A stretch of DNA of 64,000 nt from Streptomyces pyxinae (GTDB lineage: Bacteria; Actinomycetota; Actinomycetes; Streptomycetales; Streptomycetaceae), in contig NZ_JANUGQ010000005.1 in NCBI RefSeq assembly GCF_024756275.1, positions 124,001 through 188,000 of the forward strand, written 5' to 3'. A program made the position numbers and the translations under genes. The notes under the pieces were generated by a model. The model was not told the origin of the DNA. It was given only the letters and a program-made list of their open reading frames with translations, and did no database searches. Shown here in pieces: positions 1 through 64,000 of the stretch (positions are counted from its first letter, which is position 1; each line of letters starts with the position of its first letter).

Positions 1-1
1 G

Positions 2-565
<564 letters not shown>

Positions 566-601
566 CCGGGGTGCCGGACGCGGTGGTCCGGTCCATGCCG
601 A

Positions 602-640
602 ACGGACCGCCTGCTCCCGCGCGGGGAACAGGCGGTCCGT
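602..640. terminator. bidirectional hairpin terminator
   Basis: A perfect 12-bp inverted repeat (ACGGACCGCCTG at 602-613 and its complement at 629-640), with further pairing possible inside the loop, lies between two convergent genes. It can serve both the acyl-CoA dehydrogenase and the small membrane protein gene. There is no U-tract, which is usual in Streptomyces. Confidence 0.75.
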
Positions 641-664
641 GTACCGGTCCGAGGCGGCCCGGGG

Positions 665-817
665 CTACCGGGGCAGCGACTCCGTATCCTGCTCCGGCTC
701 CGACATCATCCGCTTGCGCCAGCGGGTGACCCAGAAGCAGACCAGTACGGTGGCCAGCAGGGCCACCACCGGGCTGCCGAAGACCAGCAGCGCGATCAGG
801 GTGCCGAGTGACTCCAT
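665..817 (-). CDS. small single-pass membrane protein (50 aa)
   Basis: This short reading frame starts at ATG 817 and stops at TAG 665. It begins MESLGTLIALLVFGSP and continues with a hydrophobic stretch (about residues 5-32), then a basic segment (TRWRKRMM) and an acidic tail. That is the pattern of a single membrane helix with its charged end in the cytoplasm. It begins 21 bases after the stop of the glutathione peroxidase gene on the same strand, so the two are probably co-transcribed. The ribosome site is weak. I do not recognise a family, and no function is proposed beyond a possible accessory role next to the peroxidase. Confidence 0.6.
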   Translation of the reverse strand: MESLGTLIALLVFGSPVVALLATVLVCFWVTRWRKRMMSEPEQDTESLPR

Positions 818-838
818 GGTGACGAACCCGGCGGGCGG

Positions 839-1324
839 TCAGGCGGGGAGCCGGGACTCGATGGCGGCGACCAGCTCGTCCGACTCCGGCTCGGTGCGCG
901 GCCGGAAGCGGGTGACCTCGCCCTCCGGCGAGAGCAGGAACTTCTCGAAGTTCCACTGCACGTCCCCGGCCTCGCCCGCCGCGTCCGCCGTCCGGGTCAG
1001 CTCCGCGTAGAGCGGGTGGCGGCCGTCCCCGTTGACCTCCGTCTTCTCCAGGAGCGGGAAGGTCACCCCGTACGTCGCCGAGCAGAAGGTGCCGATCTCC
1101 TCGGCCGTGCCCGGCTCCTGCCCGGCGAACTGGTTGCAGGGCACGCCCAGCACCGTGAAGCCCCGGTCGGCGTACCGCTGCTGGAGCCGCTCCAGGCCCG
1201 CGTACTGCGGCGTCAGTCCGCACCGGGACGCCACATTGACGATCAGCACGGCCTCGCCGCGGTGGCCGGCCAGGCTGGTCGGCTCACCGGCGAGGGTGCG
1301 CAGCGGGATGTCGTACAGGCTCAT
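839..1324 (-). CDS. glutathione peroxidase-family thiol peroxidase
   Basis: The 161-residue protein has the full glutathione peroxidase fold length. Residue C35 lies in NVASRCGLTPQY, the peroxidatic cysteine (a selenocysteine in some animal enzymes), and CNQFAGQEPG plus WNFEKFLL supply the conserved Gln, Trp and Asn of the catalytic tetrad. Bacterial members of this type usually use thioredoxin rather than glutathione, and actinomycetes have mycothiol instead of glutathione, so reduction of hydrogen peroxide or lipid hydroperoxides in the cytoplasm is the likely job. ATG at 1324 is chosen because it follows AAGGAG at a good distance and begins the family's usual MSLYDIPL start. A longer open frame upstream is out-of-family sequence. 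Confidence 0.93.
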   Translation of the reverse strand: MSLYDIPLRTLAGEPTSLAGHRGEAVLIVNVASRCGLTPQYAGLERLQQRYADRGFTVLGVPCNQFAGQEPGTAEEIGTFCSATYGVTFPLLEKTEVNGDGRHPLYAELTRTADAAGEAGDVQWNFEKFLLSPEGEVTRFRPRTEPESDELVAAIESRLPA

Positions 1325-1423
1325 CGAGAGCTCCTTCTGCGGTGGTACCGGCGGCGGTACGGACGACGGTACGGATCTTGGGGCGGGTCGATCAAAGCAC
1401 GGTGGGCCTGGTAGACAGCAAGG

Positions 1424-1681
1424 GTGTACGAACAGGAACCCACCCGCGAGCCGCTGCCCGGGACCGAGCCCGAAGCACCGGCGGGCCCGGACGGCCGGGG
1501 CGGTACCGGCACCGGTACCCGGAATCCGGTGCGCTGCCGGCTCTGTCACCGGCCGCTGACCGGCGCCGACTCCCGGCGTACCGGCCTCGGCCCCGACTGC
1601 GACGCCAAACTCCACCCGACCGGGCCGGACATCAGGACCCGCCGCCACGAGGTCGAGCAGGACACCCTGCCGGGACTCTGA
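1424..1681 (+). CDS. DUF6011-type small zinc-ribbon-like protein
   Basis: This is an 85-residue protein starting at GTG 1424. The core CRLCHRPLTGADSRRTGLGP is followed by DCDAKL. The spacing of Cys-x2-Cys followed by a third Cys after GLGP matches my recollection of the DUF6011 family, which I take to be a small metal-binding module. The N-terminal 35 residues are rich in Pro, Glu and Gly and look disordered. It is divergent from the glutathione peroxidase gene and convergent with the thioesterase gene. The function of the family is unknown to me. Confidence 0.75.
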   Translation: MYEQEPTREPLPGTEPEAPAGPDGRGGTGTGTRNPVRCRLCHRPLTGADSRRTGLGPDCDAKLHPTGPDIRTRRHEVEQDTLPGL

Positions 1682-1690
1682 GCTCTGATC

Positions 1691-1709
1691 CCGGCCGCGC
1701 CCCGGCCGG
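1691..1709. terminator. possible short hairpin between convergent genes
   Basis: CCGGCC (1691-1696) and GGCCGG (1704-1709) form a six-base stem in the 33-base gap between the convergent DUF6011 and thioesterase genes. It is short for such a GC-rich genome and could arise by chance. Confidence 0.35.
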
Positions 1710-1714
1710 ACGGC

Positions 1715-2584
1715 TCAGTGGCGGCGGAACAGGCCCTCCTGCACCACCGAGACCAGCAGCCGGCCCTCGCGGTCGTAGATCCGGCCGCGTGCCAGCCCGC
1801 GCCCGCCGGTGGCGATCGGGGACTCCTGGTCGTACAGGAACCACTCGTCGGCGCGGAACGGCCGGTGGAACCACATGGCGTGGTCCAGCGAGGCCATGTC
1901 GAAACCACGCGGCCCCCAGAGCGGTTCGACCGGGATCCGCACCGCGTCCAGCAGGGTCATGTCGGAGGCGTAGGTGAGCGCGCAGGTGTGCACCAGCGGG
2001 TCGTCGCCCAGCGGCCCGGTCGCGCGCATCCAGACGGCGCTGCGCGGATCGGCCCGCTCGACCTCCTCCCGGGTCCAGCGCAGCCGGTCGGCGTAGCGGA
2101 TGTCGAACGGCATCCGCCGGGCCATCCGCTCCATCGCCTCCGGCAGCGCGCCCAGGTGCTCCCGCACCTCGTCGGCGACCCGGGGGAGGGTCTCGGGAGC
2201 CGGGAAGTCCAGCCGCGGCGGGAGCTGGTGGTCGAACCCGGTCTCCTCCGGGTGGTGGAAGGAAGCGGTCAGATTGAAGATCGTCTTGCCGTGCTGGACG
2301 GCGGTGACCCGGCGGGTGGTGAAGGAGCGGCCGTCCCGCACCCGCTCCACCTGGTAGACGATCGGTACCCCGGGGACCCCGGGACGCAGGAAGTACGCGT
2401 GCAGCGAGTGCACCGGGCGGTCGTTCTCCGTGGTCCGCCCGGCGGCCACCAGCGCCTGCCCGGCGACCTGCCCCCCGAAGACCCGCTGGAAGGACTCCTC
2501 GGGGCTGACGCCACGGAAGATGTTCACCTCGATCCGCTCCAGGTCGAGCAGATCGACAAGTCTGTCGGCGGGGTTGCTGCTCAT
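1715..2584 (-). CDS. tesB: acyl-CoA thioesterase II (TesB family)
   Basis: The 289-residue protein matches the normal TesB length and has the double hot-dog layout. The N-terminal half carries FRGVSPEESFQRVFGGQVAG and HSLHAYFLRPG, and the C-terminal half carries ASLDHAMWFHRPFRADEW followed by the GRIYDREG and SVVQEGL motifs that hold active-site residues of the E. coli enzyme (Asp, Thr, Gln). It hydrolyses acyl-CoA to free fatty acid and CoA in the cytoplasm. ATG 2584 begins the family-typical MSSNPADRLVDLLDLE. The open frame continues upstream through repetitive DNA but that extension encodes a low-complexity Arg/Thr/Pro string and is unlikely to be translated. Confidence 0.93.
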   Translation of the reverse strand: MSSNPADRLVDLLDLERIEVNIFRGVSPEESFQRVFGGQVAGQALVAAGRTTENDRPVHSLHAYFLRPGVPGVPIVYQVERVRDGRSFTTRRVTAVQHGKTIFNLTASFHHPEETGFDHQLPPRLDFPAPETLPRVADEVREHLGALPEAMERMARRMPFDIRYADRLRWTREEVERADPRSAVWMRATGPLGDDPLVHTCALTYASDMTLLDAVRIPVEPLWGPRGFDMASLDHAMWFHRPFRADEWFLYDQESPIATGGRGLARGRIYDREGRLLVSVVQEGLFRRH

Positions 2585-2627
2585 CGCTCCGGTCCTCGCT
2601 CGTTCATGTCGGTGTCGGGGGGTGGGA

Positions 2628-2763
2628 GTGTCACGGTATGGGGGTGTGACGGGCGCCGCGGTGTCACCGTTCCGGTGCGGTCGTGGCGGTGTCACGGTAC
2701 GACGGTGTGCCGGGCGGCCCGCGGTGTCACGGTACGGCGATGTGGCGGGAGCCGCGGTGTCAC
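2628..2763. repeat. degenerate tandem repeat, about 33-bp unit, GTGTCAC core
   Basis: The heptamer GTGTCAC occurs at 2628, 2661, 2689, 2724 and 2757, spaced 33, 28, 35 and 33 bases apart. Each is usually preceded by GCCGCG or a near match and followed by GGTACG or a near match. A further ATGTCAC at 2814 overlaps the helicase stop codon. The array fills the gap between the helicase and thioesterase genes, both on the minus strand. It could be a protein-binding array, a transcription-attenuating region or simply replication slippage. Confidence 0.7.
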
Positions 2764-2816
2764 GGGTACGGCGGTGGCGCCGCGTCACGATCCCCGGACG
2801 GTGCCGTGCCACGATG

Positions 2817-5330
2817 TCACAGCGTGCCCACGGAGGTCACCCGGACCACCGCGCGGCCCTCCTCGTCGGAGGCCGCCAGGTCCACCTCGGCGCTGATGCC
2901 CCAGTCGTGGTCGCCGTTCGGATCGTGGAAGGTCTGGCGCACCCGCCACAGGCCGTGGTCCGGGTCCTCCTCGATGGCGAGCAGCCGGGGGCCGCGCGCG
3001 TCCGGGCCGGTGCCCAGCTCGTCGTACTCGGCCCAGTAGCCGTCCAGCGCCTCGCCCCAGGCGTCCGCGTCCCAGCCGGACTCGGCGTCCAGCTCGCCCA
3101 GCGCCGCCACGTCGTCCAGCGCGGCCAGCTCCACCCGGCGGAACAGCGCGTTGCGCACCAGCACCCGGAAGGCGCGGGCGTTGGCGGTGACCGGCTTGAC
3201 CTGGTCGGCCTTCTCCTGCGCCTCCTCGGCGGACTCCACCTCGGGGTTGGCCAGTTGCTCCCACTCGTCCAGCAGACTGGAGTCCACCTGGCGCACCATC
3301 TCGCCCAGCCAGGCGATCAGATCCTCCAGGTCCTCGGTCTTCAGGTCGTCCGGAATGGTGTGGTCCAGCGCCTTGTAGGCGCTCGCCAGATAGCGGAGCA
3401 CGATGCCCTCGGTCCGGGCCAGCTCGTAGAAGGAGGTGAACTCCGTGAAGGACAGCGCCCGTTCGTACATGTCCCGGATCACCGACTTGGGCGAGACCGG
3501 GTGGTCACCGACCCACGGGTGGGACTTGCGGTAGAGGTTGTACGCGTGCCACAGCAGCTCCTCCAGCGGCTTCGGGTACGACACCTCCTGGAGCCGCTCC
3601 ATCCGCTCCTCGTACTCGACGCCGTCCGCCTTCATCGCGGCCACCGCCTCCCCGCGCGCCTTGTTCTGCTGGGCGGCGAGGATCTGGCGCGGGTCGTCGA
3701 GCGTGGACTCCACCACCGACACCATGTCCAGGGCGTACGACGGCGACTCCGGGTCCAGCAGCTCGTAGGCGGCCAGCGCGAAGGTGGAGAGCGGCTGGTT
3801 GAGCGCGAAGTCCTGCTGGAGATCGACGGTCAGCCGTACGGTACGGCCCTCGGCGTCCGGCTCGTCCAGCCGCTCCACCACCCCGCCGTCCAGCAGCGAG
3901 CGGTAGATGGCGATGGCCCGGCGGATGTGCCGCAGCTGCGCCTTGCGCGGCTCGTGGTTGTCCTCCAGCAGCTTCCGCATCGCCACGAAGGCGTCGCCCG
4001 GCCGGGCGATCACCGAGAGCAGCATGGTGTGGGTGACCCGGAACCGCGAGGTGAGCGGCTCGGGTTCGGAGGCGATCAGCTTCTCGAAGGTGTTCTGGCC
4101 CCAGGCGACGAACCCCTCCGGCGCCTTCTTCCGCACCACCTTGCGGCGCTTCTTGGGGTCGTCGCCCGCCTTGGCGAGCGCCTTCTCGTTCTCGATGACG
4201 TGCTCCGGCGCCTGTGCCACCACGAACCCCGCCGTGTCGAAGCCCGCCCGCCCGGCCCGCCCGGCGATCTGGTGGAACTCCCGTGCCCGCAGCGTGCGCA
4301 CCCGGCTGCCGTCGTACTTGGTGAGCGCGGTGAACAGCACCGTACGGATGGGCACGTTGACGCCCACGCCCAGGGTGTCGGTCCCGCAGATCACCTTCAG
4401 CAGACCGGCCTGGGCCAGCTTCTCCACCAGCCGCCGGTACTTGGGCAGCATTCCCGCGTGGTGCACCCCGATGCCGTGCCGCACATAGCGGGAGAGGTTC
4501 TTGCCGAACTTGGTGGTGAACCGGAAGTTGCCGATCAGCTCCGCGATCCGGTCCTTCTCCTCCCGGGTGCACATGTTGATGCTCATCAGCGACTGCGCCC
4601 GCTCCACCGCCTGCGCCTGGGTGAAGTGCACGATGTAGACCGGCGCCTGCTTGGTGTCGAGCAGTTCGGTGAGCGTCTCGGTGATGGGCGTCAGCGCGTA
4701 CTCGTACGAGAGCGGCACCGGGCGGGTCGCGGAACGCACCACCGCGGTGGGGCGGCCGGTGCGCCGGGTGAGGTCCTTCTCGAACATCGACACGTCGCCG
4801 AGGGTGGCCGACATCAGGACGAACTGCGCCTGCGGGAGTTCGAGCAGCGGGATCTGCCAGGCCCAGCCGCGGTCCGGCTCGGCGTAGAAGTGGAACTCGT
4901 CCATCACGACCTGGCCGATGTCGGCCTGGGCGCCGTCCCGCAGCGCGATCGAGGCCAGCACCTCGGCCGTGCAGCAGATCACCGGGGCGTCGGCGTTGAC
5001 CGAGGCGTCGCCGGTCAGCATGCCGACGTTCTCGGTGCCGAAGATCTTGCAGAGGTCGAAGAACTTCTCCGACACCAGTGCCTTGATCGGCGCGGTGTAG
5101 AAGGTCACCTGGTCATTGGCGAGGGCGGTGAAGTGGGCGCCCGCCGCCACCAGGCTCTTCCCGGAGCCGGTGGGGGTGGAAAGGATCACATTCGCCCCCG
5201 ACACCACCTCGATCAGCGCTTCCTCCTGGGCCGGATAGAGCGAGATGCCCCGTCCCTCGGCCCAGGACGAGAAGGTCTCGAAGAGGGTGTCGGGGTCGGC
5301 GTTCGGCGGGAGCTGATCGATGAGGGTCAC
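2817..5330 (-). CDS. Ski2/Mtr4-like DEAD/DEAH-box RNA helicase (DUF3516 type)
   Basis: This 837-residue superfamily 2 helicase has Walker A TPTGSGKS near residue 50, a DEFH box (VVMDEFHFY), motif III LMSATL, and motif VI QIAGRAGRAGFD. The last third (from about residue 560) is the C-terminal domain that marks the actinobacterial DUF3516 subgroup related to eukaryotic Mtr4/Ski2. RNA unwinding in decay or processing is the expected activity, but the bacterial proteins are little studied. The GTG at 5330 is chosen because GGGGG precedes it and family members begin with a short segment like LIDQLPP. The open frame extends 130 codons further upstream, but that stretch is low-complexity Arg/Pro/Gly. 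Confidence 0.9.
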   Translation of the reverse strand: MTLIDQLPPNADPDTLFETFSSWAEGRGISLYPAQEEALIEVVSGANVILSTPTGSGKSLVAAGAHFTALANDQVTFYTAPIKALVSEKFFDLCKIFGTENVGMLTGDASVNADAPVICCTAEVLASIALRDGAQADIGQVVMDEFHFYAEPDRGWAWQIPLLELPQAQFVLMSATLGDVSMFEKDLTRRTGRPTAVVRSATRPVPLSYEYALTPITETLTELLDTKQAPVYIVHFTQAQAVERAQSLMSINMCTREEKDRIAELIGNFRFTTKFGKNLSRYVRHGIGVHHAGMLPKYRRLVEKLAQAGLLKVICGTDTLGVGVNVPIRTVLFTALTKYDGSRVRTLRAREFHQIAGRAGRAGFDTAGFVVAQAPEHVIENEKALAKAGDDPKKRRKVVRKKAPEGFVAWGQNTFEKLIASEPEPLTSRFRVTHTMLLSVIARPGDAFVAMRKLLEDNHEPRKAQLRHIRRAIAIYRSLLDGGVVERLDEPDAEGRTVRLTVDLQQDFALNQPLSTFALAAYELLDPESPSYALDMVSVVESTLDDPRQILAAQQNKARGEAVAAMKADGVEYEERMERLQEVSYPKPLEELLWHAYNLYRKSHPWVGDHPVSPKSVIRDMYERALSFTEFTSFYELARTEGIVLRYLASAYKALDHTIPDDLKTEDLEDLIAWLGEMVRQVDSSLLDEWEQLANPEVESAEEAQEKADQVKPVTANARAFRVLVRNALFRRVELAALDDVAALGELDAESGWDADAWGEALDGYWAEYDELGTGPDARGPRLLAIEEDPDHGLWRVRQTFHDPNGDHDWGISAEVDLAASDEEGRAVVRVTSVGTL

Positions 5331-5707
5331 GCCCCCATCTTGCCTGCCTTCCGTCCGGAAGCGGGAACCGGCCGGACGGCCCGCCCCCGACGGGCCCGCC
5401 GCCCGGCCCGTCCGGCTGCCGGGCGCGGACGTGAGCGGTCCGCGTGGCCGGCCGGAAGGCCGGGCGGGAACGCTCCCGCGGCGGCCGGCGCCGCCGGGGC
5501 CGGGACCGGGCCCCGGACGGCCGGTCGTCTCCGCACCCGGCGTCCGCCGTGGCCGGAACCGGTCACCGGGCCCAAGATCATGACCGTTAGGCTGGCCCGG
5601 CGGCCGGGCCCGGAAGGTGCCGGGGGACGCCCGTGGCCACCGGCCGCCGGCGGCCGGCCGGACACGCGCGAGACCGCGAGACAAGGGAAACGGGGCGGGG
5701 CAGACCG
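5331..5707. other. divergent intergenic region, no gene seen
   Basis: This gap of 377 bases separates the divergent helicase and DUF457 genes and must carry both promoters. All six frames give only low-complexity Pro/Arg/Gly strings. An interrupted inverted repeat (CCGGGCC near 5568, GGCCCGG near 5596) flanks a TAGGCT that could be a -10 box for the plus-strand gene, but no good -35 is present. Confidence 0.5.
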
Positions 5708-6499
5708 ATGATGGGACCGGCGCACTCACTCTCCGGGGCCGCCGCCTGGCTGGGCGTCGGCGCCGCCACGGCGGCCGCCGGGTATCCGATGCCCTGGCCG
5801 GTGCTGGTGGTCGGGGCCCTGATCTGCGCGGGCGCCGCGCTCGCGCCCGACCTCGACCACAAGGCGGCGACCATCTCCCGGGCCTTCGGACCGGTGTCCC
5901 GCTGGCTCTGCGAGATCGTCGACGTCCTCTCGTACGCCGTCTACAAGGCGACCAGGTCCAAGGGCGACCCGCGCCGCTCGGGCGGCCACCGGACGCTCAC
6001 CCACACCTGGGTCTGGGCGGTGCTGGTCGGCGCCGGCTGCTCCGCGCTGGCGATCACCGGCGGCCGGTGGGCGGTGCTGGGCATCCTCTTCGTCCATCTG
6101 GTGCTGGCGGTGGAGGGCCTGCTCTGGCGGGCCGCCCGGGTCTCCAGCGACGTCCTGGTCTGGCTGCTCGGGGCGACCAGCGCCTGGATCCTCGCGGGCG
6201 TCCTGGACCAGCCGGGCAACGGCGCCGGGTGGCTCTTCGCCGAACCGGGCCAGGAGTACCTGTGGCTGGGGCTGCCGATCGTGCTCGGCGCCCTGGTCCA
6301 CGACATCGGGGACGCCCTGACCGTCTCCGGCTGCCCGATCCTCTGGCCCATCCCGATAGGCCGGAAGCGCTGGTATCCGCTGGGCCCGCCGAAGGCGATG
6401 CGCTTCCGGGCCGGCAGCTGGGTGGAGCTCAAGGTGCTGATGCCCGTCTTCATGCTGCTGGGCGGCCTGGGCGGGGCCGCCGCGCTGAACCTGATCTGA
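5708..6499 (+). CDS. membrane-bound metal-dependent hydrolase-like protein (DUF457/YdjM type)
   Basis: The 263-residue integral membrane protein shows APDLDHKAATISR near residue 45 and GGHRTLTHTW near residue 95. These are the Asp/His-rich signatures of the DUF457 family, annotated as predicted membrane-bound metal-dependent hydrolases (E. coli YdjM is LexA-regulated). Hydrophobic stretches flank both motifs, and a third His/Asp pair occurs in LVHDIGDALT near residue 200. The two in-frame ATG codons at 5708 and 5711 are both possible starts. The purine-rich GGGGCGGGG upstream suits either. The substrate is unknown. It stands alone, divergent from the helicase. Confidence 0.8.
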   Translation: MMGPAHSLSGAAAWLGVGAATAAAGYPMPWPVLVVGALICAGAALAPDLDHKAATISRAFGPVSRWLCEIVDVLSYAVYKATRSKGDPRRSGGHRTLTHTWVWAVLVGAGCSALAITGGRWAVLGILFVHLVLAVEGLLWRAARVSSDVLVWLLGATSAWILAGVLDQPGNGAGWLFAEPGQEYLWLGLPIVLGALVHDIGDALTVSGCPILWPIPIGRKRWYPLGPPKAMRFRAGSWVELKVLMPVFMLLGGLGGAAALNLI

Positions 6500-6538
6500 C
6501 CGGGCCGAGTCCGGGGCCCTCAGCCCGGCGAGGCGCTC

Positions 6539-6600
6539 CCGCCCGGCCCGTATCCCCGCCCGGCCCGTATCCCCGCCCGGCCCGTATCCCCGCCCGGGCC
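6539..6600. repeat. 18-bp tandem repeat
   Basis: The unit CCCGTATCCCCGCCCGGC is repeated just over three times in perfect register, between the DUF457 gene and the convergent GH109 gene. A second pair of direct repeats follows at about 6655-6720: GGCCGGGCGGGAACCTTCCC is present twice, about 37 bases apart. Confidence 0.8.
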
Positions 6601-6720
6601 GGGTCCACCCCCGGGCCCGGGCCCTCTGCCGGGCAGCACCGGGCGGAACCGTCGGCCGGGCGGGAACCTTCCCCGATCCGGGAACTCGGCCGGGCGGGAA
6701 CCTTCCCCCGTTCCGGACGC

Positions 6721-8187
6721 TCAGCCGGGCCGGACCGAGTCCACCCCCGGCCGGGACCGCTGCCACTCGCCCCGGGTGAAGTCGGGGATCGGCTGCGGCG
6801 CGCCGCCCGCCCTGATCGACGCGTGGCTCAGCGGCACCGGGGCCGTCCAGGTGGCGGCGTCGTACACGTCGAAGTCCGGGACCAGTCCCAGCCGCATGCA
6901 CTGGATCAGCCGGAAGAGCATCAGGTAGTCCATACCGCCGTGGCCGCCCGGCGGGTTGGCGTGCTCCTTCCAGAGCCAGTGGTCGAACTCGTCCGCGTAC
7001 CGCGAGAAGTCGCCCCACTCGTCGTCCTGGTGGTCCGGCTCCAGATAGATCCGCTCGGGGTAGTCCTCGAAGACGCCCTTGGTGCCGCCCAGGCTGTTGA
7101 TCCTGCTGTACGGGTGCGGGGTCGACACATCGTGCTCCAGCCGGATGATCCGGCCCCGGGCGGTCCGTACGACGCTGATGGTGCGGTCGCTCTCGATGTA
7201 CGTCTCCTTCCAACTCGGGTCGCCGGGCGGCATATGGGCGGCCCGGTACTCGGCCAGACCGAGCGCCGGGGAGCCGAAGCTGCTGATGGCGACGGCCCGG
7301 TCGCCCCGGTTGACGTCCATGTAGTTGGCGACCGGGCCGAAGCCGTGGTTGGGGTAGAGATCGCCGCGCAGCCGGGTGTGCCAGAGCCGCCGCCAGGGGC
7401 CCTCGTAGTACTTCGGGTCGAACATCAGCCCGCGCAGATCGTGGTTGTACGCGCCCGCCCCGTGCAGCAGCTCGCCGAACTTCCCCGCGTGCGCCATCCG
7501 CAGCACCCGCATCTCGTTCCGGCCGTAGCAGCAGTTCTCCAGCTGCATGCAGTGGCGCCGGGTGCGCTCGGAGAGGTCGACCAGGGTCCACAGCTCGTCC
7601 AGCCGCATGGCGATCGGACACTCCACCCCGACGTGCTTCCCGTTGACCAGCGCCGTTCTCGCCATCTCGAAGTGGAAGTCCCAGGGGGTGGCCACATAGA
7701 CGAGGTCGACGTCCCCGCGCCGGCAGAGCTGTACGTAGTCGTTCTCGCCCTTGGCGTAGACGGCCGGCGCGGGCTGCCCGGCCGCCACCACCTTGGCGGC
7801 CGCCGCCTCGGTCTTGGCCTTCACCGGGTCGCAGACGGCGACCACCCGTACGCCCGGCAGGGCCAGAAACAGATCGATCATGCTGCCGCCCCGGTTGCCG
7901 AGGCCGACGATGCCCACCCGGACGGTGGAGCGCCGGTCGAACGGCACCCCCGCCATCGTCCGGCCCTGCCGGGGCGGTGCCTCCCCGGCCGCCGTTCCGT
8001 CCGGTGCCGTGTCCGTGCCGGTGTTCGGCCCGGCCGCCGCGGCGGGGGTGGTGCCCAGGGCTCCGAGCCCCAGTCCGGCCCCCACCGCACCCGCCGCGCC
8101 CGCCGTGGTCCGCAGCACCGTGCGGCGGCTCGGCGTGCCTTCGGGGTGGTCGGTGGGATCCTGGGGCGCGGATGCGGTCTCGCTCAT
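6721..8187 (-). CDS. Gfo/Idh/MocA-fold GH109-type protein, Tat-exported
   Basis: The 488-residue protein begins with a twin-arginine signal ([20 protein letters not shown], ending near ATPAAAA at about residue 52), so it is exported folded. The mature part opens with the nucleotide-binding loop [11 protein letters not shown], then AVCDPVK. Further on it has [26 protein letters not shown] and [20 protein letters not shown], which are the signature blocks of GH109 alpha-N-acetylgalactosaminidases. These enzymes cleave terminal N-acetylgalactosamine through an NAD-dependent redox cycle. Export before cofactor loss via Tat agrees with that mechanism. ATG 8187 follows GGGAGG. Substrate specificity beyond the family cannot be judged. 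Confidence 0.88.
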
Positions 8188-8328
8188 CGAAGCCTCCCGT
8201 ATGTCCGGTGTCATGCCGTGTACTGCGTGCCGTGCGCCGTGCCGTGCGGGTACGCCGGGCGCGTGTCCGGCCCGTGAACTCCGGGAAGGACCTTGTCGGG
8301 CGAGGCAGTTGATGCGCAAGAGCGCGGA

Positions 8329-8358
8329 TTGGACTCCGGTGCCGGGATGTTGGACTCC
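8329..8358. promoter_or_regulatory. direct repeat TTGGACTCC x2, candidate operator
   Basis: TTGGACTCC occurs at 8329-8337 and again at 8350-8358, exactly 21 bases apart, which is two helical turns and places both on one DNA face. The pair is 142-171 bases upstream of the start of the GH109 gene. It looks like a binding site for a dimeric regulator, but I do not recognise which. Confidence 0.45.
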
Positions 8359-8473
8359 CGTACCCATGGCCGTACGGCAGCGGCCCTGCGGTTGTACGTC
8401 CCGGGCCCGCGGTCGTACGCCCCGGCCACCGGCCTCGCGGGCAGCGGCGGTTGTCACGCGCCGGGGGCAGGTG

Positions 8474-8967
8474 TCAGGGCCGGGTGGCGCGCTCCAGTTC
8501 CAGCAGCACCGAGCGGTAGGGACGGCCGGTGGCCCGGTCCATACCGATCTCGCACATGCGATTGGCGGAAAGGTACGCGTCGAACTCCCGGCCCGACACC
8601 TCGGTCGCCTCCCGCGCGGTCGCGGCGGCGGTCGGCTCCGGGTGGAGCATGCCCCGGTCGCCCGCGAAGGCGCAGCGGCCCGTGTCGGCCGGCACCACCA
8701 CCTCCTCGGCGCAGGCCGCCGCGAGCGCGGTCAGCCGCTCCGCGTCCCCGAGACGGAGCAAGGGCACCCCGCCGGGCCCGGGCAGCGCGCCCAGGTCGTC
8801 GCGGAGCCGGCCGGGGGAGCCGGTCGCCAGCGGATCCGCCACCCGATCGGGCGAGGGGGCGCGGTCGGGAGAGGGGCGGAGGGCCTCCGGCCCGGGCTCC
8901 GGCAGCGGCGTGTCACGGTCCCTCGCGTGGTGCCCGGCGGGGTGCGCGGGCGCGCCGCGGCCCGGCG
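8474..8967 (-). pseudogene. remnant of FAD/Fe-S D-lactate dehydrogenase (C-terminal end only)
   Basis: The frame ending at 8474 reads [20 protein letters not shown], then [20 protein letters not shown], then [20 protein letters not shown] and [15 protein letters not shown]. This is the C-terminal end of the two-domain FAD plus Fe-S D-lactate/glycolate-type dehydrogenases, whose full length is over 900 residues. Only about the last 120-140 residues remain. The cysteine-rich CCG motif expected before FAGDRG has decayed to Arg-Cys-Ala. Upstream the frame runs into the MarR gene in another frame, so no N-terminal domain exists. A short GTG-initiated frame (from 8842) is possible but would lack the FAD domain. 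I read it as a dead fragment left by a deletion. Confidence 0.8.
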
Positions 8968-8973
8968 GCGGCG

Positions 8974-9474
8974 CTACGGCCCCCCGTCGACCAGGGTGGC
9001 CAGCAGCTCGCCGAGGGTCCGGCGCTGATCGGCGGTCAGTGGGGAAAGGATGTCCTCCACGGCGGCCCGGCGGGCGACGCGCAGCCGCCGCAGCGTGTCG
9101 CGCCCGGTCTCGGTGAGCTCGATCCGGATCACCCGCCGGTTGTCCGGGTCCGGCGCCCGGCGCACCCGCCCGCTCGCCTCCAGCCCGTCGACCAGGCTGG
9201 TCACCGCCCGGGGTACGACCTCCAGCCGCGCGGCCAGATCCGCCATCCGGGGCGGGCGCTCGTAGTGCGCCACGGTCCGCAGCAACCGGGACTGGGCGGG
9301 GGTGATCGCGATGTCGGCCGAGTCCAGCAGGCGCTGCTGGCTGCGGTGGAGCCGGCGGGTGAGCCGCAGCAGCTGTTCGGCCAGCATCCCGTCGGGATCG
9401 GCGTCCGGGCGGGACGGGCCGGGCGGGCCGGACGGGCAGGGGGGACCGGGCGGGTGCGGTGGCCGGGGGGACAT
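8974..9474 (-). CDS. MarR-family transcriptional regulator
   Basis: The 166-residue protein carries a winged helix-turn-helix: the recognition region MADLAARLEVVPRAVTSLVD is followed by the wing RRAPDPDNRRVIRIELTETG. The dimerising helices flank it. The first 25 residues are a Pro/Gly-rich string, so an internal start at ATG near GMLAEQLL is possible. MarR proteins repress neighbouring genes and release DNA on binding a small aromatic ligand or on oxidation. This one is divergent from an ABC exporter, the classical drug-responsive arrangement, and palindromes lie in the shared promoter region. Confidence 0.9.
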   Translation of the reverse strand: MSPRPPHPPGPPCPSGPPGPSRPDADPDGMLAEQLLRLTRRLHRSQQRLLDSADIAITPAQSRLLRTVAHYERPPRMADLAARLEVVPRAVTSLVDGLEASGRVRRAPDPDNRRVIRIELTETGRDTLRRLRVARRAAVEDILSPLTADQRRTLGELLATLVDGGP

Positions 9475-9787
9475 GACCGTACGGTATCAGGAAAATGGTC
9501 ATTGTGAAGGTAGGTAACGATGAGCTATGCTCACCAAGTGTGCCGGTGAGGGCCCGCTCCGGCGGGCCGTCACCGGAGAGTCCGTCGCGTCATGCCGCCC
9601 ATGCCGCCATGTAGCAATGCCGTCATGCCGCCGTGTCCGTCATGCCCCGTCCCGGTCGGGGTAGCGGTGCCCCGCCGTCCGTCGCAGCCTGGGGGCGGGG
9701 CCACCCCGGCCCCGTCCCGTACGCCCCTCACCTCCCTTCACATTCCTCGACACCCCTCGACCCCTCGTGCGTCCTCCGAAGGAGCCC
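9475..9787. promoter_or_regulatory. divergent MarR / ABC exporter promoter region
   Basis: A promoter TTGTGA (9502-9507), 18-base spacer, TATGCT (9526-9531) points at the ABC gene. Two short inverted repeats overlap it: AATG-GT-CATT at 9494-9503 and TGAGC-TAT-GCTCA at 9521-9533, the latter covering the -10 box. They are likely MarR operators. The remaining leader of about 250 bases contains repeated ATGCCGCC-like stretches (9591-9640) and no gene. Confidence 0.6.
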
Positions 9788-11605
9788 ATGCCCGCCGCCA
9801 CCGAACCCACCTGGACCCCGCCCCCGCCCGAACCCGACCGGCCGTCGGCGCAGATCCGGCGGATCCTCCGGCTCTTCCGTCCCTACCGGGCCCGCCTGGG
9901 TCTGGTCGGACTGCTCGTCGCCGCCTCCTCGCTGGTCTCGGTCGCCTCGCCGTTCCTGCTCCGCGAGATACTCGACACCGCCATCCCGCAGGGCCGGACC
10001 GGACTGCTCAGCCTGCTCGCCCTCGGCATGATCCTCACCGCGGTGGTGACCAGCGTCTTCAATGTGCTGCAGACGCTGATCTCCACCACGGTCGGCCAGC
10101 GCGTCATGCACGATCTGCGCACCGCCGTCTACGCCCGGCTCCAGGAGATGCCCCTGGCCTTCTTCACCCGGACCCGGACCGGCGAGGTGCAGTCCCGCAT
10201 CGCCAACGACATCGGCGGCATGCAGGCCACCGTGACCTCCACCGCGACCTCGCTCGTCTCCAATCTGACCTCGGTGACCGCCACGGTCGTCGCGATGCTC
10301 GCCCTGGACTGGCGGCTGACCGTCGTCTCCCTGCTTCTGCTGCCGCTGTTCGTCTGGATCAGCCGCCGGGTCGGCCGCGAGCGCAAGCGGATCGCCGCCG
10401 AGCGGCAGGGCCAGCTGGCCTCGATGGCGGCCACCGTCACCGAGTCGCTCTCCGTCAGCGGCATCCTGCTGGGCCGCACCATGGGCCGTGCCGACTCGCT
10501 CACCCGGTCCTTCGCCACCGAGTCCGAGCGGCTGGTCGATCTGGAGGTGCGCTCCTCGATGGCCGGCCGCTGGCGGCTCTCCACCATCGGCATGGTCATG
10601 TCCATCATGCCCGCCCTGCTCTACTGGGCCGCCGGGCTGGCCCTCCAGACGGGCGGCCCCGCGATATCCATCGGCACCCTGGTCGCCTTCGTCTCGCTTC
10701 AGCAGGGTCTTTTCCGGCCCACCGTCAGCCTGCTCTCCACCGGTGTCGACATCCAGAGCTCGCTCGCCCTCTTCCAGCGGGTCTTCGAGTACCTCGACCT
10801 GCCCGTGGACATCACCGAGCCGGCCGAACCGGTACGGTTGGAGAAGATCAAGGGGGAGGTCCGCTTCGAGCGGGTCGACTTCCGCTATGACGAGCGCGAC
10901 GAGCGGGTGGCACCCACGCTGCACGCCATCGACCTGACCGTGCCGGCGGGTGGCAGTCTCGCCGTGGTCGGGCCCACCGGATCCGGCAAGACCACCCTCG
11001 GCCATCTGGTGCCCCGGCTCTACGACGTCACCGCGGGCCGGGTCACCATCGACGGCGTGGACGTCCGGGACCTGGACTTCGACAGCCTGGCCCGGGCGGT
11101 CGGCGTGGTCTCCCAGGAGACCTACCTCTTCCATGCCTCGGTCGCGGACAATCTCCGCTTCGCCCGGCCCGACGCCACCGAGGAGGAGATCGTGGCCGCC
11201 GCCCGTGCCGCCCAGATCCACGACCACATCGCCGGGCTGCCGGACGGGTACGACACCCTGGTCGGTGAGCGCGGCCACCGCTTCTCGGGCGGTGAGAAGC
11301 AGCGCCTCGCGATCGCCCGCACCATCCTGCGCGACCCGCCGGTACTCATCCTGGACGAGGCGACCAGCGCCCTCGACACTCACACCGAGCAGGCCGTGCA
11401 GCAGGCCATCGACGCGCTCTCGGCAGGCCGGACCACCATCACCATCGCCCACCGGCTCTCCACCATCCGGGACGCCGACGAGATCGTGGTCCTGGACGGC
11501 GGCCGCATCGTCGAGCGCGGCCGGCACGCCACCCTGCTGGAGCGGGACGGCCGGTACGCCGCCCTGGTCCGCGGCGACGCCCGGCTCGCCCCCGTACTGC
11601 CCTGA
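9788..11605 (+). CDS. ABC exporter, fused permease and ATPase (multidrug type)
   Basis: The 605-residue half-transporter has six predicted membrane segments in residues 35-320, with a family-typical FFTRTRTGEVQSRIANDI between the second and third, then an ATPase domain. Walker A is GPTGSGKTT, the signature is FSGGEKQRLAIARTI, Walker B is PVLILDEATSALD, and the switch histidine is TIAHRLSTI. Such proteins form homodimers that pump hydrophobic compounds or lipids out of the cell. ATG 9788 follows GAAGGAGCCC. The divergent MarR gene suggests induction by the exported substrate. A hairpin covers the stop codon. Confidence 0.95.
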   Translation: MPAATEPTWTPPPPEPDRPSAQIRRILRLFRPYRARLGLVGLLVAASSLVSVASPFLLREILDTAIPQGRTGLLSLLALGMILTAVVTSVFNVLQTLISTTVGQRVMHDLRTAVYARLQEMPLAFFTRTRTGEVQSRIANDIGGMQATVTSTATSLVSNLTSVTATVVAMLALDWRLTVVSLLLLPLFVWISRRVGRERKRIAAERQGQLASMAATVTESLSVSGILLGRTMGRADSLTRSFATESERLVDLEVRSSMAGRWRLSTIGMVMSIMPALLYWAAGLALQTGGPAISIGTLVAFVSLQQGLFRPTVSLLSTGVDIQSSLALFQRVFEYLDLPVDITEPAEPVRLEKIKGEVRFERVDFRYDERDERVAPTLHAIDLTVPAGGSLAVVGPTGSGKTTLGHLVPRLYDVTAGRVTIDGVDVRDLDFDSLARAVGVVSQETYLFHASVADNLRFARPDATEEEIVAAARAAQIHDHIAGLPDGYDTLVGERGHRFSGGEKQRLAIARTILRDPPVLILDEATSALDTHTEQAVQQAIDALSAGRTTITIAHRLSTIRDADEIVVLDGGRIVERGRHATLLERDGRYAALVRGDARLAPVLP

Positions 11606-11615
11606 CAGCGGGGGC
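11588..11615. terminator. hairpin terminator overlapping the ABC gene stop
   Basis: GCCCCCG (11588-11594) pairs with CGGGGGC (11609-11615), with CTG/CAG pairing inside. It spans the stop codon of the exporter and lies between convergent genes, so it could serve both directions. Confidence 0.5.
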
Positions 11616-11648
11616 ACGGGGGCGACGGGGCTCGGGCGGGCGGGCCCC

Positions 11649-12824
11649 TCAGGCCGTGAGCGGCTCGCGCTGCCGCGTCCCGGGCGCCGCCAGCAGCCGG
11701 ACGACCTCCCGGACCGCCGCCCGGCCCGCCCGGTTGGCGCCGACGGTGGACGCCGAGGGGCCGTACCCGACCAGGTGGATCCGCTCGTCCCGCACCACCC
11801 TGGTCCCCGCCAGCCGGATGCCGCCGCCCGGCTCCCGCAGCCGCAGCGGGGCCAGATGGGCGACCGCCGGGCGGAAGCCGGTCGCCCAGAGGATCACATC
11901 GGCGTCCACCGTGCGCCCGTCGTCCCAGGCCACCCCGGTCGGAGTGAGCCGGTCGAACATCGGCAGCCGGTCCAGCACCCCCCGCTCCCGGGCGCTCCGC
12001 ACCGCGTCGGTCAGCGGCAGCCCGGTGACGCTCACCACGCTCCGGGGCGGCAGTCCGCGCCGTACCCGCTCCTCCACCAGCGCGACCGCCGCCCGGCCCG
12101 CCGCCTCGTCGAACGGCCCCTCCCGCCAGACCGGTTCCCGCCGGGTCACCCAGATGGTCTCCGCCGCCACTTCCGCGATCTCCATCAGGTGCTGGGTGCC
12201 CGACGCCCCGCCGCCCACCACGATCACCCGCAGCCCGGCGAACGGCTCCGGCCCGGGATAGCCGGCCGTGTGCAGCTGCCGCCCGCGGAAGCGTTCCTGC
12301 CCCGGGTAGCGCGGCCAGAACGGCCGGTCCCAGGTGCCGGTCGCGCTGATCAGCGCCCGGGTGGCGTACGTCCCCTCCGAGGACTCCACCAGCAGCCGCC
12401 CGGCCGGGCCCTCCCGGACCGCCGTCACCTCGACGGGCCGGTGCACCCGGAGCCCGAACTCCTCCTCGTACCGGGCGAAGTAGCCGCCGATCACCTCGGA
12501 CGAGGGCCGGCCGGTGTCCGCGCCGGTCAGCTCCCTGCCGGGCAGCGCGTGCATCCCGTGCACCTTGCCGTACGTCAGCGAGGGCCAGCGGAACTGCCAG
12601 GCGCCGCCCGGGCGCGGGGCGTGGTCCAGCACCACGAAGTCCCGCTCCGGCTCCAGTCCGGCCCGGCGCAGGTGGTAGGCGGCCGACAGCCCGGCCTGCC
12701 CGGCGCCGATCACCACCACGTCCCGCTCCCGCACCGGTACGGCGTCGCCTGGCAGCACCGGGCGCGGGAGGCCGGGGCGGGGCGCCGCCACCATGTCGCT
12801 CATGCCTGCGGCCATGTCGCTCAT
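11649..12824 (-). CDS. FAD/NAD(P)-dependent monooxygenase-like oxidoreductase
   Basis: This is a 391-residue flavoprotein. An N-terminal FAD-binding loop VVVIGAGQAGLSAAYHLRR is followed by a second Rossmann loop IVVGGGASGTQHLMEIAE near the middle and the late motif LWATGFRPAVAHLAPL, the arrangement of the flavin-containing monooxygenase and pyridine nucleotide-disulfide oxidoreductase group. It probably oxidises a small sulfur- or nitrogen-containing compound. It lies 121 bases downstream of the SsuD gene on the same strand, so a role in sulfur assimilation is reasonable but inferred. Four in-frame ATG codons (12824, 12815, 12803, 12794) arise from a 21-base duplication that repeats the residues MSDMAAG. 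The true start is uncertain. Confidence 0.85.
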   Translation of the reverse strand: MSDMAAGMSDMVAAPRPGLPRPVLPGDAVPVRERDVVVIGAGQAGLSAAYHLRRAGLEPERDFVVLDHAPRPGGAWQFRWPSLTYGKVHGMHALPGRELTGADTGRPSSEVIGGYFARYEEEFGLRVHRPVEVTAVREGPAGRLLVESSEGTYATRALISATGTWDRPFWPRYPGQERFRGRQLHTAGYPGPEPFAGLRVIVVGGGASGTQHLMEIAEVAAETIWVTRREPVWREGPFDEAAGRAAVALVEERVRRGLPPRSVVSVTGLPLTDAVRSARERGVLDRLPMFDRLTPTGVAWDDGRTVDADVILWATGFRPAVAHLAPLRLREPGGGIRLAGTRVVRDERIHLVGYGPSASTVGANRAGRAAVREVVRLLAAPGTRQREPLTA

Positions 12825-12945
12825 GCCTGCGGCAACCAGCACCGGGGCCGGGATCTTCCCGCCCCCGGCGCCCCGCCCATTGCCTCCGGTGCCCGCCCGG
12901 GCCCCTGGTTCGGACGGCTGCCGCCCGCTCCCGGGCCCGGGACGG

Positions 12946-14163
12946 CTACCGGCCGCCCGCCACCAGCAGCGGTGCCCCGCCCGGAGCGGAGGCCGGGCGC
13001 CCGTTGGCCGCCGGGACGCCCAGCAGCGGTGCCGGGGGAGCGGCGGCCAGCAGCCCGCGCGCGGCCAGCTCGGGAGTGACGCCCTCCCCGAACCAGTACG
13101 CCTCCTCCAGATGCGGATAACCCGACAGCACGAAGTGCTCCACGCCCAGATCGTGGTACTCCTCGATCCGGTCGGCCACATCGGCGTGGCTGCCGACCAG
13201 CGCGGTGCCGGCCCCGCCCCGGACCAGCCCGACCCCGGCCCAGAGATTGGGCGAGACCTCCAGCCGGTCGCGGTCCAGGGTGCCGCCGCCGTGCAGGGCC
13301 AGCATCCGGCGCTGGCCCTCCGACTCGCTGCGGCCCAGCGCCTGCTGGGCGGCGGCGACGGTGTCCGGGTCCAGATCGGCCAGCAGCCGGTCGGCGGTGG
13401 CCCACGCCTCCCGGGCCGAGTCCCGGGAGATGGTGTGCAGCCGGATCCCGAACCGGACCTCCCGGCCCTCCCGCCCCGCGAGACCGCGGATCCAGTCGAT
13501 CTTCTCCTTGACCTGCCACGGCGGTTCGCCCCAGGTCAGATAGACATCGGCGTGGGTGGCGGCCACCGGCCCGGCTGCGGCCGACGAACCGCCGAAGAAG
13601 ATCTCCGGCAGCGGGTCCGGCGGCAGCGCGGTCAGCCCGCCCTCCACCTGGTAGTACTCCCCGTCGTGGTCGAAGGGGTGCCCGTCCCACGCCTTCCGCA
13701 CCACCGACAGGAACTCCGCCGTGCGGGCGTACCGCCGGTCGTGGTCGAGATGGTCACCGAACCGCCGCTGCTCGGTGGCGTCGCCGCCCGTCACCACATT
13801 GAGCAGCAGCCGCCCCCGGGTGATCCGCTGGTACGTCGCCGCCATCTGCGCCGCCAGCACCGGCGACAGCACCCCGGGTCGGAACGCCACCAGGAACTTC
13901 AGCCGCTCGGTGTGCTGGGCGAGCGCCGCCGTGGTGAGCCAGGCGTCCTCGCACCAGGTGCCGGTGGGCGTCAGCACCGCCTCGAACCCCAGCCGCTCGG
14001 CGGCCTTGGCGATCTGCGCCAGATAGTCGATGTCCGGCGCCCGCACCCCGCCGGCCGGGGTGATCCGGGAGCGCTTGATCCCGCCGTCGGTGTAGGCGTG
14101 CCGGTCGACCAGGGTGCGGCCGTCGCCGCCGGTCGGCAGGAACCAGTGCAGATGAACGGTCAT
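12946..14163 (-). CDS. ssuD: FMNH2-dependent alkanesulfonate monooxygenase (SsuD type)
   Basis: The 405-residue protein is a luciferase-like TIM-barrel oxygenase. It begins with LHWFLPTGGDGR, continues with VLTPTGTWCEDAW, QRITRGRLLLNVVTGGD, and FGDHLDHDRRYARTAEFL, which are the SsuD blocks that contact FMN and the sulfonate. It opens the carbon-sulfur bond of an alkanesulfonate, releasing sulfite and an aldehyde, and needs reduced FMN from a partner reductase that is not obvious in this window. Its ATG overlaps the stop of the binding-protein gene by four bases, so translation is coupled. The last 35 residues are a Pro/Ala/Gly-rich tail absent from the E. coli enzyme. Confidence 0.92.
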   Translation of the reverse strand: MTVHLHWFLPTGGDGRTLVDRHAYTDGGIKRSRITPAGGVRAPDIDYLAQIAKAAERLGFEAVLTPTGTWCEDAWLTTAALAQHTERLKFLVAFRPGVLSPVLAAQMAATYQRITRGRLLLNVVTGGDATEQRRFGDHLDHDRRYARTAEFLSVVRKAWDGHPFDHDGEYYQVEGGLTALPPDPLPEIFFGGSSAAAGPVAATHADVYLTWGEPPWQVKEKIDWIRGLAGREGREVRFGIRLHTISRDSAREAWATADRLLADLDPDTVAAAQQALGRSESEGQRRMLALHGGGTLDRDRLEVSPNLWAGVGLVRGGAGTALVGSHADVADRIEEYHDLGVEHFVLSGYPHLEEAYWFGEGVTPELAARGLLAAAPPAPLLGVPAANGRPASAPGGAPLLVAGGR

Positions 14164-15299
14164 CGGGGGGAGTCCTTTCCATAGGTGCGTGCCGGAGTGG
14201 TCGACGGCGGCAGATTCTTGTTGAAGCGGGTGTCCACGTAGTCGGCGAAGTCGAAGCGGCGCGGAATGAGCCCCAGCCCCGCGAAGGTGTCGGCTATCTC
14301 CTGCTCCGAGGCGATCGCCGCCCGGTCGAGCGCCACCGCGATCCGGGTGCCGTGGCTGCGCCGGACGGCGGCGAGCGCCACCTCGTACGGCAGCCCGGTC
14401 TCCTTCGCCCAGACCTTCGCCCACTCCTCCGGGTGCCGGAACACCCAGTCCTGGGCCCGCCGCAGCCGCTCCACGAAGTCCCCGACGGCCCCGGCCTTCG
14501 TCCGGTCGGCCAGCGCGGCGGGCGCGGCCACCTGGAAGCTGAGTCCGTTCACCACCCCGTCGCCGGTGGTGAGGATCCGCCCCCGGCCGGACTGGAGCAC
14601 CTGCGAGGTGTACGGGTCCCACACCGCCCAGGCGTCCACCTTGCCGCTGGTGAACGCGGCGAGCGCGTCGGCCGGCTGGAGCAGGGTGAGGTCCACGTCC
14701 TTCAGCGAGAGCCCGGCCTTCCGCAGCGAGGCCAGCAACTGGTAGTGGGCCGAGCTGCCCTGGGCGACGGCGACCCGCTTCCCCTTGAGGTCGGCCGTCC
14801 GCCGCAACGGCGAGTCCTCCGGCACCAGGACCGCCTCACCGGCCGCGGCGCCATGGCTGGCGGACACCACCGCGATCTTCGAGCCGGCCCCGGCCGCGAA
14901 GACCGGCGGGGTGTTGCCGACCCCGCCGATGTCGATCGCCCCGGCGTCCACCGCCTCCAGCAGCGGTGGACCGGAGGTGAAGGTGGACCAGGTGATCCGG
15001 TACGGCAGGTCGTCCAGCTCCCCGGCGGCCCGCAGCACGGCCTCCGCCCCGCCCTTCTGGTCCCCGACCCGGAGCACCGGCCGGTGGTCGTCGGCCGCGG
15101 ACGAGCTGCCCGAGCAGCCGGCGGCGAACAGCAGCAGCGGCAGCAGCGCCCCCGACAGCAGACGCCGCAGCGGCGCCGGAGGTCTCAGCGACGGCCCGGG
15201 TGCCGCCGACGCCGCCTTCGCCGCCGGCACCGTCTCCGCCGTCTCCGGGATCACCGGGGTCTTCAGTTCCTTCGGGCTCTTCGGGCTCTTCGGGGTCAT
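14160..15299 (-). CDS. ssuA: aliphatic sulfonate ABC transporter substrate-binding lipoprotein
   Basis: This 379-residue protein has a lipobox (FAAGC, Cys62) at the end of a hydrophobic signal that starts near residue 44. The mature domain is an SsuA/NMT1-like periplasmic-binding fold, with VLRVGDQKGG, then GAIDIGGVGNTPPVFAAGAG and GKVDAWAVWDPYTSQVLQ, all typical of sulfonate and taurine binding proteins. The 40 residues before the signal (repeated KSPK, then Ala/Pro) are unusually long. An internal GTG near 15250 would give a more normal signal peptide. The chosen ATG overlaps the ATPase gene stop by four bases (ATGA), matching the other junctions of this operon. Confidence 0.9.
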   Translation of the reverse strand: MTPKSPKSPKELKTPVIPETAETVPAAKAASAAPGPSLRPPAPLRRLLSGALLPLLLFAAGCSGSSSAADDHRPVLRVGDQKGGAEAVLRAAGELDDLPYRITWSTFTSGPPLLEAVDAGAIDIGGVGNTPPVFAAGAGSKIAVVSASHGAAAGEAVLVPEDSPLRRTADLKGKRVAVAQGSSAHYQLLASLRKAGLSLKDVDLTLLQPADALAAFTSGKVDAWAVWDPYTSQVLQSGRGRILTTGDGVVNGLSFQVAAPAALADRTKAGAVGDFVERLRRAQDWVFRHPEEWAKVWAKETGLPYEVALAAVRRSHGTRIAVALDRAAIASEQEIADTFAGLGLIPRRFDFADYVDTRFNKNLPPSTTPARTYGKDSPR

Positions 15300-16048
15300 C
15301 GGGCGGCGGTCCTTGTCTTCTCGGGGCGGTCGCCCGGGTGCTCGTCGACGCCCAGCTCGGTCAGCAGCCGGCCGCGCAGGGCCGCGAGGCCGGGGTCGGC
15401 GGGGGAGCGGGGCCGGTCCAGGGCCACCGGTGTCTCGTACGCGATGACCCCGTCCCGCATCACCAGCGCCCGGTCCGCGAGCAGCAGCGCCTCGTCCACG
15501 TCATGGGTGACCAGCAGCACCGCGCAGCCGCGCCGCTGCCACACCTCGGCCACCAGCCGCTGTGCCCGGAGCCGGGTGAGCGCGTCCAGGGCGCCGAACG
15601 GCTCGTCCAGCAGCAACAGGTCCGGCTCGCGCACCAGGGCGCGGGCGAGTGAGGCACGCTGGGCCTCGCCGCCGGAGAGCGTCTTGGGCCAGGCGCCCGA
15701 CCGGTGCCCCAACCCCACCTCCGCCAAGGCCCGTTCGGCCACCGGGCGGCCCGGCCGGCCGTCCAGCCCGAGCAGGACATTGCGCCACACCCGCTTCCAG
15801 GGCATCAGGCGGGGCGCCTGGAACGCCACGGCCCGCCGCCGGGGCACGAGGACGGTGCCCTCGATCTCCCGGTCGAGCCCCGCCAGCACCCGCAGCAGCG
15901 TGGACTTGCCGCAGCCGCTCTGCCCCAGCAGGGCGGTGAACTCGCCCGGGCGCAGCGTCAGATCGAGCCCGTCGATGACCGGCCGCCCGCCGAACGAGCG
16001 GGTCAGTCCCCGGACGCGTACGGCCGCGTCGGCCACGGTCGCGGTCAC
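15296..16048 (-). CDS. ssuB: sulfonate ABC transporter ATPase
   Basis: The 250-residue nucleotide-binding subunit has Walker A LLGQSGCGKST, signature LSGGEAQRASLARAL, Walker B LLLLDEPFGALDA and the switch VTHDVDEAL, with the FQAPRLMPWKRV Q-loop region typical of nitrate/sulfonate/taurine transporters. It drives uptake through the neighbouring permease. The start is taken as GTG 16048 because it overlaps the permease stop as GTGA, like the other junctions here. A GTG eight codons earlier (16072) is the alternative. Confidence 0.92.
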   Translation of the reverse strand: MTATVADAAVRVRGLTRSFGGRPVIDGLDLTLRPGEFTALLGQSGCGKSTLLRVLAGLDREIEGTVLVPRRRAVAFQAPRLMPWKRVWRNVLLGLDGRPGRPVAERALAEVGLGHRSGAWPKTLSGGEAQRASLARALVREPDLLLLDEPFGALDALTRLRAQRLVAEVWQRRGCAVLLVTHDVDEALLLADRALVMRDGVIAYETPVALDRPRSPADPGLAALRGRLLTELGVDEHPGDRPEKTRTAAR

Positions 16049-16917
16049 TGGCCGGTGAAGGTCGGTCGCCACTGGAGCAGCAGCCTTTCGAGAGTGCGGA
16101 CGACGGCGTCGGCGAGCAGCCCCAGCAGGGCGTAGACCACCAGGCAGACCACGATCACATCGGTCCGGAAGAACTCCCGGGCCTGGTTCATCAGGAAGCC
16201 GATGCCGGCATCGGCGTTGATGGACTCCCCGAAGACCAGGGCCAGCCAGGCGGTGGCGAGCGAGTACCGCAGTCCGGTCATCGCCCCCGGAAGCGCGCCG
16301 GGCAGCACCACATGGCGGATGAGCCCCCAGCGCCCCAGCCCCAGCGACTGCCCGGCCTCGACCAGTTGGGCGTCCACGCCCCGGATCCCGGCGTAGACGT
16401 TCAGGTACAGATGGAAGGCCACCCCGAGCGCGATCAGCGCCACCTTCGGTGCCTCCCCGATGCCCAGCCAGATGATGAGGAGCGGGATCAGACCGACCCA
16501 GGGCACCGTCCGGAGCATCTGCACCGTCGCGTCGACCAGGTCCTCGCCGAGCCGGGAGAGCCCCGACACCAGGGCCAGCGCGATCCCCGCCACCCCGCCC
16601 GACAGCAGCCCCACGGCGACCCGTTGGAGCGACACGCCCATGGCCGCCGGCAGCGTCCCGTCCGCGACCAGACCGCCCGCGGCCCGGGCGATGGTGCCGG
16701 GCGAGGCCAGCACGTCCGGGTGGAGGTACCCCGTGGCGCTCAGGACCTGCCAGACGCCGAGCAGCAGCAGCGGACCCACGGTGCGGCGCGCCCACCGCGG
16801 CGGCGCGACCCGGCGGCGCCCGGCGGTCGCCGGCAGCACCGCCTCCACCTCGACACCTGCGACAACACCATCATCGGAAAGGCCGGAGACATCCGGCGGG
16901 GCATGGTCAACGGCCAT
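16045..16917 (-). CDS. ssuC: sulfonate ABC transporter permease
   Basis: The 290-residue protein has about six membrane segments and the permease signature loop EAGQSLGLGRWGLIRHVVLP that contacts the ATPase. Near the end comes GFLMNQAREFFRTDVIVVCL, a block conserved in the SsuC/TauC family. ATG 16917 follows CCTGGAG at a good distance. It is the first structural gene after the leader peptide, 172 bases downstream of the leader's stop. Confidence 0.92.
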   Translation of the reverse strand: MAVDHAPPDVSGLSDDGVVAGVEVEAVLPATAGRRRVAPPRWARRTVGPLLLLGVWQVLSATGYLHPDVLASPGTIARAAGGLVADGTLPAAMGVSLQRVAVGLLSGGVAGIALALVSGLSRLGEDLVDATVQMLRTVPWVGLIPLLIIWLGIGEAPKVALIALGVAFHLYLNVYAGIRGVDAQLVEAGQSLGLGRWGLIRHVVLPGALPGAMTGLRYSLATAWLALVFGESINADAGIGFLMNQAREFFRTDVIVVCLVVYALLGLLADAVVRTLERLLLQWRPTFTGQ

Positions 16918-17089
16918 GACGACTCCAGGCACCAGGAGGGGAGAGGAACCGCGCACCTCGCATCCGCCGGCGCCGGGACCACCGGTCACCACACGTCAAC
17001 GACGAGACATACGCGAGAAGTTCAGCGAGAACGCCGCACGGCGCGGGACGGCGCCACGGCGGGAGAAGCGGGAGAAGCGGGAGAAAACG
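16918..17089 (-). promoter_or_regulatory. leader region between cysteine-rich leader peptide and ssuC
   Basis: This stretch would hold any attenuator responding to translation of the upstream leader peptide. Its first part contains three perfect copies of the 9-mer TTCTCCCGC (minus strand, near 17057-17084). I do not see one clear antiterminator/terminator pair by eye. Confidence 0.4.
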
Positions 17090-17173
17090 TCAGCGGCCGC
17101 AGGGACAGGCGGCGGAGGCCACCCGCAGCAGGTCGATGTGACCGCGCGTGGTGAGCAGGGCTGAACGTGACAT
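17090..17173 (-). CDS. cysteine-containing leader peptide (sulfur-gene attenuator)
   Basis: This 27-codon frame begins MSRSALLTTRGHIDLLRVAS and ends in Ala-Ala-Cys-Pro-Cys-Gly-Arg. The RGHIDLLRVASAAC core is shared by the putative leader peptides that streptomycetes carry upstream of cysteine and sulfur assimilation operons. Two Cys codons (TGT and TGC) close to the stop suggest that ribosome stalling when cysteinyl-tRNA is scarce changes expression of the ssu genes downstream. It is divergent from yjbQ. The family likeness and position make the call, while the mechanism is inferred. Confidence 0.82.
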   Translation of the reverse strand: MSRSALLTTRGHIDLLRVASAACPCGR

Positions 17174-17285
17174 GCCCGAGAACGTAGCCACCGCCCCCGG
17201 CCCGGTCAATGGCGTCTCGGCAACTGGACCGCCCGTCCCGCGAGGCGGTCCCCGCCGCACCGCCCGGATGCGCCACCATGGAGGG

Positions 17286-17708
17286 ATGAGTGACGTCTTC
17301 ACCACCCGTACGCTGCACATCACCACCGGAACCAGCGAGGTCGTGCACGACCTGACCGAGGACTGCGCCGCCTTCCTCCGCGAGGTGGCCGCCGGCCGGG
17401 ACGGCCTGCTGAACGTCTTCACCCCGCACGCCACGACCGGCGTCGCGGTCCTGGAGACCGGCGCCGGCAGCGACGACGACCTGCTGGCCGCCCTGCACAC
17501 CCTGCTCCCCGCCGACGACCGCTGGCAGCACCGCCACGGCTCCCCGGGCCACGGCCGCGACCACGTCCTCCCCGCCCTGGTCCCCCCGCACGCGACGCTC
17601 CCCGTCATCGACGGCCGGCTCGCCCTCGGCACCTGGCAGTCCGTCTGCGTCGTCGACACGAACCGGGACAACCCGGAGCGCAAGGTCCGGCTGAGCTTCC
17701 TGGGCTGA
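17286..17708 (+). CDS. yjbQ: YjbQ/UPF0047 family protein
   Basis: The 140-residue protein contains the conserved FTPHATTGVAVLE, DHVLPALVPPHATLPVIDG, LALGTWQSVCVVDTNRDN and ends KVRLSFLG, covering the whole single-domain family. Its His and Glu residues form a metal-like pocket. E. coli YjbQ has weak thiamine-phosphate synthase activity, and the true role is unsettled. The start ATG 17286 has GGAGGG immediately before it, which is closer than usual. Confidence 0.9.
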   Translation: MSDVFTTRTLHITTGTSEVVHDLTEDCAAFLREVAAGRDGLLNVFTPHATTGVAVLETGAGSDDDLLAALHTLLPADDRWQHRHGSPGHGRDHVLPALVPPHATLPVIDGRLALGTWQSVCVVDTNRDNPERKVRLSFLG

Positions 17709-17958
17709 GCGAGACCGGCCAGGGCGTCACTACCGGAACTCCGTACCCCCGCGTGCCCGGGCTCGGGCGCCACCGACCCGATGACCCGACCGAAGCCAGG
17801 ACCGTGGCTCCACGACGAGAACGGCTCCTGTGACGGCCCGTGGCCGCTGTGGTCGACTGCCTGTATGCCGGCCGCACGATGCGTGACGAGGGCAAGCTCC
17901 TCATCACCGGAGGCAGGGGCGCGGGCGAGGTCTGTGGGGCCTGGATACACTCCCCGGT

Positions 17959-18146
17959 ATGGCCCATTCGCCCCCTCATGGTGCGGGCCCCGGGATGTGG
18001 CGGCGCGAGAGCGGCACCGAGGTGCGACAGGCCGAGGGGCTTCCGGAGCGTACGGCGGCACCCTTCGTCATCCGCGCCGCATCACAGGTTCCCCTCGAGC
18101 CCACCGGGTGGGAGCCGCACGCGCACCCCCTGCACGAACTCGTCTG
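17959..18146 (+). pseudogene. AraC-family regulator, N-terminal fragment
   Basis: From ATG 17959 the frame reads AAPFVIRAASQVPLEP and then WEPHAHPLHELVW, the cupin-like sensor domain start of AraC-family regulators that sit beside siderophore genes. Right after HELVW the family likeness stops and a different gene's sequence begins in another frame. The DNA-binding half is therefore missing. The N-terminal piece has no downstream partner, so it is dead. Confidence 0.65.
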
Positions 18147-18694
18147 GGCTGATCGGCGTCGGCTGCGGGTACGGCCTCAGTTCCGTCACCACCTTCCTGC
18201 TGCTGCGCGCCGACCCGTACAACACGCCCCGGATCTTCACCTGGCTCTCCGGTACGACCTGCGGGCGCACGCTTCCCGACATCGTGCCGGTCGCGGTGGC
18301 GCTGGCCCTCGCGCTTCCGCTGCTGCTCGGCATGCGCCGCCGACTCGGCCTGCTCGCGGTCGACGAGGACACCCCGCGCGTGGTCGGCGTCCGGCTGGAA
18401 CGCACCCGCTTCACCGCGCCGGCGATCGCCGCGGTGCTCGCGGCACTCAGTGTGATCGCCGTCGGTGTCGTCGGCTTCGTGGGACTCGTCGCCCCGCACC
18501 TCGCCCGGTCGCTGGTGGGCGCCCGGCACGGCCGGGTGATCCCGGTCGCGTTGCCGCTCGGCGGACTGCTGGTCTGCGTGGCCGACGCCCTCGGCCGTAC
18601 GCTCGTCGCACCGGCCCAGCTGCCGGCGGGCCTCATGATCGCCCTGGTCGGAGCGCCGTACGTCGTCTGGGTGCTCCGGCGCTCCCGCGCGTGA
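18147..18694 (+). pseudogene. FecCD-type siderophore ABC permease, C-terminal fragment
   Basis: The frame begins abruptly with LIGVGCGYGLSSVTTFLLLR and continues through FTWLSGTTCGRTLPD and VGFVGLVAPHLARSLVGARH to GAPYVVWVLRRSRA. This is the last 180 or so residues of a FecCD permease, normally about 340 residues with ten helices. No start codon precedes the first helix in frame, and the sequence just upstream belongs to an AraC regulator fragment. A single deletion that removed the rest of both genes and everything between them explains the arrangement. Confidence 0.82.
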
Positions 18695-18909
18695 CGCCGG
18701 GCGGCGGCACTTCCCCCGCCGGGCCGGCCCGCCACCGTCACCGGCCCGGAGTGCGCCGCCCGGCCCGCCGGCCCGGGCCGGGCGCCGCGCGGGCTGACTC
18801 GCGGCCCGGCCCGTCGTCGGCCCGACCCGGGGGCGCACCGGTGGATGGCCGCCGCCCCCGGGCCCGCGACCGCCCGCATGCTCCGGACCCTCCCCCCTTC
18901 CGCGCCGTC

Positions 18910-20169
18910 ATGGAGACCTCCGTGCACAACCCCGCCCCCCGGCCCTTCCGGCCGTCCGTCAGGAGCGCCGGAATCCCGCCCCGTACCGCTCCCTCGACCC
19001 ACTGCGCCGTCGTCCCGTTCGAGCCCGCCGCGCCGCCGGACCCGCTGAGGCGGCTGCTGCGCGACGACGTGCTGGCGCGCTGGCGCGCGGCCGACCGCTC
19101 CGTCCACGCCCCGCACCTCGTGGCCGTCCCGGCGGACGACGGCGAGCACTGGGCTGCCGCCGCGCTGGTGACGGCGCGCCCGCACACGGCCTATCTGAAG
19201 ATCGTCGACGCCGTCGGTGACGTGCCGGCAGCCGTCGAAGCCGTGGTCTCCCACGCACGCCGCCTGGAGCTCGCGCAGGTCAAGTGGGAAGGGTGGACGG
19301 CCGATCCCGGGGTCGCCGCCGCCACCGGCTTCACCCCACTGACCGTGCCGCTGAACCGGGCGAACGACGCGAGCGGACCCGGCTCCGGCTATGTGCGCCG
19401 GCTGCGTGGCGGCGCGGTGGCCGAACCGCCGTACGCCGAACGGCCGTCTGCCGAACCGCCGTACGCCGAACCGCCGTACGCCGAACCGCCGTACTACGGA
19501 CAGACGACGCACTTCACCTGTGGTGCCGTCACCGCCCTGGTCGCACAGGCGCACGCGGGGACGCTGCCACGGGGGTCCCTCGACCGCCCGGCGGAGCTGG
19601 CGCTGTGGCGCGAGGCGACGAACTTCCCCGCGTGCGAACCGGTCGGACTGGGTGTCGCCGTGCGCCGGGCGTGGCCGTCGTCCCCGGTGGAGGTCCATCT
19701 CGACACGGACCGGCCCGTCCTGCTCGACCACTACCCGGACGGCGAGCGGGAGTGGCGCGCCATACTCCAGCAGACCTCCCGGACGGACGCCGGACGGCTC
19801 GGTGTCCCGATCCGTCCGGGTCGCCTGTCCCTGGCCGCGGTCCGGAGCGCGATCGGCCGGCGCGAGCAGGTGCTGCTCCTGGTCTCGCTCGCCGGGATGC
19901 AGGGGTTCGACGTGCCGCACTGGGTGCTCTGCCACGGTGCCGTGCCGGGCGCCGTGCTGATCGAGGACCCCTGGGCCGAAGCCGCGGCGGGGGACACCTG
20001 GGTGGACGCCCATCTGCTGCCCGTCCCCGACTCGTCGCTCGACGCGATGTCGCTGATCTCACCGGGCCCCTTCCGCGGCGCCGTGGTCATCGGCCCGCCC
20101 CCGCGGCGCGGCTCGCCTTCTCCGGAGCCGGCCGGGGGCGGCGAGGTCCGGCAGTCCGTACCGGGGTGA
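18910..20169 (+). CDS. C39-like cysteine peptidase family protein (DUF3335 type)
   Basis: The 419-residue protein has an N-terminal domain that looks like an acetyltransferase (GNAT) remnant, with KIVDAVGDVPAAVEAVVSHA and AATGFTP. The C-terminal half is papain/C39-like: THFTCGAVTAL supplies the nucleophile Cys, VPHWVLCHG the His, and IEDPWAE the Asp. Proteins of this kind often sit next to siderophore uptake genes in streptomycetes, which fits the FecCD remnant just upstream. Between the domains are five copies of a 15-base unit encoding AEPPY. Neither the ribosome site nor the start (ATG 18910 or GTG 18922) is clear. The substrate is unknown. Confidence 0.75.
   Translation: METSVHNPAPRPFRPSVRSAGIPPRTAPSTHCAVVPFEPAAPPDPLRRLLRDDVLARWRAADRSVHAPHLVAVPADDGEHWAAAALVTARPHTAYLKIVDAVGDVPAAVEAVVSHARRLELAQVKWEGWTADPGVAAATGFTPLTVPLNRANDASGPGSGYVRRLRGGAVAEPPYAERPSAEPPYAEPPYAEPPYYGQTTHFTCGAVTALVAQAHAGTLPRGSLDRPAELALWREATNFPACEPVGLGVAVRRAWPSSPVEVHLDTDRPVLLDHYPDGEREWRAILQQTSRTDAGRLGVPIRPGRLSLAAVRSAIGRREQVLLLVSLAGMQGFDVPHWVLCHGAVPGAVLIEDPWAEAAAGDTWVDAHLLPVPDSSLDAMSLISPGPFRGAVVIGPPPRRGSPSPEPAGGGEVRQSVPG
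19418..19497 (+). repeat. 15-bp coding tandem repeat (AEPPY)
   Basis: Copies of GCCGAACCGCCGTAC, one diverged to encode AERPS, form an in-frame linker between the two halves of the C39-like protein. The unit length keeps the frame, so copy number can vary without breaking the gene. Confidence 0.85.
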
Positions 20170-20217
20170 CCGGGCCGGGGAGGATCACCGCCGGGCCCGT
20201 CGGCAGCGGCTCATCGA

Positions 20218-20258
20218 GGGCGTGGGGACGCCCGATGTCCTGGGACGTCCCCACGCCC
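20218..20258. terminator. bidirectional hairpin terminator
   Basis: GGGCGTGGGGACG (20218-20230) is the perfect complement of 20246-20258, a 13-bp stem with a 15-base loop. It lies between the convergent C39-like and S1 protease genes. Confidence 0.8.
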
Positions 20259-20291
20259 CCGTGGCGAGGGCCCCGGCGGTGACCGCGAGTG

Positions 20292-21506
20292 TTACGACGT
20301 GGTCAGCAGGGTGGTGCGGAACTTCCGCAGGGCCTCGTTGACGGGCTGGAAGATGGTGTACTTCTGCCCGCCGCCGCCGGAGCAGGTGGCGCTGCCCCCG
20401 CCGGAGTGCAGGCCGACCGCCTTGCCCCCGGAGGCGGTGACATAGCTGCCGCCGGAGTCGCCGCCGGCGGAACAGGCGCTGGAGAAGGACAGGCCGCCGA
20501 TGACCACATTGCCGTAGTCGACGGTCTGGTTGACCTTGGTCACCTGACCGCAGCGCAGGCCGGTGGTCTGTCCGGAGCGGCAGATCGAGGTGCCGACGAC
20601 GGCCTCGGCCGACCCCGTCACCGCGATGTCGCCCTGGCCCCAGCCGGCCACCTTCGGCACCAGCCGCCAGGCGGACTGGTCGACCTCCACAATGCCGAAG
20701 TCCCCCTCGCCGGAGTTGACGCTGCCGGTGCCGCCGCGATTCGACGTGCCGATACGGCTGCCGTCCTTGCCGTACGCGGCCTGGTTGGCGTCATTGGTGC
20801 AGTGCCCGGCCGTCAGGAAGGCCCGGCCGCCGCCGGAGCGGGTGACGGGGAAGCCGATCGAGCAGGCGCCCTCACTGCCGGGGACCCACTTCTGCCCGCC
20901 GACCACGTCGCCGCCCTGCTGGCGCGGTGCGCCCGCCACCTCGACCACCCGGACCAGGTCGCCCAGTTCGGCCGCGAGACGTTCGCGGAGCGCGGCCGTC
21001 GCAGCGGTGGCACGGGCCGGGTCGACGGCCACCTCGACGCGGTCGCCGGCGGTGGCGGGTCCCCAGGAAGCGACCCCGGGCACACCCCGGGCCAGTCGGC
21101 CGGCGGCGGCCGTCGCGGCGGCGAGCCGGGCGCGGTCGAGCGGCGCCCGGTGGGCGACGGCTCCGGCCCGTTCGACGGCGGCGGCGTCGGCCGTGCCGCG
21201 CACGGTGGCGTGCAGCCGGCCGTCGGCGGAGTCGAACCACAGCGCGGCGACCCGGTCTCCGACGGCGGCACGGACGGCGGCGGCGACGCGTTCCGCCCGC
21301 TGCTCGGCCGCGATGCGCTCGCGGACGCCGTCGGCGGTGAGACCGAGGTCGCGGGCCATGGCCGCCCGGACATCGGCGGGCACCGACGGCGTGGGGGCCT
21401 CCGGCGACGGCGGCGGGGTGGCGTGGGCGGAGGCGGCGGTCAGCGCGGTGAGAGTGGCGGCGGCCAGCAGACCGGAGGCCAACGACCGGGATATCGCGGG
21501 GGACAT
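20292..21506 (-). CDS. secreted S1 (streptogrisin-type) serine protease with prodomain
   Basis: The 404-residue preproprotein has a Sec signal (about residues 1-32, ending SAHA) and an alpha-lytic-type prodomain of about 170 residues (including VRAAVGDRVAALWFDSADG). A chymotrypsin-fold protease follows. The triad is visible as AFLTAGHCT (His), GDFGIVEVD (Asp) and CSAGGDSGGSY (Ser). Three Cys pairs match the disulfides of the group. The prodomain acts as a folding chaperone and is cut off outside the cell. ATG 21506 follows AAAGGA. The mature enzyme should degrade extracellular protein. Confidence 0.95.
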   Translation of the reverse strand: MSPAISRSLASGLLAAATLTALTAASAHATPPPSPEAPTPSVPADVRAAMARDLGLTADGVRERIAAEQRAERVAAAVRAAVGDRVAALWFDSADGRLHATVRGTADAAAVERAGAVAHRAPLDRARLAAATAAAGRLARGVPGVASWGPATAGDRVEVAVDPARATAATAALRERLAAELGDLVRVVEVAGAPRQQGGDVVGGQKWVPGSEGACSIGFPVTRSGGGRAFLTAGHCTNDANQAAYGKDGSRIGTSNRGGTGSVNSGEGDFGIVEVDQSAWRLVPKVAGWGQGDIAVTGSAEAVVGTSICRSGQTTGLRCGQVTKVNQTVDYGNVVIGGLSFSSACSAGGDSGGSYVTASGGKAVGLHSGGGSATCSGGGGQKYTIFQPVNEALRKFRTTLLTTS

Positions 21507-21906
21507 GGGGGGTCCTTTCGGCGGGAGGCGGCGACAGGCGTCACCGGCGGATGCGCGCGCTTCCCCGAGGGCGCCCGGCCCGGGGCTCACCGGATGTGCC
21601 GGACGGGTCTCGAAGGGGAAGGGCGCCAGCGTCTCGGCGCCGGGCGCCGAGCGGTAGCCGGTGAATCCCTCGCACCTCCGGCCGCGGGGCCCGCCCTCCG
21701 GGCCCCGTCCCCGGGGGCCGCGCCACCCGTGCGGCCGCCCGGCCGGACACCGTTCGGCCACGCCCGGGGAAGCCGGCGGCGGACATCCCCCGGCTGCCCT
21801 CCTGGTGTTCTCCGGGTGGTCGGGGGGATCCGGGGAATCCCTTGTTCCGACGGCGTATGGCCCCGCACCCTTGGCCCGCGCCGGTCGCACCCTTACGGTG
21901 CGCGGT
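21507..21906. other. divergent intergenic region (S1 protease / LAL regulator)
   Basis: This 400-base gap has no credible gene. It contains the regulator's promoter at the right end. The rest is GC-rich with several CCGGGCGCC-like half repeats (near 21605-21660) that I cannot assign. Confidence 0.5.
21871..21899 (+). promoter_or_regulatory. promoter of the LAL regulator, probably leaderless transcript
   Basis: TTGGCC (21871-21876), a 17-base spacer and TACGGT (21894-21899) form a plausible vegetative promoter. The -10 box ends 8 bases before the GTG start and no ribosome site exists between them, so the mRNA would begin at or next to the start codon. Confidence 0.5.
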
Positions 21907-24795
21907 GTGAACGGACCCCGGCGGCACACGCGCCCCGACCCGGCTCCACGCGAGCCGGGCGACCATGCCGTCGCGGCTCCCGGCACCCCTGTGCCGGGGA
22001 CGCGTCAGGACCGCGACCACGACCGGGGCGGCTGGTCCGCACTGATCGGTCGTGCTCGTGAACTTCTGCCGGACCAGGGCCGGTTGGCGGTGCACGGGCC
22101 GTGGGGCTCGGGCAAGACCACCGTGCTCGACGAACTGGCCCGGGCGGCGGAGGGCCGCTGCCTGCGGACGCACGCCCAGGACGGCGACCAGCACCGCCCC
22201 TATGCGACGCTCGTTCAGCTCCTCGACGGCGTGGACCCCGACAGCGCACGGGAGGCCCGGGCGCTCACCCGCACGGATGCCCGGCGCGTCACCGCCCGGC
22301 TCCTCGCGCGCGGCGGGCCGGGTCTGCTGCTGATCGACGACGCCCAGTGGGTGGACGCCGCCACCGCCGACGTCCTCGCCCACTGCGTCCGCGCCCTGCC
22401 ACCCGGTCGGCTGCGCGTGGTGGCCGCCGAGCGCACCGCCGCGTACCCGCGCGCCGCCGCGCGACTGCTCGGCGGCCATCCGGCCGTCGTCCCCCTGGCA
22501 CCCGCCGACGCGGAGGAGACGGCGGAGCTGTTACACCAACAGGGCCTGCCCGTACGGTGGGCCGCGCCGGTGCACCGGCTGTGCGGCGGTCATCGCTCGC
22601 TGCTCGCCGCCTGCTGCCGGGCCCTGTCCACGGCGGGCGGCGGGCACTCCAGCGCGGGGGGCCATCTGCCCGGGATCCCGCGCGAAGTCACCGAGTTGGC
22701 CTCGGTGTGGCTGCACACCCTTCCCGCCGGAGTCCGGGCCACCGTGCGGGCCGCCGCCCTGGCCCACCACCCCGACACCGATCTGTTGCGGCAAGCCGGC
22801 CACGCCGAGGCCGAGGACCACCTCGACCACGCCGTCCGCGCGGGCGTCCTGGCGCCGGCCCGACCGGAGGAGCACGCGGCCGGCACCCTGCCCGTACCCG
22901 TACGCTTCACCGCCGAGGCGCTGTCCCTGGCCGCGGCCCGGACGGCGACGGCCGGCGCCCGCCGCCGCGCGCACGCGGCCTTCGCCCGCGCCGCGCGGGA
23001 CCCGCTGCAGCGTGCCCGGCACCGGGCGCTGGCCCAGGACGGCACCGACCGGTCCACGGCGGAGGACACCGCCGAGGCCGCGACCACGGCGCACGAGGCG
23101 GGCGAACGCGGGCTCGCCGCCGAGCTGCTGCTGCTGGCCGCCCGCCTCACCCCCGCCGACCGGCCCGCGCCCCGGCTCGAACACCTCACCCGGGCGGCTC
23201 GGGAAGCCGCCGCCGCCGGCCGCGCCGACCTCACCCGGCACGCCGCCACCCTGATCGCCCGGGAACGAGGCAGCGACGCCCAGCGCGTGCACAGCCTGCT
23301 CGCCGTCATCGACGCCCAGGGGCAGGACCTGTCGGACGCCGAGCCCCTGCTCGACGCCGCCCGCACCGCCGCCGCCGGGGAACCCGCCCTGCTGGCCGCG
23401 ACCGAACTGCGGGCCGCCGTCCAGGCCAACATCACCACCGGCGACACCGCCCGGGCCCTGCGTCACGCGACGGAAGCGGCCGCGCTGGCCCACCAGGGCG
23501 GCGACACCACCCTCCAGGCAGCCGCCCTGGCCATGACGGCCCGTATGCAACGCGTCCTCGGACAGGTGCGGGCGGCCCCGGCCACACTGTCCGCCGCCCT
23601 CGCGCTCGCCGTACCACCCACCCGCATCGGCATCCGCAACAGCCCCGAATACGTGGCCGCCCGCCACGCCGTCTTCGACGGGCGGCTCGAAGAGGCCCAC
23701 CGCGCCCTGATGGACCTTCTCCCGGCGGCCCGCGCCTCCGGAGAACCGGAAGACCTGGTCGATCTCTGGCGCAGCCTCGCCGAGGTCGACGCCGGACTCG
23801 GCTCCTGCGCGCACGCCGTGGACTGGGCGTCCGACGCCCTCGCTCTCACCGCCTCCGCCGGGCTCTCTCCCGGACCCGCCCACTACACGGCCGCTCTGGC
23901 CCAGAGCCACGGCGGCTCCTTCGCGCGGGCCCTGCGCCACGCCGAACAAGGGCTCCGGGCCTCACGCGAGGAGAGCGACACCCTGCACACCACCCGCAGC
24001 CTGTGGATCCTCGGCGCCGTGCACCTGCACCGCGGTCACACCGACCTCGCCGCGACCGCACTGGCCGAGGTCGCCGTCCTCGAAGGGCGCCAGGGAGCGG
24101 CCGACCCGTCCGTGCTGCGCTGGCAGGCCGACGCGGCGGAGGCCCTCGCCGCCACGGGCCGGACCACGGCCGCGCACGCCCTGCTGGACCGGGCACACCG
24201 GCACCTGGACGACACCACCGCCGATGCCGCGCTGCGGGCCGCCCTCAGCCGCGCCCGAGCGGTCTGCCTCGACCAGGACGGCCACGCCGACGAAGCCGTC
24301 GGACTCCTGGACGAAGCCGCACAGGTCTTCGCCGCGCTGGGCCGCGCGGTGGAGGAGGGCCGTACCCGGCTGGCCCAGGGCCGCATGGAACGCCGCCGCC
24401 GAAGGGCCGCCGCCGCCCGCACCGCCTGGCAGGCCGCCCGTACCGCCTTCGCGGGCGCCGGGGCCCGGCCGTGGCTCACGCTCACCGAACACCATCTGGC
24501 GCACCTCGCCGGCCACCCCGCCGCCGCCACCGCCGCCGACGACCGGCCGGCCGACGCGCTGACCGGGAACGAACTCCGCCTCGCCTCACTGATCTGCGCC
24601 GGGGCCACGAACAGGGAAGCCGCGCAACAGATGTTCGTCTCCCCGAAGACCGTGGAGGCCACCCTCAGCCGCATCTACCGCAAGCTCCGGGTGCGCAACC
24701 GCACGCAGCTCACCTCCACGCTCGCACCCCTCCTCACGGAGGACGGCCCGCCGGGCGCCGCACCCCTCCAGGACCACGGCGCCGCGCCCGGCTGA
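21907..24795 (+). CDS. LAL-type LuxR-family transcriptional regulator (AAA ATPase, TTA codon)
   Basis: The 962-residue protein is a large ATP-binding LuxR regulator. An N-terminal P-loop ATPase has Walker A HGPWGSGKTT (near residue 65) and Walker B LLLIDDAQWVDAATADVL (near 145). A long middle region of Ala-rich helical repeats resembles TPRs. The C-terminal helix-turn-helix has LTGNELRLASLICAGATNRE and VSPKTVEATLSRIYRKLRVR. Such proteins activate secondary metabolism or extracellular enzyme genes. Codon 209 is TTA (22531-22533), read only by the bldA tRNA in Streptomyces, so translation is probably late in development. The S1 protease gene lies divergently next door and is a natural target. 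The start GTG is chosen from the promoter position. Confidence 0.92.
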   Translation: MNGPRRHTRPDPAPREPGDHAVAAPGTPVPGTRQDRDHDRGGWSALIGRARELLPDQGRLAVHGPWGSGKTTVLDELARAAEGRCLRTHAQDGDQHRPYATLVQLLDGVDPDSAREARALTRTDARRVTARLLARGGPGLLLIDDAQWVDAATADVLAHCVRALPPGRLRVVAAERTAAYPRAAARLLGGHPAVVPLAPADAEETAELLHQQGLPVRWAAPVHRLCGGHRSLLAACCRALSTAGGGHSSAGGHLPGIPREVTELASVWLHTLPAGVRATVRAAALAHHPDTDLLRQAGHAEAEDHLDHAVRAGVLAPARPEEHAAGTLPVPVRFTAEALSLAAARTATAGARRRAHAAFARAARDPLQRARHRALAQDGTDRSTAEDTAEAATTAHEAGERGLAAELLLLAARLTPADRPAPRLEHLTRAAREAAAAGRADLTRHAATLIARERGSDAQRVHSLLAVIDAQGQDLSDAEPLLDAARTAAAGEPALLAATELRAAVQANITTGDTARALRHATEAAALAHQGGDTTLQAAALAMTARMQRVLGQVRAAPATLSAALALAVPPTRIGIRNSPEYVAARHAVFDGRLEEAHRALMDLLPAARASGEPEDLVDLWRSLAEVDAGLGSCAHAVDWASDALALTASAGLSPGPAHYTAALAQSHGGSFARALRHAEQGLRASREESDTLHTTRSLWILGAVHLHRGHTDLAATALAEVAVLEGRQGAADPSVLRWQADAAEALAATGRTTAAHALLDRAHRHLDDTTADAALRAALSRARAVCLDQDGHADEAVGLLDEAAQVFAALGRAVEEGRTRLAQGRMERRRRRAAAARTAWQAARTAFAGAGARPWLTLTEHHLAHLAGHPAAATAADDRPADALTGNELRLASLICAGATNREAAQQMFVSPKTVEATLSRIYRKLRVRNRTQLTSTLAPLLTEDGPPGAAPLQDHGAAPG

Positions 24796-24798
24796 GCA

Positions 24799-24880
24799 CC
24801 CACCGGGACGGCTGCCGTCACCGGTGGGAGAACGGCAGTCGTCACCGGCGGGAGACGCGCTGGTCGTCACCGGTGGGCGC
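24799..24880. repeat. three direct repeats forming inverted-repeat structure between convergent genes
   Basis: GTCACCGGTGGGAGA or a near match occurs at 24817, 24841 and 24866, spaced 24-25 bases. The last copy overlaps the end of the PucR gene. CCCACCGG at 24799-24806 pairs with CCGGTGGG at 24821-24828, so the unit may also act as a terminator for the LAL gene. Confidence 0.6.
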
Positions 24881-26102
24881 GCGAGGCCCGTCTCCGGACG
24901 GGGGCGGCGGCCGCCTGGCGCAGATGGAGCGCGCGCAGGGCGGCCTCGGTCGCGAAACAGTGGTCGGGGTCGGTGAGTTGGGTGCCGAATGTCGCGTCCA
25001 GGCTCCGCATGCGGTAGCGGACGGTCTGCGGGTGAATGTGCAGGACCTCGCCGATCTGCGCGGCGGTGCCCCGGGTGGCTAGCCATACGCGCAGGGTCTC
25101 GATGAGGCGGGCGCGGCGGGTCGCCGGCTGGCCGTCCAGCGGGGCGAGTTCGCGCCGGGCGAGCTGCTCGACCAGGGCGGGATCGCTCTCCAGCCAGAGT
25201 GTGACCAGATGGTCGTCGCAGTACACGACCGGGCCGTCACGGACGATTCCGGCCTCGGCCAGGGTCAGACACTGGCGGGCCCAGCGCATCGAGTCGGCCG
25301 CCGCCGCGAGCGGAACGGTCGGGCCGACGGCGGCCAGGGTGCCGGACAGGGCGTGTACGAGGGACTCCCGGCGCACCGCGTCGAGCGGGCCGGGCAGCAG
25401 CAGGACGGGCTGCGGGTCGGTGAGGTCGACCAGGACGTCGGGGGCCAGGGCGGTGCGCGCCGGGCGTGCGTCCGGGGAGAGGGCGACGAGGCTGACCTCC
25501 TCGGGGAGCCGCCAGCCCGCGCGCTCGGCGAGCTCCCCGATCGAGGCGAACGCGGTGTTCCCCGAGGCGATGAGCCGCAGTATCCGGCGCCGCTGCCCGT
25601 CCTGGTCGGCCTGAGTGGTGCCGCTGCCCTCCATGTAGCCCTCGATCGCCAGTCCTTCGAGCTGGTTGATGTAGGCGAAGAGGGTGTCGGCGAACGAGAG
25701 CATGAACACCGGTGAGAGGTCGTAGTGCCTGCCGACCTTTCTGGCGCGGCGCAGGGCGAGTTGGGCTCCCACCCGGCAGGTTCCGCGCAGCGCGTCGAGC
25801 GAGTAGCCCTCCTCGGCGCTCGTCCGGCCGAGCTGGCGGAACATCTCGTCGCGCAGTGGCGAGGGCAGCGAGGGGTGGGCCACCTGATCGACGAAAATGG
25901 TCAGACTCTGCTCGATCGCCGCGTGGACGTACGTGCCCTGCGGGCCGGTGAAGGCCGGTACGAACTCCGGGTAGGTGCGGGTGACTTCGTCCTTGATCTC
26001 CTGGAGGAGACCGGGAAGCTCCGGCCTCATGATCGCGGCGAACTCCCTGGGTACGGGCTCCAGCGGATCGGAGACGGCTGAGGGGGGCGAGGAGTCGGGC
26101 AT
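24867..26102 (-). CDS. PucR/CdaR-type helix-turn-helix transcriptional regulator
   Basis: The 411-residue protein has an N-terminal helical domain (residues about 20-165, containing ALRGTCRVGAQLALRRARK), a middle GGDEF-like fold around residues 180-300, and a C-terminal PucR helix-turn-helix: AAQIGEVLHIHPQTVRYRMR followed by SLDATFG. Members control catabolism or lipid genes next to them. It is divergent from the long DUF6801/Mce operon and is the best local candidate for its regulator. That link is an inference from position. ATG 26102 has AAAGGGA upstream. Confidence 0.88.
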   Translation of the reverse strand: MPDSSPPSAVSDPLEPVPREFAAIMRPELPGLLQEIKDEVTRTYPEFVPAFTGPQGTYVHAAIEQSLTIFVDQVAHPSLPSPLRDEMFRQLGRTSAEEGYSLDALRGTCRVGAQLALRRARKVGRHYDLSPVFMLSFADTLFAYINQLEGLAIEGYMEGSGTTQADQDGQRRRILRLIASGNTAFASIGELAERAGWRLPEEVSLVALSPDARPARTALAPDVLVDLTDPQPVLLLPGPLDAVRRESLVHALSGTLAAVGPTVPLAAAADSMRWARQCLTLAEAGIVRDGPVVYCDDHLVTLWLESDPALVEQLARRELAPLDGQPATRRARLIETLRVWLATRGTAAQIGEVLHIHPQTVRYRMRSLDATFGTQLTDPDHCFATEAALRALHLRQAAAAPVRRRASRAHR

Positions 26103-26844
26103 GGTGCTGTCCCTTTCTGGCCGGCGGTGTCGGGGCCCGCCGGAAGACGCGGAACTCTATCGGTCCGGCCGGCACTCCTGAGGGCGGGGAATCCCCCGCC
26201 TCCGAAGGTGGGGAAATCCCTGATGCCTTGCGGGGGTGACCGCAGTGGTGGGGGTGGCGCGCTGCCGCTCCGTGGAGATGTGCCGACGGACAGTACAGGA
26301 AAGATAGACCAGGTGTACTCCGGGGGCACCGTTTCGGCCGGGGATTTTGTGAGCGCCGTGAGCACTTCGGGAAAAGCCGCAGGTGAAAGGCGATCACCGC
26401 AGGTCGGTCATCGGTAATGGGCGTCGCGTCTCCCGTGCCGTGCTCAATCGCTTATGAATGAGGGGGATCCGGTTTGTCGCATGTGGTCAATTCCGCGCAG
26501 GATCGGGTGTCCGGCGGCCGGGGAATCGTCCGGGTGTTCCCCTGCCGGATTCCCGGCGGAGCCTTACCGGGCGGTAAGAACGGCTGGGCTGCATCGCTCG
26601 GCCATTGGTCCACACCTGGAGGCCAGGGCGGTCCGGCGGCTGATGAGGCGGCGCGCGAAGCGTCGTGTGACAAATTGTGAAGGCCGTTCTGTCATTCCGG
26701 TGACAGGCTTTCGCCTCGGTGTTTCCGGCTACCGGTTCGGTGTGTTCTCCGTATTGCGGCGCGAGGCTACTCGCACGTAATGTCGCGGCCGTTCGGGCGT
26801 CGTCGGTGAACGGTCCGACACCGCATCGGGTCAGGAGTGGGGTA
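26103..26844. other. 742-bp divergent regulatory region (PucR regulator / DUF6801-Mce operon)
   Basis: No convincing gene is present, although several short shadow frames exist. Elements visible by eye are: CCCCGCCT/AGGTGGGG near 26192-26213 on the PucR side, the palindrome CTTACCG-GG-CGGTAAG at 26563-26578, the inverted repeat CTGTCA-TTCCGG-TGACAG at 26689-26706, and a promoter at 26754-26783. AT content is noticeably higher than in the surrounding genes. Confidence 0.65.
26754..26783 (+). promoter_or_regulatory. candidate promoter of the DUF6801-Mce operon
   Basis: TTGCGG (26754-26759), an 18-base spacer and TAATGT (26778-26783) lie 62 bases before the first start codon. The spacer contains TAC-TCGCAC-GTAA, a looser version of the TAC-N5-AGTA element found in the other DUF6801 promoters and in the lipase promoter. 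Confidence 0.5.
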
Positions 26845-28446
26845 ATGAAGGCTGCATCCGTTTCGCGTGCCGTGACAAAGGGCGTCGCGCTGGGTGCTCT
26901 CGTGCTCGCCACGTCCCTGTCGCCCATGTCGGCATCTGCCACGAAGGGGCGGGAGCAGGTCATCGCGGCGGATTATTCCTGCGCCGCCGTGAATGGTGCC
27001 GTGAGTGACCGCCGGGTGCGGGTGGAAGTCGTCTTCGGCGGCCGGTTCCCGGACCGGGGGCGGGCCGGATCGGCCGTGCGCGTGGCGGACTTCACCATAC
27101 GCCCGGGGCTGACGCGTGCGGCCGTGCGGGAACTGCTGCCGGCCGGCACCGCGGTCGTGTCCGGCACGGCGCGGCTCGCGGCGGACATCGCGCTCGACGG
27201 CCGGGGAGTCCGGGCCGACTGGTCCGGACTCGTCGCCGCACGGACCGCCCCGGACGCCGGCGGCGGCCTGGCCCCGGTCTTCACCGGCGCGGTGCCGGAG
27301 ACGACCGCCACCCGGGCAGGCCGACTCACCGTCACCGGGGGCGAGTTGTCCCTGACACTGTGGACCGGACCGGCGGAGCCGCCCGGGCCGGCCGAGCCGA
27401 CCGAGCCGACCGGACCGAGCGGACCGGCAGGGCAGGCGGGGCCGGGTGGCGCGACGGCGCCCGGAGTCCCGGCCGGGCCGGGGGCGCGCGCGCGGTCCCT
27501 GGCGGGCGCCCCCGTCGAGGTGCGGTGCGGACCGCTGCGGCCACCGGGGCCGCGTCTCGTCTCCTGGGAGGTCACCGCGTCCAGCGGGACACCGTCCGGA
27601 TCCCCCACGGCCGGGGCCGGGGTCCCCGGCAGCGGCGACACACCGCCCGATCCGCTGAGTTCGTCCGGAACCGGTCCCGCGGGTCCGGACACACCCGCCG
27701 GCGAGCCACCGGTCCGCACCGCGCGGGCGCCCCGGGGGCAGGCACCCGTCTGCCCCACGGACCGGCCCAGGGGTGAGCTCGACCCGGCGCGGCTGCCGAA
27801 GCCCCCGCCGGGGGCCGTCGAAGGCAGCATCGGCGGCTCACTGTGCACCGTCGCCGTGGGGTATGCCACCGTGCGCAAGCAGAACGCCGCGATGATCGTC
27901 AACGACCCCCGGCGGACACCGGGGCTGATGCACCTCGACCTCGGCCGCCGCACCGTGAGCAGCGCCGACGGCGGCTACACCGAGTCGGACTCCCTCGGTG
28001 TCCTGCACCTGCCCGACGCCGACTCCACCTTTCTCACCTTCGGCTTCCAGCCCGTGTCCGCCAGGGTCACCTTCGAACCGGGCCCGGTGACCGTCGTCAA
28101 TGTCCTCCGCGACGGCGAGCAGTCCACCACCGTGGGCTACTGGCAGCATCTGCGTATCCACCATGTGCGTCTCAACGGCGTGCCGCTGGACGTGGGTTCA
28201 CACTGCCGTACCGCACGCAGGATCGACACCAGACTCTCGGGCGCGTACCCCTTCATCACCGGTGGGCTGCTGACCGGGCAGATCACCGTCCCGCCGTTCA
28301 CCGGCTGCCGCTCGGCCTCGGGCGAGGACCTCTCGCGGCTGTTCACCGCCGCCATCTCGGGTCCCGGCAACGCCCTGCGCATCCAGCAGGGCGGCCTCGC
28401 GGGAGGAGGCGCGTCGCCCCCCGTGCCGCCGCTGCCCGGCCGGTGA
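26845..28446 (+). CDS. secreted DUF6801-like protein, first gene of the Mce operon
   Basis: The 533-residue exported protein has a Sec signal (residues 1-32, ending MSASA). An N-terminal beta-rich domain starts at IAADYSCAAVNGAV and resembles the DUF6801 proteins further along the window. A Pro/Gly/Thr-rich linker covers about residues 180-310, with many Gly-Pro pairs. The C-terminal domain ends GSHCRT, then GGLLTGQITVPPFTGC and AAISGPGNALRIQQGG, the same signature as the paralogues at 43767 and 45092. The ATG follows CAGGAGTGGGGTA. It lies only 62 bases upstream of the Mkl ATPase, so it probably works outside the cell with the Mce lipid transporter. The biochemical function of the family is unknown. 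Confidence 0.8.
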   Translation: MKAASVSRAVTKGVALGALVLATSLSPMSASATKGREQVIAADYSCAAVNGAVSDRRVRVEVVFGGRFPDRGRAGSAVRVADFTIRPGLTRAAVRELLPAGTAVVSGTARLAADIALDGRGVRADWSGLVAARTAPDAGGGLAPVFTGAVPETTATRAGRLTVTGGELSLTLWTGPAEPPGPAEPTEPTGPSGPAGQAGPGGATAPGVPAGPGARARSLAGAPVEVRCGPLRPPGPRLVSWEVTASSGTPSGSPTAGAGVPGSGDTPPDPLSSSGTGPAGPDTPAGEPPVRTARAPRGQAPVCPTDRPRGELDPARLPKPPPGAVEGSIGGSLCTVAVGYATVRKQNAAMIVNDPRRTPGLMHLDLGRRTVSSADGGYTESDSLGVLHLPDADSTFLTFGFQPVSARVTFEPGPVTVVNVLRDGEQSTTVGYWQHLRIHHVRLNGVPLDVGSHCRTARRIDTRLSGAYPFITGGLLTGQITVPPFTGCRSASGEDLSRLFTAAISGPGNALRIQQGGLAGGGASPPVPPLPGR

Positions 28447-28508
28447 CCGGAAGCCGGTGCCGGAGGCACGGCCGACGGAACCGGAAGAGAGCCGAATCAG
28501 GAGAGCAG

Positions 28509-29618
28509 ATGGGAATCGAAGTGGTCGTCGAAGGGCTCACCAAGGCCTTCGGCCGGCAGACGATCTGGCAGGACGTGACGCTCACTCTGCCGCCGGGCGA
28601 GATCAGCGTCATGCTCGGTCCTTCCGGGACGGGCAAGACCGTCTTCCTCAAGGCCGTCGTGGGTCTGCTCCGCCCCGACCGGGGCCGGGTCCTGGTGAAC
28701 GGCGTCGACATGGCGAACAGCCCCGAACGCGACATCTTCGAGGCCCGCAAGCTGTTCGGGCTGCTCTTCCAGGACGGCGCGCTGTTCGGCTCGATGAGCC
28801 TCTTCGACAACATCGCCTTCCCGCTGCGGGAGCACACCAAGAAGAAGGAATCGGAGATACGGCGCATCGTCATGGAGCGCATCGAACTCGTCGGACTGGT
28901 CGGCGCGGAGCGCAAGCTGCCCGGTGAGATCTCCGGCGGCATGCGCAAGCGGGCCGGACTGGCACGCGCGCTCGTGCTCGACCCGCAGATCATCCTCTGC
29001 GACGAGCCGGACTCGGGGCTCGACCCGGTGCGCACCACGTTCCTCTCGCAGCTGCTCGTCGACCTCAACGCCGAACTCGACGCGACCATCCTGATCGTCA
29101 CGCACAACCTGGAGATCGCCAGGACCGTGCCCGACAACATGGGGATGCTCTTCCTGCGCCGCCTGGTCACCTTCGGCCCCCGGGAGGTGCTGCTCACCAG
29201 CGACGAGCCGGTCGTGGAGCAGTTCCTGGGCGGGCGCATGGCCGGGCCGATCGGCATGTCCGAGGAGAAGGACCAGGCCGCCCTCGACCGGGAGGCCCTG
29301 GCGGGCCCGGTCCCCGAGCGCGCCGGGACCCGCGAGGTCGTCCCGCAGATGCGGCCCAGCGCCGGGCTGCCCGAGCGCCGGGCTGTGCGGCGCCGGCGGG
29401 AGCGCGTACGGGAGTTGCTCCACACCCTGCCGCCCGCGGCCCGCGCCGCCGTCGAGGCCGACCTGCGGCACGGTGACCGGGACACCGCGGCGTACACCGT
29501 CCCGGACGGTCCGGCGGGCGGGGGGACCACCGGCCCCGCGCCCGACCCGGCCCGCGTGGACACCCGGCCCGAGGCCCCCACCCTTCTGCTGCCCCGGTTC
29601 GGAAGGCGGCGGTCATGA
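28509..29618 (+). CDS. mkl: Mkl/MlaF-type ATPase of the Mce transporter
   Basis: The 369-residue ATPase has Walker A GPSGTGKT (residues 37-44), signature ISGGMRKRAGLARAL, Walker B IILCDEPDSGLD and switch VTHNLEIA. GGMRKR instead of the usual GGQ.QR is typical of MlaF/Mkl. It powers lipid movement through the YrbE permeases. About 110 residues rich in Arg, Pro and Ala follow the ATPase core; in mycobacterial MceG the C-terminal extension helps assemble the complex, and that may hold here. In mycobacteria the ATPase gene is usually separate from the mce operons; here it heads the transporter genes. Its last four bases overlap the next gene (ATGA). Confidence 0.93.
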   Translation: MGIEVVVEGLTKAFGRQTIWQDVTLTLPPGEISVMLGPSGTGKTVFLKAVVGLLRPDRGRVLVNGVDMANSPERDIFEARKLFGLLFQDGALFGSMSLFDNIAFPLREHTKKKESEIRRIVMERIELVGLVGAERKLPGEISGGMRKRAGLARALVLDPQIILCDEPDSGLDPVRTTFLSQLLVDLNAELDATILIVTHNLEIARTVPDNMGMLFLRRLVTFGPREVLLTSDEPVVEQFLGGRMAGPIGMSEEKDQAALDREALAGPVPERAGTREVVPQMRPSAGLPERRAVRRRRERVRELLHTLPPAARAAVEADLRHGDRDTAAYTVPDGPAGGGTTGPAPDPARVDTRPEAPTLLLPRFGRRRS

Positions 29619-30475
29619 GCGCGCCCACCGAACCCCGCACCGCGCCCGGCCCGCGCACCCCGCCCGGGCCCCGCACCGCGGCCGAACCGCCCCCGCCCCG
29701 GCCGCCGCTGAAGGCGCTCGAACCCCTCCGGGAGACCGGCCGGCTGTTCGCCCTCGGCGCCCGGGTGCTGCGACTGATGGGCAAACGCCCGTACCATTTG
29801 CGGGAGTTCGTGGAGCAGTTCTGGTTCATCGCCAGTGTCACCATCCTGCCCGCGATGCTGGTGACGATCCCCTTCGGCGCCGTCATCGCCCTCCAGGTCG
29901 GCTCGCTGCTCCAGCAGTTCGGCGCCCAGTCGTTCACCGGCGGTGCCAGTGTGCTGGTCATCATCCAGCAGGCGAGCCCGCTGATCGTCTCGCTGCTCAT
30001 CTCCGGTGTCGCCGGCTCCGCGATCTGCGCGGACCTCGGCGCGCGCACCATCCGCGAGGAACTCCAGGCCATGGAGATCATGGGCGTCTCGCCCGTGCAC
30101 CGGCTGGTGGTGCCCCGGGTGCTCGCCGTCACCGCCGTCGGCGTCCTGCTCAACGGACTCGTCTCGGTCGTCGGCACGGCGGGCGGCTACTTCTTCAACG
30201 TGATCATGCAGGACGGCACCCCGGGCGCGCATGTCGCGAGCTTCTCCGCGCTCGCCCAGCTCCCCGACCTGGTCATCAGCGAGATCAAGGCCCTGATCTT
30301 CGGCTTCATCGCCGGCGTCGTCGCCGCCCACCGCGGCCTCAACCCCCGGGGCGGACCCAAGGGCGTGGGCGACGCGGTGAACCAGTCGGTCGTCTTCACC
30401 TTCCTCATCCTGTTCTTCGTCAACATGGTGCTGACCGCCCTGTATCTGCGCCTCGTGCCGGCGAAGGGGCTCTGA
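29615..30475 (+). CDS. yrbEA: MlaE/YrbE-family permease A of the Mce system
   Basis: The 286-residue membrane protein has about five or six helices and the MlaE motif region ILPAMLVTIPFGAVIALQVG and SGVAGSAICADLGARTIREE, with LQAMEIMGVSP following, the loop that contacts the ATPase. The N-terminal 35 residues are Pro-rich and probably cytoplasmic. It pairs with the next gene as the heterodimeric inner-membrane permease under the Mce needle proteins. Its start is coupled to the ATPase stop. Confidence 0.93.
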   Translation: MSAPTEPRTAPGPRTPPGPRTAAEPPPPRPPLKALEPLRETGRLFALGARVLRLMGKRPYHLREFVEQFWFIASVTILPAMLVTIPFGAVIALQVGSLLQQFGAQSFTGGASVLVIIQQASPLIVSLLISGVAGSAICADLGARTIREELQAMEIMGVSPVHRLVVPRVLAVTAVGVLLNGLVSVVGTAGGYFFNVIMQDGTPGAHVASFSALAQLPDLVISEIKALIFGFIAGVVAAHRGLNPRGGPKGVGDAVNQSVVFTFLILFFVNMVLTALYLRLVPAKGL

Positions 30476-30478
30476 GCC

Positions 30479-31309
30479 ATGGCCCTGACCGAACGCCTGG
30501 CCCCCGGCCGCCTGTTCACCTGGCTGGACCGGGCCGGTGACGAGTTCACCTTCTATCTCCGCGCACTGCTGTGGGTCCCCCGGGCCGTGCGCCGCTATCC
30601 CAGGGAGATCCAGCGGCTGCTCTCCGAGGTCGCCCTCGGGTCGGGCGGACTGAGTGTCATCGGCGGCACCGTGGGCGTGATGATCGGCATCACCGTCTTC
30701 ACCGGCACCGTCGTCGGCCTCCAGGGGTACGCGGCCCTCAGCCAGATCGGCACCGACGCCTTCACGGGCTTCGTCTCCGCCTACTTCAACACCCGGGAGA
30801 TCGCCCCGCTGGTGGCCGCGCTGTCCCTGTCGACCACGGTCGGCGCCGGTTTCACCGCACAGCTCGGCGCGATGCGCGTCAACGAGGAGGTCGACGCGCT
30901 GGAGTCCATGGGCATCCGCGCCGTCCCCTACCTCGTCTCCACCCGTATCGTCGCCGCCACCGTGGCGATCGTGCCGCTGTACGGCATCGGCCTGCTCGGC
31001 TCCTACCTCGCCTCGCGCCTGGTCACCGTGGCGTTCAACAACCAGTCCACCGGCACCTACGACCACTACTTCGCGCTGTTCCTGGTGCCGACCGACGTCC
31101 TCCTCTCCTTCCTGAAGATCGTCATCTTCTCGGTGCTCGTCATCATGGCCCACTGCTACTACGGCTTCCGCGCCGCCGGCGGACCCGCCGGGGTGGGACT
31201 CGCCGTCGGCCGGTCGGTGCGCACCGCGATCGTGCTGATCAGTGTGACCGACTTCTTCCTCAGTCTGGCCCTGTGGGGCGCCACCACCACGGTGAAGGTG
31301 GCCGGATGA
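30479..31309 (+). CDS. yrbEB: MlaE/YrbE-family permease B of the Mce system
   Basis: This 276-residue MlaE-type permease has GVMIGITVFTGTVVGLQGY, then TVGAGFTAQLGAMRVNEEVD and ALESMGIRAVPYLV, the paired coupling-helix region. It starts three bases after permease A and overlaps mceA by four. Together the two form the transmembrane channel that passes hydrophobic substrates from the Mce protein ring. Confidence 0.93.
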   Translation: MALTERLAPGRLFTWLDRAGDEFTFYLRALLWVPRAVRRYPREIQRLLSEVALGSGGLSVIGGTVGVMIGITVFTGTVVGLQGYAALSQIGTDAFTGFVSAYFNTREIAPLVAALSLSTTVGAGFTAQLGAMRVNEEVDALESMGIRAVPYLVSTRIVAATVAIVPLYGIGLLGSYLASRLVTVAFNNQSTGTYDHYFALFLVPTDVLLSFLKIVIFSVLVIMAHCYYGFRAAGGPAGVGLAVGRSVRTAIVLISVTDFFLSLALWGATTTVKVAG

Positions 31310-32631
31310 ACCCGCCCGTCACAACCCCGCCGCACCCCGCGCCGCCGGCTCCGCCGGTCCCGCCGGCCTTGCGCACGCGGCCGTCGGAGGCCGGTGTCCG
31401 GGTGCGCCGCCGACTGGCCGGGGCGCTCTACCTGATCCTTCCGGCGGCCCTGATCTGGCTGTCCCTCGCCGTCTACCACCGCGACTTCGAGCGCAGCGAC
31501 CGCGTCGTCGTGGAGAGCGGCACGGCCGGCAATGAGATGCACCCGCAGGCCGACGTCAAGCTGCGCGGTGTCGTGGTGGGGCGCGTCGAGCGGATCGACA
31601 CCCGGGGCTCCGGGGCCCGCCTGACCCTCGCCCTGCGGCCGGGCGTCATCCGGCGCATCCCCTCCGACGTCACGGCGCAACTGCTGCCCACCACCCTGTT
31701 CGGACAGCGGTACGTGGCCCTGGTGCCGCCGGCCCGTCCGTCCGCCCGGCCGCTGCGGCCGGGAGCGGTCATCCCGCCCGACCGCAGCCGCAACGCGGTG
31801 GAACTGCAGCAGGCGCTGAACAACCTGCTGCCGCTGCTGACGGCCGTCCGGCCCGACCGGCTCTCCGCGACCCTGACCGCCGTCTCGCAGGCCCTGGACG
31901 GCCGCGGCACCCAGCTCGGCGCGACGCTCACCCGGCTCGACGGATACCTGCGCCGGCTCAACCCGGAACTGCCGCACCTGAACGCCGACCTCAAGGAGTT
32001 CGTGAAGGTCAGCAGGTCGTACTCCGCCTCCCTGCCCGGCGTCGTCGACGCCCTGTACGACGCGACCACCACCAGCGCCACCCTCGCGGACGAACGGCGG
32101 CGGCTCTCCGCCCTCACCACCTCGGTGACCGCCTCGTCGCAGACCCTGACCACCTGGCTGCGGCGGAACCAGGCCAACCTGATCCGGCTCACCGCCACCG
32201 GCCGGCCCACCCTGGAACTCCTGAGCCGGTACGCCCCGGAGTTCCCCTGCACCCTCAAGACCCTGGCCGACTTCGTGCCGGTGATGGACCGGGCGCTGGG
32301 CAAGGGCACCGGCCGGCCCGGTCTGCACGTCGAGGTGACGGTCGTCCACGGCCGTGGCGCCTACCGGCCCGGCACCGACACCCCGCGCTACGACGCCCGG
32401 GGCGGCCCGGCCTGCTACCCCGTGCCGTACAGCGGGGGTGGTACGCCCCCGAGCGCCGCGCCGGCGGTCACCACCCTGCGGGACGGCCTCGGCACCCCCA
32501 ACTCGCCCCAGGAGAACACCCTTGTGAACGAACTCCTCGGGGCAGGGACCTCGCGCGAGGCCGCCCTGCCCGACTGGTCCAGCCTGCTCGCCGGCCCCGT
32601 GCTGCGCGGCACGGAGGTGAGGCTCAAGTGA
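31306..32631 (+). CDS. mceA: MCE-family protein A
   Basis: The 441-residue protein has one N-terminal membrane helix (ALYLILPAALIWLSLAVY, about residues 45-62) after a Pro-rich cytoplasmic start. The MCE beta-barrel domain (VKLRGVVVGRVERI, LLPTTLFGQRYVAL) is next, then a long helical region for the needle (residues about 160-330). Six such proteins normally assemble as a hetero-hexameric tube. It begins in the ATGA overlap with yrbEB. A Cys pair near the C-terminus (about residues 308 and 370) may form a disulfide outside the membrane. Confidence 0.92.
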   Translation: MNPPVTTPPHPAPPAPPVPPALRTRPSEAGVRVRRRLAGALYLILPAALIWLSLAVYHRDFERSDRVVVESGTAGNEMHPQADVKLRGVVVGRVERIDTRGSGARLTLALRPGVIRRIPSDVTAQLLPTTLFGQRYVALVPPARPSARPLRPGAVIPPDRSRNAVELQQALNNLLPLLTAVRPDRLSATLTAVSQALDGRGTQLGATLTRLDGYLRRLNPELPHLNADLKEFVKVSRSYSASLPGVVDALYDATTTSATLADERRRLSALTTSVTASSQTLTTWLRRNQANLIRLTATGRPTLELLSRYAPEFPCTLKTLADFVPVMDRALGKGTGRPGLHVEVTVVHGRGAYRPGTDTPRYDARGGPACYPVPYSGGGTPPSAAPAVTTLRDGLGTPNSPQENTLVNELLGAGTSREAALPDWSSLLAGPVLRGTEVRLK

Positions 32632-33659
32632 ACCGGGCCCGTCTGACCGGACCGCTCGTCAAGTCGGCGCTCTTCGTCCTCGTCACGGTCCTCGCCACCG
32701 GCACCCTCGCCGTCAGCGTCAGCAACTCCGGCGTGGGCCCTGGCGACACCTACAAGGCGTGGTTCACCGACGCCACCGGACTCGTCGCCGGTGACTCGGT
32801 GCGCGTCGCCGGGGTCGCGGTGGGACAGGTCGACTCGATCGAGATCGTCCAGCACCGGTACGCCCAGGTCGAGTTCCACGTCGAACGGGGCCGCACGCTG
32901 CCCGGCACCACCACCGCCGCCATCAAGTACCTCAGCATGATGGGGCAGCGGTACGTCTCCCTGGACCGCGCCGCCGGCACCGGCGGCCCGGCGCTGAGCC
33001 CCGGCGCGACCATCCCGCTGCGGCGCACCCGGCCGGCCGTGGACATCACCCAGCTGTTCAACGGATTCCAGCCGCTGTTCCGGGGACTGTCCCCGTCCGA
33101 CACCAACAAGCTCGCCGCCTCCGTCGTCCAGGTGCTCCAGGGCGAAGGGCCCACCGTTGAGAGCCTGGTGAGCACGATCGGGTCGCTCGCCGGCACCCTG
33201 GCCGCCAAGGACACCGTCATCGGCCAGGTCATCGACAACCTCAACGCCGTGCTGAACACCGTCACTTCGCACGAGACCGGCTTCACCGACCTGGTCGACA
33301 CCCTCGACCAGCTCGTCGCCGGACTCGCCCAGGACCGCGAACCCATCGGGGACGCCGTCAGCGGCCTGGCCGCGCTGACCACCAGTACCACCGCCCTGCT
33401 CCACGAGGGCCGCGCGCCGCTCAAGCAGAGCATCGACCAGCTCGGCCGCGTCTCCGCCAACCTCGCCGACAACGCGCCGGTCGTCGAGCGCTTCCTCCGG
33501 CGCACCCCGGGCAAGCTGGACGCCCTCACCCGGCTCGTGTCCTACGGATCGTGGCTCAACCTCTATCTGTGCGAGGCCCGTGTCACCGGCGTGGCCACCG
33601 ACGACGGCAGCAGGCCCCCGACCGGCCTCGCCCTCAAGGACCAGAGGTGTCTGCGATGA
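32628..33659 (+). CDS. mceB: MCE-family protein B
   Basis: The 343-residue MCE protein has a membrane helix at residues about 9-28 (SALFVLVTVLATGTLAVSV), the MCE domain with VRVAGVAVGQVDSIEIVQ and KYLSMMGQRYVSLD, and a long helical segment. The end, YGSWLNLYLCEARVTG, is the conserved MceB C-terminal block. The start is GTG in the GTGA overlap with mceA. Confidence 0.92.
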   Translation: MNRARLTGPLVKSALFVLVTVLATGTLAVSVSNSGVGPGDTYKAWFTDATGLVAGDSVRVAGVAVGQVDSIEIVQHRYAQVEFHVERGRTLPGTTTAAIKYLSMMGQRYVSLDRAAGTGGPALSPGATIPLRRTRPAVDITQLFNGFQPLFRGLSPSDTNKLAASVVQVLQGEGPTVESLVSTIGSLAGTLAAKDTVIGQVIDNLNAVLNTVTSHETGFTDLVDTLDQLVAGLAQDREPIGDAVSGLAALTTSTTALLHEGRAPLKQSIDQLGRVSANLADNAPVVERFLRRTPGKLDALTRLVSYGSWLNLYLCEARVTGVATDDGSRPPTGLALKDQRCLR

Positions 33660-34768
33660 GCACGCACCGGAGCCGGAAGCACCGGGAAGGCCCGGAGGAC
33701 CGGAGAAACCGGGGGAGCCGGGGCAGTTGGAAGAGCCGGGGGAGCCGCGAGCGGCGGCACGGCACCCGGCCGCTCGTCGAGCGGCACCCCGCCGCCATCG
33801 CCGTCGTGGGCCTCGCCCTGATGGCCCTCGTCGGACTCGGCGTCTACCACGCGGACGCTCTCCCGTTCACCGGCGGCGGCACCACCTACACCGCCGACTT
33901 CGGAGAGTCGTCCGGCCTCAACCCCGGTGACGACGTACGCATCGCCGGCGTCGAGGTCGGCACGGTCGACGCGGTCGGGCTCGATGGGCCCAAGGTGAAG
34001 GTCTCGTTCACCGTCAAGGGTGCCTGGATCGGTGAGGACAGCACCGTCGCCATCGGCATCAAGACCCTGCTCGGCTCCAAGTACCTGGCGGTCGACCCCC
34101 GGGGAGCCCGGGCGCAGGACCCCGGCCGGCGCATCCCGATCAGCCGCACCACCTCCCCGTACGACGTCCTGGACGCCCTGGGCGGCCTGGGCACGACGGT
34201 CGGACAGCTCGACAGCGCGCGGCTGGCCGAGAGCTTCACCGCCGTCTCCGGAGCCTTCCGGGACACCCCGCCGAGCGTCGGCACGGCCGTCAAGGGGCTG
34301 GCCGACCTGTCGATGACCATCGGCAGCCGGGACGCCCAGATCAGCGAGCTGCTGAAGAACAGCGACTCCGTCACCAGGACCCTCGACGCGAAGAAGACCC
34401 GCCTCGCGTCCCTGCTCGGCAACGGACGGCTGCTGCTCGCCGAGGTCCAGGACCGGCGCGCGGCCATCGCGACCCTGCTCCGGGGCGCCACCGGCCTCGG
34501 CACCGAACTGAAGGGCCTGGTGCGGGACAACGACGCCACGCTCGGACCGGCCCTGGACGCGCTGGACCGCGTCACCGGTGTGCTCGTCGAGAACAAGAAG
34601 GGACTCGACCGGATCCTCGCGAAGGCGGGCCCGTACTACCGCCTCGTCGGCAACGCCCTCGGCAACGGCCACTGGATGGACAGCTATCTGTGCGGCCTCG
34701 TCCCGAAGTCCTATCTGCCCGCGGGCACACCGCCCGCTCGCGGCTGTCTGCCGCCGACCACGTCCTGA
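33656..34768 (+). CDS. mceC: MCE-family protein C
   Basis: This 370-residue MCE protein has a very basic first 45 residues (many Arg, Ser, Gly), then a membrane helix (AAIAVVGLALMALVGLGVYH). The MCE domain has VRIAGVEVGTVDAV and TLLGSKYLAVDP, and the C-terminal block is NGHWMDSYLCGLVP. The basic start is expected on the cytoplasmic side. It is translationally coupled to mceB. Confidence 0.92.
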   Translation: MSTHRSRKHREGPEDRRNRGSRGSWKSRGSRERRHGTRPLVERHPAAIAVVGLALMALVGLGVYHADALPFTGGGTTYTADFGESSGLNPGDDVRIAGVEVGTVDAVGLDGPKVKVSFTVKGAWIGEDSTVAIGIKTLLGSKYLAVDPRGARAQDPGRRIPISRTTSPYDVLDALGGLGTTVGQLDSARLAESFTAVSGAFRDTPPSVGTAVKGLADLSMTIGSRDAQISELLKNSDSVTRTLDAKKTRLASLLGNGRLLLAEVQDRRAAIATLLRGATGLGTELKGLVRDNDATLGPALDALDRVTGVLVENKKGLDRILAKAGPYYRLVGNALGNGHWMDSYLCGLVPKSYLPAGTPPARGCLPPTTS

Positions 34769-34781
34769 AGGGAGCGGGGCC

Positions 34782-35816
34782 TTGAAATCGCCACGACCAC
34801 ACCTCTCACACCCCCTCGCCCTGCTGGTGCTCGGACTCGCCGCCGTCCTCACCGCGTCGGTGCTCACCGCGGTGCGGGTCCTCGGGGACGACACCACCCG
34901 GATCACCGCCTACTTCGAGCGGACGGTCGGTGTGCACCCCGGCTCCGACGTACGCGTCCTCGGCGTACGGGTCGGCGGCGTCACCTCCGTCCGCCCGGAG
35001 GCCGAACGTGTCAGGGTCACCCTGGAAGTGGACCGGGGCGTGAAGATCCCGCGGCTCGTCCGGGCCGTCGTCGTCGCGCCCAGCGTGGTCTCCGGCCGGT
35101 TCGTCCAGCTCGCCCCCGCCTACAGCGGCAGCGGACCCACCGCGGGCGACGGCGGGGTGATTCCCGTCTCGCGCACATCGACCCCCCTGGAGGTCGACGA
35201 ACTCGCCAGGAGTCTCACCCAGCTCTCCGACGCGCTCGGCCCCCGGGGGGCCAACAAGGACGGCGCCCTGTCCGGGCTCGTCACCACCGGCGCGAAGAAC
35301 CTCAAGGGCAACGGGGCCGACCTCGGCACCACCATCCAGCAGCTCGGCGGTGCCTCCAAGGTCCTCGGGGACTCCGGCGGCGACCTGGCGCGGACCGTGC
35401 GCCAACTCGCCTCGGTCGTCTCCGTCCTGAAGGACAACGACTCCACCGTACGCACCGTGGAACGGCAACTCGCGGATGTCACCGGCTTCCTGGCGGGGGA
35501 GAAGGCCGATCTGGCCGCCGCCTTGCGGGAACTGGGCTCCGCGCTCTCCACCGTCTCGGGCTTCCTCCGCGAAAACCGCGGCCGTCTCGCCAAGGACGTG
35601 ACCAAACTGGCCACACTCACCCAATCGCTGGTCGACCAGCGCGTCTCCCTCGCCGAGGCCCTCGACACCCTGCCCCTGGCGGCCGGCAATGTGGAGAACG
35701 CCTACAACCCCGCCACCCGCACCATCGACGGCCGGGCGAACCTGCGGGAGGTGAGCGCCCTGCCGCTGCCGGCCGCCGAGACCTTCGGACCGCCACCGAC
35801 CGGGCGGCGCCCATGA
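34782..35816 (+). CDS. mceD: MCE-family protein D (TTG start)
   Basis: The 344-residue MCE protein has a membrane helix at residues 10-28 and the MCE domain with VRVLGVRVGGVTSV and SGRFVQLAPAYSG. A helical region with KDNDSTVRTVERQLADVT is followed by the C-terminal NAYNPATRTIDGRANL. No ATG or GTG gives a full-length protein. The TTG at 34782 lies seven bases after GGGAG and directly before the short basic N-terminus, so a TTG start is proposed. That is rare and may lower expression relative to neighbours. Confidence 0.88.
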   Translation: MKSPRPHLSHPLALLVLGLAAVLTASVLTAVRVLGDDTTRITAYFERTVGVHPGSDVRVLGVRVGGVTSVRPEAERVRVTLEVDRGVKIPRLVRAVVVAPSVVSGRFVQLAPAYSGSGPTAGDGGVIPVSRTSTPLEVDELARSLTQLSDALGPRGANKDGALSGLVTTGAKNLKGNGADLGTTIQQLGGASKVLGDSGGDLARTVRQLASVVSVLKDNDSTVRTVERQLADVTGFLAGEKADLAAALRELGSALSTVSGFLRENRGRLAKDVTKLATLTQSLVDQRVSLAEALDTLPLAAGNVENAYNPATRTIDGRANLREVSALPLPAAETFGPPPTGRRP

Positions 35817-37066
35817 GCCCCCGAGCCGCCCGGATCGCCTTCGCGGTGTGCGGCGCCGCCGTCGCCACCGGCCTGGTGTTCACCGCCCGGGCCGGCCTGC
35901 CCGGCCTCCCCGGCATCGGCACCGTCCCCCTGCCCGGTGGCGCCGACCTCGGGCCGCACCCCTACACCGTGACCGCCGTCTTCCGGGACGTCACCAGCCT
36001 GTTCCCGCAGTCCGCCGTCAAGGTGAACGACGTCCCGGTGGGCCGCGTCGAGCGCATCACCGCAGGCCACGACGACTGGCTCGCCCGCGTCACCCTGCGG
36101 ATCAACGGCGATGTCCGGCTGCCCCGGAACGCCTACGCCACCCTGGAACAGTCCAGCCTGCTCGGGGAGAAGTACGTCGAACTGTCGGACCCCGGCAGCC
36201 TCGCCACCCGCCCCGACCTCGCCGTCTCCGGCCGCGATACGCCCAACGCGGACGCCCCCGACCCGGACGCCCCCGGCCCGGCGGCCCCCGGCCCGGCGCC
36301 GGTGACCGCACCGGTCACGGCGCGGGAACGGGCCGTCGCGGGTGAACGGGCCGCCGGGCGGCTCTCCGACGGCGACACCATCCCGGTGGCGCGCACCAAC
36401 CGCAACGCGGAGGTGGAAGAGGTCTTCGGCGCCCTGTCGATGCTCCTCAACGGCGGCGGCGTCGGGCAGCTCAACACCATCACCCGGGAGCTCGGCCAGG
36501 CCCTGGACGGCAGGCAGGGCACGGCGCGCTCCGCGCTCCGGCAGATCTCCGCCCTCGCCAGGAACCTCGACGCCCACAAGGGCGACATCACCGAAGCCCT
36601 CGACCACCTCAACACCCTCTCCGCCACCCTCGCCGCCCGTGACCAGAAGGTCGGTGCCGTCCTCACCCGGCTCAGCCCCGGGCTCAAGGTGCTCCGGGAC
36701 CAGCGCGGCGGACTCGTCACCATGCTCAGGGCGCTCGACACCCTCTCCTCGACGGCCGTCACCACCATCGACCGGAGCAAGGCCGACACGGTGGCCGGCC
36801 TCAAGGCCCTCGCACCGGCCCTGAAGAGCCTCGCGGACGCCGGACAGGCGCTGCCCGACGCCCTCCAGGTGCTGGTGACCTACCCGTTCACCGACGAGGT
36901 CCTCTCCGGCGTCAGGGGCGACTACCTCAACGTCTACCTCAAGAGCACCGCCGCGCCCGGCACCACGATCCTGCCCGCGCACGGCGCCGCCGCCCCGGGC
37001 CCGGCGGCCGGGATCCTGCCGCTGCCCCCCGTGTCCGCGTCACCGGAGGGAGACGACACCCCGTGA
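35813..37066 (+). CDS. mceE: MCE-family protein E
   Basis: The 417-residue MCE protein starts in the ATGA overlap with mceD. A hydrophobic N-terminus (residues about 6-25) is followed by the MCE domain with VKVNDVPVGRVERITAG and EQSSLLGEKYVELSD. A Pro/Ala-rich insert (about residues 140-180) interrupts the usual order before the helical segment. In mycobacteria the E position is a lipoprotein (LprK-like). Here the N-terminal Cys (AFAVCGAA) does not make an acceptable lipobox, because Phe-Ala-Val precedes it, so a plain anchored helix is more likely. Confidence 0.9.
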   Translation: MSPRAARIAFAVCGAAVATGLVFTARAGLPGLPGIGTVPLPGGADLGPHPYTVTAVFRDVTSLFPQSAVKVNDVPVGRVERITAGHDDWLARVTLRINGDVRLPRNAYATLEQSSLLGEKYVELSDPGSLATRPDLAVSGRDTPNADAPDPDAPGPAAPGPAPVTAPVTARERAVAGERAAGRLSDGDTIPVARTNRNAEVEEVFGALSMLLNGGGVGQLNTITRELGQALDGRQGTARSALRQISALARNLDAHKGDITEALDHLNTLSATLAARDQKVGAVLTRLSPGLKVLRDQRGGLVTMLRALDTLSSTAVTTIDRSKADTVAGLKALAPALKSLADAGQALPDALQVLVTYPFTDEVLSGVRGDYLNVYLKSTAAPGTTILPAHGAAAPGPAAGILPLPPVSASPEGDDTP

Positions 37067-38295
37067 TCACCCGCCTGACCCACCTCAAGAACATCGCCTT
37101 CCTCCTCCTCGGCGCCGTCGTCCTCGCCTACATCGGCCTCCACTACGCCGACCTCGGCCGCTGGGCCGGGGCCTCGGGGACGTACACCGTGCTGGTCGAA
37201 CTCGACCGGACCGGAGGTCTGTTCGACGGATCCAACGTCACCTACCGGGGCGTCGACGTCGGACGCGTCCGCACCGTCCGGCTCACCGACGACGGCGTCG
37301 AGGCGGAACTGGCCATCGACACCGCCACGCCCCGCATCCCCGCCGACCTCACCGCGAAGGTGGCCGACCTGTCCGCCGTCGGCGAGGACTACATCGACCT
37401 CGCCCCGCGCACCGGCCACGGTCCCTATCTGCGCGACGGCTCCCGTGTGCCGCGCACCGACACCACGACCCCCGCCCCCATCACCGACCTGCTCGCCAGT
37501 GTCACCTCGCTGTCGGCGTCCGTGCCCGCCGAAGAGCTGCGTACCACCGTCGACGAACTCGGCAGGGCCTTCTCCCACCAGGGCCAGAACCTCCAGGTAC
37601 TCCTCGACAGCGGCAGCCGCTTCCTCGAAGCCGCCGACACCGCCTTCCCCGCCACCCGCGAGCTGCTCGTGGACTCCCGGACGGTGCTCGCCACCCAGGC
37701 GGACAGCTCCCGGGCACTCGCGGCGTTCGCCGACGGCGCCCAGCAGATCGCCCGGACGCTCAAGACCTCCGACGCCGATCTGCGCCGGCTCGTCGGCGCG
37801 GCGCCGGAGGCCGCCGAGCAGGTCACCGCGCTCCTCAAGGACACCGACCCCGGCCTGAGCGTCCTGCTCGCCAACCTCACCACCACCTCCGAGCTGTTCG
37901 TCACCCGGCAGGACGGCGTCCGCGAACTGATGGTCCGGCTGCCCCGGGTGGCCGCCAAGGGCGCCACCGCGATCACCGGCGCGGGGGTGCGGCTGGGCCT
38001 GGTCACCACCTTCTTCCAGCCACTGCCGTGCACGGCGGGATACGGCGGTACGCCCCACCGCAACGGCCTCGACACCTCCACCGGACGCGTCAACACCTCG
38101 GCCGCCTGCACCGCGTCACCCGGCAGCGGACAGAACGTGCGCGGCTCGGCCAACGCCCCGCGCGGCGGCGTCCCCGCCCCCGCCGGGCCGGGCCCCCTCG
38201 GCTCCGCCGCGCCCCTGCCCCGGCAGGGCGCGGCACACCCCGGGCCGAGCGATCTCGGCGGTCTGCTCGGTCTCGCCGAAGGAGGTGGCCGGTGA
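37063..38295 (+). CDS. mceF: MCE-family protein F
   Basis: The 410-residue MCE protein starts at GTG in a GTGA overlap. It has a membrane helix (IAFLLLGAVVLAYIGLHYA), the MCE domain with VTYRGVDVGRVRTVRL and LSAVGEDYIDLAPR, the helical stem, and a C-terminal low-complexity tail rich in Gly, Pro and Ala after two Cys residues (LPCTAGYGG, SAACTASPG). It ends the six-gene mce set and is coupled to the first Mce-associated gene. Confidence 0.92.
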   Translation: MITRLTHLKNIAFLLLGAVVLAYIGLHYADLGRWAGASGTYTVLVELDRTGGLFDGSNVTYRGVDVGRVRTVRLTDDGVEAELAIDTATPRIPADLTAKVADLSAVGEDYIDLAPRTGHGPYLRDGSRVPRTDTTTPAPITDLLASVTSLSASVPAEELRTTVDELGRAFSHQGQNLQVLLDSGSRFLEAADTAFPATRELLVDSRTVLATQADSSRALAAFADGAQQIARTLKTSDADLRRLVGAAPEAAEQVTALLKDTDPGLSVLLANLTTTSELFVTRQDGVRELMVRLPRVAAKGATAITGAGVRLGLVTTFFQPLPCTAGYGGTPHRNGLDTSTGRVNTSAACTASPGSGQNVRGSANAPRGGVPAPAGPGPLGSAAPLPRQGAAHPGPSDLGGLLGLAEGGGR

Positions 38296-38807
38296 CCCGC
38301 CGCTCCCTGCTGTGGACCGTGGTCCTCACGCTGGCGCTCGCGCTGTGCGGCCTCTCCGCGTGGCGCCTCCACCTGGCCCTGACCGACGAGGACACGGCGT
38401 TCGCCCGGGCCCGGGACAGCGCCCTGGCCGACGGGCGCGACCACATCGCCCGCCTCAACTCCGTCGACAGCACCCGGATCGACGCCGACATCGACGCCTG
38501 GCTGGACGCCACCACCGGCCCGCTCAGGAACGACTACGACCGGCTGCGCGCCCAGCACACGGCCGAGCTGACGAAGGCCGGCACCACGATGTCCGCCCAG
38601 GTCACCGACGCGGCCCTCACCTCACTGGACGACCGGGCGGGCACCGCCCGCCTGATCGCCACCGTCCGGGTCGAGGCGACCTCGCGCGGCGGCGGGCGCA
38701 GCACCGACCGCAAACGCTTCGAGGCGGTCCTGGCCCGGACCGGCGACGGCTGGAAGCTCACCTCGCTCTCCGCCGTCGCGGCAGGCGGACAGGAGGACCC
38801 GCGGTGA
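38292..38807 (+). CDS. Mce-associated membrane protein, type A (first copy)
   Basis: This 171-residue protein has one N-terminal membrane helix (LLWTVVLTLALALCGLSAW) and a small extracytoplasmic domain of the NTF2-like kind seen in mycobacterial Mas proteins: DSALADGRDHIARLNSVDST, then TTGPLRNDYDRLR and LDDRAGTARLIATVRV. The gene at 39384 is a clear paralogue. In mycobacteria Mas proteins are needed to stabilise Mce transporters. It starts at GTG overlapping mceF. Confidence 0.85.
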   Translation: MTRRSLLWTVVLTLALALCGLSAWRLHLALTDEDTAFARARDSALADGRDHIARLNSVDSTRIDADIDAWLDATTGPLRNDYDRLRAQHTAELTKAGTTMSAQVTDAALTSLDDRAGTARLIATVRVEATSRGGGRSTDRKRFEAVLARTGDGWKLTSLSAVAAGGQEDPR

Positions 38808-39370
38808 CCACACCGGGAACGGCGGTCGTGGCGGCCGGGAGCGCGACCGGCGAGCGGCCGGCGCCCGCCGGCGGGCACGGCGCCCGGCGGTGGTGGGCGC
38901 CGGTGTCGGCGGCGCTCCTGCTCGCCGCCTCCGCCGCGCTGCTGCTCTCCGCGCACCTGTACGGGGCCGGGGCCCGCGCCGACACGGCGCTCACCGACGC
39001 CACGACCACCGGACAGGTGCGGGACACCGTGGAGTCGACGCTCACCACGGTGTTCAGCTACAGCCCGGCCACCCTCGACGCCACCCGCGACGCGGCACGC
39101 GACCTGCTGGGCGGTGAGGCCGCACGGCAGTACGCCGCGCTGTTCGCCCAGGTCGACCGGCGCGCGGCCGGCCAGCGGGTGACGCTCACCACCCGGGTCG
39201 TCCGCAGCGGTGTGCGGCGCATCACGCACGGCACGGCCGACGTGCTGGTCCTCCTCGACCAGCACAGCTCCCGCCCCGGCACCAAGGCCACCGTGGTGGC
39301 CGCCCAGTTGTCGGTGACCGCCCGGCTGGACGGCGGCCACTGGCGGATCACCCGGATCACGACACGATAG
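38804..39370 (+). CDS. Mce-associated membrane protein, type B (first copy)
   Basis: This 188-residue protein has a membrane helix (APVSAALLLAASAALLLSA) and an extracytoplasmic domain with DTALTDATTTGQVRDTV, then VFSYSPATLDATRDAARDLL and ARQYAALFAQV. The protein at 39997 matches these blocks closely, so the two are duplicates. GTG start overlaps the previous gene. Confidence 0.85.
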   Translation: MTTPGTAVVAAGSATGERPAPAGGHGARRWWAPVSAALLLAASAALLLSAHLYGAGARADTALTDATTTGQVRDTVESTLTTVFSYSPATLDATRDAARDLLGGEAARQYAALFAQVDRRAAGQRVTLTTRVVRSGVRRITHGTADVLVLLDQHSSRPGTKATVVAAQLSVTARLDGGHWRITRITTR

Positions 39371-39383
39371 GCGGTGCGTTCCC

Positions 39384-39986
39384 ATGAAAGGCCGTAACCG
39401 GCTGCCGGGAAGAAGGCGGCGGCCCGCCCGCGCCACGGAGCCGCGCGGTGGGCGCACCCGGCTCGCGCTGCCCGCGGCACTCCTCGTGGCCGCCGGGTTC
39501 GCCGCCTGGGCGTGCGCCGGCTGGTACGCGTCCGCGCACGACGAGCACGTCGCCTACAGCCGGCATCGGGACGCCGCCCTCGACGCGGCCGAACAGGGCG
39601 TGCGGAACCTTAACACCCTGGACCACACGGAACTCGACCACGGCCTGGCCCTCTGGGAGGAGTCGGCCACCGGCGATCTGCTCGGGGACCTCAGACGCAG
39701 CAGGGCCCAGTTCAGCCGACAGGTCCGGTCGGCCCGGACCACGACCAGCGCCCGGGTGCTGTCCGGCGCGCTCACCGAACTCGACGACCGGGCGGGCCGG
39801 GCGAGGGCGATGGTCGCCGTCCGCGTCACCGTCCGCACCCCCGACCGGAAGACCGCCGTCAAGGACAGCCGCATGCTCGCCGAGCTGACCCGGACGGGCG
39901 GCGGCTGGAAGCTGAACGCCCTGGGCCAGGCGCCCGTCGGAGACACGGGCACCGCGGGCCCGGACGCGGCCCCGGACGCGGAGTGA
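39384..39986 (+). CDS. Mce-associated membrane protein, type A (second copy)
   Basis: The 200-residue protein resembles the one at 38292: a basic N-terminus, a membrane helix (ALPAALLVAAGFAAWACAGW) and the block DAALDAAEQGVRNLNTLDHT followed by ATGDLLGDLRRSRAQF and LDDRAGRARAMVAVRV. It begins 13 bases after the type B gene. Confidence 0.85.
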   Translation: MKGRNRLPGRRRRPARATEPRGGRTRLALPAALLVAAGFAAWACAGWYASAHDEHVAYSRHRDAALDAAEQGVRNLNTLDHTELDHGLALWEESATGDLLGDLRRSRAQFSRQVRSARTTTSARVLSGALTELDDRAGRARAMVAVRVTVRTPDRKTAVKDSRMLAELTRTGGGWKLNALGQAPVGDTGTAGPDAAPDAE

Positions 39987-39996
39987 GGAGACGCCG

Positions 39997-40734
39997 ATGC
40001 CGACCGCCCGCCATCTGGTCAACCGCAGGCGCCGTATCGACCGGCTCGACGGCCGCCCCGTGAGCCGGAGCCCGGACGCGACCGCGCACCGGCCCTCCGC
40101 CAGGGCCGCCACCCCGACCCGGTCCCGGGCCGACCGGACCGCTGCCTCCCCGACCGCCAAGTCCTCCGGACGCGGCGGGTGGTGGGCGCCCGGACTGACA
40201 GCCGTGGTGGTACTGCTCGCCGGTCTGGGCGGCTACGCGTGTCTACGGACCCGCGCCCTGGACGACCAGCCCGTCCGCCACAACACGGCGCTCACCGACA
40301 CCGCCGCCACCAGCCGGGTCAAGGGCCTCGTCGACACGGCGGTGCGGGACCTCTTCTCGTACCGCTACACCGACCCGGACCGTACCCGGGCCGCCGCCAG
40401 GGACCGGCTCACCGGGGCGGCCGTGCGGCAGTACGCCGCGCTGATGGAGCAGGTCCACGCCCAGGGGCCCGCGCAGCGGCTGGTGCTCACCACCACGGTC
40501 ACCGACAGCGGGGTCGAAGTCCTCGACGGTGGCCGGGCGCGGCTCCTCGTCTTCGCCGACCAGGTGAGCACCCGCACCGGCAAGGACGGGGGCGACACCG
40601 TCGCGGCGGCCATGTTCGCGGTGGACGCCGTACGGCAGGGGAGTACCTGGCGGATCGCCGGCATCGACACCTTCCGGCGCGCCCAGGACACCGGGCCGCC
40701 TCAGGAGCAGCCGCAGACCCCCCAGTCGCCGTAG
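39997..40734 (+). CDS. Mce-associated membrane protein, type B (second copy)
   Basis: The 245-residue protein has a long basic cytoplasmic N-terminus (about 60 residues), a membrane helix (APGLTAVVVLLAGLGGYACL) and a domain matching the 38804 protein: NTALTDTAATSRVKGLVDTA, LFSYRYTDPDRTRAAARDRL and VRQYAALMEQV. The A-B-A'-B' order shows a two-gene module was duplicated. The ribosome site GAGGAG precedes the ATG. Confidence 0.85.
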   Translation: MPTARHLVNRRRRIDRLDGRPVSRSPDATAHRPSARAATPTRSRADRTAASPTAKSSGRGGWWAPGLTAVVVLLAGLGGYACLRTRALDDQPVRHNTALTDTAATSRVKGLVDTAVRDLFSYRYTDPDRTRAAARDRLTGAAVRQYAALMEQVHAQGPAQRLVLTTTVTDSGVEVLDGGRARLLVFADQVSTRTGKDGGDTVAAAMFAVDAVRQGSTWRIAGIDTFRRAQDTGPPQEQPQTPQSP

Positions 40735-40805
40735 GACACGCCGCGGGCCCGGCCTCGGGCCGAATCGCAGGACAAGCAGTCCGGCCAGGACAAGGAGTGA
40801 CCGCC

Positions 40806-41408
40806 ATGACATCCGGATCCCGTCCCCGCACCACCCCCCGCACCGCCCCCCGCGCCGGAACCGCCCTGGGCGGCCTGGCCCTTCTGGCGGGACTCCTCGC
40901 CACCGCCGGCTGCGGCTCCCCGCCCGCTCCCGGGCACCGGTCCGAGCCCCAGGTGAAGTGGGCCTCCGGCGTCTGCCGTCACCTGGACACCAGTGGCTCC
41001 CGGCTGACCGTGCCGAAGCTGGACGAGAAACGGCCCGCCGCGGCACGGCAGCAGCTGGTGACGTTCCTGACCACCGTCGACCAGCGGCTCGGCGCCGTGC
41101 GGGCCGCCATGAAACGGGACGGTGCCCCGCCCGTCAGCGGTGGGCAGGCCGCCTTCGACCAGGCCATGCGGAATCTCGACGGTGTCCGGGCCCGGCTCGG
41201 CACCGCCACCGCCGGTCTGGCGAAGGCCGAGGTCACCGACCCGGCCTCGCTGCGGAGCGCGCTGCGGACGGCGGGGGCGCCGTTGCGCACCCTCGGCACC
41301 TACCAGGGGCCCGCGCACGACCTGAAGAGCCAGGTACCCGAGCTGAAGAAGGCGTTCGCCGGCAACCCCGACTGCGTCGGGGCCGACGGGACCGTCCAGG
41401 GCGACTGA
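40806..41408 (+). CDS. secreted lipoprotein in the Mce operon
   Basis: The 200-residue protein has a signal peptide ending in the lipobox ATAGC (Cys36), so it is lipid-anchored outside the membrane. The mature part is helical, with two more Cys residues (ASGVCRHLD and NPDCVGAD) likely to form a disulfide. Long Leu/Ala/Arg helices follow (VTFLTTVDQRLGAVRAAMKR). I do not recognise a named family. AAGGAG lies nine bases before the ATG. Position in the operon suggests it helps the Mce transporter handle substrate. Confidence 0.8.
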   Translation: MTSGSRPRTTPRTAPRAGTALGGLALLAGLLATAGCGSPPAPGHRSEPQVKWASGVCRHLDTSGSRLTVPKLDEKRPAAARQQLVTFLTTVDQRLGAVRAAMKRDGAPPVSGGQAAFDQAMRNLDGVRARLGTATAGLAKAEVTDPASLRSALRTAGAPLRTLGTYQGPAHDLKSQVPELKKAFAGNPDCVGADGTVQGD

Positions 41409-41424
41409 GAAGGAGGCCAGGGCC

Positions 41425-42465
41425 ATGCGCGAGACTCCCGTCAGAACCGGTACCAGTACCAGTACCAGTACCGGGACTGGCCCCGTAGCGGGCCGTCCCG
41501 GCACCGACGCCCCCGAAACGCCGGTCGGGACCGAGCCGTTGAGCGGCGGCGGCCCCCCGGACGCGGCCCGGCCGGTGGAGGGGGCCGGCCCCCCGGACGG
41601 GTCCGGGGAACCGGCCCCGCCCGATGCGCCGACCCCGCCCGATCGGTCGACCCCGCCCGTACCACCGGCCCGGCCCGTACAACCGGCCCGGCCCACACCA
41701 CGGACCCCGCCCGAACAACCGGACCACGGTCGGCCGTTGGGTGGTGGTGGGCCGTCCGACGCCGCCGGGTCCCCGCCGGAGGGGGCGGGAGAGCCACCAG
41801 GGGGTGTCCCGGCGTCCGGCGCGCTCCGCGACCGCCTGTCCGACCGCACCCCCGCCCAGCGCGTCATCGCCGGTACGGCGACGGTGCTGGTCGCCCTCGC
41901 GCTCGTGCTGCACACCGTGGCGACCTTCCTCACCGTCGCCCCCGCCAACGCGGTGACCGCCGGCCAGGGCGACCGCGTCCGCGCCTACATGGGACCCGAG
42001 TTCAAGCAGAGCTGGCAGCTGTTCTCGCCCGACATCACCCGCACCATGGACCGGGTGTACGCGCGCCGCCAACTGCGCGCCCCGGACGGCTCGGTCACCA
42101 CCACCGACTGGACCGACCTGACCGGCGCCGACCTGGACGAGCTGCGAGGCAACCTGATGCCGAGCCGCATCCGCCAGCAGCTCAACAACGCCTGGAGCAC
42201 CCTCGCCGGCAGCCATGACGCCGCCCAGCGCCCGCTGGGGCAGCGCGGTCTCGACAGCGAGCAGTACCTCAAGCGGCTGGCCCTCACCCGGACCCCCGCA
42301 CCGCCGGCGGGCTCCCGCGTCGTGCGCCTCCAGTTCCGGGACATCGTCACCACCGTGCCCGCGCCGCCGTGGCAGCAGAGCCAGGCCGTGCCGGAGCCGA
42401 CGGTGCGGACCACGCCCTGGTGGCCGGTGGGCCCGGCCGATCTCGCGGAAGGGCACCGGGCATGA
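41425..42465 (+). CDS. DUF5819-family membrane protein
   Basis: The 346-residue protein opens with about 125 residues of low-complexity Pro/Gly/Ser/Thr, including Thr-Ser alternation from a TACCAG hexamer repeat (41447-41478). A membrane helix follows (VIAGTATVLVALALVLHTVA) and then the conserved block GPEFKQSWQLFSPDITRTMD, which I recall from the DUF5819 family. The C-terminal half has many Trp and Arg residues. DUF5819 genes are usually paired with HTTM genes, as here, and the two overlap by four bases. The function is unknown. Confidence 0.82.
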   Translation: MRETPVRTGTSTSTSTGTGPVAGRPGTDAPETPVGTEPLSGGGPPDAARPVEGAGPPDGSGEPAPPDAPTPPDRSTPPVPPARPVQPARPTPRTPPEQPDHGRPLGGGGPSDAAGSPPEGAGEPPGGVPASGALRDRLSDRTPAQRVIAGTATVLVALALVLHTVATFLTVAPANAVTAGQGDRVRAYMGPEFKQSWQLFSPDITRTMDRVYARRQLRAPDGSVTTTDWTDLTGADLDELRGNLMPSRIRQQLNNAWSTLAGSHDAAQRPLGQRGLDSEQYLKRLALTRTPAPPAGSRVVRLQFRDIVTTVPAPPWQQSQAVPEPTVRTTPWWPVGPADLAEGHRA

Positions 42466-43655
42466 GCGGTTCACCCGGCCTCGCGGACGCACCGGTCCGC
42501 CGGGCCCTCGACTGGGCCTGCGATCCGTACCGCTGGAGGTACCAGGCAGCGGCCGTGCGGATCGGCATGGCGCTGACCTGGCTGATCCTGTTGCTGCACG
42601 AATTCCCCCGGCGCGGGCGGCTCTGGGGCCCGGACGCCGCCTGGAGCTGGCAGCTCGCCCAGCGCCAGCTGGAGGAGTCCCACGCCTTCAGCGTGCTGCT
42701 CTGGTGGCCCGGTGAGCTGTGGTTCGAGGCGTTCTACGCACTGTCCGTCGCCGTCGCCGCGGCGCTGCTGGTGGGCTGGCGCACCCGCACCATGTCATTC
42801 CTCTTCCTGATCTGTGTCCTCTCGCTCGACCACCGCAACGAATGGGTCCTCAACGCCGGTGACACCGTCTTCCGGCTCACCGCGGTCTACCTGGTGTTCA
42901 TGCGGCCCGGCCGGGTGTGGTCCCTCGACGCCCGGCGCGCGGGGCGGCCGGTCCGCCGCGACCGGACCGGCCCGGTGCTCTGGGCCCTGTGCGGCCTCGT
43001 GCTGGCGTACCTCACCCTCGGCGCGATCCTGACGGGCGGCTGGTCGCTCGTCCTGTGGCTGTACTGGCTGGCGCACGCGGTGCGCGCGATCGGGGACCGG
43101 CACGAGGGGACGCGCGGCACACTGGACCTGATCGGGGACATCGTCCACAACGCCGCCGTCGTCATGCTGATGATCCAGGTGTGTCTGGTCTACGCGACGG
43201 CGGGCTGGTACAAGATCCAGGGCCGTCAGTGGCAGGACGGCTCCGGGGTGTACTGGGGGCTCGGGCTGGACTGGCTGACGCCCTTCCCGTCCCTCACCCA
43301 GCTGATCACCTCGCACGCCCTGCTCGTCCTGGCGCTCTCCTACGGCACGGTCGTCCTGCAAGTGGCCTTTCCCTTCGGGGTGTTCAACCGGCGCCTGAAG
43401 AATGTCATGCTGGCCCTGATGTTCGCCGAGCACATCGGCATCGGGGTGCTGATGGGGCTGTTCTACTTCTCGCTGTCGATGATCGTGGCGGACCTGGTCT
43501 TCCTGCCCACCGGCTTTCTGCTGGGCGCCGCGGAGTACGGCCGGCGGGCGGTGCGCCGGGCCCGGCCGGCGGTGCCGCGCCGGCCGGCGGGTGAAGCGGC
43601 CGGTGAGTCCGGGCCGCCGTGGCGCGACCCCGGGGGCGTACCGGCCAAGACCTGA
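42462..43655 (+). CDS. HTTM (vitamin K-dependent gamma-carboxylase-like) membrane protein
   Basis: The 397-residue protein has roughly eight to ten membrane helices. It contains the HTTM features: AVRIGMALTWLILLLHEFPR at the first helix, then CVLSLDHRNEWVLNAGDTVF and YATAGWYKIQGRQWQDGSG, and a final region with FYFSLSMIVADLVFLPTG. HTTM domains form the membrane part of vitamin K-dependent gamma-carboxylases, but bacterial stand-alone forms are mostly uncharacterised. It ends the long operon, 51 bases before a strong terminator. Coupled by ATGA to the DUF5819 gene. Confidence 0.88.
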   Translation: MSGSPGLADAPVRRALDWACDPYRWRYQAAAVRIGMALTWLILLLHEFPRRGRLWGPDAAWSWQLAQRQLEESHAFSVLLWWPGELWFEAFYALSVAVAAALLVGWRTRTMSFLFLICVLSLDHRNEWVLNAGDTVFRLTAVYLVFMRPGRVWSLDARRAGRPVRRDRTGPVLWALCGLVLAYLTLGAILTGGWSLVLWLYWLAHAVRAIGDRHEGTRGTLDLIGDIVHNAAVVMLMIQVCLVYATAGWYKIQGRQWQDGSGVYWGLGLDWLTPFPSLTQLITSHALLVLALSYGTVVLQVAFPFGVFNRRLKNVMLALMFAEHIGIGVLMGLFYFSLSMIVADLVFLPTGFLLGAAEYGRRAVRRARPAVPRRPAGEAAGESGPPWRDPGGVPAKT

Positions 43656-43705
43656 ACCGGCCCGGGACAGCCGCGGGAGAGTCGTGGGACAGCTGCGGGA
43701 AAGGC

Positions 43706-43740
43706 GTGGGGCGGGCCCTGTCGGACAGGGCCCGCCCCAC
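43706..43740. terminator. strong bidirectional hairpin terminator
   Basis: GTGGGGCGGGCCCTGTC (43706-43722) pairs perfectly with 43724-43740, a 17-bp stem with an almost absent loop. It ends the 17-gene operon and also faces the convergent DUF6801 gene. Confidence 0.9.
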
Positions 43741-43766
43741 GGCGCGTACACCGGACCGCTTGCCGC

Positions 43767-44936
43767 TCACCCCTGCTTCAGGGTCAGGTCCATCGTGTTG
43801 TCCGGCCCGCTGACCGCCGCGCTGATCGCGTCGTTGAACAGGCCGCAGCCCGTCAGAGGCGGCAGGGTGTAGGTGCCCTTGAAGCGAGTGGGGCCGGCGG
43901 CCGTCGAGGCGAGCGACAGGTCGAAGGGACCGGTCGTGCGGCAGCTCTCACCGCCGCCGACGGGCAGCCCGAACAGCGTCACCTGCGGCACCGTCATGGT
44001 CGTCGGCTGGCGCAGTGTCTCGCCCGCGGTGTCGGAGTAGGAGCCGGAGGCCTTGTCCTCCGGGGTGAAGCGGTAGGTGGCGGTGGCCGGCAGGAAGCCC
44101 AGCAGGGTGAGGGGACCGCCGGTGGAGTCCAGCCGCAGCTCGCCCCGGGTGCTGCCTGCCTTGCCGTCCTTGGGTGTGTACGTGGCGTTGTACGTGCCCC
44201 GTACCGGCGCGCCGCCGGCCGTCGCCTTGAGCAGGGTGGAGCCGTCGGCGGAGTAGACGCGGGTGAACGGTGTGGGGGGCGGGGTCGTCGGCGGGGCGGT
44301 CGGTGAGGTGGCGGGGACGACTCTGATCGTGTGCAGCGTCGTGTTCTGGTCGGGCGGATCGAGGGTGCAGACCGACTCGAACGTGTCGATGGCGGTCTTG
44401 TTCCCTTGGGCGTCCCGTGGCGTCAGCCTCAGCTGGAGCCCGGTCACCTCGATGCTCACGGTGCCCGGCGAACCGAAGGACAGCGGCGGGGTCTGGCCGT
44501 CCGCGTCGACGGTGAACGGTCCGGGCGAGTCGGGGAGACGGGTCTTGTGCAGGGTGTTGTCGACCGTCAGGCTGAGCGGTCCGTCGGGGGTGCGCACGGT
44601 GACGGCCGCCGTCGCGGTGCCTTCCACGGTGACCCCGCCGACCGTGGTGAGCCCCTCGGCGGCCCGCGCGCTCACCGTGGAGACCGAGCGGATCCTCAGG
44701 ACGCCGGTGGACGTGTCCACCGGAATCGTGTCGGGCATCTCGGTGGAGATGTCCACGGTGACGGGATCGGCTTCGAGGAGGGGGAAGACACAGCTGTACG
44801 TCTGCCTGAGATGCACCGGCACCGGCACCGCGCCGGCCGGGGCGGCGCCGGCGAACGTGAGGAGGCCGGCCAGGGCGCCGGCTGCTGCGAACCCGCTCAC
44901 GGCGGTCTGTCCGGCCGCGGTCTTACGCATGTGCAT
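43767..44936 (-). CDS. secreted DUF6801 protein (paralogue 2)
   Basis: The 389-residue exported protein has a Sec signal (residues about 1-37, ending AGA). The N-terminal domain starts VHLRQTYSCVFPLLEADPVT and has VSARAAEGLTTVGGVTVEGT, the DUF6801 pattern with a Cys pair bridging to SVCTLDPPDQ. A short Pro/Thr linker (about residues 215-230) leads to a C-terminal beta domain ending GGGESCRTT, YTLPPLTGCG and AVSGPDNTMDLTLKQG. Two ATG codons (44936, 44930) are close; the first is chosen for its AGAGAGGCAG site. It is 155 bases downstream of the next paralogue, across a hairpin. Confidence 0.82.
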   Translation of the reverse strand: MHMRKTAAGQTAVSGFAAAGALAGLLTFAGAAPAGAVPVPVHLRQTYSCVFPLLEADPVTVDISTEMPDTIPVDTSTGVLRIRSVSTVSARAAEGLTTVGGVTVEGTATAAVTVRTPDGPLSLTVDNTLHKTRLPDSPGPFTVDADGQTPPLSFGSPGTVSIEVTGLQLRLTPRDAQGNKTAIDTFESVCTLDPPDQNTTLHTIRVVPATSPTAPPTTPPPTPFTRVYSADGSTLLKATAGGAPVRGTYNATYTPKDGKAGSTRGELRLDSTGGPLTLLGFLPATATYRFTPEDKASGSYSDTAGETLRQPTTMTVPQVTLFGLPVGGGESCRTTGPFDLSLASTAAGPTRFKGTYTLPPLTGCGLFNDAISAAVSGPDNTMDLTLKQG

Positions 44937-45029
44937 GGCTGCCTCTCTGGGGGGATCTGCACGCGGGACGACAAGGGAGGGGAGGGCTGGGGAGGGGAGG
45001 GACGCGGGGTCCGGGCGACGGCGACGGGG

Positions 45030-45062
45030 GACGGCCCCCGGCGCCAGGGGCGGGGGGCCGTC
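45030..45062 (-). terminator. hairpin between two DUF6801 genes
   Basis: GACGGCCCCC (45030-45039) is the perfect complement of 45053-45062. It lies just past the stop of the DUF6801 gene at 45092 and before the next one. No good promoter is visible between it and the gene at 44936, so it may act as a partial terminator that reduces the second gene. Confidence 0.65.
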
Positions 45063-45091
45063 GTGGGTGGGACCGTGCGCGGTGCCGTGGC

Positions 45092-46495
45092 TCAGCTCTT
45101 CTTGGCGAGCGCGAGGTCGATCGTGTTGCCGGGGCCCGCGGTGAAGGCGCTGATGATGTCGTTCAGCCCACCGCAGCCCTGGAGCGCGGGCAGGGTGTAC
45201 GTGCCCTTCAGCTTGCCGCCCTCCAGGGGCTTGAAGGGGCCGTCGGACTTCAGGTCGATGTCGGCGGGGGTGGTGGTCTTGCAGGTGTCACCGCCGCCGA
45301 TGGGCAGCCCGAAGACGGAGACGCTCGGCAGCTTCACGTACATCCGGGACTTGGTGGTGAGGTCACCGGCGGTGTTCAGGGTGCCGGTGGTCTTGCCGAC
45401 CTGCTCGAAGGCGACCTTCGAGGTCACGGGGAGGAACCCCAGGATGGCGAAGTTGCCGGAGGTGGGGTTGAGCGTCAGGTCCGCGTCGTACGAGCCCTTG
45501 TCGATGTCGTAGTCCGCCTCGATCCCGCCGGTCAGCGGCACGGTGCCGTTGGGCGCCTTGATGGCGGAGTTGCCGGTGAGGCCGTAGCTCAGATGGACGG
45601 GACCGCCCGGACCGGTGGTGGATCCGGTGGGGTTGGTGGTGGATCCGGTGGGGTTGGTGGTGGTGCCGGTGGGGTTGGTGGTGGAGCCCGTGGGGTTGGT
45701 GGTGGATCCGGTCGGGTTGGTGGTGGAGCCCGTGGGGTTGGTGGTGGAGCCCGTGGGGTTGGTGGTGGAGCCCGTGGGGTTGGTGGTGGACCCGGTGGGG
45801 TTGGTGGTCGATCCGGTGGGGTTGGTGGTCGAGCCCGTGGGGTTGGTGGTGGAACCGCCGTCCGTCACCTTGAACCTGGCGAGTACCTTGTCCGTCGACG
45901 TGAGGGTGCACTTCGCGTCGAACGAGTCCTGACCGCTGACCAGTTGGACCGGCTTGCCGGAGGCGTCCCGCGCGACGAGGCCGTGCAGGTCGATGCCGTT
46001 GACCTGGATGTCGCCGTCCCCGGCCTTGTCGAACGTCAGGGACGGGGACCTGCCCGCCGCGCTGACCGTGAACGCGGCGGCCGGGCTCGGGATGTTGGTC
46101 TTCCCGAAGGTGTTCTCCACCTTGATCCCGGTGAGCGGGCCCGACGGGGTGTTCACCGTGACGTCGGCGGTGGCCGCGCCCTCCAGCGTCTTGGCCCCCA
46201 CCAGGCCGAGCCCCTGGGCCGCCCGCGCGCTGACCTCGGTCGGCGAGTCGATCCGGAACGACGGCACGGGCTGGCCCACACCGATGGAGCCGGGGATGTC
46301 CGCCTTGATCGTGACGTGGATCGGGTCCTCGTTGATCAGCGGGAAGGCGCAGGTGTAGTCCTGCCTGAGCGTGACCGGGTCGGCCGATGCCGGACCCGCC
46401 ACCGTCAGGGTCACCATCGCGGCGACCACGCCGGTGGCGCTGGTGAGGGCGAGGGCGGAGACCGTCCGGCGACTCCGGGTACTGCTTGCGCTCAT
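45092..46495 (-). CDS. secreted DUF6801 protein with NPTGSTT repeats (paralogue 3)
   Basis: The 467-residue exported protein has a signal ending AGPASA near residue 38. The N-terminal domain begins VTLRQDYTCAFPLINEDPIH, with VSARAAQGLGLVGAKTLEGA and VSGQDSFDAKCTLTSTDK. A linker follows made of 11 NPTG units (NPTGSTT, one NPTGTTT), then a C-terminal domain ending GGGDTCKTT, GTYTLPALQGCGGLNDII and AGPGNTIDLAL. The linker resembles wall-spanning stalks, which could hold the C-terminal domain away from the membrane. There is no LPXTG signal or second helix, so anchoring is unclear. The ribosome site GAGAGGCAG matches the paralogues. Confidence 0.85.
   Translation of the reverse strand: MSASSTRSRRTVSALALTSATGVVAAMVTLTVAGPASADPVTLRQDYTCAFPLINEDPIHVTIKADIPGSIGVGQPVPSFRIDSPTEVSARAAQGLGLVGAKTLEGAATADVTVNTPSGPLTGIKVENTFGKTNIPSPAAAFTVSAAGRSPSLTFDKAGDGDIQVNGIDLHGLVARDASGKPVQLVSGQDSFDAKCTLTSTDKVLARFKVTDGGSTTNPTGSTTNPTGSTTNPTGSTTNPTGSTTNPTGSTTNPTGSTTNPTGSTTNPTGSTTNPTGTTTNPTGSTTNPTGSTTGPGGPVHLSYGLTGNSAIKAPNGTVPLTGGIEADYDIDKGSYDADLTLNPTSGNFAILGFLPVTSKVAFEQVGKTTGTLNTAGDLTTKSRMYVKLPSVSVFGLPIGGGDTCKTTTPADIDLKSDGPFKPLEGGKLKGTYTLPALQGCGGLNDIISAFTAGPGNTIDLALAKKS
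45618..45850 (-). repeat. 21-bp coding tandem repeat, 11 copies
   Basis: Eleven in-frame 21-base units encode NPTGSTT, with silent variation at the GATCC/GAGCC/GACCC positions and one Ser-to-Thr change. The variation between units shows the array is not newly made but is maintained by selection or by gene conversion. Confidence 0.95.
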
Positions 46496-46573
46496 GATCT
46501 GCCTCTCGTGAAATCCGGGGCGGGCAGCGGTGGTTGCTGCTTCGGGAATGCTTCGGGGGTGTTACCCGAAGGG

Positions 46574-46602
46574 AAACTACTGAGGGGTAAGGTCCTCGGC
46601 AA
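46574..46602 (-). promoter_or_regulatory. promoter of DUF6801 paralogue 3 with TAC-N5-AGTA element
   Basis: On the minus strand TTGCCG, a 17-base spacer and TAGTTT form a good promoter about 80 bases before the start. The spacer ends CTTACCCCTCAG, so TAC-CCCTC-AGTA runs into the -10 box. Confidence 0.65.
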
Positions 46603-46735
46603 GAGAAAAGACAAGGCCGGACGCCCGGCAATTCATCATTGACGGGTGATGATGAAATCCCGGCTTTTCTTCATCACCCGGTGTTGTGGTTCGCCGGCCG
46701 GGCGCGTGTGATACCGCACTCGGGGCGGACGCATA

Positions 46736-46764
46736 TTGACCCCCTGCCGCGCGGTGCGTACTTT
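46736..46764 (+). promoter_or_regulatory. promoter of the universal stress protein-cyclase operon
   Basis: TTGACC (46736-46741), 17-base spacer and TACTTT (46759-46764) form a near-consensus vegetative promoter. It leaves a leader of about 150 bases before the stress protein start. Confidence 0.65.
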
Positions 46765-46924
46765 CCCGGACGGGGCCGGGGGCCCGGAGCGGGCGGCTTC
46801 GGCGCGCCGGGTGCTGTGCGCGGCCGCCGCTCCGTTCCGGCCGGGCCCCCGGTGCGGCGAGGTGACGGAACCCGCGGGAGGAACCGTCCCCGCCGAAGGA
46901 AGAACGTCTGAATCGAGAGGTGAG

Positions 46925-47374
46925 ATGACCCCCTATCGGACTGTCATGGTCGGCACGGACGGCTCCGACTCGTCGTTCGCGGCGGTCGAGGGGGCGGCCC
47001 GGCTCGCCGCCGCCTTCGCGGCCGACCTCGTCGTCACCTGCGCGTATCTGCCGATGCGCGGGCCGGAGCTGGAGCGGGCGCGGGAGCAGCTGCGCGACGA
47101 GGCCCACCAGGTGATGGGCTCGGCGCCCGCCGAGGACACCCTGCGCACCGCCCGGGACCGGGCCCGCGCCCAGGGCGCGACGAAGGTGCGGACGGTCGCG
47201 GTGCCCGGTGAACCCGTCACCGCCCTCGTGCGGACGGCGCGGGAGTGCTCGGCCGACCTGCTGGTCGTCGGCAACCGGGGCCTGCGCTCCCTCGCCGGGC
47301 GCCTCCTCGGCTCCGTACCGGCGGATGTCGCCCGCAAGGCGGGTCTCGACGTGCTGATCGTCCACACCACATGA
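46925..47374 (+). CDS. universal stress protein (UspA family)
   Basis: The 149-residue protein has the full single-domain Usp fold: it starts YRTVMVGTDGSDSSFAAVEG, and ends VVGNRGLRSLAGRLLGSVPA with VARKAGLDVLIVHTT. The GNRGL-x9-GSV motif is the ATP-binding loop, so it is probably an ATP-binding member. ATG 46925 follows GAGAGGTGAG. It overlaps the cyclase gene by four bases, so the two proteins are made together, which suggests the stress protein senses nucleotide or redox state linked to cyclic nucleotide output. Confidence 0.93.
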   Translation: MTPYRTVMVGTDGSDSSFAAVEGAARLAAAFAADLVVTCAYLPMRGPELERAREQLRDEAHQVMGSAPAEDTLRTARDRARAQGATKVRTVAVPGEPVTALVRTARECSADLLVVGNRGLRSLAGRLLGSVPADVARKAGLDVLIVHTT

Positions 47375-48513
47375 GCGCGGCGGAAGCGGCGGACCCGCTC
47401 GGCGCCGACGCGCTGCGCCGGGCGATCGAGGAGGTGCTGCTCGGTGGCGGCCGTGCCTGGACGCGGCGGGAGATCGCCGAGCGGTCCGGGGTGGCGCTCG
47501 ACCGGACCGTGCAGATCTGGCGCGCCCTCGGGTTCCCGGAGGCCGAGGACGGCGACCGGGTGTTCACCGACGCCGACGTGGAGGCCCTGCGCGCGGGCGA
47601 GCGGCTCATCGAGGCCGGGCTGATCACCGAGGAGAGCGAGACGATGATGGCGCGTGCGCTCGGTCATCATCTGTCCCGGCTCGCCGAATGGCAGGTGGAC
47701 ACCCTCTGGGCCTGGCTGAGGCGCGACGCGGGCACCCTGGCGGACGGGGACGAGCTGATCGTCCGGGCCGCCGGGCTGCTGCCCGAGATGGAGCTGATGC
47801 AGCAGCATGTGTGGCGCCGGCATCTCGCGGCGTACGCGGGACGGGCGCTCACCGAGGCGGCGGGGGAACAGGCGGCGGGGCCGGGTAACGAGGCCCCGCC
47901 GTCCGTGGCGTACGGCTCCCGCTCCGCGGCCACGGCGGACGAGGGCGCCGCGCCGTCGGCCGGCGCGCCGGCTCCGTCGCCCGAGTGGGGCGACGTCCGC
48001 GACCGGGCCGTGGGGTTCACCGACATGGTCGGCTACACCCGGCTGAGCCGGGGGCTCGACGGCGCCGAACTCGGCCGGGTCATCGACCGGTTCGAGAGCC
48101 TGACCGGGGGCGTGGTCGCGGACGGGCGCGGCCGGGTGGTGAAGACCATCGGTGACGAGATCTTCTTCGTGTGCGACGCGGCGTCCGACGCCGCCGACAT
48201 CGCGCTGGAGATCATCGCGCGGGCCGGCCGGGAGGCGGGCCTGCCGCAGCTGCGGACCGGCCTGGCCCACGGGCCCGTCCTCAGCCGTTTCGGTGATCTG
48301 TTCGGGCCGGCGGTCAATGTCGCGGCCCGGCTCACCGCGCTGGCCCGGCCCGACACCGTCCTGGTCGACACGGTGTTCGCCGGGGAGCTGGCGGGCCGGA
48401 GCGGTTACGAGCTGCGGGCGCTCCGCCCGGTGCCGGTACGCGGTTACAGCCGGCTCCGCCCGGTGTCGCTGCGCCGCGCGAACGGGGACGCGGGCCGTCG
48501 GGCGCGGGCGTAA
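47371..48513 (+). CDS. class III adenylate/guanylate cyclase with MerR-like N-terminal domain
   Basis: The 380-residue soluble protein has an N-terminal helix-turn-helix-like region (TRREIAERSGVALDRTVQIW, then FTDADVEALRAGERLIEAG) resembling MerR-type regulators. After a linker rich in Ala/Pro (about residues 170-208) comes a cyclase domain: VGFTDMVGYTRLSRGL holds the first metal Asp, VKTIGDEIFFVCD the second, and GPAVNVAARLTALARPD the transition-state Asn and Arg. The key residues are present, so it should make cAMP or cGMP. The purine-selecting residues cannot be judged safely. Whether it binds DNA is open. Confidence 0.9.
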   Translation: MSAAEAADPLGADALRRAIEEVLLGGGRAWTRREIAERSGVALDRTVQIWRALGFPEAEDGDRVFTDADVEALRAGERLIEAGLITEESETMMARALGHHLSRLAEWQVDTLWAWLRRDAGTLADGDELIVRAAGLLPEMELMQQHVWRRHLAAYAGRALTEAAGEQAAGPGNEAPPSVAYGSRSAATADEGAAPSAGAPAPSPEWGDVRDRAVGFTDMVGYTRLSRGLDGAELGRVIDRFESLTGGVVADGRGRVVKTIGDEIFFVCDAASDAADIALEIIARAGREAGLPQLRTGLAHGPVLSRFGDLFGPAVNVAARLTALARPDTVLVDTVFAGELAGRSGYELRALRPVPVRGYSRLRPVSLRRANGDAGRRARA

Positions 48514-48543
48514 GGCCCTCCGGGCGCGGGTGTAAGGCCCTCC
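48500..48543. repeat. 22-bp direct repeat across the cyclase stop codon
   Basis: Two copies of GGGCGCGGGCGTAAGGCCCTCC (one base differs) lie end to end, at 48500-48521 and 48522-48543. The first copy contains the TAA stop of the cyclase gene, so the duplication affects only the region after it. Confidence 0.8.
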
Positions 48544-48712
48544 GGGCGCCGAGCACCGGGCACGGGCGTGAGCCGTAGCGGCGGGGTCGGGCCGGCGGCC
48601 ACCTCACCCGGCGGGCCCACCACGTCACCACGTCACCCCGACGACGCGCGCGCCCGTGCCTGCGCCCACCCGGCCCGGGCGCGCCGGCCCGGTGCCCGGC
48701 CCCGCCCGGTGC

Positions 48713-49723
48713 CTACGAGGCCGGCGCCCGCGTGGCCGCGCTCCGCCGGCTCCGCCGCCGTACCAGCCAGGTCCCCGCGACCGCCGCCAGGAGGACGGCG
48801 ATCAGCAGGAGCACACCCCAGCTGACCGTCCGGTAGCCGACGCCGGTGCTCTGCGCGAGCAGGCCCTCGCTGTCGCTCGCGGTCACCTCGACGCGGCCCC
48901 AGTCGAGGAACGGCGGCCCGCTCCAGCGCTCCGAGACATGGACGCGTTGTCCCGGCATCAGCTCGGCGGGCAGCCGGTGCGGCTCGGGTGTGAACGAGGC
49001 CCGCCCGAACAGCCCGGTGGCCCGGAGACCGACCCGCGGCGACAGCATGACGTTGCCGCTGTTGACCAGCTCGTACGAGACGGTGGCCGTCCGCTCGCCG
49101 CCCGGGAACCACGGGGCGGCGTACGAGAAGCGGGCGCCGCGCACCTCGAGGCCGGGCTGCCGCTTCCCGCTGACGCGCAGGTAGACGCGCGAGCCGACCG
49201 CCTGCCGCACGGCCACACCCTCGCGGGCGCTCCGGGACAGCCGCTGGTCGACGGCGACGACCGCGCCGGGATGGTCGCCCGGCTGCGCGTCGCGGGGCAC
49301 CCGCAGCGTGAAGGGCACGGTGACCTGACCGTGCCCGGCGACCCGCACCGTGGTGTGGTCCAGGCGCGTCCAACGGCCCACGCCCGTCATCCGCTCGCCC
49401 TGGTCGCGTACCGCGAACCCGCCGTCGCGCGGGGTGTTGTAGCCGTCGGCCGCGTACAGCAGGAAGGTGACGGGCGTGGCTCGCAGATTGCGGAGCGTCA
49501 CCTTGTCGCGGAGGGTCGCGCCGGGGGCGGCGGCGAGCCGGAAGTAGGCGCGCCCCCCGGGTGTCCCGGCGGGGAAGACGGACCACTGGCCGTTGTCGGC
49601 GGCGTGGGCGGCGGGCGCGGCGAGCACGGGCAGGGCGGCCGCGCACAGGAGCGTGAGCAGGGCGAGGGCGGCGGACGCCGGCCGGCGCCACCGGGCGCGG
49701 GCCGGAACGGATGGGAAGTGCAC
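48713..49723 (-). CDS. DUF916-type (WxL-interacting) membrane-anchored secreted protein
   Basis: The 336-residue protein has a signal peptide (about residues 1-41), a beta-rich extracellular part and a C-terminal membrane helix (WGVLLLIAVLLAAVAGTWLV) followed by a basic tail (RRRSRRS). The N-terminal block with WSVFPAGTPGGRAYFRLAAA, then VTLRNLRATPVTFLLYAADG and FTLRVPRDAQPGDHPGAVVA, matches the DUF916 domain of Firmicutes proteins that bind peptidoglycan and partner WxL proteins. The start is GTG 49723 with GAGGTG upstream. It lies directly behind a DUF6801 protein with a WxL-like end, the same genetic pairing. Confidence 0.82.
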   Translation of the reverse strand: MHFPSVPARARWRRPASAALALLTLLCAAALPVLAAPAAHAADNGQWSVFPAGTPGGRAYFRLAAAPGATLRDKVTLRNLRATPVTFLLYAADGYNTPRDGGFAVRDQGERMTGVGRWTRLDHTTVRVAGHGQVTVPFTLRVPRDAQPGDHPGAVVAVDQRLSRSAREGVAVRQAVGSRVYLRVSGKRQPGLEVRGARFSYAAPWFPGGERTATVSYELVNSGNVMLSPRVGLRATGLFGRASFTPEPHRLPAELMPGQRVHVSERWSGPPFLDWGRVEVTASDSEGLLAQSTGVGYRTVSWGVLLLIAVLLAAVAGTWLVRRRSRRSAATRAPAS

Positions 49724-49760
49724 GGCGGTTCACCTCGGGGAAGGGGGAGGGGACGGGAAG

Positions 49761-49787
49761 GGGCCGGCCGCACGGGGCGGCCGGCCC
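49761..49787 (-). terminator. hairpin between the DUF6801-WxL and DUF916 genes
   Basis: GGGCCGGCCGC (49761-49771) pairs perfectly with 49777-49787, an 11-bp stem with a 5-base loop. No promoter is evident between it and the DUF916 start 38 bases further on, so it probably lowers rather than stops expression. Confidence 0.65.
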
Positions 49788-49823
49788 GCAAGTGTGTCCC
49801 GGGTGGCTCCGGGACCGGACGGC

Positions 49824-51068
49824 TCAGGTCAGGGTGAGGGTGAGCACGGCCTTGTAGTCGCCCGCCGCCGCGTCGGCCGGGACGTTCAGGTCGAGGCCGC
49901 TGTCGACGGTGAACTTGCCGCCGGTGGCCGCCCCGTCCGGAGCGCTCGCGAGGGTGGCGCCGGTGCTGCCGACCGGCCCCGCCGTGCCCGGGGCGCAGTT
50001 GCTGGCGGAGCCGGGCGCCGGAGTGCAGGACGGCTTCCAGCTGAGCTTGCCGGCGGCGATCTTGCCGCCACCGGCGGTGGTGAAGTCGGTGACCTTGCCG
50101 GTCAGGGACCAGCCCTTGGTGCCATTGCGCTGGTCGCTGACGGTCACGGTCTGGAGCTTGCCGGAGGAGACACCGCCCTTGCCCTGGTCCACCGGGGAGA
50201 GCGCCACGGAGTCACCGGCCTGCGTCATCGACAGGCTGCCGGTGCCGCTGCCGGGCTTGACCGTGGTGGTGAGGTTCTGGTCGGCGGACGACCCCGTGGG
50301 GTTGGGATTGGTGGGACTGACCGGGTTGGTGGGGTTGGTCGGACTGGTGGGGTTGGTCGGGTTAGTGGGGTTGACGGGGTTGGTCGGGTTGGTCGGGTTC
50401 GTGGGATTGGTGGGGTTGGCCGGGTCGGTGGTGGTGCCCTTGGTGATGGTGAACGAGGCGAGGGTCTTGTCCGTCGACGTCAGCTTGCACGTCACGTCGA
50501 ACGAGTCCTGTCCCGTGACGAGCTGGATGGGCTTGCCGTTGGCGTCCCGCACGATCATGTCGTGCAGCCGGATCGAGTTGACCTCGATGCGACCGTTGCC
50601 CGGCGTGTTGAAGGTGAGGGACGGCGCCTTGCCCTTGGCCGGTACGTGGAAGTCGGCGGGCGGGTTCGGCACCGGCGTCTTCGTCACGGAGTTCTCGACC
50701 TTGATGCCGGTGAGCGGCCCGTCCGGGGTGACGACGGTGACATCGGCGGTCGCCTGGCCCTCGATGCTCTTGCCGCCGACCAGGCCCATGCCCTGCGCGG
50801 CGCGCGAGCTCACCAGGGTGTCCGTGGTGACCTCGAACGCGGGCGAGGGCTTGCCGGCCTCAAGGGACTTGGGGATGTCCGCCGTGATGGTCGCGGTGAT
50901 CGGGTCGTTGTTGATCAGCGGGAAGACGCAGTCGTACTTCTGCACCAGTTTGACCGGGTCCGCGGCGGCCGGGCTCGCGGTGACGAGGCCGACCATGCCC
51001 GCGAACAGGCCGCCGGTGGCGAGCGCGGCGAGAGCGGAGTTCGCCGCGCGCTTTCGGTGAGTACTCAT
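49824..51068 (-). CDS. secreted DUF6801 protein with WxL-like C-terminal domain (paralogue 4)
   Basis: The 414-residue exported protein has a signal ending SPAAA near residue 36. The N-terminal domain begins VKLVQKYDCVFPLINNDPIT and has VSSRAAQGMGLVGGKSIEGQ and VTGQDSFDVTCKLTSTDKTL, very close to paralogue 3. A linker of repeated TNP triplets (about residues 240-285) follows. The C-terminal domain differs from the other paralogues: TVTVSDQRNGTKGWSLTGKV contains a Trp-x-Leu, then KLSWKPSC and GLDLNVPADAAAGDYKAVLT. This resembles the WxL domains that bind peptidoglycan. The adjacent DUF916 gene supports that. GAGAGGCATCTC precedes the ATG. Confidence 0.83.
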   Translation of the reverse strand: MSTHRKRAANSALAALATGGLFAGMVGLVTASPAAADPVKLVQKYDCVFPLINNDPITATITADIPKSLEAGKPSPAFEVTTDTLVSSRAAQGMGLVGGKSIEGQATADVTVVTPDGPLTGIKVENSVTKTPVPNPPADFHVPAKGKAPSLTFNTPGNGRIEVNSIRLHDMIVRDANGKPIQLVTGQDSFDVTCKLTSTDKTLASFTITKGTTTDPANPTNPTNPTNPTNPVNPTNPTNPTSPTNPTNPVSPTNPNPTGSSADQNLTTTVKPGSGTGSLSMTQAGDSVALSPVDQGKGGVSSGKLQTVTVSDQRNGTKGWSLTGKVTDFTTAGGGKIAAGKLSWKPSCTPAPGSASNCAPGTAGPVGSTGATLASAPDGAATGGKFTVDSGLDLNVPADAAAGDYKAVLTLTLT

Positions 51069-51190
51069 GAGATGCCTCTCGTGAGTCACTCCGCCGCCGA
51101 CCCCCGGAAAGGCCGAAGGCCCAGGATTTCCCGGGGGACAGGAGCGGGTGAAGGACGGGAAACGCGGAGAAGTCCGTGTTTCGGCTGCGT

Positions 51191-51219
51191 AACGTACTGG
51201 CGGGTAAGCTGCGGGTCAA
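51191..51219 (-). promoter_or_regulatory. promoter of DUF6801 paralogue 4 with TAC-N5-AGTA element
   Basis: On the minus strand TTGACC, a 17-base spacer and TACGTT form a near-consensus promoter. The spacer ends CTTACCCGCCAG, giving TAC-CCGCC-AGTA into the -10 box, as at the paralogue 3 promoter. Confidence 0.7.
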
Positions 51220-51404
51220 GGCGCCGGGAAATAATGGGGTCCGGTTATGGGGAAAGCCCTTTCGTGCTGTCACCGGCGTGAGTATTCGGGACCCTTTCTT
51301 CCTCACTCGCGGACGGTCGCGGGCGGGGGTTGCGGCCGAGTGACAAAGTGGTCTCCCCGATTGCTCACTCCCTTCGTAAAAGCCCTGCATTCGTCACTTA
51401 TTCA

Positions 51405-51434
51405 TTGACCCCGCGCTGTACGGCGGAGTAACTT
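51405..51434 (+). promoter_or_regulatory. promoter of the secreted lipase gene with TAC-N5-AGTA element
   Basis: TTGACC (51405-51410), 18-base spacer and TAACTT (51429-51434). The spacer holds TAC-GGCGG-AGTA (51419-51430) running into the -10 box, the same layout as the DUF6801 promoters. Confidence 0.65.
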
Positions 51435-51586
51435 TTCAGGCCGGTATCCGGTTGCCAGGTGCTTTCCCCTGCCCTGTCGATTCGTCATCCGCTCGCGCGC
51501 TGCCGGCGAGTGACGTGCCCCGTCCGTGAGCCGCCGTTCCCCCCGAGCCGCCGCACCGCGTCCGGCCGATCCGAGGAGGCCGATCC

Positions 51587-52870
51587 ATGCCCGCATCTCT
51601 CAGGCGCCCCCGCGCCGTGACGGTCCTTGCCCTGTCCGTCACCGGGGCGCTCGGTCTCGTCGGCGCGCTCACCCCGCCCGTCGCCCGGGCCGCCTCCGAA
51701 ACCCCGGCGGTCGCGCCGGAACGAGGACCCGCGACCGCCGTGTCCCCGCCGAGCGACGACTTCTACGTACCGCCCGGTCCGCTGCCCGCCGGCCGGCCCG
51801 GTGACGTCATCCGCTCCCGCAAGGTCGATCTGCCGCAGCCCACTCCGAACCGGCTCGCCGACACCTGGCAGGTGATGTACCTGTCGACGGACGCCCTCGG
51901 CCGTCCCGACGCGGTGACCGGCACCGTCCTCGTCCCCCGGGGCGCGGACCCCGCGACCCTCCCCGTCATCGGCTGGGCGCCCGGCACCCAGGGCCCGGCC
52001 TTCCGCTGCACCGCCTCCCGCATGATCGCCAGGGGCGCGCTGTACGAGCAGTGGGTCGTCAACTCCATGCTCGCCTCGGGCTACGCGGTCGCCATCACCG
52101 ACTACGAGGGCTACCGGCCGGACCCGGAAACCACCTATGTCGTCGGCAAGTCCATGGGGCCCGCGCTCATCGACGCCGTACGGGCCGCGCAGCGGCTGCC
52201 CGCGACCGGTCTGTCCCCGGCCGCCAAGGTGGTCTTCCGCGGCTACTCGCAGGGCGGCGGCGCCGCCCTGTGGGCGGGGGAGACCCAACCCGGCTACGCG
52301 CCCGAGCTGAACGTCAAGGGTGTCGTCGCCGGCGGTGTCCCCGCCAGCCTCGTCGATGTGGCGCTGCCCCTCAACGGCGGCCCCGGCTCGGGCTTCCTGC
52401 TCGACGCCCTCATCGGTCTCGACCACGCCTACCCCGAGTTGAGGCTCGACGACGCCCTCAACGACGCGGGACGCGCCGCCGTGGCGGACCTGGAGAAGGA
52501 CGCCTGTGCCCTGGACCTCCTCACCACGTACGCCAACAAGTCGCTGTCCGACCTCACCACGCGCAGCCCGCTGGCCGACCCGGCGTGGCAGAAGCGGTAC
52601 ACCGAGAACACCCTGGGCGGCTCGACCCAGCTCAAGGTGCCGGTCTACCTGTACCACGCCACCCGGGACAGCCTGGTCGACGCCGGCCAGGCCGGCCGGC
52701 TGCGCGGCAGTCTGTGCCGGCTCGGCGCCGAGGTGACCTGGAAGGCGTACGACACCGATGCCCTCGCCCCGGTCAAGAACCACCTGTGGCCCATCCAGGC
52801 CGGCAACGCCGAGGCGGCGGCCTTCGTCGCCGATCGCCTCGCGGACAAGCCGGCCACCTCGAACTGCTGA
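51587..52870 (+). CDS. secreted LIP-family lipase/esterase
   Basis: The 427-residue exported protein has a signal ending ARA near residue 35. It is an alpha/beta hydrolase of the secretory lipase (LIP) family: VIGWAPGTQGPAFRC forms the oxyanion side, VVFRGYSQGGGAALWAGE supplies the nucleophilic Ser in GYSQG, VPVYLYHATRDSLVDAG carries the Asp and KNHLWPIQ the His. Two Cys pairs are plausible disulfides. It should cleave lipid esters outside the cell. The ribosome site GAGGAGG lies well placed. It may share a promoter motif with the neighbouring DUF6801 genes, so it could supply free lipid to the Mce transporter. Confidence 0.9.
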   Translation: MPASLRRPRAVTVLALSVTGALGLVGALTPPVARAASETPAVAPERGPATAVSPPSDDFYVPPGPLPAGRPGDVIRSRKVDLPQPTPNRLADTWQVMYLSTDALGRPDAVTGTVLVPRGADPATLPVIGWAPGTQGPAFRCTASRMIARGALYEQWVVNSMLASGYAVAITDYEGYRPDPETTYVVGKSMGPALIDAVRAAQRLPATGLSPAAKVVFRGYSQGGGAALWAGETQPGYAPELNVKGVVAGGVPASLVDVALPLNGGPGSGFLLDALIGLDHAYPELRLDDALNDAGRAAVADLEKDACALDLLTTYANKSLSDLTTRSPLADPAWQKRYTENTLGGSTQLKVPVYLYHATRDSLVDAGQAGRLRGSLCRLGAEVTWKAYDTDALAPVKNHLWPIQAGNAEAAAFVADRLADKPATSNC

Positions 52871-52886
52871 CCGGGCCGCCGCCCGG
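52871..52886 (+). terminator. possible short hairpin after the lipase gene
   Basis: CCGGGC-CGCC-GCCCGG begins directly after the stop codon. The stem is only six bases, so it is a weak candidate, and the PKS gene 112 bases on may be read through. Confidence 0.35.
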
Positions 52887-52998
52887 CCGACTCCGCTCCC
52901 TCCCCCCACGTGTTCCAGCCCTCCGGTACGCCCCCCACGTCCCGTACTCCGGGCTGCCGAGCAGACCCGGCCTTGTGCCCCGTCGGATTCGAGGTGTC

Positions 52999-55900
52999 AT
53001 GACCCGCGTAGTGTCGAGTGAACTCGTCATCGGAATCACTCCGTTCGGCCTGCCCGACGCCGGACTCGCCGCCAGTGTCAGCCGCTGCGGCGGGCTCGGT
53101 GTGCTCGACCTCGGTGCCGGCGACCGGACGGCCCGCGCGGCCCTGGCGCGGCTGCGGGAGCTGGCGGCCGAAGGCACGTACGGCATCCGGGTCGGGCCGC
53201 ACTGCGCGCTCCGGCCTGACGAACTGGACGGCCGCATGCCCGCCGTGGTGGTGCTGGCCGCCGGATCGCCCTGGCAGCCCTCCCAACTGCCCGAACACTG
53301 CATGGTGCTGGCGGAGGTGGGCCACCCGGACGAGGCGCTGCGGCTCGCCGCCGACGGCGCGGACGGCTTCCTCGCACGGGGTGGCGAGTGCGGGGGCCGG
53401 GCCGGCGGGACGAGCACCTTCGTGCTGCTCCAGGCGCTCCTGGCCGATGCCGATCTGGCCGAGTGCCCGGTCTGGGCCTGGGGCGGCATCGGTCCGCGCA
53501 CGGCCGCCGCCGCGGTGGCCGGGGGAGCGGCCGGCGTGGTGCTCGACATCCAACTGGCCCTGCTGGCCGAGTCCCGGCTGCCCGAGGAGACGGCGGCCGT
53601 GCTGCGGACGGTGGACGGCTCCGAGACCGCCGTCGTCGACGGCATACGGTCCCTGCGGCCCGGCCGCCCCGGCGCGGGACTGCCGGCCGGGCAGGACGCC
53701 TTCCTCGCCGCCCGGTTCGCGGAGGAGTACGGGACCGTGCCCCGCGCCGTCGCTGCCGTCCGCGACGCCGCGCTCCGCGGTGCCGGCGACGCCCGCGCAC
53801 TGGCGCCCGGCTCCCCGATGAGCCAGGCCCTCGGCACCCGACTGCCCCTGGCCCAGGGGCCGATGACCCGGGTCAGCGACCAGCCCGCGTTCGCGGCGGC
53901 CGTCGCCCGCGACGGAGCCCTGCCCTTCCTCGCCCTCGCCCTCCTGGACGGTGACGCGACCGCCGAACTCCTCGGCCGGACCGGCGCCGCGCTCGACGGC
54001 CGGCCCTGGGGCGTGGGCATTCTCGGGTTCGCCGACAGCGCGCTGCGCGCCGCCCAGCTCGCCGCCGTCCGCGCCGCGCGCCCCACCCACGCCGTCGTCG
54101 CGGGCGGCAGGCCCGGCCAGGCCGCCGAGCTGGAGGCGGCCGGCATCAGCACCTTTCTGCATGTGCCGTCACCGGCCCTGCTGCGCCAGTACATCGACGC
54201 GGGCGCGCGCAAGTTCGTCTTCGAGGGCGCCGAATGCGGAGGCCACATCGGCCCGCGCAACAGCTTCCCGCTGTGGGAGGCCCAGCTGGCCGTCCTCGAA
54301 CAGCGCCCCGAGGCACCGGAGTTCCAGGTCCTGCTGGCCGGCGGCATCCACGACGAGCGCTCCGCCGCCATGGCCGCCGCGCTCGCCGCCCCGCTGGCCG
54401 GGCGCGGAGCCGCCGTCGGCCTGCTCATGGGCACCGCGTACCTCACCACCGCGGAGGCCGTCTCCTGCGGCGCCGTGGGCGAGAGCTTCCAGCGGCAGAT
54501 CCTTGACGCGACCGGCACCGTCCTGCTGGAGAGCGCTCCCGGCCATGTCACCCGGTGCGTCCCCAGCCCCTACACGGACGAGTACGCGGCGGTGCGCGCC
54601 CGGCTGGCCGCCGACGGCGTCCCCGACCGGGAGGCGTGGGACCGCCTCGAACGCCTCAACCTGGGGCGGCTGCGCATCGCCAGCAAGGGCCTGGAACGGC
54701 AGGACGGCCGGCTGCGGCCCGTCGACGACCGGCGCCGGCGCGAAGCCGGGATGTTCATGGCGGGCGAGGTGGCCGCGCTGCGCACCCGGACCACCACCGT
54801 CGCCGACCTGCACCGCGCGGTCACCGAGGGGGCGACCGCGCACGCCCGCCGCCGCGCCGCCGAACTCCGGGTACCACGGGAGACTCCGGCCGGAGAAGCA
54901 GCACGCCCCGCCGCGCCGCTCGACATCGCCGTCGTCGGCATGGCCTGCGTGTTCCCCCAGGCGCCCGACCTCGGCACCTACTGGTCCCATGTGGTCACCG
55001 GGTACGACGCCGTCACCGAGGTTCCCGCCGAACGGTGGGACCCGGCCACCTACCACGACCCGTCCGGCGAGCGCCCGGACACCACCCCGTCCCGCTGGGG
55101 CGGCTTCCTGCCCCGGATACCCTTCGACCCGCTGGCCTACGGCATCCCGCCCGCCTCGCTCGCCGCCATCGAACCCGTACAGCTCCTCGCCCTGGAGACG
55201 GCGGCCCGCGCCCTGGCCGACGCCGGGTACGACAGGCGGGACTTCCCGCGCGAGCGCACCGGGGTCGTCTTCGGCGCCGAGTCCGGCAGCGACCTGGCCC
55301 ACGCCACCACGCTGCGCGCCGTCCTGCCCTCGTACCTGGAGACCGTACCGGCCGCCCTGGAGGAGCAACTGCCCCGGCTCACCGAGGACTCCTTCCCCGG
55401 CATGCTCGCCAACGTCATCTCCGGGCGCGTCGCCAACCGTCTCGACCTCGGCGGCGCCAACTACACCGTGGACGCGGCCTGCGCCTCCTCACTCGCGGCG
55501 CTCGACGCGGCGTGCAAGGAGCTGGCCTCCGGGTCCGCCGACATGATGCTGTGCGGCGGGGCCGACCTGCACAACGACATCAACGACTATCTGCTCTTCT
55601 CGTCGGTGCGGGCGCTCTCCCCGACGGGCCGGTCCCGCTCCTTCGACGCGGACGCCGACGGCACCGTGCTCGGGGAGGGCGTCGCCTGTGTCGTGCTCAA
55701 GCGCCTCGCGGACGCCGAGCGCGACGGCGACCGGATCTACGGCGTCGTCAAGGGCGTCGGCAGCGCCAGCGACGGCCGCTCCCTGGGCCTGACCGCCCCC
55801 AGGGCCGAGGGCCAGCGCTCCGCCCTGGACCGTGCCTACGCGTCGGCCGGGATCTCCCCGGCCGAGGTCGGTCTGGTGGAGGCGCACGGCACCGGCACGG

Positions 55901-58900
55901 TCGTCGGAGACCGCACCGAACTGGGCGTGCTCACCGCTCTGTTCACCGAGTCGGGCGCGGAACCGGGACGCTGCACCCTGGGGTCGGTGAAGTCGCAGAT
56001 CGGCCACACCAAGTGCGCCGCGGGCCTGGCCGGGCTGATCAAGGCGGTGATGGCCCTGCACACGGGCGTCCTCCCGCCGACCCTGCACCTGCGCACCCCC
56101 AACCCGGTGTGGGACGAGGGGACGAGCCCGTTCGTGTTCCGCTCCGAGTCCTGCCCGTGGCCCGTGCCGACGGGGCGGCGGGTCGCGGGTGTCAGCGCGT
56201 TCGGCTTCGGCGGCACCAACTTCCACGTGGTGCTCAGCGGTTATGAGAACGGCGCGCCCCCGGAGCACGGTCTGCCCGTCTGGCCCGCCGAACTGCTCAC
56301 CTTCCGCGGCGAGGACCACGAGGCCGCCCGCCGGGAGATACGGCGGCTGTTCGAGGAGCTGGAGGCGGACATCGGGGCGAGCCTGCGGGACATCGCCCGG
56401 AAGACGTGGCGGCGGACCGAGAACCGCCACGGGCCCGTCCGGATCGCCGTGGTGGCGACAGACGCCGACGAGCTCCCCGGACAGCTCAAACGAGCTTTGG
56501 AAGGCGTACCCGCCCCCGCCGAGGGCGTCTTCGTCGCGGCGCCGGACACGGCGGGGCAGGGCGGAGTGTCGCGGGACGCGGCGGAGCCGGACCCGGTATC
56601 ACGGGGAACGGCATCGCGGGACGCGGCGGACCGGGAGGCCGAGGGACGGGACCCGGCAGGAGGGGACGCGGCGGATCGGGAGGCCGAGGGGCGGGACCCG
56701 GCAGGGCCGGACGCGGCGCATCGGGAGGCCGAGGGGCGGGACCCGGCAGGGCCGGACGCGGCGGACCGGGAGGCCGAGGGACGGGACCCGGCAGGAGGGA
56801 ACGCGGCGGGGGCACGGGGGCCCGGGGCGGCTGGCCCCGGCAAGGTCGCCTTTCTCTTCCCCGGCCAGGGCAGCCAGCGCCCCGGCATGCTCGCCCCCCT
56901 GATGACGGCCTTCCCGGCCGAACGCGGCCTCCTCCTGGCGGGGCACGCATACGCCGACGCGCTGTACCCACCCGCCGCGTTCGACCCGGCCGGTGCCGCC
57001 CGGCAGCGCGCCACGCTCACCGACACCCGGATCGCGCAGCCCGCGCTTGGCATCGCCGCGCTGACGGCGCACCAGCTGCTGGAACGGTGCGGCGTACGGC
57101 CCGACATGGCCGCCGGCCACTCGTACGGCGAGCTGGTGGCGTTCGCCGCCGCGGGGACCCTGGACGCCCGCACCCTGCTCGACCTCAGCGCCGAGCGGGC
57201 CGCCTCGATCCTGGTCGTGACGGGAGACGACCCCGGCACCATGGCCGCCGTCGCCGCCGCCCCCGACGAGGTGGCGGCGGTACTGGCGGCGGCCGGCCTG
57301 GACGGCGACGTGGTCGTCGCCAACCGCAACGCGCCCCGCCAGTCGGTGATCTCGGGCCCCCGTGCCCTGGTCGCACGGGCGGTCGGGCACCTGGCCGACG
57401 CCGGCCACCCGGCCAGGAACCTCCCGGTGGCATGCGCCTTCCACAGCCCCGTCGTCGCGGACGCCGCCCCGCGCTTCGCGGAGGTGCTCGCCCGACACCG
57501 GCTCCGAGCACCCGAGTTCGACGTCTGGAGCAACCGCACCGCGACCGTCCACGCCCCGGACCCGGATGCCGTGCGCACCGAACTCGCCGCGCAACTCGCC
57601 GCCCCGGTGCGGTTCAGCGAGGAGATCGAGGCGATGTACGAGGCGGGCGCGCGGATCTTCGTGGAGGCCGGCCCCGGCTCGGTGCTCACCACCCTGGTCG
57701 GCCGGATTCTCGGCGACCGCCCGCATCTGGCGGTCGCCTGCGAGCCCCGCCCGGACGCCGGGCTGCGCGGCTTTCTGGAGACCCTGGCCAGGCTCGCCGT
57801 CGCGGGCGTCCCCGTACGCGTGGGACGGCTCTTCGAGGGCCGGGTGCCCGACGCCCCGAACACCCCGGCGGGGACGAGCGGTTCGGGCGTCCGGCCGGCC
57901 GGGCCCGGCTGGCTGGTCGACGGCCGCCAGGTGCGGACCGCGGCCGGCGCCCCGCTCCCCGGCGGCCTCGCCCCCGCCCGACGCATCAGCCTGGAGGCCC
58001 CCACCGTGACACCCGACCCGACGAGCCAGGACCCCGGCACGGCGGCCGGCCGCGCCGACGCACTGATCTCCGACTTCCTCAGGACCACCCGCGAACTGGT
58101 CGCCGCCCAGCGCGACGTCCTGCTCACCTACCTCGGCGGCGGGGTGAGCGGGCGACTCCCCGCCCCGCCGCCGAGCCCAGCCGCGCGTCCGGTCCCGGCC
58201 GTCGTCGCGCCGCCCCTGCCCCGGGCTCCCGAACCCGGGTCCGCCGAACCCGTACCGGAGCCCCCGGCGGGCGACCTCACGGCGGCCTCACCCGCTTCGG
58301 GGCCCCGGCCGGCGGCCCCCGATGTGCGGGGCACCGTCCTGGCCGTCATCAGCGAACGCACCGGCTATCCCGTCGACATGATCGGGGACGACCTGGAGCT
58401 GGAGGCCGACCTCGGCATCGACTCCATCAAGCGCACGGAGATAGCCGGTGAGCTGGCGCGCCGGCTGGCCGCCGGGCGCGCGGCGGACGACGACTGGACG
58501 GAGGAGCTCTCCCGGGCCCGTACGGTCGCCGCCATCACCGCCTGGCTCACCGGCGACCAGGGCGCGGAGCGCGCCGAGGGGGCCGCCGGAGTCCGTACCG
58601 GCTCCTCGCCGGTGTACGGCTCCGGCCCGGACCGCACGGAGGAGACCACCGGCGCCGCCACGGCCGCCGCTCCCGCCGCCGGCTCCGCCTCGGCCGCCGG
58701 CTCCGCCGGGGCCGCCGCTCCCGCCCTCGCCCCGACCGTCGCCGCTCCCGCCCTCGCCCCGACCGCTCCCGCTCCCGCTCTCGCCACCGCCCCGCCCGCC
58801 ACGGCCGCCGTACCCGAGCCCGCGCCGGCGGACGACGGCGACCAGGTCCTCGCGGTCGCCCCCCGCCGCTTCGTCCTGCGCGAGCGGCCCCTGGAGGCGG

Positions 58901-60303
58901 CGCGGCGGCCCGCGCCCGGTGCCCTGCGCGGCACCCGGTTCGCGCTGCTCGGCGCGCACGAGGTGGGCGCGCTGCTCGCCGACCGGCTGATCGAGGCGGG
59001 GGCCGAGGCGGTGATCTTCGACCCCGCACGACGGCTCAGGCCCGGCGACGGCCCGTTCCACGGTGTGGTCCACCTCGGCGCGATGGCCCCCGACGCGGCA
59101 CCGGTGCTGCCGGGCGCGTTCGAGGTCCTGCGGGCGGCCCTCGACCTCGCTCCCGCGCGGCTGCTGTGCGCGAAACGCACCCCCGGTGACGACGAGGACC
59201 CCGGGGCGGGGCTGCGCGGACTGTTCCGGTCCATCGCCCGTGAGTACCCCCGTCTCGACGCCCGGGTCGTCGAACTCGACCCGTCGGTACCGGTGGCGGA
59301 GCAGGCCGACGCGCTGCTGGAGGAGGCGTGCGCGGGCGACCGCGTACCCGTCGTACTGCGCGGCCGGGCCGGGCGGCACGGGCTGGAGCTGGCCGAGACC
59401 GCCGCCGACAGCGGTACCCGGGCGGCGGACGGCACCGTCGGCGCCGACGACCTGGGGCTCGACCAGGACGCCGTGGTCGTTCTGGCGGGCGGCGCCCGTG
59501 GCATCACCGCCGACATCGCGACGGCGCTCGCGGCCACCACCCGGTGCCGTATCGAACTGCTGGGCCGCACGCAGCCGTTCACCGGCCCCGAGCCCTCGGG
59601 CCTCGCGGCGGCCACGGGCCTCACCGCGCTGCGCGCCGCCCTCGCCACCCGTGGCACTCCGCTGGCGCGGGTCGACGCCGAGGCACGGGCCGTCCTGGCG
59701 GCCCGGGAAGTGCGGCAGACCGTGGCCGAGTTGACGCGGCTGGGCAGCCGGGTCGGCTACCGGTCCCTCGATCTGCGCGACTCCACCGCCGTCAACCGGG
59801 CGGTCAAGGAGATCCAGATCGAGCACGGCAGGATCGACGCCGTGTTCTGCGCGGCCGGGGTCATCGAGGACCGGCTGATCGCCGACAAGGACGCCGCGTC
59901 CTTCCGCCGGGTGTACGACACCAAGGTGGACGGCGCCCGTTCACTGCTCGACGCCGTCGCCCAACTGCCGGCCGCTCCGCGCCTCGCCGTCCTCTTCGGC
60001 AGCATCGCCGCCGTGCTCGGCAACCGCGGCCAGAGCGACTACGCCGCCGCCAACGACGCCCTCGCCGCCCTGGGGGAGCGGTGGGCGCGGGTCACCGGGC
60101 AGCGCGCGCTCACGGTCCACTGGGGCCCCTGGGCGCCGGCGGGAACACACCACGGGATGGTCACCCCGGAACTCGCCCGGGACTACGCCCGGCGCGGCAT
60201 CGCCCTCATCGACCGGGAGAGCGGCGCGCTGGCGCTGCTCCGGGAGATCGCCCGCGGCGGGCGCGGCGCCTCGACCGTCGTCCACACCGCGTCGGGCTGG
60301 TGA
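52999..60303 (+). CDS. PUFA-synthase-like type I PKS: NMO-like x2, KS, AT, ACP, KR
   Basis: The 2434-residue megasynthase starts at ATG 52999 (GAGGTG upstream). Residues about 1-260 and 275-590 are two nitronate-monooxygenase-like barrels, the second better preserved (GAECGGHIGPR, GLLMGTAYLT), resembling the PfaD enoyl reductase. The ketosynthase spans about 641-1075 with Cys828 (DAACASS), His963 and His1003. A charged 15-residue repeat links it to the acyltransferase (about 1285-1570; Ser1375 in GHSYGE, His1482 in CAFHSP, suggesting malonyl-CoA). One acyl carrier domain has Ser1809 in LGIDSIKR. The ketoreductase has GGARGIT and Ser2335/Tyr2348. No thioesterase is present. S. coelicolor is reported to carry a similar PUFA-like PKS locus. 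Product unknown. Confidence 0.92.
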   Translation: MTRVVSSELVIGITPFGLPDAGLAASVSRCGGLGVLDLGAGDRTARAALARLRELAAEGTYGIRVGPHCALRPDELDGRMPAVVVLAAGSPWQPSQLPEHCMVLAEVGHPDEALRLAADGADGFLARGGECGGRAGGTSTFVLLQALLADADLAECPVWAWGGIGPRTAAAAVAGGAAGVVLDIQLALLAESRLPEETAAVLRTVDGSETAVVDGIRSLRPGRPGAGLPAGQDAFLAARFAEEYGTVPRAVAAVRDAALRGAGDARALAPGSPMSQALGTRLPLAQGPMTRVSDQPAFAAAVARDGALPFLALALLDGDATAELLGRTGAALDGRPWGVGILGFADSALRAAQLAAVRAARPTHAVVAGGRPGQAAELEAAGISTFLHVPSPALLRQYIDAGARKFVFEGAECGGHIGPRNSFPLWEAQLAVLEQRPEAPEFQVLLAGGIHDERSAAMAAALAAPLAGRGAAVGLLMGTAYLTTAEAVSCGAVGESFQRQILDATGTVLLESAPGHVTRCVPSPYTDEYAAVRARLAADGVPDREAWDRLERLNLGRLRIASKGLERQDGRLRPVDDRRRREAGMFMAGEVAALRTRTTTVADLHRAVTEGATAHARRRAAELRVPRETPAGEAARPAAPLDIAVVGMACVFPQAPDLGTYWSHVVTGYDAVTEVPAERWDPATYHDPSGERPDTTPSRWGGFLPRIPFDPLAYGIPPASLAAIEPVQLLALETAARALADAGYDRRDFPRERTGVVFGAESGSDLAHATTLRAVLPSYLETVPAALEEQLPRLTEDSFPGMLANVISGRVANRLDLGGANYTVDAACASSLAALDAACKELASGSADMMLCGGADLHNDINDYLLFSSVRALSPTGRSRSFDADADGTVLGEGVACVVLKRLADAERDGDRIYGVVKGVGSASDGRSLGLTAPRAEGQRSALDRAYASAGISPAEVGLVEAHGTGTVVGDRTELGVLTALFTESGAEPGRCTLGSVKSQIGHTKCAAGLAGLIKAVMALHTGVLPPTLHLRTPNPVWDEGTSPFVFRSESCPWPVPTGRRVAGVSAFGFGGTNFHVVLSGYENGAPPEHGLPVWPAELLTFRGEDHEAARREIRRLFEELEADIGASLRDIARKTWRRTENRHGPVRIAVVATDADELPGQLKRALEGVPAPAEGVFVAAPDTAGQGGVSRDAAEPDPVSRGTASRDAADREAEGRDPAGGDAADREAEGRDPAGPDAAHREAEGRDPAGPDAADREAEGRDPAGGNAAGARGPGAAGPGKVAFLFPGQGSQRPGMLAPLMTAFPAERGLLLAGHAYADALYPPAAFDPAGAARQRATLTDTRIAQPALGIAALTAHQLLERCGVRPDMAAGHSYGELVAFAAAGTLDARTLLDLSAERAASILVVTGDDPGTMAAVAAAPDEVAAVLAAAGLDGDVVVANRNAPRQSVISGPRALVARAVGHLADAGHPARNLPVACAFHSPVVADAAPRFAEVLARHRLRAPEFDVWSNRTATVHAPDPDAVRTELAAQLAAPVRFSEEIEAMYEAGARIFVEAGPGSVLTTLVGRILGDRPHLAVACEPRPDAGLRGFLETLARLAVAGVPVRVGRLFEGRVPDAPNTPAGTSGSGVRPAGPGWLVDGRQVRTAAGAPLPGGLAPARRISLEAPTVTPDPTSQDPGTAAGRADALISDFLRTTRELVAAQRDVLLTYLGGGVSGRLPAPPPSPAARPVPAVVAPPLPRAPEPGSAEPVPEPPAGDLTAASPASGPRPAAPDVRGTVLAVISERTGYPVDMIGDDLELEADLGIDSIKRTEIAGELARRLAAGRAADDDWTEELSRARTVAAITAWLTGDQGAERAEGAAGVRTGSSPVYGSGPDRTEETTGAATAAAPAAGSASAAGSAGAAAPALAPTVAAPALAPTAPAPALATAPPATAAVPEPAPADDGDQVLAVAPRRFVLRERPLEAARRPAPGALRGTRFALLGAHEVGALLADRLIEAGAEAVIFDPARRLRPGDGPFHGVVHLGAMAPDAAPVLPGAFEVLRAALDLAPARLLCAKRTPGDDEDPGAGLRGLFRSIAREYPRLDARVVELDPSVPVAEQADALLEEACAGDRVPVVLRGRAGRHGLELAETAADSGTRAADGTVGADDLGLDQDAVVVLAGGARGITADIATALAATTRCRIELLGRTQPFTGPEPSGLAAATGLTALRAALATRGTPLARVDAEARAVLAAREVRQTVAELTRLGSRVGYRSLDLRDSTAVNRAVKEIQIEHGRIDAVFCAAGVIEDRLIADKDAASFRRVYDTKVDGARSLLDAVAQLPAAPRLAVLFGSIAAVLGNRGQSDYAAANDALAALGERWARVTGQRALTVHWGPWAPAGTHHGMVTPELARDYARRGIALIDRESGALALLREIARGGRGASTVVHTASGW
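56622..56805 (+). repeat. 45-bp coding tandem repeat in the PKS linker
   Basis: Four copies of a 45-base unit encode DAADREAEGRDPAGG or close variants between the KS and AT domains. The encoded linker is highly charged and likely a flexible or helical spacer. Confidence 0.88.
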
Positions 60304-60304
60304 G

Positions 60305-63300
60305 ATGACCTCCCCCACCTTCCCCGCCTCATCCGCCTTCTCCGCCCCGTCCTCCCCGTCCACCTCACTCACCCCGCCCACCTCGTCCTCTTCACCCGCG
60401 CACGGCGCGGCGGTGCCGGTCGCGATCGTCGGCATGGCGGTCCTGCTGCCCGGCGCCCCCGACCTGGACACCTACTGGACGAATCTGCGGGACGGCGTGG
60501 ACGCCGTCACCGAGGTGCCACCGGACCGCTGGGACGCCGCCTACTACCGGCCCTACGAGGCGGCCGACCGCTCCGCCGACCACATCTACTGCCGCCGCGG
60601 CGGATTCGTGGACGGCTTCACCGAGGTGGACGCCGCCGGGCTCGGCATCATGCCGGCGGCCGTCCCGGACACCGAACCCGACCAGCTGCTCGCGCTCACC
60701 GTCGCCGCCCGCGCCCTGGCCGACGCGGGCGGCGAGGACCGGCTGCCGCCCCGCGACCGGGTCGGCGTCGTCCTCGGCCGGGGCGGCTACCTCACCCCGG
60801 GCCTGGTTCGGCTCGACCAACGCGTACGCACCGCACATCAGTTGACCCGTACCCTCGGGGAGATCCTGCCCGGCCTGGGCGCCGACTGGCTCGCCCGGGT
60901 CCGGGAGGCGTTCACCTCGGCCCTCGGGCCCGAGCGGCCGGAGGCGGCCATCGGCCTGGTCCCGAACCTGGCCGCCTCCCGCATCGCCAACCGGCTCGAC
61001 CTGCGCGGCCCCGCGTACACGGTCGACGCCGCCTGCGCCTCCTCGCTGGTCGCGGTCGACCACGCGGTGGCCCAACTCACGCAGGGGCGCTGCGACATGG
61101 TGCTCGCCGGGGGAGTGCACCACTGCCATGACATCACCCTCTGGTCGGTCTTCGCCCAGCTGCGCGCCCTCTCACCGACCGACCGCATCCGCCCCTTCCA
61201 CGCGGAGGCCGACGGCATCCTCGTCGGCGAGGGCACCGGTGTGGTGGTGCTCAAACGCCTCACGGACGCCGAACGCGACGGCGACCGGGTGTACGCGGTG
61301 ATCCGGGGCACCGGTGTCGCCGGCGACGGCCGGTCCTCCGGCCTGATGCACCCCGACTCCGGGGGCCAGGCCCGCGCCGTCCGCCAGGCCTGGGACGCCG
61401 CCGGGATCGACCCGCGCGCCACGGGCTCCGTAGGTCTCCTGGAGGCTCACGGCACCGCCACCCCCGCCGGGGACGCGGCCGAACTGGCCACATTGGCCGA
61501 GGTGTTCGGGCCCCGGCGTGGCGGTGCCGACCGGGCCGTCATCGGCAGCGTCAAGTCGATGATCGGCCACTGCATGCCCGCCGCCGGTGTCGCATCCCTC
61601 GTCAAGGCGGCCCTGGCCACGCACCACGCCACCCTGCTGCCCACACTCCACTGCGACACCCCGCACCCCGACCTGGACCGCACCCGCTTCAGCCCGCTGG
61701 CCGCCTCCGTGCCCTGGGACGCCCCGCTGCGCCGCGCCGCCGTAAACGCCTTCGGGTTCGGCGGCATCAACGCCCATGTCGTCCTCGAAGAGGCGCCGGC
61801 GCGCCGCTCCAAGCACCACGCGGCGCCCCGCCCCGGGCTCCACATGGCACCCGTCCCCGCCCCGGTCGTCGCCGTCGCCACGCCCGCCGGCCGGGCGCCC
61901 GTTCCCGCCGCCGACACGCCGGTCCCCGCCGCCGGGGAGGCCATCGCCCCGGCAGCGGCGGTCCCGGCCCGGAACACCGGCACCGCGACGTCCGTGCGCG
62001 AACCGGAGCGGGTCCTGCGGCTGACCGCCGCCACCCCCGCCGCGCTGGCCCGGCTCCTCGACGCGGACGACAGCGCGTTGCGGGCCAGGGCGAGCGCGGA
62101 CAGCGCATCCGGGACGCCGGGCGCCGGAGGAGCCGGCGGCACGGCGGGCTCCGCCCCCGGCCCGGTGCGGCTCGCCGTCGTCGCTCCCGACGCGCGGCGG
62201 ATCGCGCTGGCCCGCCGCGTCGTCCCCCAGGGACGCCCCTGGCGCGGGCGGAGCGATGTGTGGTTCGCCCCGAGCCCGCTCCTCGGGCGGGCCGGCGGCG
62301 GCAGGCTGGCGTTCCTCTTCCCCGGGCTCGACGCCGAGACGGCCTCCGGCGCCGACGAGGTCGCCGCCCACTACGGCCTGCGCCCGCCCGGCCCCGCGCC
62401 CGCCGGCGATGTCGCCCGCCACGGCCTGGGCGTGCTCCGGGTCGCGCGCGTCCTCGACACGGCCCTGCGGGCCGAGGGCATCCACCCCGACGGCCTGGCC
62501 GGGCACAGTGTCGGGGAGTGGGCGGCCATGATCTCCGGCGGGATCTTCGCCGCCGACGCGGCGGACGCCGTCCTCTCCGCCTTCGACCCGGACGCGTTCC
62601 GGGTGCCCGGCGTCGTCTTCGCCGCGCTCGGCGCCTCCGCCGCGTACGCGCGGCAGGCGCTCGCGTCACACCGGGGTGTCGTCCTGTCCCACGACAACTC
62701 GCCCGGCCAGTCGATGGTCTGCGGTCCCGAACCGGCGATCCTCGCCCTGCTCTCCGAGGTGCGCGCCGACGGCGTCATCTGCCAGGTGCTGCCGTTCCGT
62801 TCGGGCTTCCACACCCCGATGCTCGCGCCCTACCTGGAACCCCTGGCCGCGGGCGTCCGGGAGACCGGCATCCACCCCGCGCGGACCCCCGTGTGGTCGG
62901 GTACCACCGCCGGACCCTTCCCGGGGGAGCCCGCCGAGGTCCGGGCCCTGTTCGTGCGGCACCTGCTGGAGCCCGTACGGTTCAGGCAGCTGACGGAGTC
63001 GCTGTACGGGGCCGGATTCCGCGCCTTCGTACAGGTCGGCGCCGGCGGTCTCACCTCCCTGGTGGACGACACCTTGCGCGGCCGCGACCACCTCTCCGTC
63101 GTCGCTGACCACCCCCGCAACGGCGGGCTCGGCCAACTGCTGCGCGTCCGCACCGCGTTGTGGACCGAGGGGTACGAGCCGGCCCCGCGCGCCCGTACGC
63201 GCCCGGCCGCCGCACCGACCGTACGGGCACCGGAAGCGGCTCCGGCCGAGTCGACGGAGCCACCGGGGCGCGGCCCCCGTACGGCACCGGCGGGGACCGG

Positions 63301-64000
63301 GCCCGAGGAGCCGGCCGCACCGGTGCCCCGCAGGTCCGCCCCGGTCCGGCTCCAGTTGGGCGGCGCCCTGCTCTCCCTCGACCGGGGCCTGCGCGACACA
63401 CTCCGCACCGAACTGGCCACCGCCACCGCCGGCGCGGCCCCGCAGCCGGCCGCCTCCGCCCCGCTCGCCCGCTTCCACGACCGCCATCCGCTGGCCGCCG
63501 AGGTCGACGCCCTCCTCAGCGACACCGCCCACGCCGTCGGCGCCGTGCTCGACGCGGCCGGCCCGGGGGAGCACCGCAGCACTCTGCGGGTCTCCGTGGA
63601 GACCATGCCCTATCTGCTCGACCACTGCTTCTTCCCGCAGCGCCCCGGCTGGCCCGAACCGGCCGACCGGCACCCGGTGGTGCCCGCCACCACGGTGGTG
63701 CACCATCTCGCCGCCGCCGCCGCGCGCCGCGCCGCACCGGGCCACCAGGTGATCGCCGTGCGCGACCTGCGCCTGGAGAAGTGGGTGACCGCCCTGCCCC
63801 CGGAGGACGTGACCGTCACCGCGCGCCGCCGCCCCGACGGACAGTACGACGTCGGCTTCGGCGCCTACGCCCGCGCGGTCGTCGAGACGGCCCCCGGCTT
63901 CCCGGCCCCGCCGGGGCGAGGGGACCCCGCTCGGGAAGACGAAACGGAGGAACCCTGCGCCCTGCCCGCGCACCGGCTGTACACGGATCGCTGGATGTTC
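60305..64000 (+). CDS. second PUFA-synthase-like PKS subunit: KS, AT, dehydratase-like (3' truncated)
   Basis: The gene begins one base after the first PKS stop and is open to the window end (1232 codons seen). After a Ser/Pro-rich start the ketosynthase runs from about residue 39 to 480, with Cys244 (DAACASS), His382 (LEAHGTA) and His422 (GHCMPAAG), so it looks catalytic and not merely a chain-length factor. The acyltransferase domain (about 660-960) has Ser735 in GHSVGE and His836 in GFHTPM. A region near residue 1100 has LLDHCFF, RPGW and HPVVPATTVV, like the hot-dog dehydratases of PUFA and enediyne PKSs. The layout resembles PfaB/PfaC parts fused. More domains may follow outside the window. 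Confidence 0.88.
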   Translation, partial: MTSPTFPASSAFSAPSSPSTSLTPPTSSSSPAHGAAVPVAIVGMAVLLPGAPDLDTYWTNLRDGVDAVTEVPPDRWDAAYYRPYEAADRSADHIYCRRGGFVDGFTEVDAAGLGIMPAAVPDTEPDQLLALTVAARALADAGGEDRLPPRDRVGVVLGRGGYLTPGLVRLDQRVRTAHQLTRTLGEILPGLGADWLARVREAFTSALGPERPEAAIGLVPNLAASRIANRLDLRGPAYTVDAACASSLVAVDHAVAQLTQGRCDMVLAGGVHHCHDITLWSVFAQLRALSPTDRIRPFHAEADGILVGEGTGVVVLKRLTDAERDGDRVYAVIRGTGVAGDGRSSGLMHPDSGGQARAVRQAWDAAGIDPRATGSVGLLEAHGTATPAGDAAELATLAEVFGPRRGGADRAVIGSVKSMIGHCMPAAGVASLVKAALATHHATLLPTLHCDTPHPDLDRTRFSPLAASVPWDAPLRRAAVNAFGFGGINAHVVLEEAPARRSKHHAAPRPGLHMAPVPAPVVAVATPAGRAPVPAADTPVPAAGEAIAPAAAVPARNTGTATSVREPERVLRLTAATPAALARLLDADDSALRARASADSASGTPGAGGAGGTAGSAPGPVRLAVVAPDARRIALARRVVPQGRPWRGRSDVWFAPSPLLGRAGGGRLAFLFPGLDAETASGADEVAAHYGLRPPGPAPAGDVARHGLGVLRVARVLDTALRAEGIHPDGLAGHSVGEWAAMISGGIFAADAADAVLSAFDPDAFRVPGVVFAALGASAAYARQALASHRGVVLSHDNSPGQSMVCGPEPAILALLSEVRADGVICQVLPFRSGFHTPMLAPYLEPLAAGVRETGIHPARTPVWSGTTAGPFPGEPAEVRALFVRHLLEPVRFRQLTESLYGAGFRAFVQVGAGGLTSLVDDTLRGRDHLSVVADHPRNGGLGQLLRVRTALWTEGYEPAPRARTRPAAAPTVRAPEAAPAESTEPPGRGPRTAPAGTGPEEPAAPVPRRSAPVRLQLGGALLSLDRGLRDTLRTELATATAGAAPQPAASAPLARFHDRHPLAAEVDALLSDTAHAVGAVLDAAGPGEHRSTLRVSVETMPYLLDHCFFPQRPGWPEPADRHPVVPATTVVHHLAAAAARRAAPGHQVIAVRDLRLEKWVTALPPEDVTVTARRRPDGQYDVGFGAYARAVVETAPGFPAPPGRGDPAREDETEEPCALPAHRLYTDRWMF

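Follow-up and report, generated by a model that had tools for sequence, protein, structure and literature searches.

The 17 genes on the plus strand at 26845-43655 of the window (the whole 64,000-nucleotide stretch of Streptomyces pyxinae DNA analysed here) are best read as a variant of the mce6-type loci for lipid transport in Streptomyces, in which secreted proteins would act as carriers and a DUF5819/HTTM pair as a membrane enzyme; we put the probability of this reading at about 0.5. Fourteen of the 17 genes are accounted for by a DUF6801 gene and an operon of the "mce6" kind already known from Streptomyces. Judging from sequence comparison, the m15-DUF5819-HTTM extension appears to mark a rare but old variant of the mce6-type locus.

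The start/stop table and the profile searches bore out the original prediction of a 17-gene run and its named families (E = 7.3e-10 for DUF6801, 1e-40 for DUF5819, and 2.6e-8 for HTTM). An accident of assembly or ORF calling was ruled out by the same gene order in S. lichenis and in a second relative, G441. The run, on the plus strand throughout, starts with the DUF6801 leader, a secreted-looking protein of 533 aa (26845..28446; PF20611). It is followed by a Mkl/MceG-type ABC ATPase (28509..29618; PF00005, 2.5e-27), whose best NCBIfam match is MlaF (4.7e-59, under the cut-off), and by two MlaE permeases, YrbEA (29615..30475; PF02405, 1.4e-61) and YrbEB (30479..31309; PF02405, 1.1e-59). Six MlaD/Mce4_CUP1 proteins come next: MceA (31306..32631; PF11887, 7.4e-78, and PF02470; TIGR00996, 3.6e-57, over the cut-off), MceB (32628..33659; PF02470, 4.9e-17, and PF11887), MceC (33656..34768; PF02470, 2.7e-17, and PF11887), MceD (34782..35816, with TTG 34782 or GTG 34827 as start; PF02470, 2.3e-16, read from an upstream start), MceE (35813..37066; PF02470, 9.5e-20, and PF11887), and MceF (37063..38295; PF02470, 3.3e-18, and PF11887). 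Then there are four Mas-type genes, namely m11 (38292..38807; weak DUF4440/SnoaL match), m12 (38804..39370), m13 (39384..39986; SnoaL/NTF2-like), and m14 (39997..40734). Homologues of m11 and m14 were found in 29/30 family and 39/39 genus stretches and those of m13 in 39/39 genus stretches, and homologues of m12 lie at the same position in most canonical operons. For m11, m12, and m14, the description as Mas-type is based on their position and on their homologues in canonical operons; only m13 exceeded a Pfam NTF2-like cut-off, and barely (PF13577, SnoaL_4, 2e-5; 25 vs 24 bits). The run ends with m15 (40806..41408), which is variant-specific, has no family match, and carries a lipoprotein signal by inspection, the DUF5819 gene (41425..42465; PF19136), and the HTTM gene (42462..43655; PF05090). 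Upstream, a PucR-type regulator is divergent from the operon (24867..26102, minus strand; PF13556 HTH_30, 3.1e-16); a PucR-like gene is also upstream in S. lichenis, G441, and G439 and in the canonical operons L069 and L141.

As in Actinobacterial Mce operons, two YrbE permease genes are followed by six Mce (MlaD-domain) genes. In addition, the Mkl-like ATPase upstream of yrbEA and the Mas genes downstream are the arrangement of mce6-type operons, an assignment made by gene content and order. The transporter tree, from which L099 was left out because it had no Mkl match, grouped the window transporter with the operons L068-L097, and the four extension-bearing transporters formed one clade (support 1.0).

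The DUF6801 leader consists of an N-terminal DUF6801 domain (39.6 bits vs a cut-off of 26; the other three DUF6801 genes of the window score 73.9, 77, and 79.4) and a C-terminal domain that the alignment shows to be common to DUF6801_2 and DUF6801_3; its signal peptide was assigned by inspection only. The survey of DUF6801 beside mce genes, which the original prediction had proposed, gave an association far beyond chance within one genus lineage: DUF6801 was found in 81/84 listed operons of this lineage vs 0/63 of the other, the latter figure ignoring contig ends. The split into 84 and 63 was made by score order, with G542 moved by its match range; left unmoved, it would give 80/83 vs 1/64. 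Among the matches listed, the 84 exclude low-scoring operons (those of the window, G441, G395, G422, and G485), and three YrbEB rows were dropped. Two (G374 and G524) of the three listed operons without DUF6801 resemble contig breaks. Furthermore, DUF6801 was found in 30/30 family operons of this mce lineage vs 0/10 of other lineages (40 fetched of 42 other operons); one of the ten, L103, starts at Mkl on a contig end, which leaves 9/10 informative. The genomes are relatives, and these counts are not independent events. Gene calls in the fetched loci came from a simple script, so that starts are approximate, and MceD genes in the family set were labelled MceB owing to an out-of-frame reference.

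In the listed genus operons, DUF6801 lies 2.0-5.2 kb upstream of YrbEA. Among the matches listed, 47 of the 81 genus copies are on the same strand as the operon and 34 are divergent. Thus, the position next to the operon is conserved but co-transcription is not, and the DUF6801 gene need not belong to the mce transcript. The leader is on the operon strand, with a gap of 19-74 bp, in the window, S. lichenis, G441, G395, and G439; a co-transcribed leader may hold for these five loci but is not general. Of the 129 genus DUF6801 genes, 46 lie >8 kb from any listed YrbEA, and 20/101 genomes lack a DUF6801 gene inside that distance, at least 6 of these being explained by contig breaks or by a YrbEA outside the matches listed. 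In another family, a separate mce lineage has DUF6801 directly 5′ of Mkl (L142 and L143). Outside Streptomycetaceae, seven genomes have both families; they are directly adjacent in two and within ~10 kb in one. A recent loss in the window of a secreted gene of ~210 aa (sec210) was considered and rejected, as tblastn showed no trace of it in the stretch from PucR to DUF6801 (best E 0.05). DUF6801 was not found by name in the literature searched, and its position beside Streptomyces mce genes may have been noticed earlier.

The structure model of DUF6801_2, a weak one (mean pLDDT 66, pTM 0.40), was compared with known folds. Its C-terminal part is similar to small beta-barrels, with NspA at Z 11.9 (144 residues at 3.0 A) and YceI at Z 8.1 (128 residues at 3.4 A), and its N-terminal part to 3lso_A of C. 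diphtheriae, at Z 10.8 (151 residues at 3.0 A). Foldseek with this model returned nothing at E 0.001 or better, and the PDB sequence search with DUF6801 gave one match (E 0.51). The model of the C-terminal domain of the leader failed (pLDDT 47).

Meanwhile, m15, DUF5819, and HTTM were absent from all 68 canonical operons reaching m14, and the idea of HTTM/DUF5819 as general Mce partners was rejected on this count. The 68 comprise 39 genus and 29 family stretches (family L088 ends before m11). The genus stretches, three of which are short (2-4 kb), were drawn from 60 of the 84 listed operons, a set without the C10 operon of the window genome, G024, G076, G374, G541, and the tail of the list; one of the 60 was dropped as near a contig end, and of 40 chosen among the other 59, 39 were obtained. 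The extension recurs in S. lichenis, G441, and G395 and is rearranged in G439, with m15 in 4/4 positive loci. S. lichenis keeps the gene order from PucR through SLT, and G441 has the identical 17-gene order at 34-87% identity. In G395, the two ends of the locus are on separate contigs and MceF to m13 were not seen; in G439, the same modules are on the opposite side of the mce operon.

The usual place of the DUF5819/HTTM pair is a core locus elsewhere in the genome, and a divergent copy accompanies mce in five genomes. DUF5819 adjoined HTTM in 31/31 inspected loci. DUF5819 was found in 101/101 family genomes and MlaE in only 39; thus, the basic job of the pair is independent of Mce. The window genome has two copies of DUF5819 and a divergent second HTTM copy, and its mce-linked DUF5819 is 31-38% identical to 14 core copies. 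In the HTTM and DUF5819 trees (FastTree, midpoint-rooted), the G439 HTTM is placed with core copies (0.974), and the other four are possibly one group. A separate recruitment of the pair at each locus was considered and rejected; the two trees do not decide this question.

Is the run one transcript? The junctions, from 5′ to 3′, are 62, -4, 3, -4, -4, -4, ~13, -4, -4, -4, -4, 13, 10, ~71, 16, and -4 bp. Fourteen of the 16 are at most 16 bp (13 of 16 if MceD starts at GTG 34827 instead of TTG 34782), in line with the statement that nearly all between 28509 and 43655 overlap or are under 20 bases; the two larger ones are DUF6801/Mkl (62 bp) and m14/m15 (71 bp, or 62 if m15 starts at GTG 40797). 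These two widest gaps, falling at the module borders, and the divergent DUF6801 copies of the genus would suit several transcripts, with DUF6801 alone, mce to m14 together, and m15 to HTTM behind a promoter in the 71-bp gap. However, the m14/m15 gap is just 6 bp in S. lichenis, 10 bp in G395, and 47 bp in G441, and no strong hairpin was seen at internal junctions, the best scoring 6 vs 17 at 43705-43741 (scan of the junctions only), as had been predicted. We consider the division into several transcripts possible but rather unlikely. The generic scan gave 0 sigma-70-like sites vs 0.3 expected and 2 terminator-like sites vs 3.5 expected, which leaves it neutral on the operon claim.

The predicted first strong terminator at 43706 is present as a perfect hairpin (43705..43741, 17/17 pairs), but it has no T run and sits between convergent genes, after the HTTM stop (43655) and before that of DUF6801_2 (43767). 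It may serve either the HTTM or the DUF6801_2 side. A hairpin of 13/14 pairs is at the equivalent position in S. lichenis. No hairpin of comparable strength was seen in the 159 bp after the G441 HTTM, and the convergent genes of G395 overlap as called, so that no gap there could hold one.

In the protein search, HTTM scored 34.2 bits (cut-off 27.7; 20.7, under the cut-off, in the genome scan) and DUF5819 scored 140.5 (cut-off 27.1). SdpAB is a system of Bacillus subtilis. The SdpB model TIGR04033 matched the window HTTM at 1.1e-13 and 51.5 bits vs a cut-off of 178.4, which makes it a relative and not a member, and matched 16/16 HTTM sequences. In the PDB sequence search, the seven best of the 13 sequences found are GGCX, all weak (whole-sequence E 0.086-0.12, no single stretch passing). 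This weak match (E ~0.09) pairs HTTM K251 with GGCX K218 and HTTM H324 with GGCX H287, and both HTTM residues are kept in 19/19 HTTM sequences (5 mce-linked and 14 core); we take K218 and H287 of GGCX, the vitamin K gamma-carboxylase, to have catalytic roles. DUF5819 matched no SdpA model in an NCBIfam search with 16 members, its best PDB sequence match was a cytochrome oxidase subunit (E 0.34), and it was not found named among the matches listed from the HTTM/DUF5819 literature.

The SdpB match, the conserved K and H, and the DUF6801 genes and m15 encoded alongside the pair in all five mce loci (5/5) might point to SdpAB-like maturation, in which DUF5819/HTTM would modify or process secreted m15 or a DUF6801 protein, unrelated to the transported lipid. 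Nevertheless, DUF5819 is not recognised as SdpA, and none of the five core loci shown (flanks ~1.5 kb) has a DUF6801 gene next to the pair. We hold such maturation to be unlikely.

Around the extension-bearing loci are further DUF6801 genes, one of them fused to a WxL domain, a WxLIP-like gene, and a secreted lipase. In the window, these are DUF6801_2 (43767..44936, PF20611, 2.1e-20), DUF6801_3 (45092..46495, PF20611, 2.2e-21), the WxLIP-like gene (48713..49723, PF06030, 9.1e-4), and DUF6801_4 (49824..51068, PF20611, 4.1e-22, with WxL PF13731, 1.4e-6), all on the minus strand. Both domains of DUF6801_4 exceed the Pfam cut-off, and the WxLIP_PGBD match of the next gene downstream is under it. 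On the plus strand, a secretory lipase of the LIP family (51587..52870; PF03583, 1.4e-47) is followed by two PfaA-like lipid/polyketide synthase genes (52963..64000, starts provisional), one with NMO, KS, AT, ACP, and KR domains and the other with KS, AT, and DH; the second extends beyond the window end. They score at most 453 bits vs 1010 for TIGR02813, scanned in pieces against a cut-off set for the whole protein. Genes for a carrier protein, a glycosyltransferase, and a methyltransferase come after the synthase, and PfaA-like genes are nearby in 4/5 mce loci with DUF5819/HTTM. The whole PucR-to-SLT block could be imagined as one lipid-handling system, in which the genes of a Mce transporter come together with those for making its substrate. 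The synthase, carrier protein, glycosyltransferase, and methyltransferase would make a special glycolipid. Once outside the membrane, this glycolipid would be remodelled by DUF5819/HTTM and by the secreted lipase, and the Mce machine, together with DUF6801 carriers anchored in the wall, would shuttle it between membrane and outer wall. In the literature searched, we found no paper joining a Mce operon, a lipid transporter, and a polyketide synthase in Streptomyces, and we regard this wider scheme as quite improbable.

It is least credible that a spare core pair landed behind mce and is kept by linkage or read-through without function: the ubiquity of DUF5819 and the absence of the pair from the 68 canonical operons would fit, but the order is kept in G441, and the 3′ end in G395, despite HTTMs only ~35% identical to that of the window, the 4-bp DUF5819/HTTM overlap is found in 5/5 mce loci, and G439 has the modules on the other side of mce.

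In the mce6-variant reading that we prefer, Mkl and YrbEA/B would power the passage of lipid through a MceA-F assembly. The analogy with Mce1 and Mce4 of mycobacteria, which are described as lipid importers (PMC9947336), makes uptake more likely than export. The secreted DUF6801 proteins would hold or pass on a hydrophobic molecule in the cell wall, and one copy would be anchored to peptidoglycan by its WxL domain together with the WxLIP-like protein. The DUF5819/HTTM pair would be a SdpAB/GGCX-like membrane enzyme acting on the outer side of the membrane, whose target would be the transported molecule or a secreted protein of the locus. The domain evidence is compatible with the putative role first suggested for these genes, namely that they capture or modify a hydrophobic substrate at the surface. 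Streptomyces Mce systems have, to our knowledge, no established substrate, and neither DUF6801 nor DUF5819 has a function assigned in Pfam; three uncharacterised protein families would gain a first testable cell-surface role. Since one Mce lineage almost always has DUF6801 beside it, and a sub-clade has an extension that can be separated from the rest, both substrate and function can be tested by deletion.

Mycobacterial Mce systems are made up of an ATPase, a YrbE pair, and six Mce proteins. The window is like Mce1 and Mce4 in having all of these and unlike them in its extra secreted and membrane genes. According to the available part of Casali and Riley 2007 (PMC1810536), mce6-type operons occur in Streptomyces and Nocardia farcinica and share a Mkl-like ATPase upstream of yrbEA, a yrbE pair, mce genes, and downstream Mas genes, four in S. 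coelicolor; DUF6801 is not mentioned in that part of the description. To such operons the window adds m15-DUF5819-HTTM. Secondary lipid synthases of types L and M also occur in Streptomyces, type L having pfaD at the 5′ end, and, as far as the available part of PMC3098273 goes, they share with the window PfaD-type ER, KS, AT, ACP, KR, and DH domains in large genes; unlike in them, the ER domain of the window is fused to the first KS protein. Finally, WxL is described as almost entirely confined to Lactobacillales and Bacillales in the available part of PMC10599100. DUF6801_4 and the adjoining WxLIP_PGBD-like gene are like WxL/WxLIP clusters and differ in their Streptomyces host and in the WxLIP match under the cut-off; a WxL protein with a WxLIP-like partner in Streptomyces would widen a system that this source describes mostly from Firmicutes.

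The gene table and the family matches showed that all 17 genes of the Mce run (26845-43655, + strand) are present in the window (C45:124001-188000 of a 7.38-Mb genome), as the original prediction had proposed, and that the intergenic distance is 16 bp or less at 14 of the 16 junctions. Only DUF6801/Mkl (62 bp) and m14/m15 (about 71 bp) are wider. In addition, a perfect 17-bp hairpin was found at 43705-43741, 3′ of HTTM. Nothing comparable was seen at the internal junctions scanned, in line there with the strong internal hairpin being absent from the original prediction. The terminator placed at 43706 is indeed a perfect hairpin, but it has no T run and is flanked by convergent genes, so it could serve either side. 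Co-transcription of the run is what we infer, as are its role and the direction of transport.

Two genome samples were used. In the family sample of 101 genomes, DUF5819 was found in all 101, MlaE permeases in 39, and DUF6801 in 31, and gene order was read in 40 of the 42 other mce operons. Thirty operons (L068-L097) formed one lineage in the tree, at a node (support 0.955) that also contains L144 and loci added later. A DUF6801 homologue lies upstream in 30/30 of them, inverted in L081, and four Mas-type genes are present in 29/30, the remaining one being cut by the contig end. DUF6801 was found in none of the 10 remaining family operons, one of which has no upstream sequence. The mce6 grouping of the Streptomyces operons and their Mas genes were already known (PMC1810536). 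Apart from one added gene, the first 14 genes of the run make up an operon of a known kind.

In the genus sample (295 genomes; DUF6801 in 101, MlaE in 148), DUF6801 lies 2.0-5.2 kb upstream of YrbEA in 81 of the 84 lineage operons listed, whereas it is upstream in none of the 63 listed operons of the other mce lineage. The DUF6801 half of the proposed neighbourhood link holds, within the genus for one mce lineage. The adjacency is conserved and the orientation is not, because 47 of these 81 neighbours are on the same strand and 34 are divergent. By neighbourhood, DUF6801 belongs with the Mce lineage of the window. Meanwhile, 46 of the 129 genus DUF6801 genes have no listed YrbEA within 8 kb, and the adjacency is absent in four of the seven non-Streptomycetaceae genomes having both families. 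In two genomes of another actinobacterial family (L142, L143), whose mce genes form a separate lineage, a gap of 60-63 bp separates DUF6801 from the Mkl that follows it. In a third genome (L144), an operon that belongs to the window's lineage has two DUF6801 genes and three sec210-like ones within about 13 kb. Just upstream of the DUF6801/mce genes, L142 and L143 have a two-domain DUF6801 protein and a set that resembles, by inspection, an ECF-type transporter. One genome (G306) has 14 DUF6801 matches, none of them sharing a contig with an MlaE match.

The window's genome also carries a second, canonical mce operon (G000:C10, L068), with its own DUF6801 and SLT genes. It groups with the canonical operon of S. 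lichenis (L141), and support for the wider node is low (0.815). A secreted-looking protein of about 200-210 aa (sec210) adjoins DUF6801 in seven canonical loci (L068:1594-2241, L069:1589-2212, L070:1224-1877, L078:18214-18834, L081:2293-2922, L084:827-1456, and L097:18791-19381). Pfam scans of four of these seven gave no match, and no trace of this protein was found in the window.

The genes m15, DUF5819, and HTTM mark a variant of the operon. In tblastn searches with two versions of each, they were recovered in 4/4 positive loci and in none of the 39 genus and 30 family canonical stretches, 68 of which reach m14. Of the 39 genus stretches, 37 also have an SLT homologue. Against genome contigs, the window's DUF5819 matched one relative, S. 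lichenis LCR6-01, which keeps the order PucR, leader, transporter, Mas genes, m15, DUF5819, HTTM, DUF6801_2, DUF6801_3, Usp, cyclase, WxLIP-like, DUF6801_4, lipase, and PKS genes, with SLT further on. Five genomes of the genus sample had at least five DUF6801 matches (the window's, G541, G441, G395, and G439). The MlaE matches of G541 coincide in position with those of the S. lichenis genome G325, and on this ground the window is taken to be from a Streptomyces. G441 has the complete 17-gene order, followed by DUF6801 genes, WxLIP, WxL fusion, glycosyltransferase, lipase, and SLT. In G395, one contig runs from the leader through MceE, and another holds m14 to HTTM, the DUF6801/WxLIP block, and PKS genes. 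In G439 the 3′ end of the operon lacks m15, and the opposite side carries a gene resembling m15, two DUF6801 genes, a DUF5819/HTTM pair, and PKS1. The transporters of the window, S. lichenis, G441, and G395 formed one clade (support 1.0), adjoined by that of G439 (0.934). The predicted link between DUF5819/HTTM and mce is real but limited to this rare sub-clade and its nearest neighbour.

Elsewhere, DUF5819 and HTTM adjoin on one strand in 31/31 core loci (the genome's own and the 30 best-scoring). In most of five core loci displayed (L006, L008, L013, L023, and L035), the pair has a neighbour resembling, by inspection, an rRNA methyltransferase or a subunit of phenylacetyl-CoA epoxidase. The copies linked to mce form an old and diverged set, and the trees are compatible with one recruitment or with several. 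All 16 HTTM proteins matched the SdpB model, below its cut-off where a score was printed. The HTTM profile returned 13 PDB sequences, led by seven of GGCX (E 0.086-0.12) and followed by six of a potassium channel. In this weak match, K251 and H324 of HTTM, kept in 19/19 sequences compared (five mce-linked), align with GGCX 218 and 287, counted on a chain whose match begins at 202; K218 and H287 are presumably important in GGCX catalysis.

Starting at about 52.96 kb, the synthase genes carry PfaD-type ER, KS, AT, ACP, and KR domains; KS, AT, DH, and a phosphopantetheinyl transferase come next. Outside the window follow a carrier protein, hydrolase, UDP-glycosyltransferase, methyltransferase, and SLT. 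Scanned piecewise, the synthase genes resemble PfaA, below its cut-off. The PfaA-like lipid synthase cluster (52963-64000 and L151) includes the glycosyltransferase and methyltransferase. Secondary lipid synthases with unknown product are known in Streptomyces (PMC3098273). The PKS genes may be dispensable to the variant, because they are absent from the G441 stretch read. Also within the block (46736-48513) are genes for a Usp and an adenylate-cyclase-like protein; in G056 such a pair comes after SLT, behind a canonical mce operon.

A model of DUF6801_2, one of the further DUF6801 genes 3′ of HTTM, was built from seven sequences, with middling confidence (pLDDT 66). Its C-terminal part is closest to small beta-barrels, first NspA (Z 11.9, 3.0 Å, 144 residues), then BcnB (8.9, 3.2 Å, 128), PagP (8.5, 3.2 Å, 123), and YceI (8.1, 3.4 Å, 128), and Z near 8 can reflect a common arrangement. 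For the N-terminal part the nearest structure is that of a membrane-anchored C. diphtheriae protein, 3lso_A (Z 10.8, 3.0 Å, 151 residues), the next matches reaching only Z of about 6. The leader's own C-terminal domain gave no usable fold when modelled. There are hints, and no more, that DUF6801 is a putative ligand-binding wall protein.

DUF6801_4 contains a WxL domain above the Pfam cut-off, and the gene after it resembles WxLIP_PGBD with a score under the cut-off. This fusion and the WxLIP-like gene occupy 48713-51068, and homologues of both occur in S. lichenis, G441, and G395. WxL domains are peptidoglycan-binding, and descriptions of them had come almost entirely from two orders, Lactobacillales and Bacillales (PMC10599100). 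The fusion and the WxLIP-like gene of the window are in Streptomyces.
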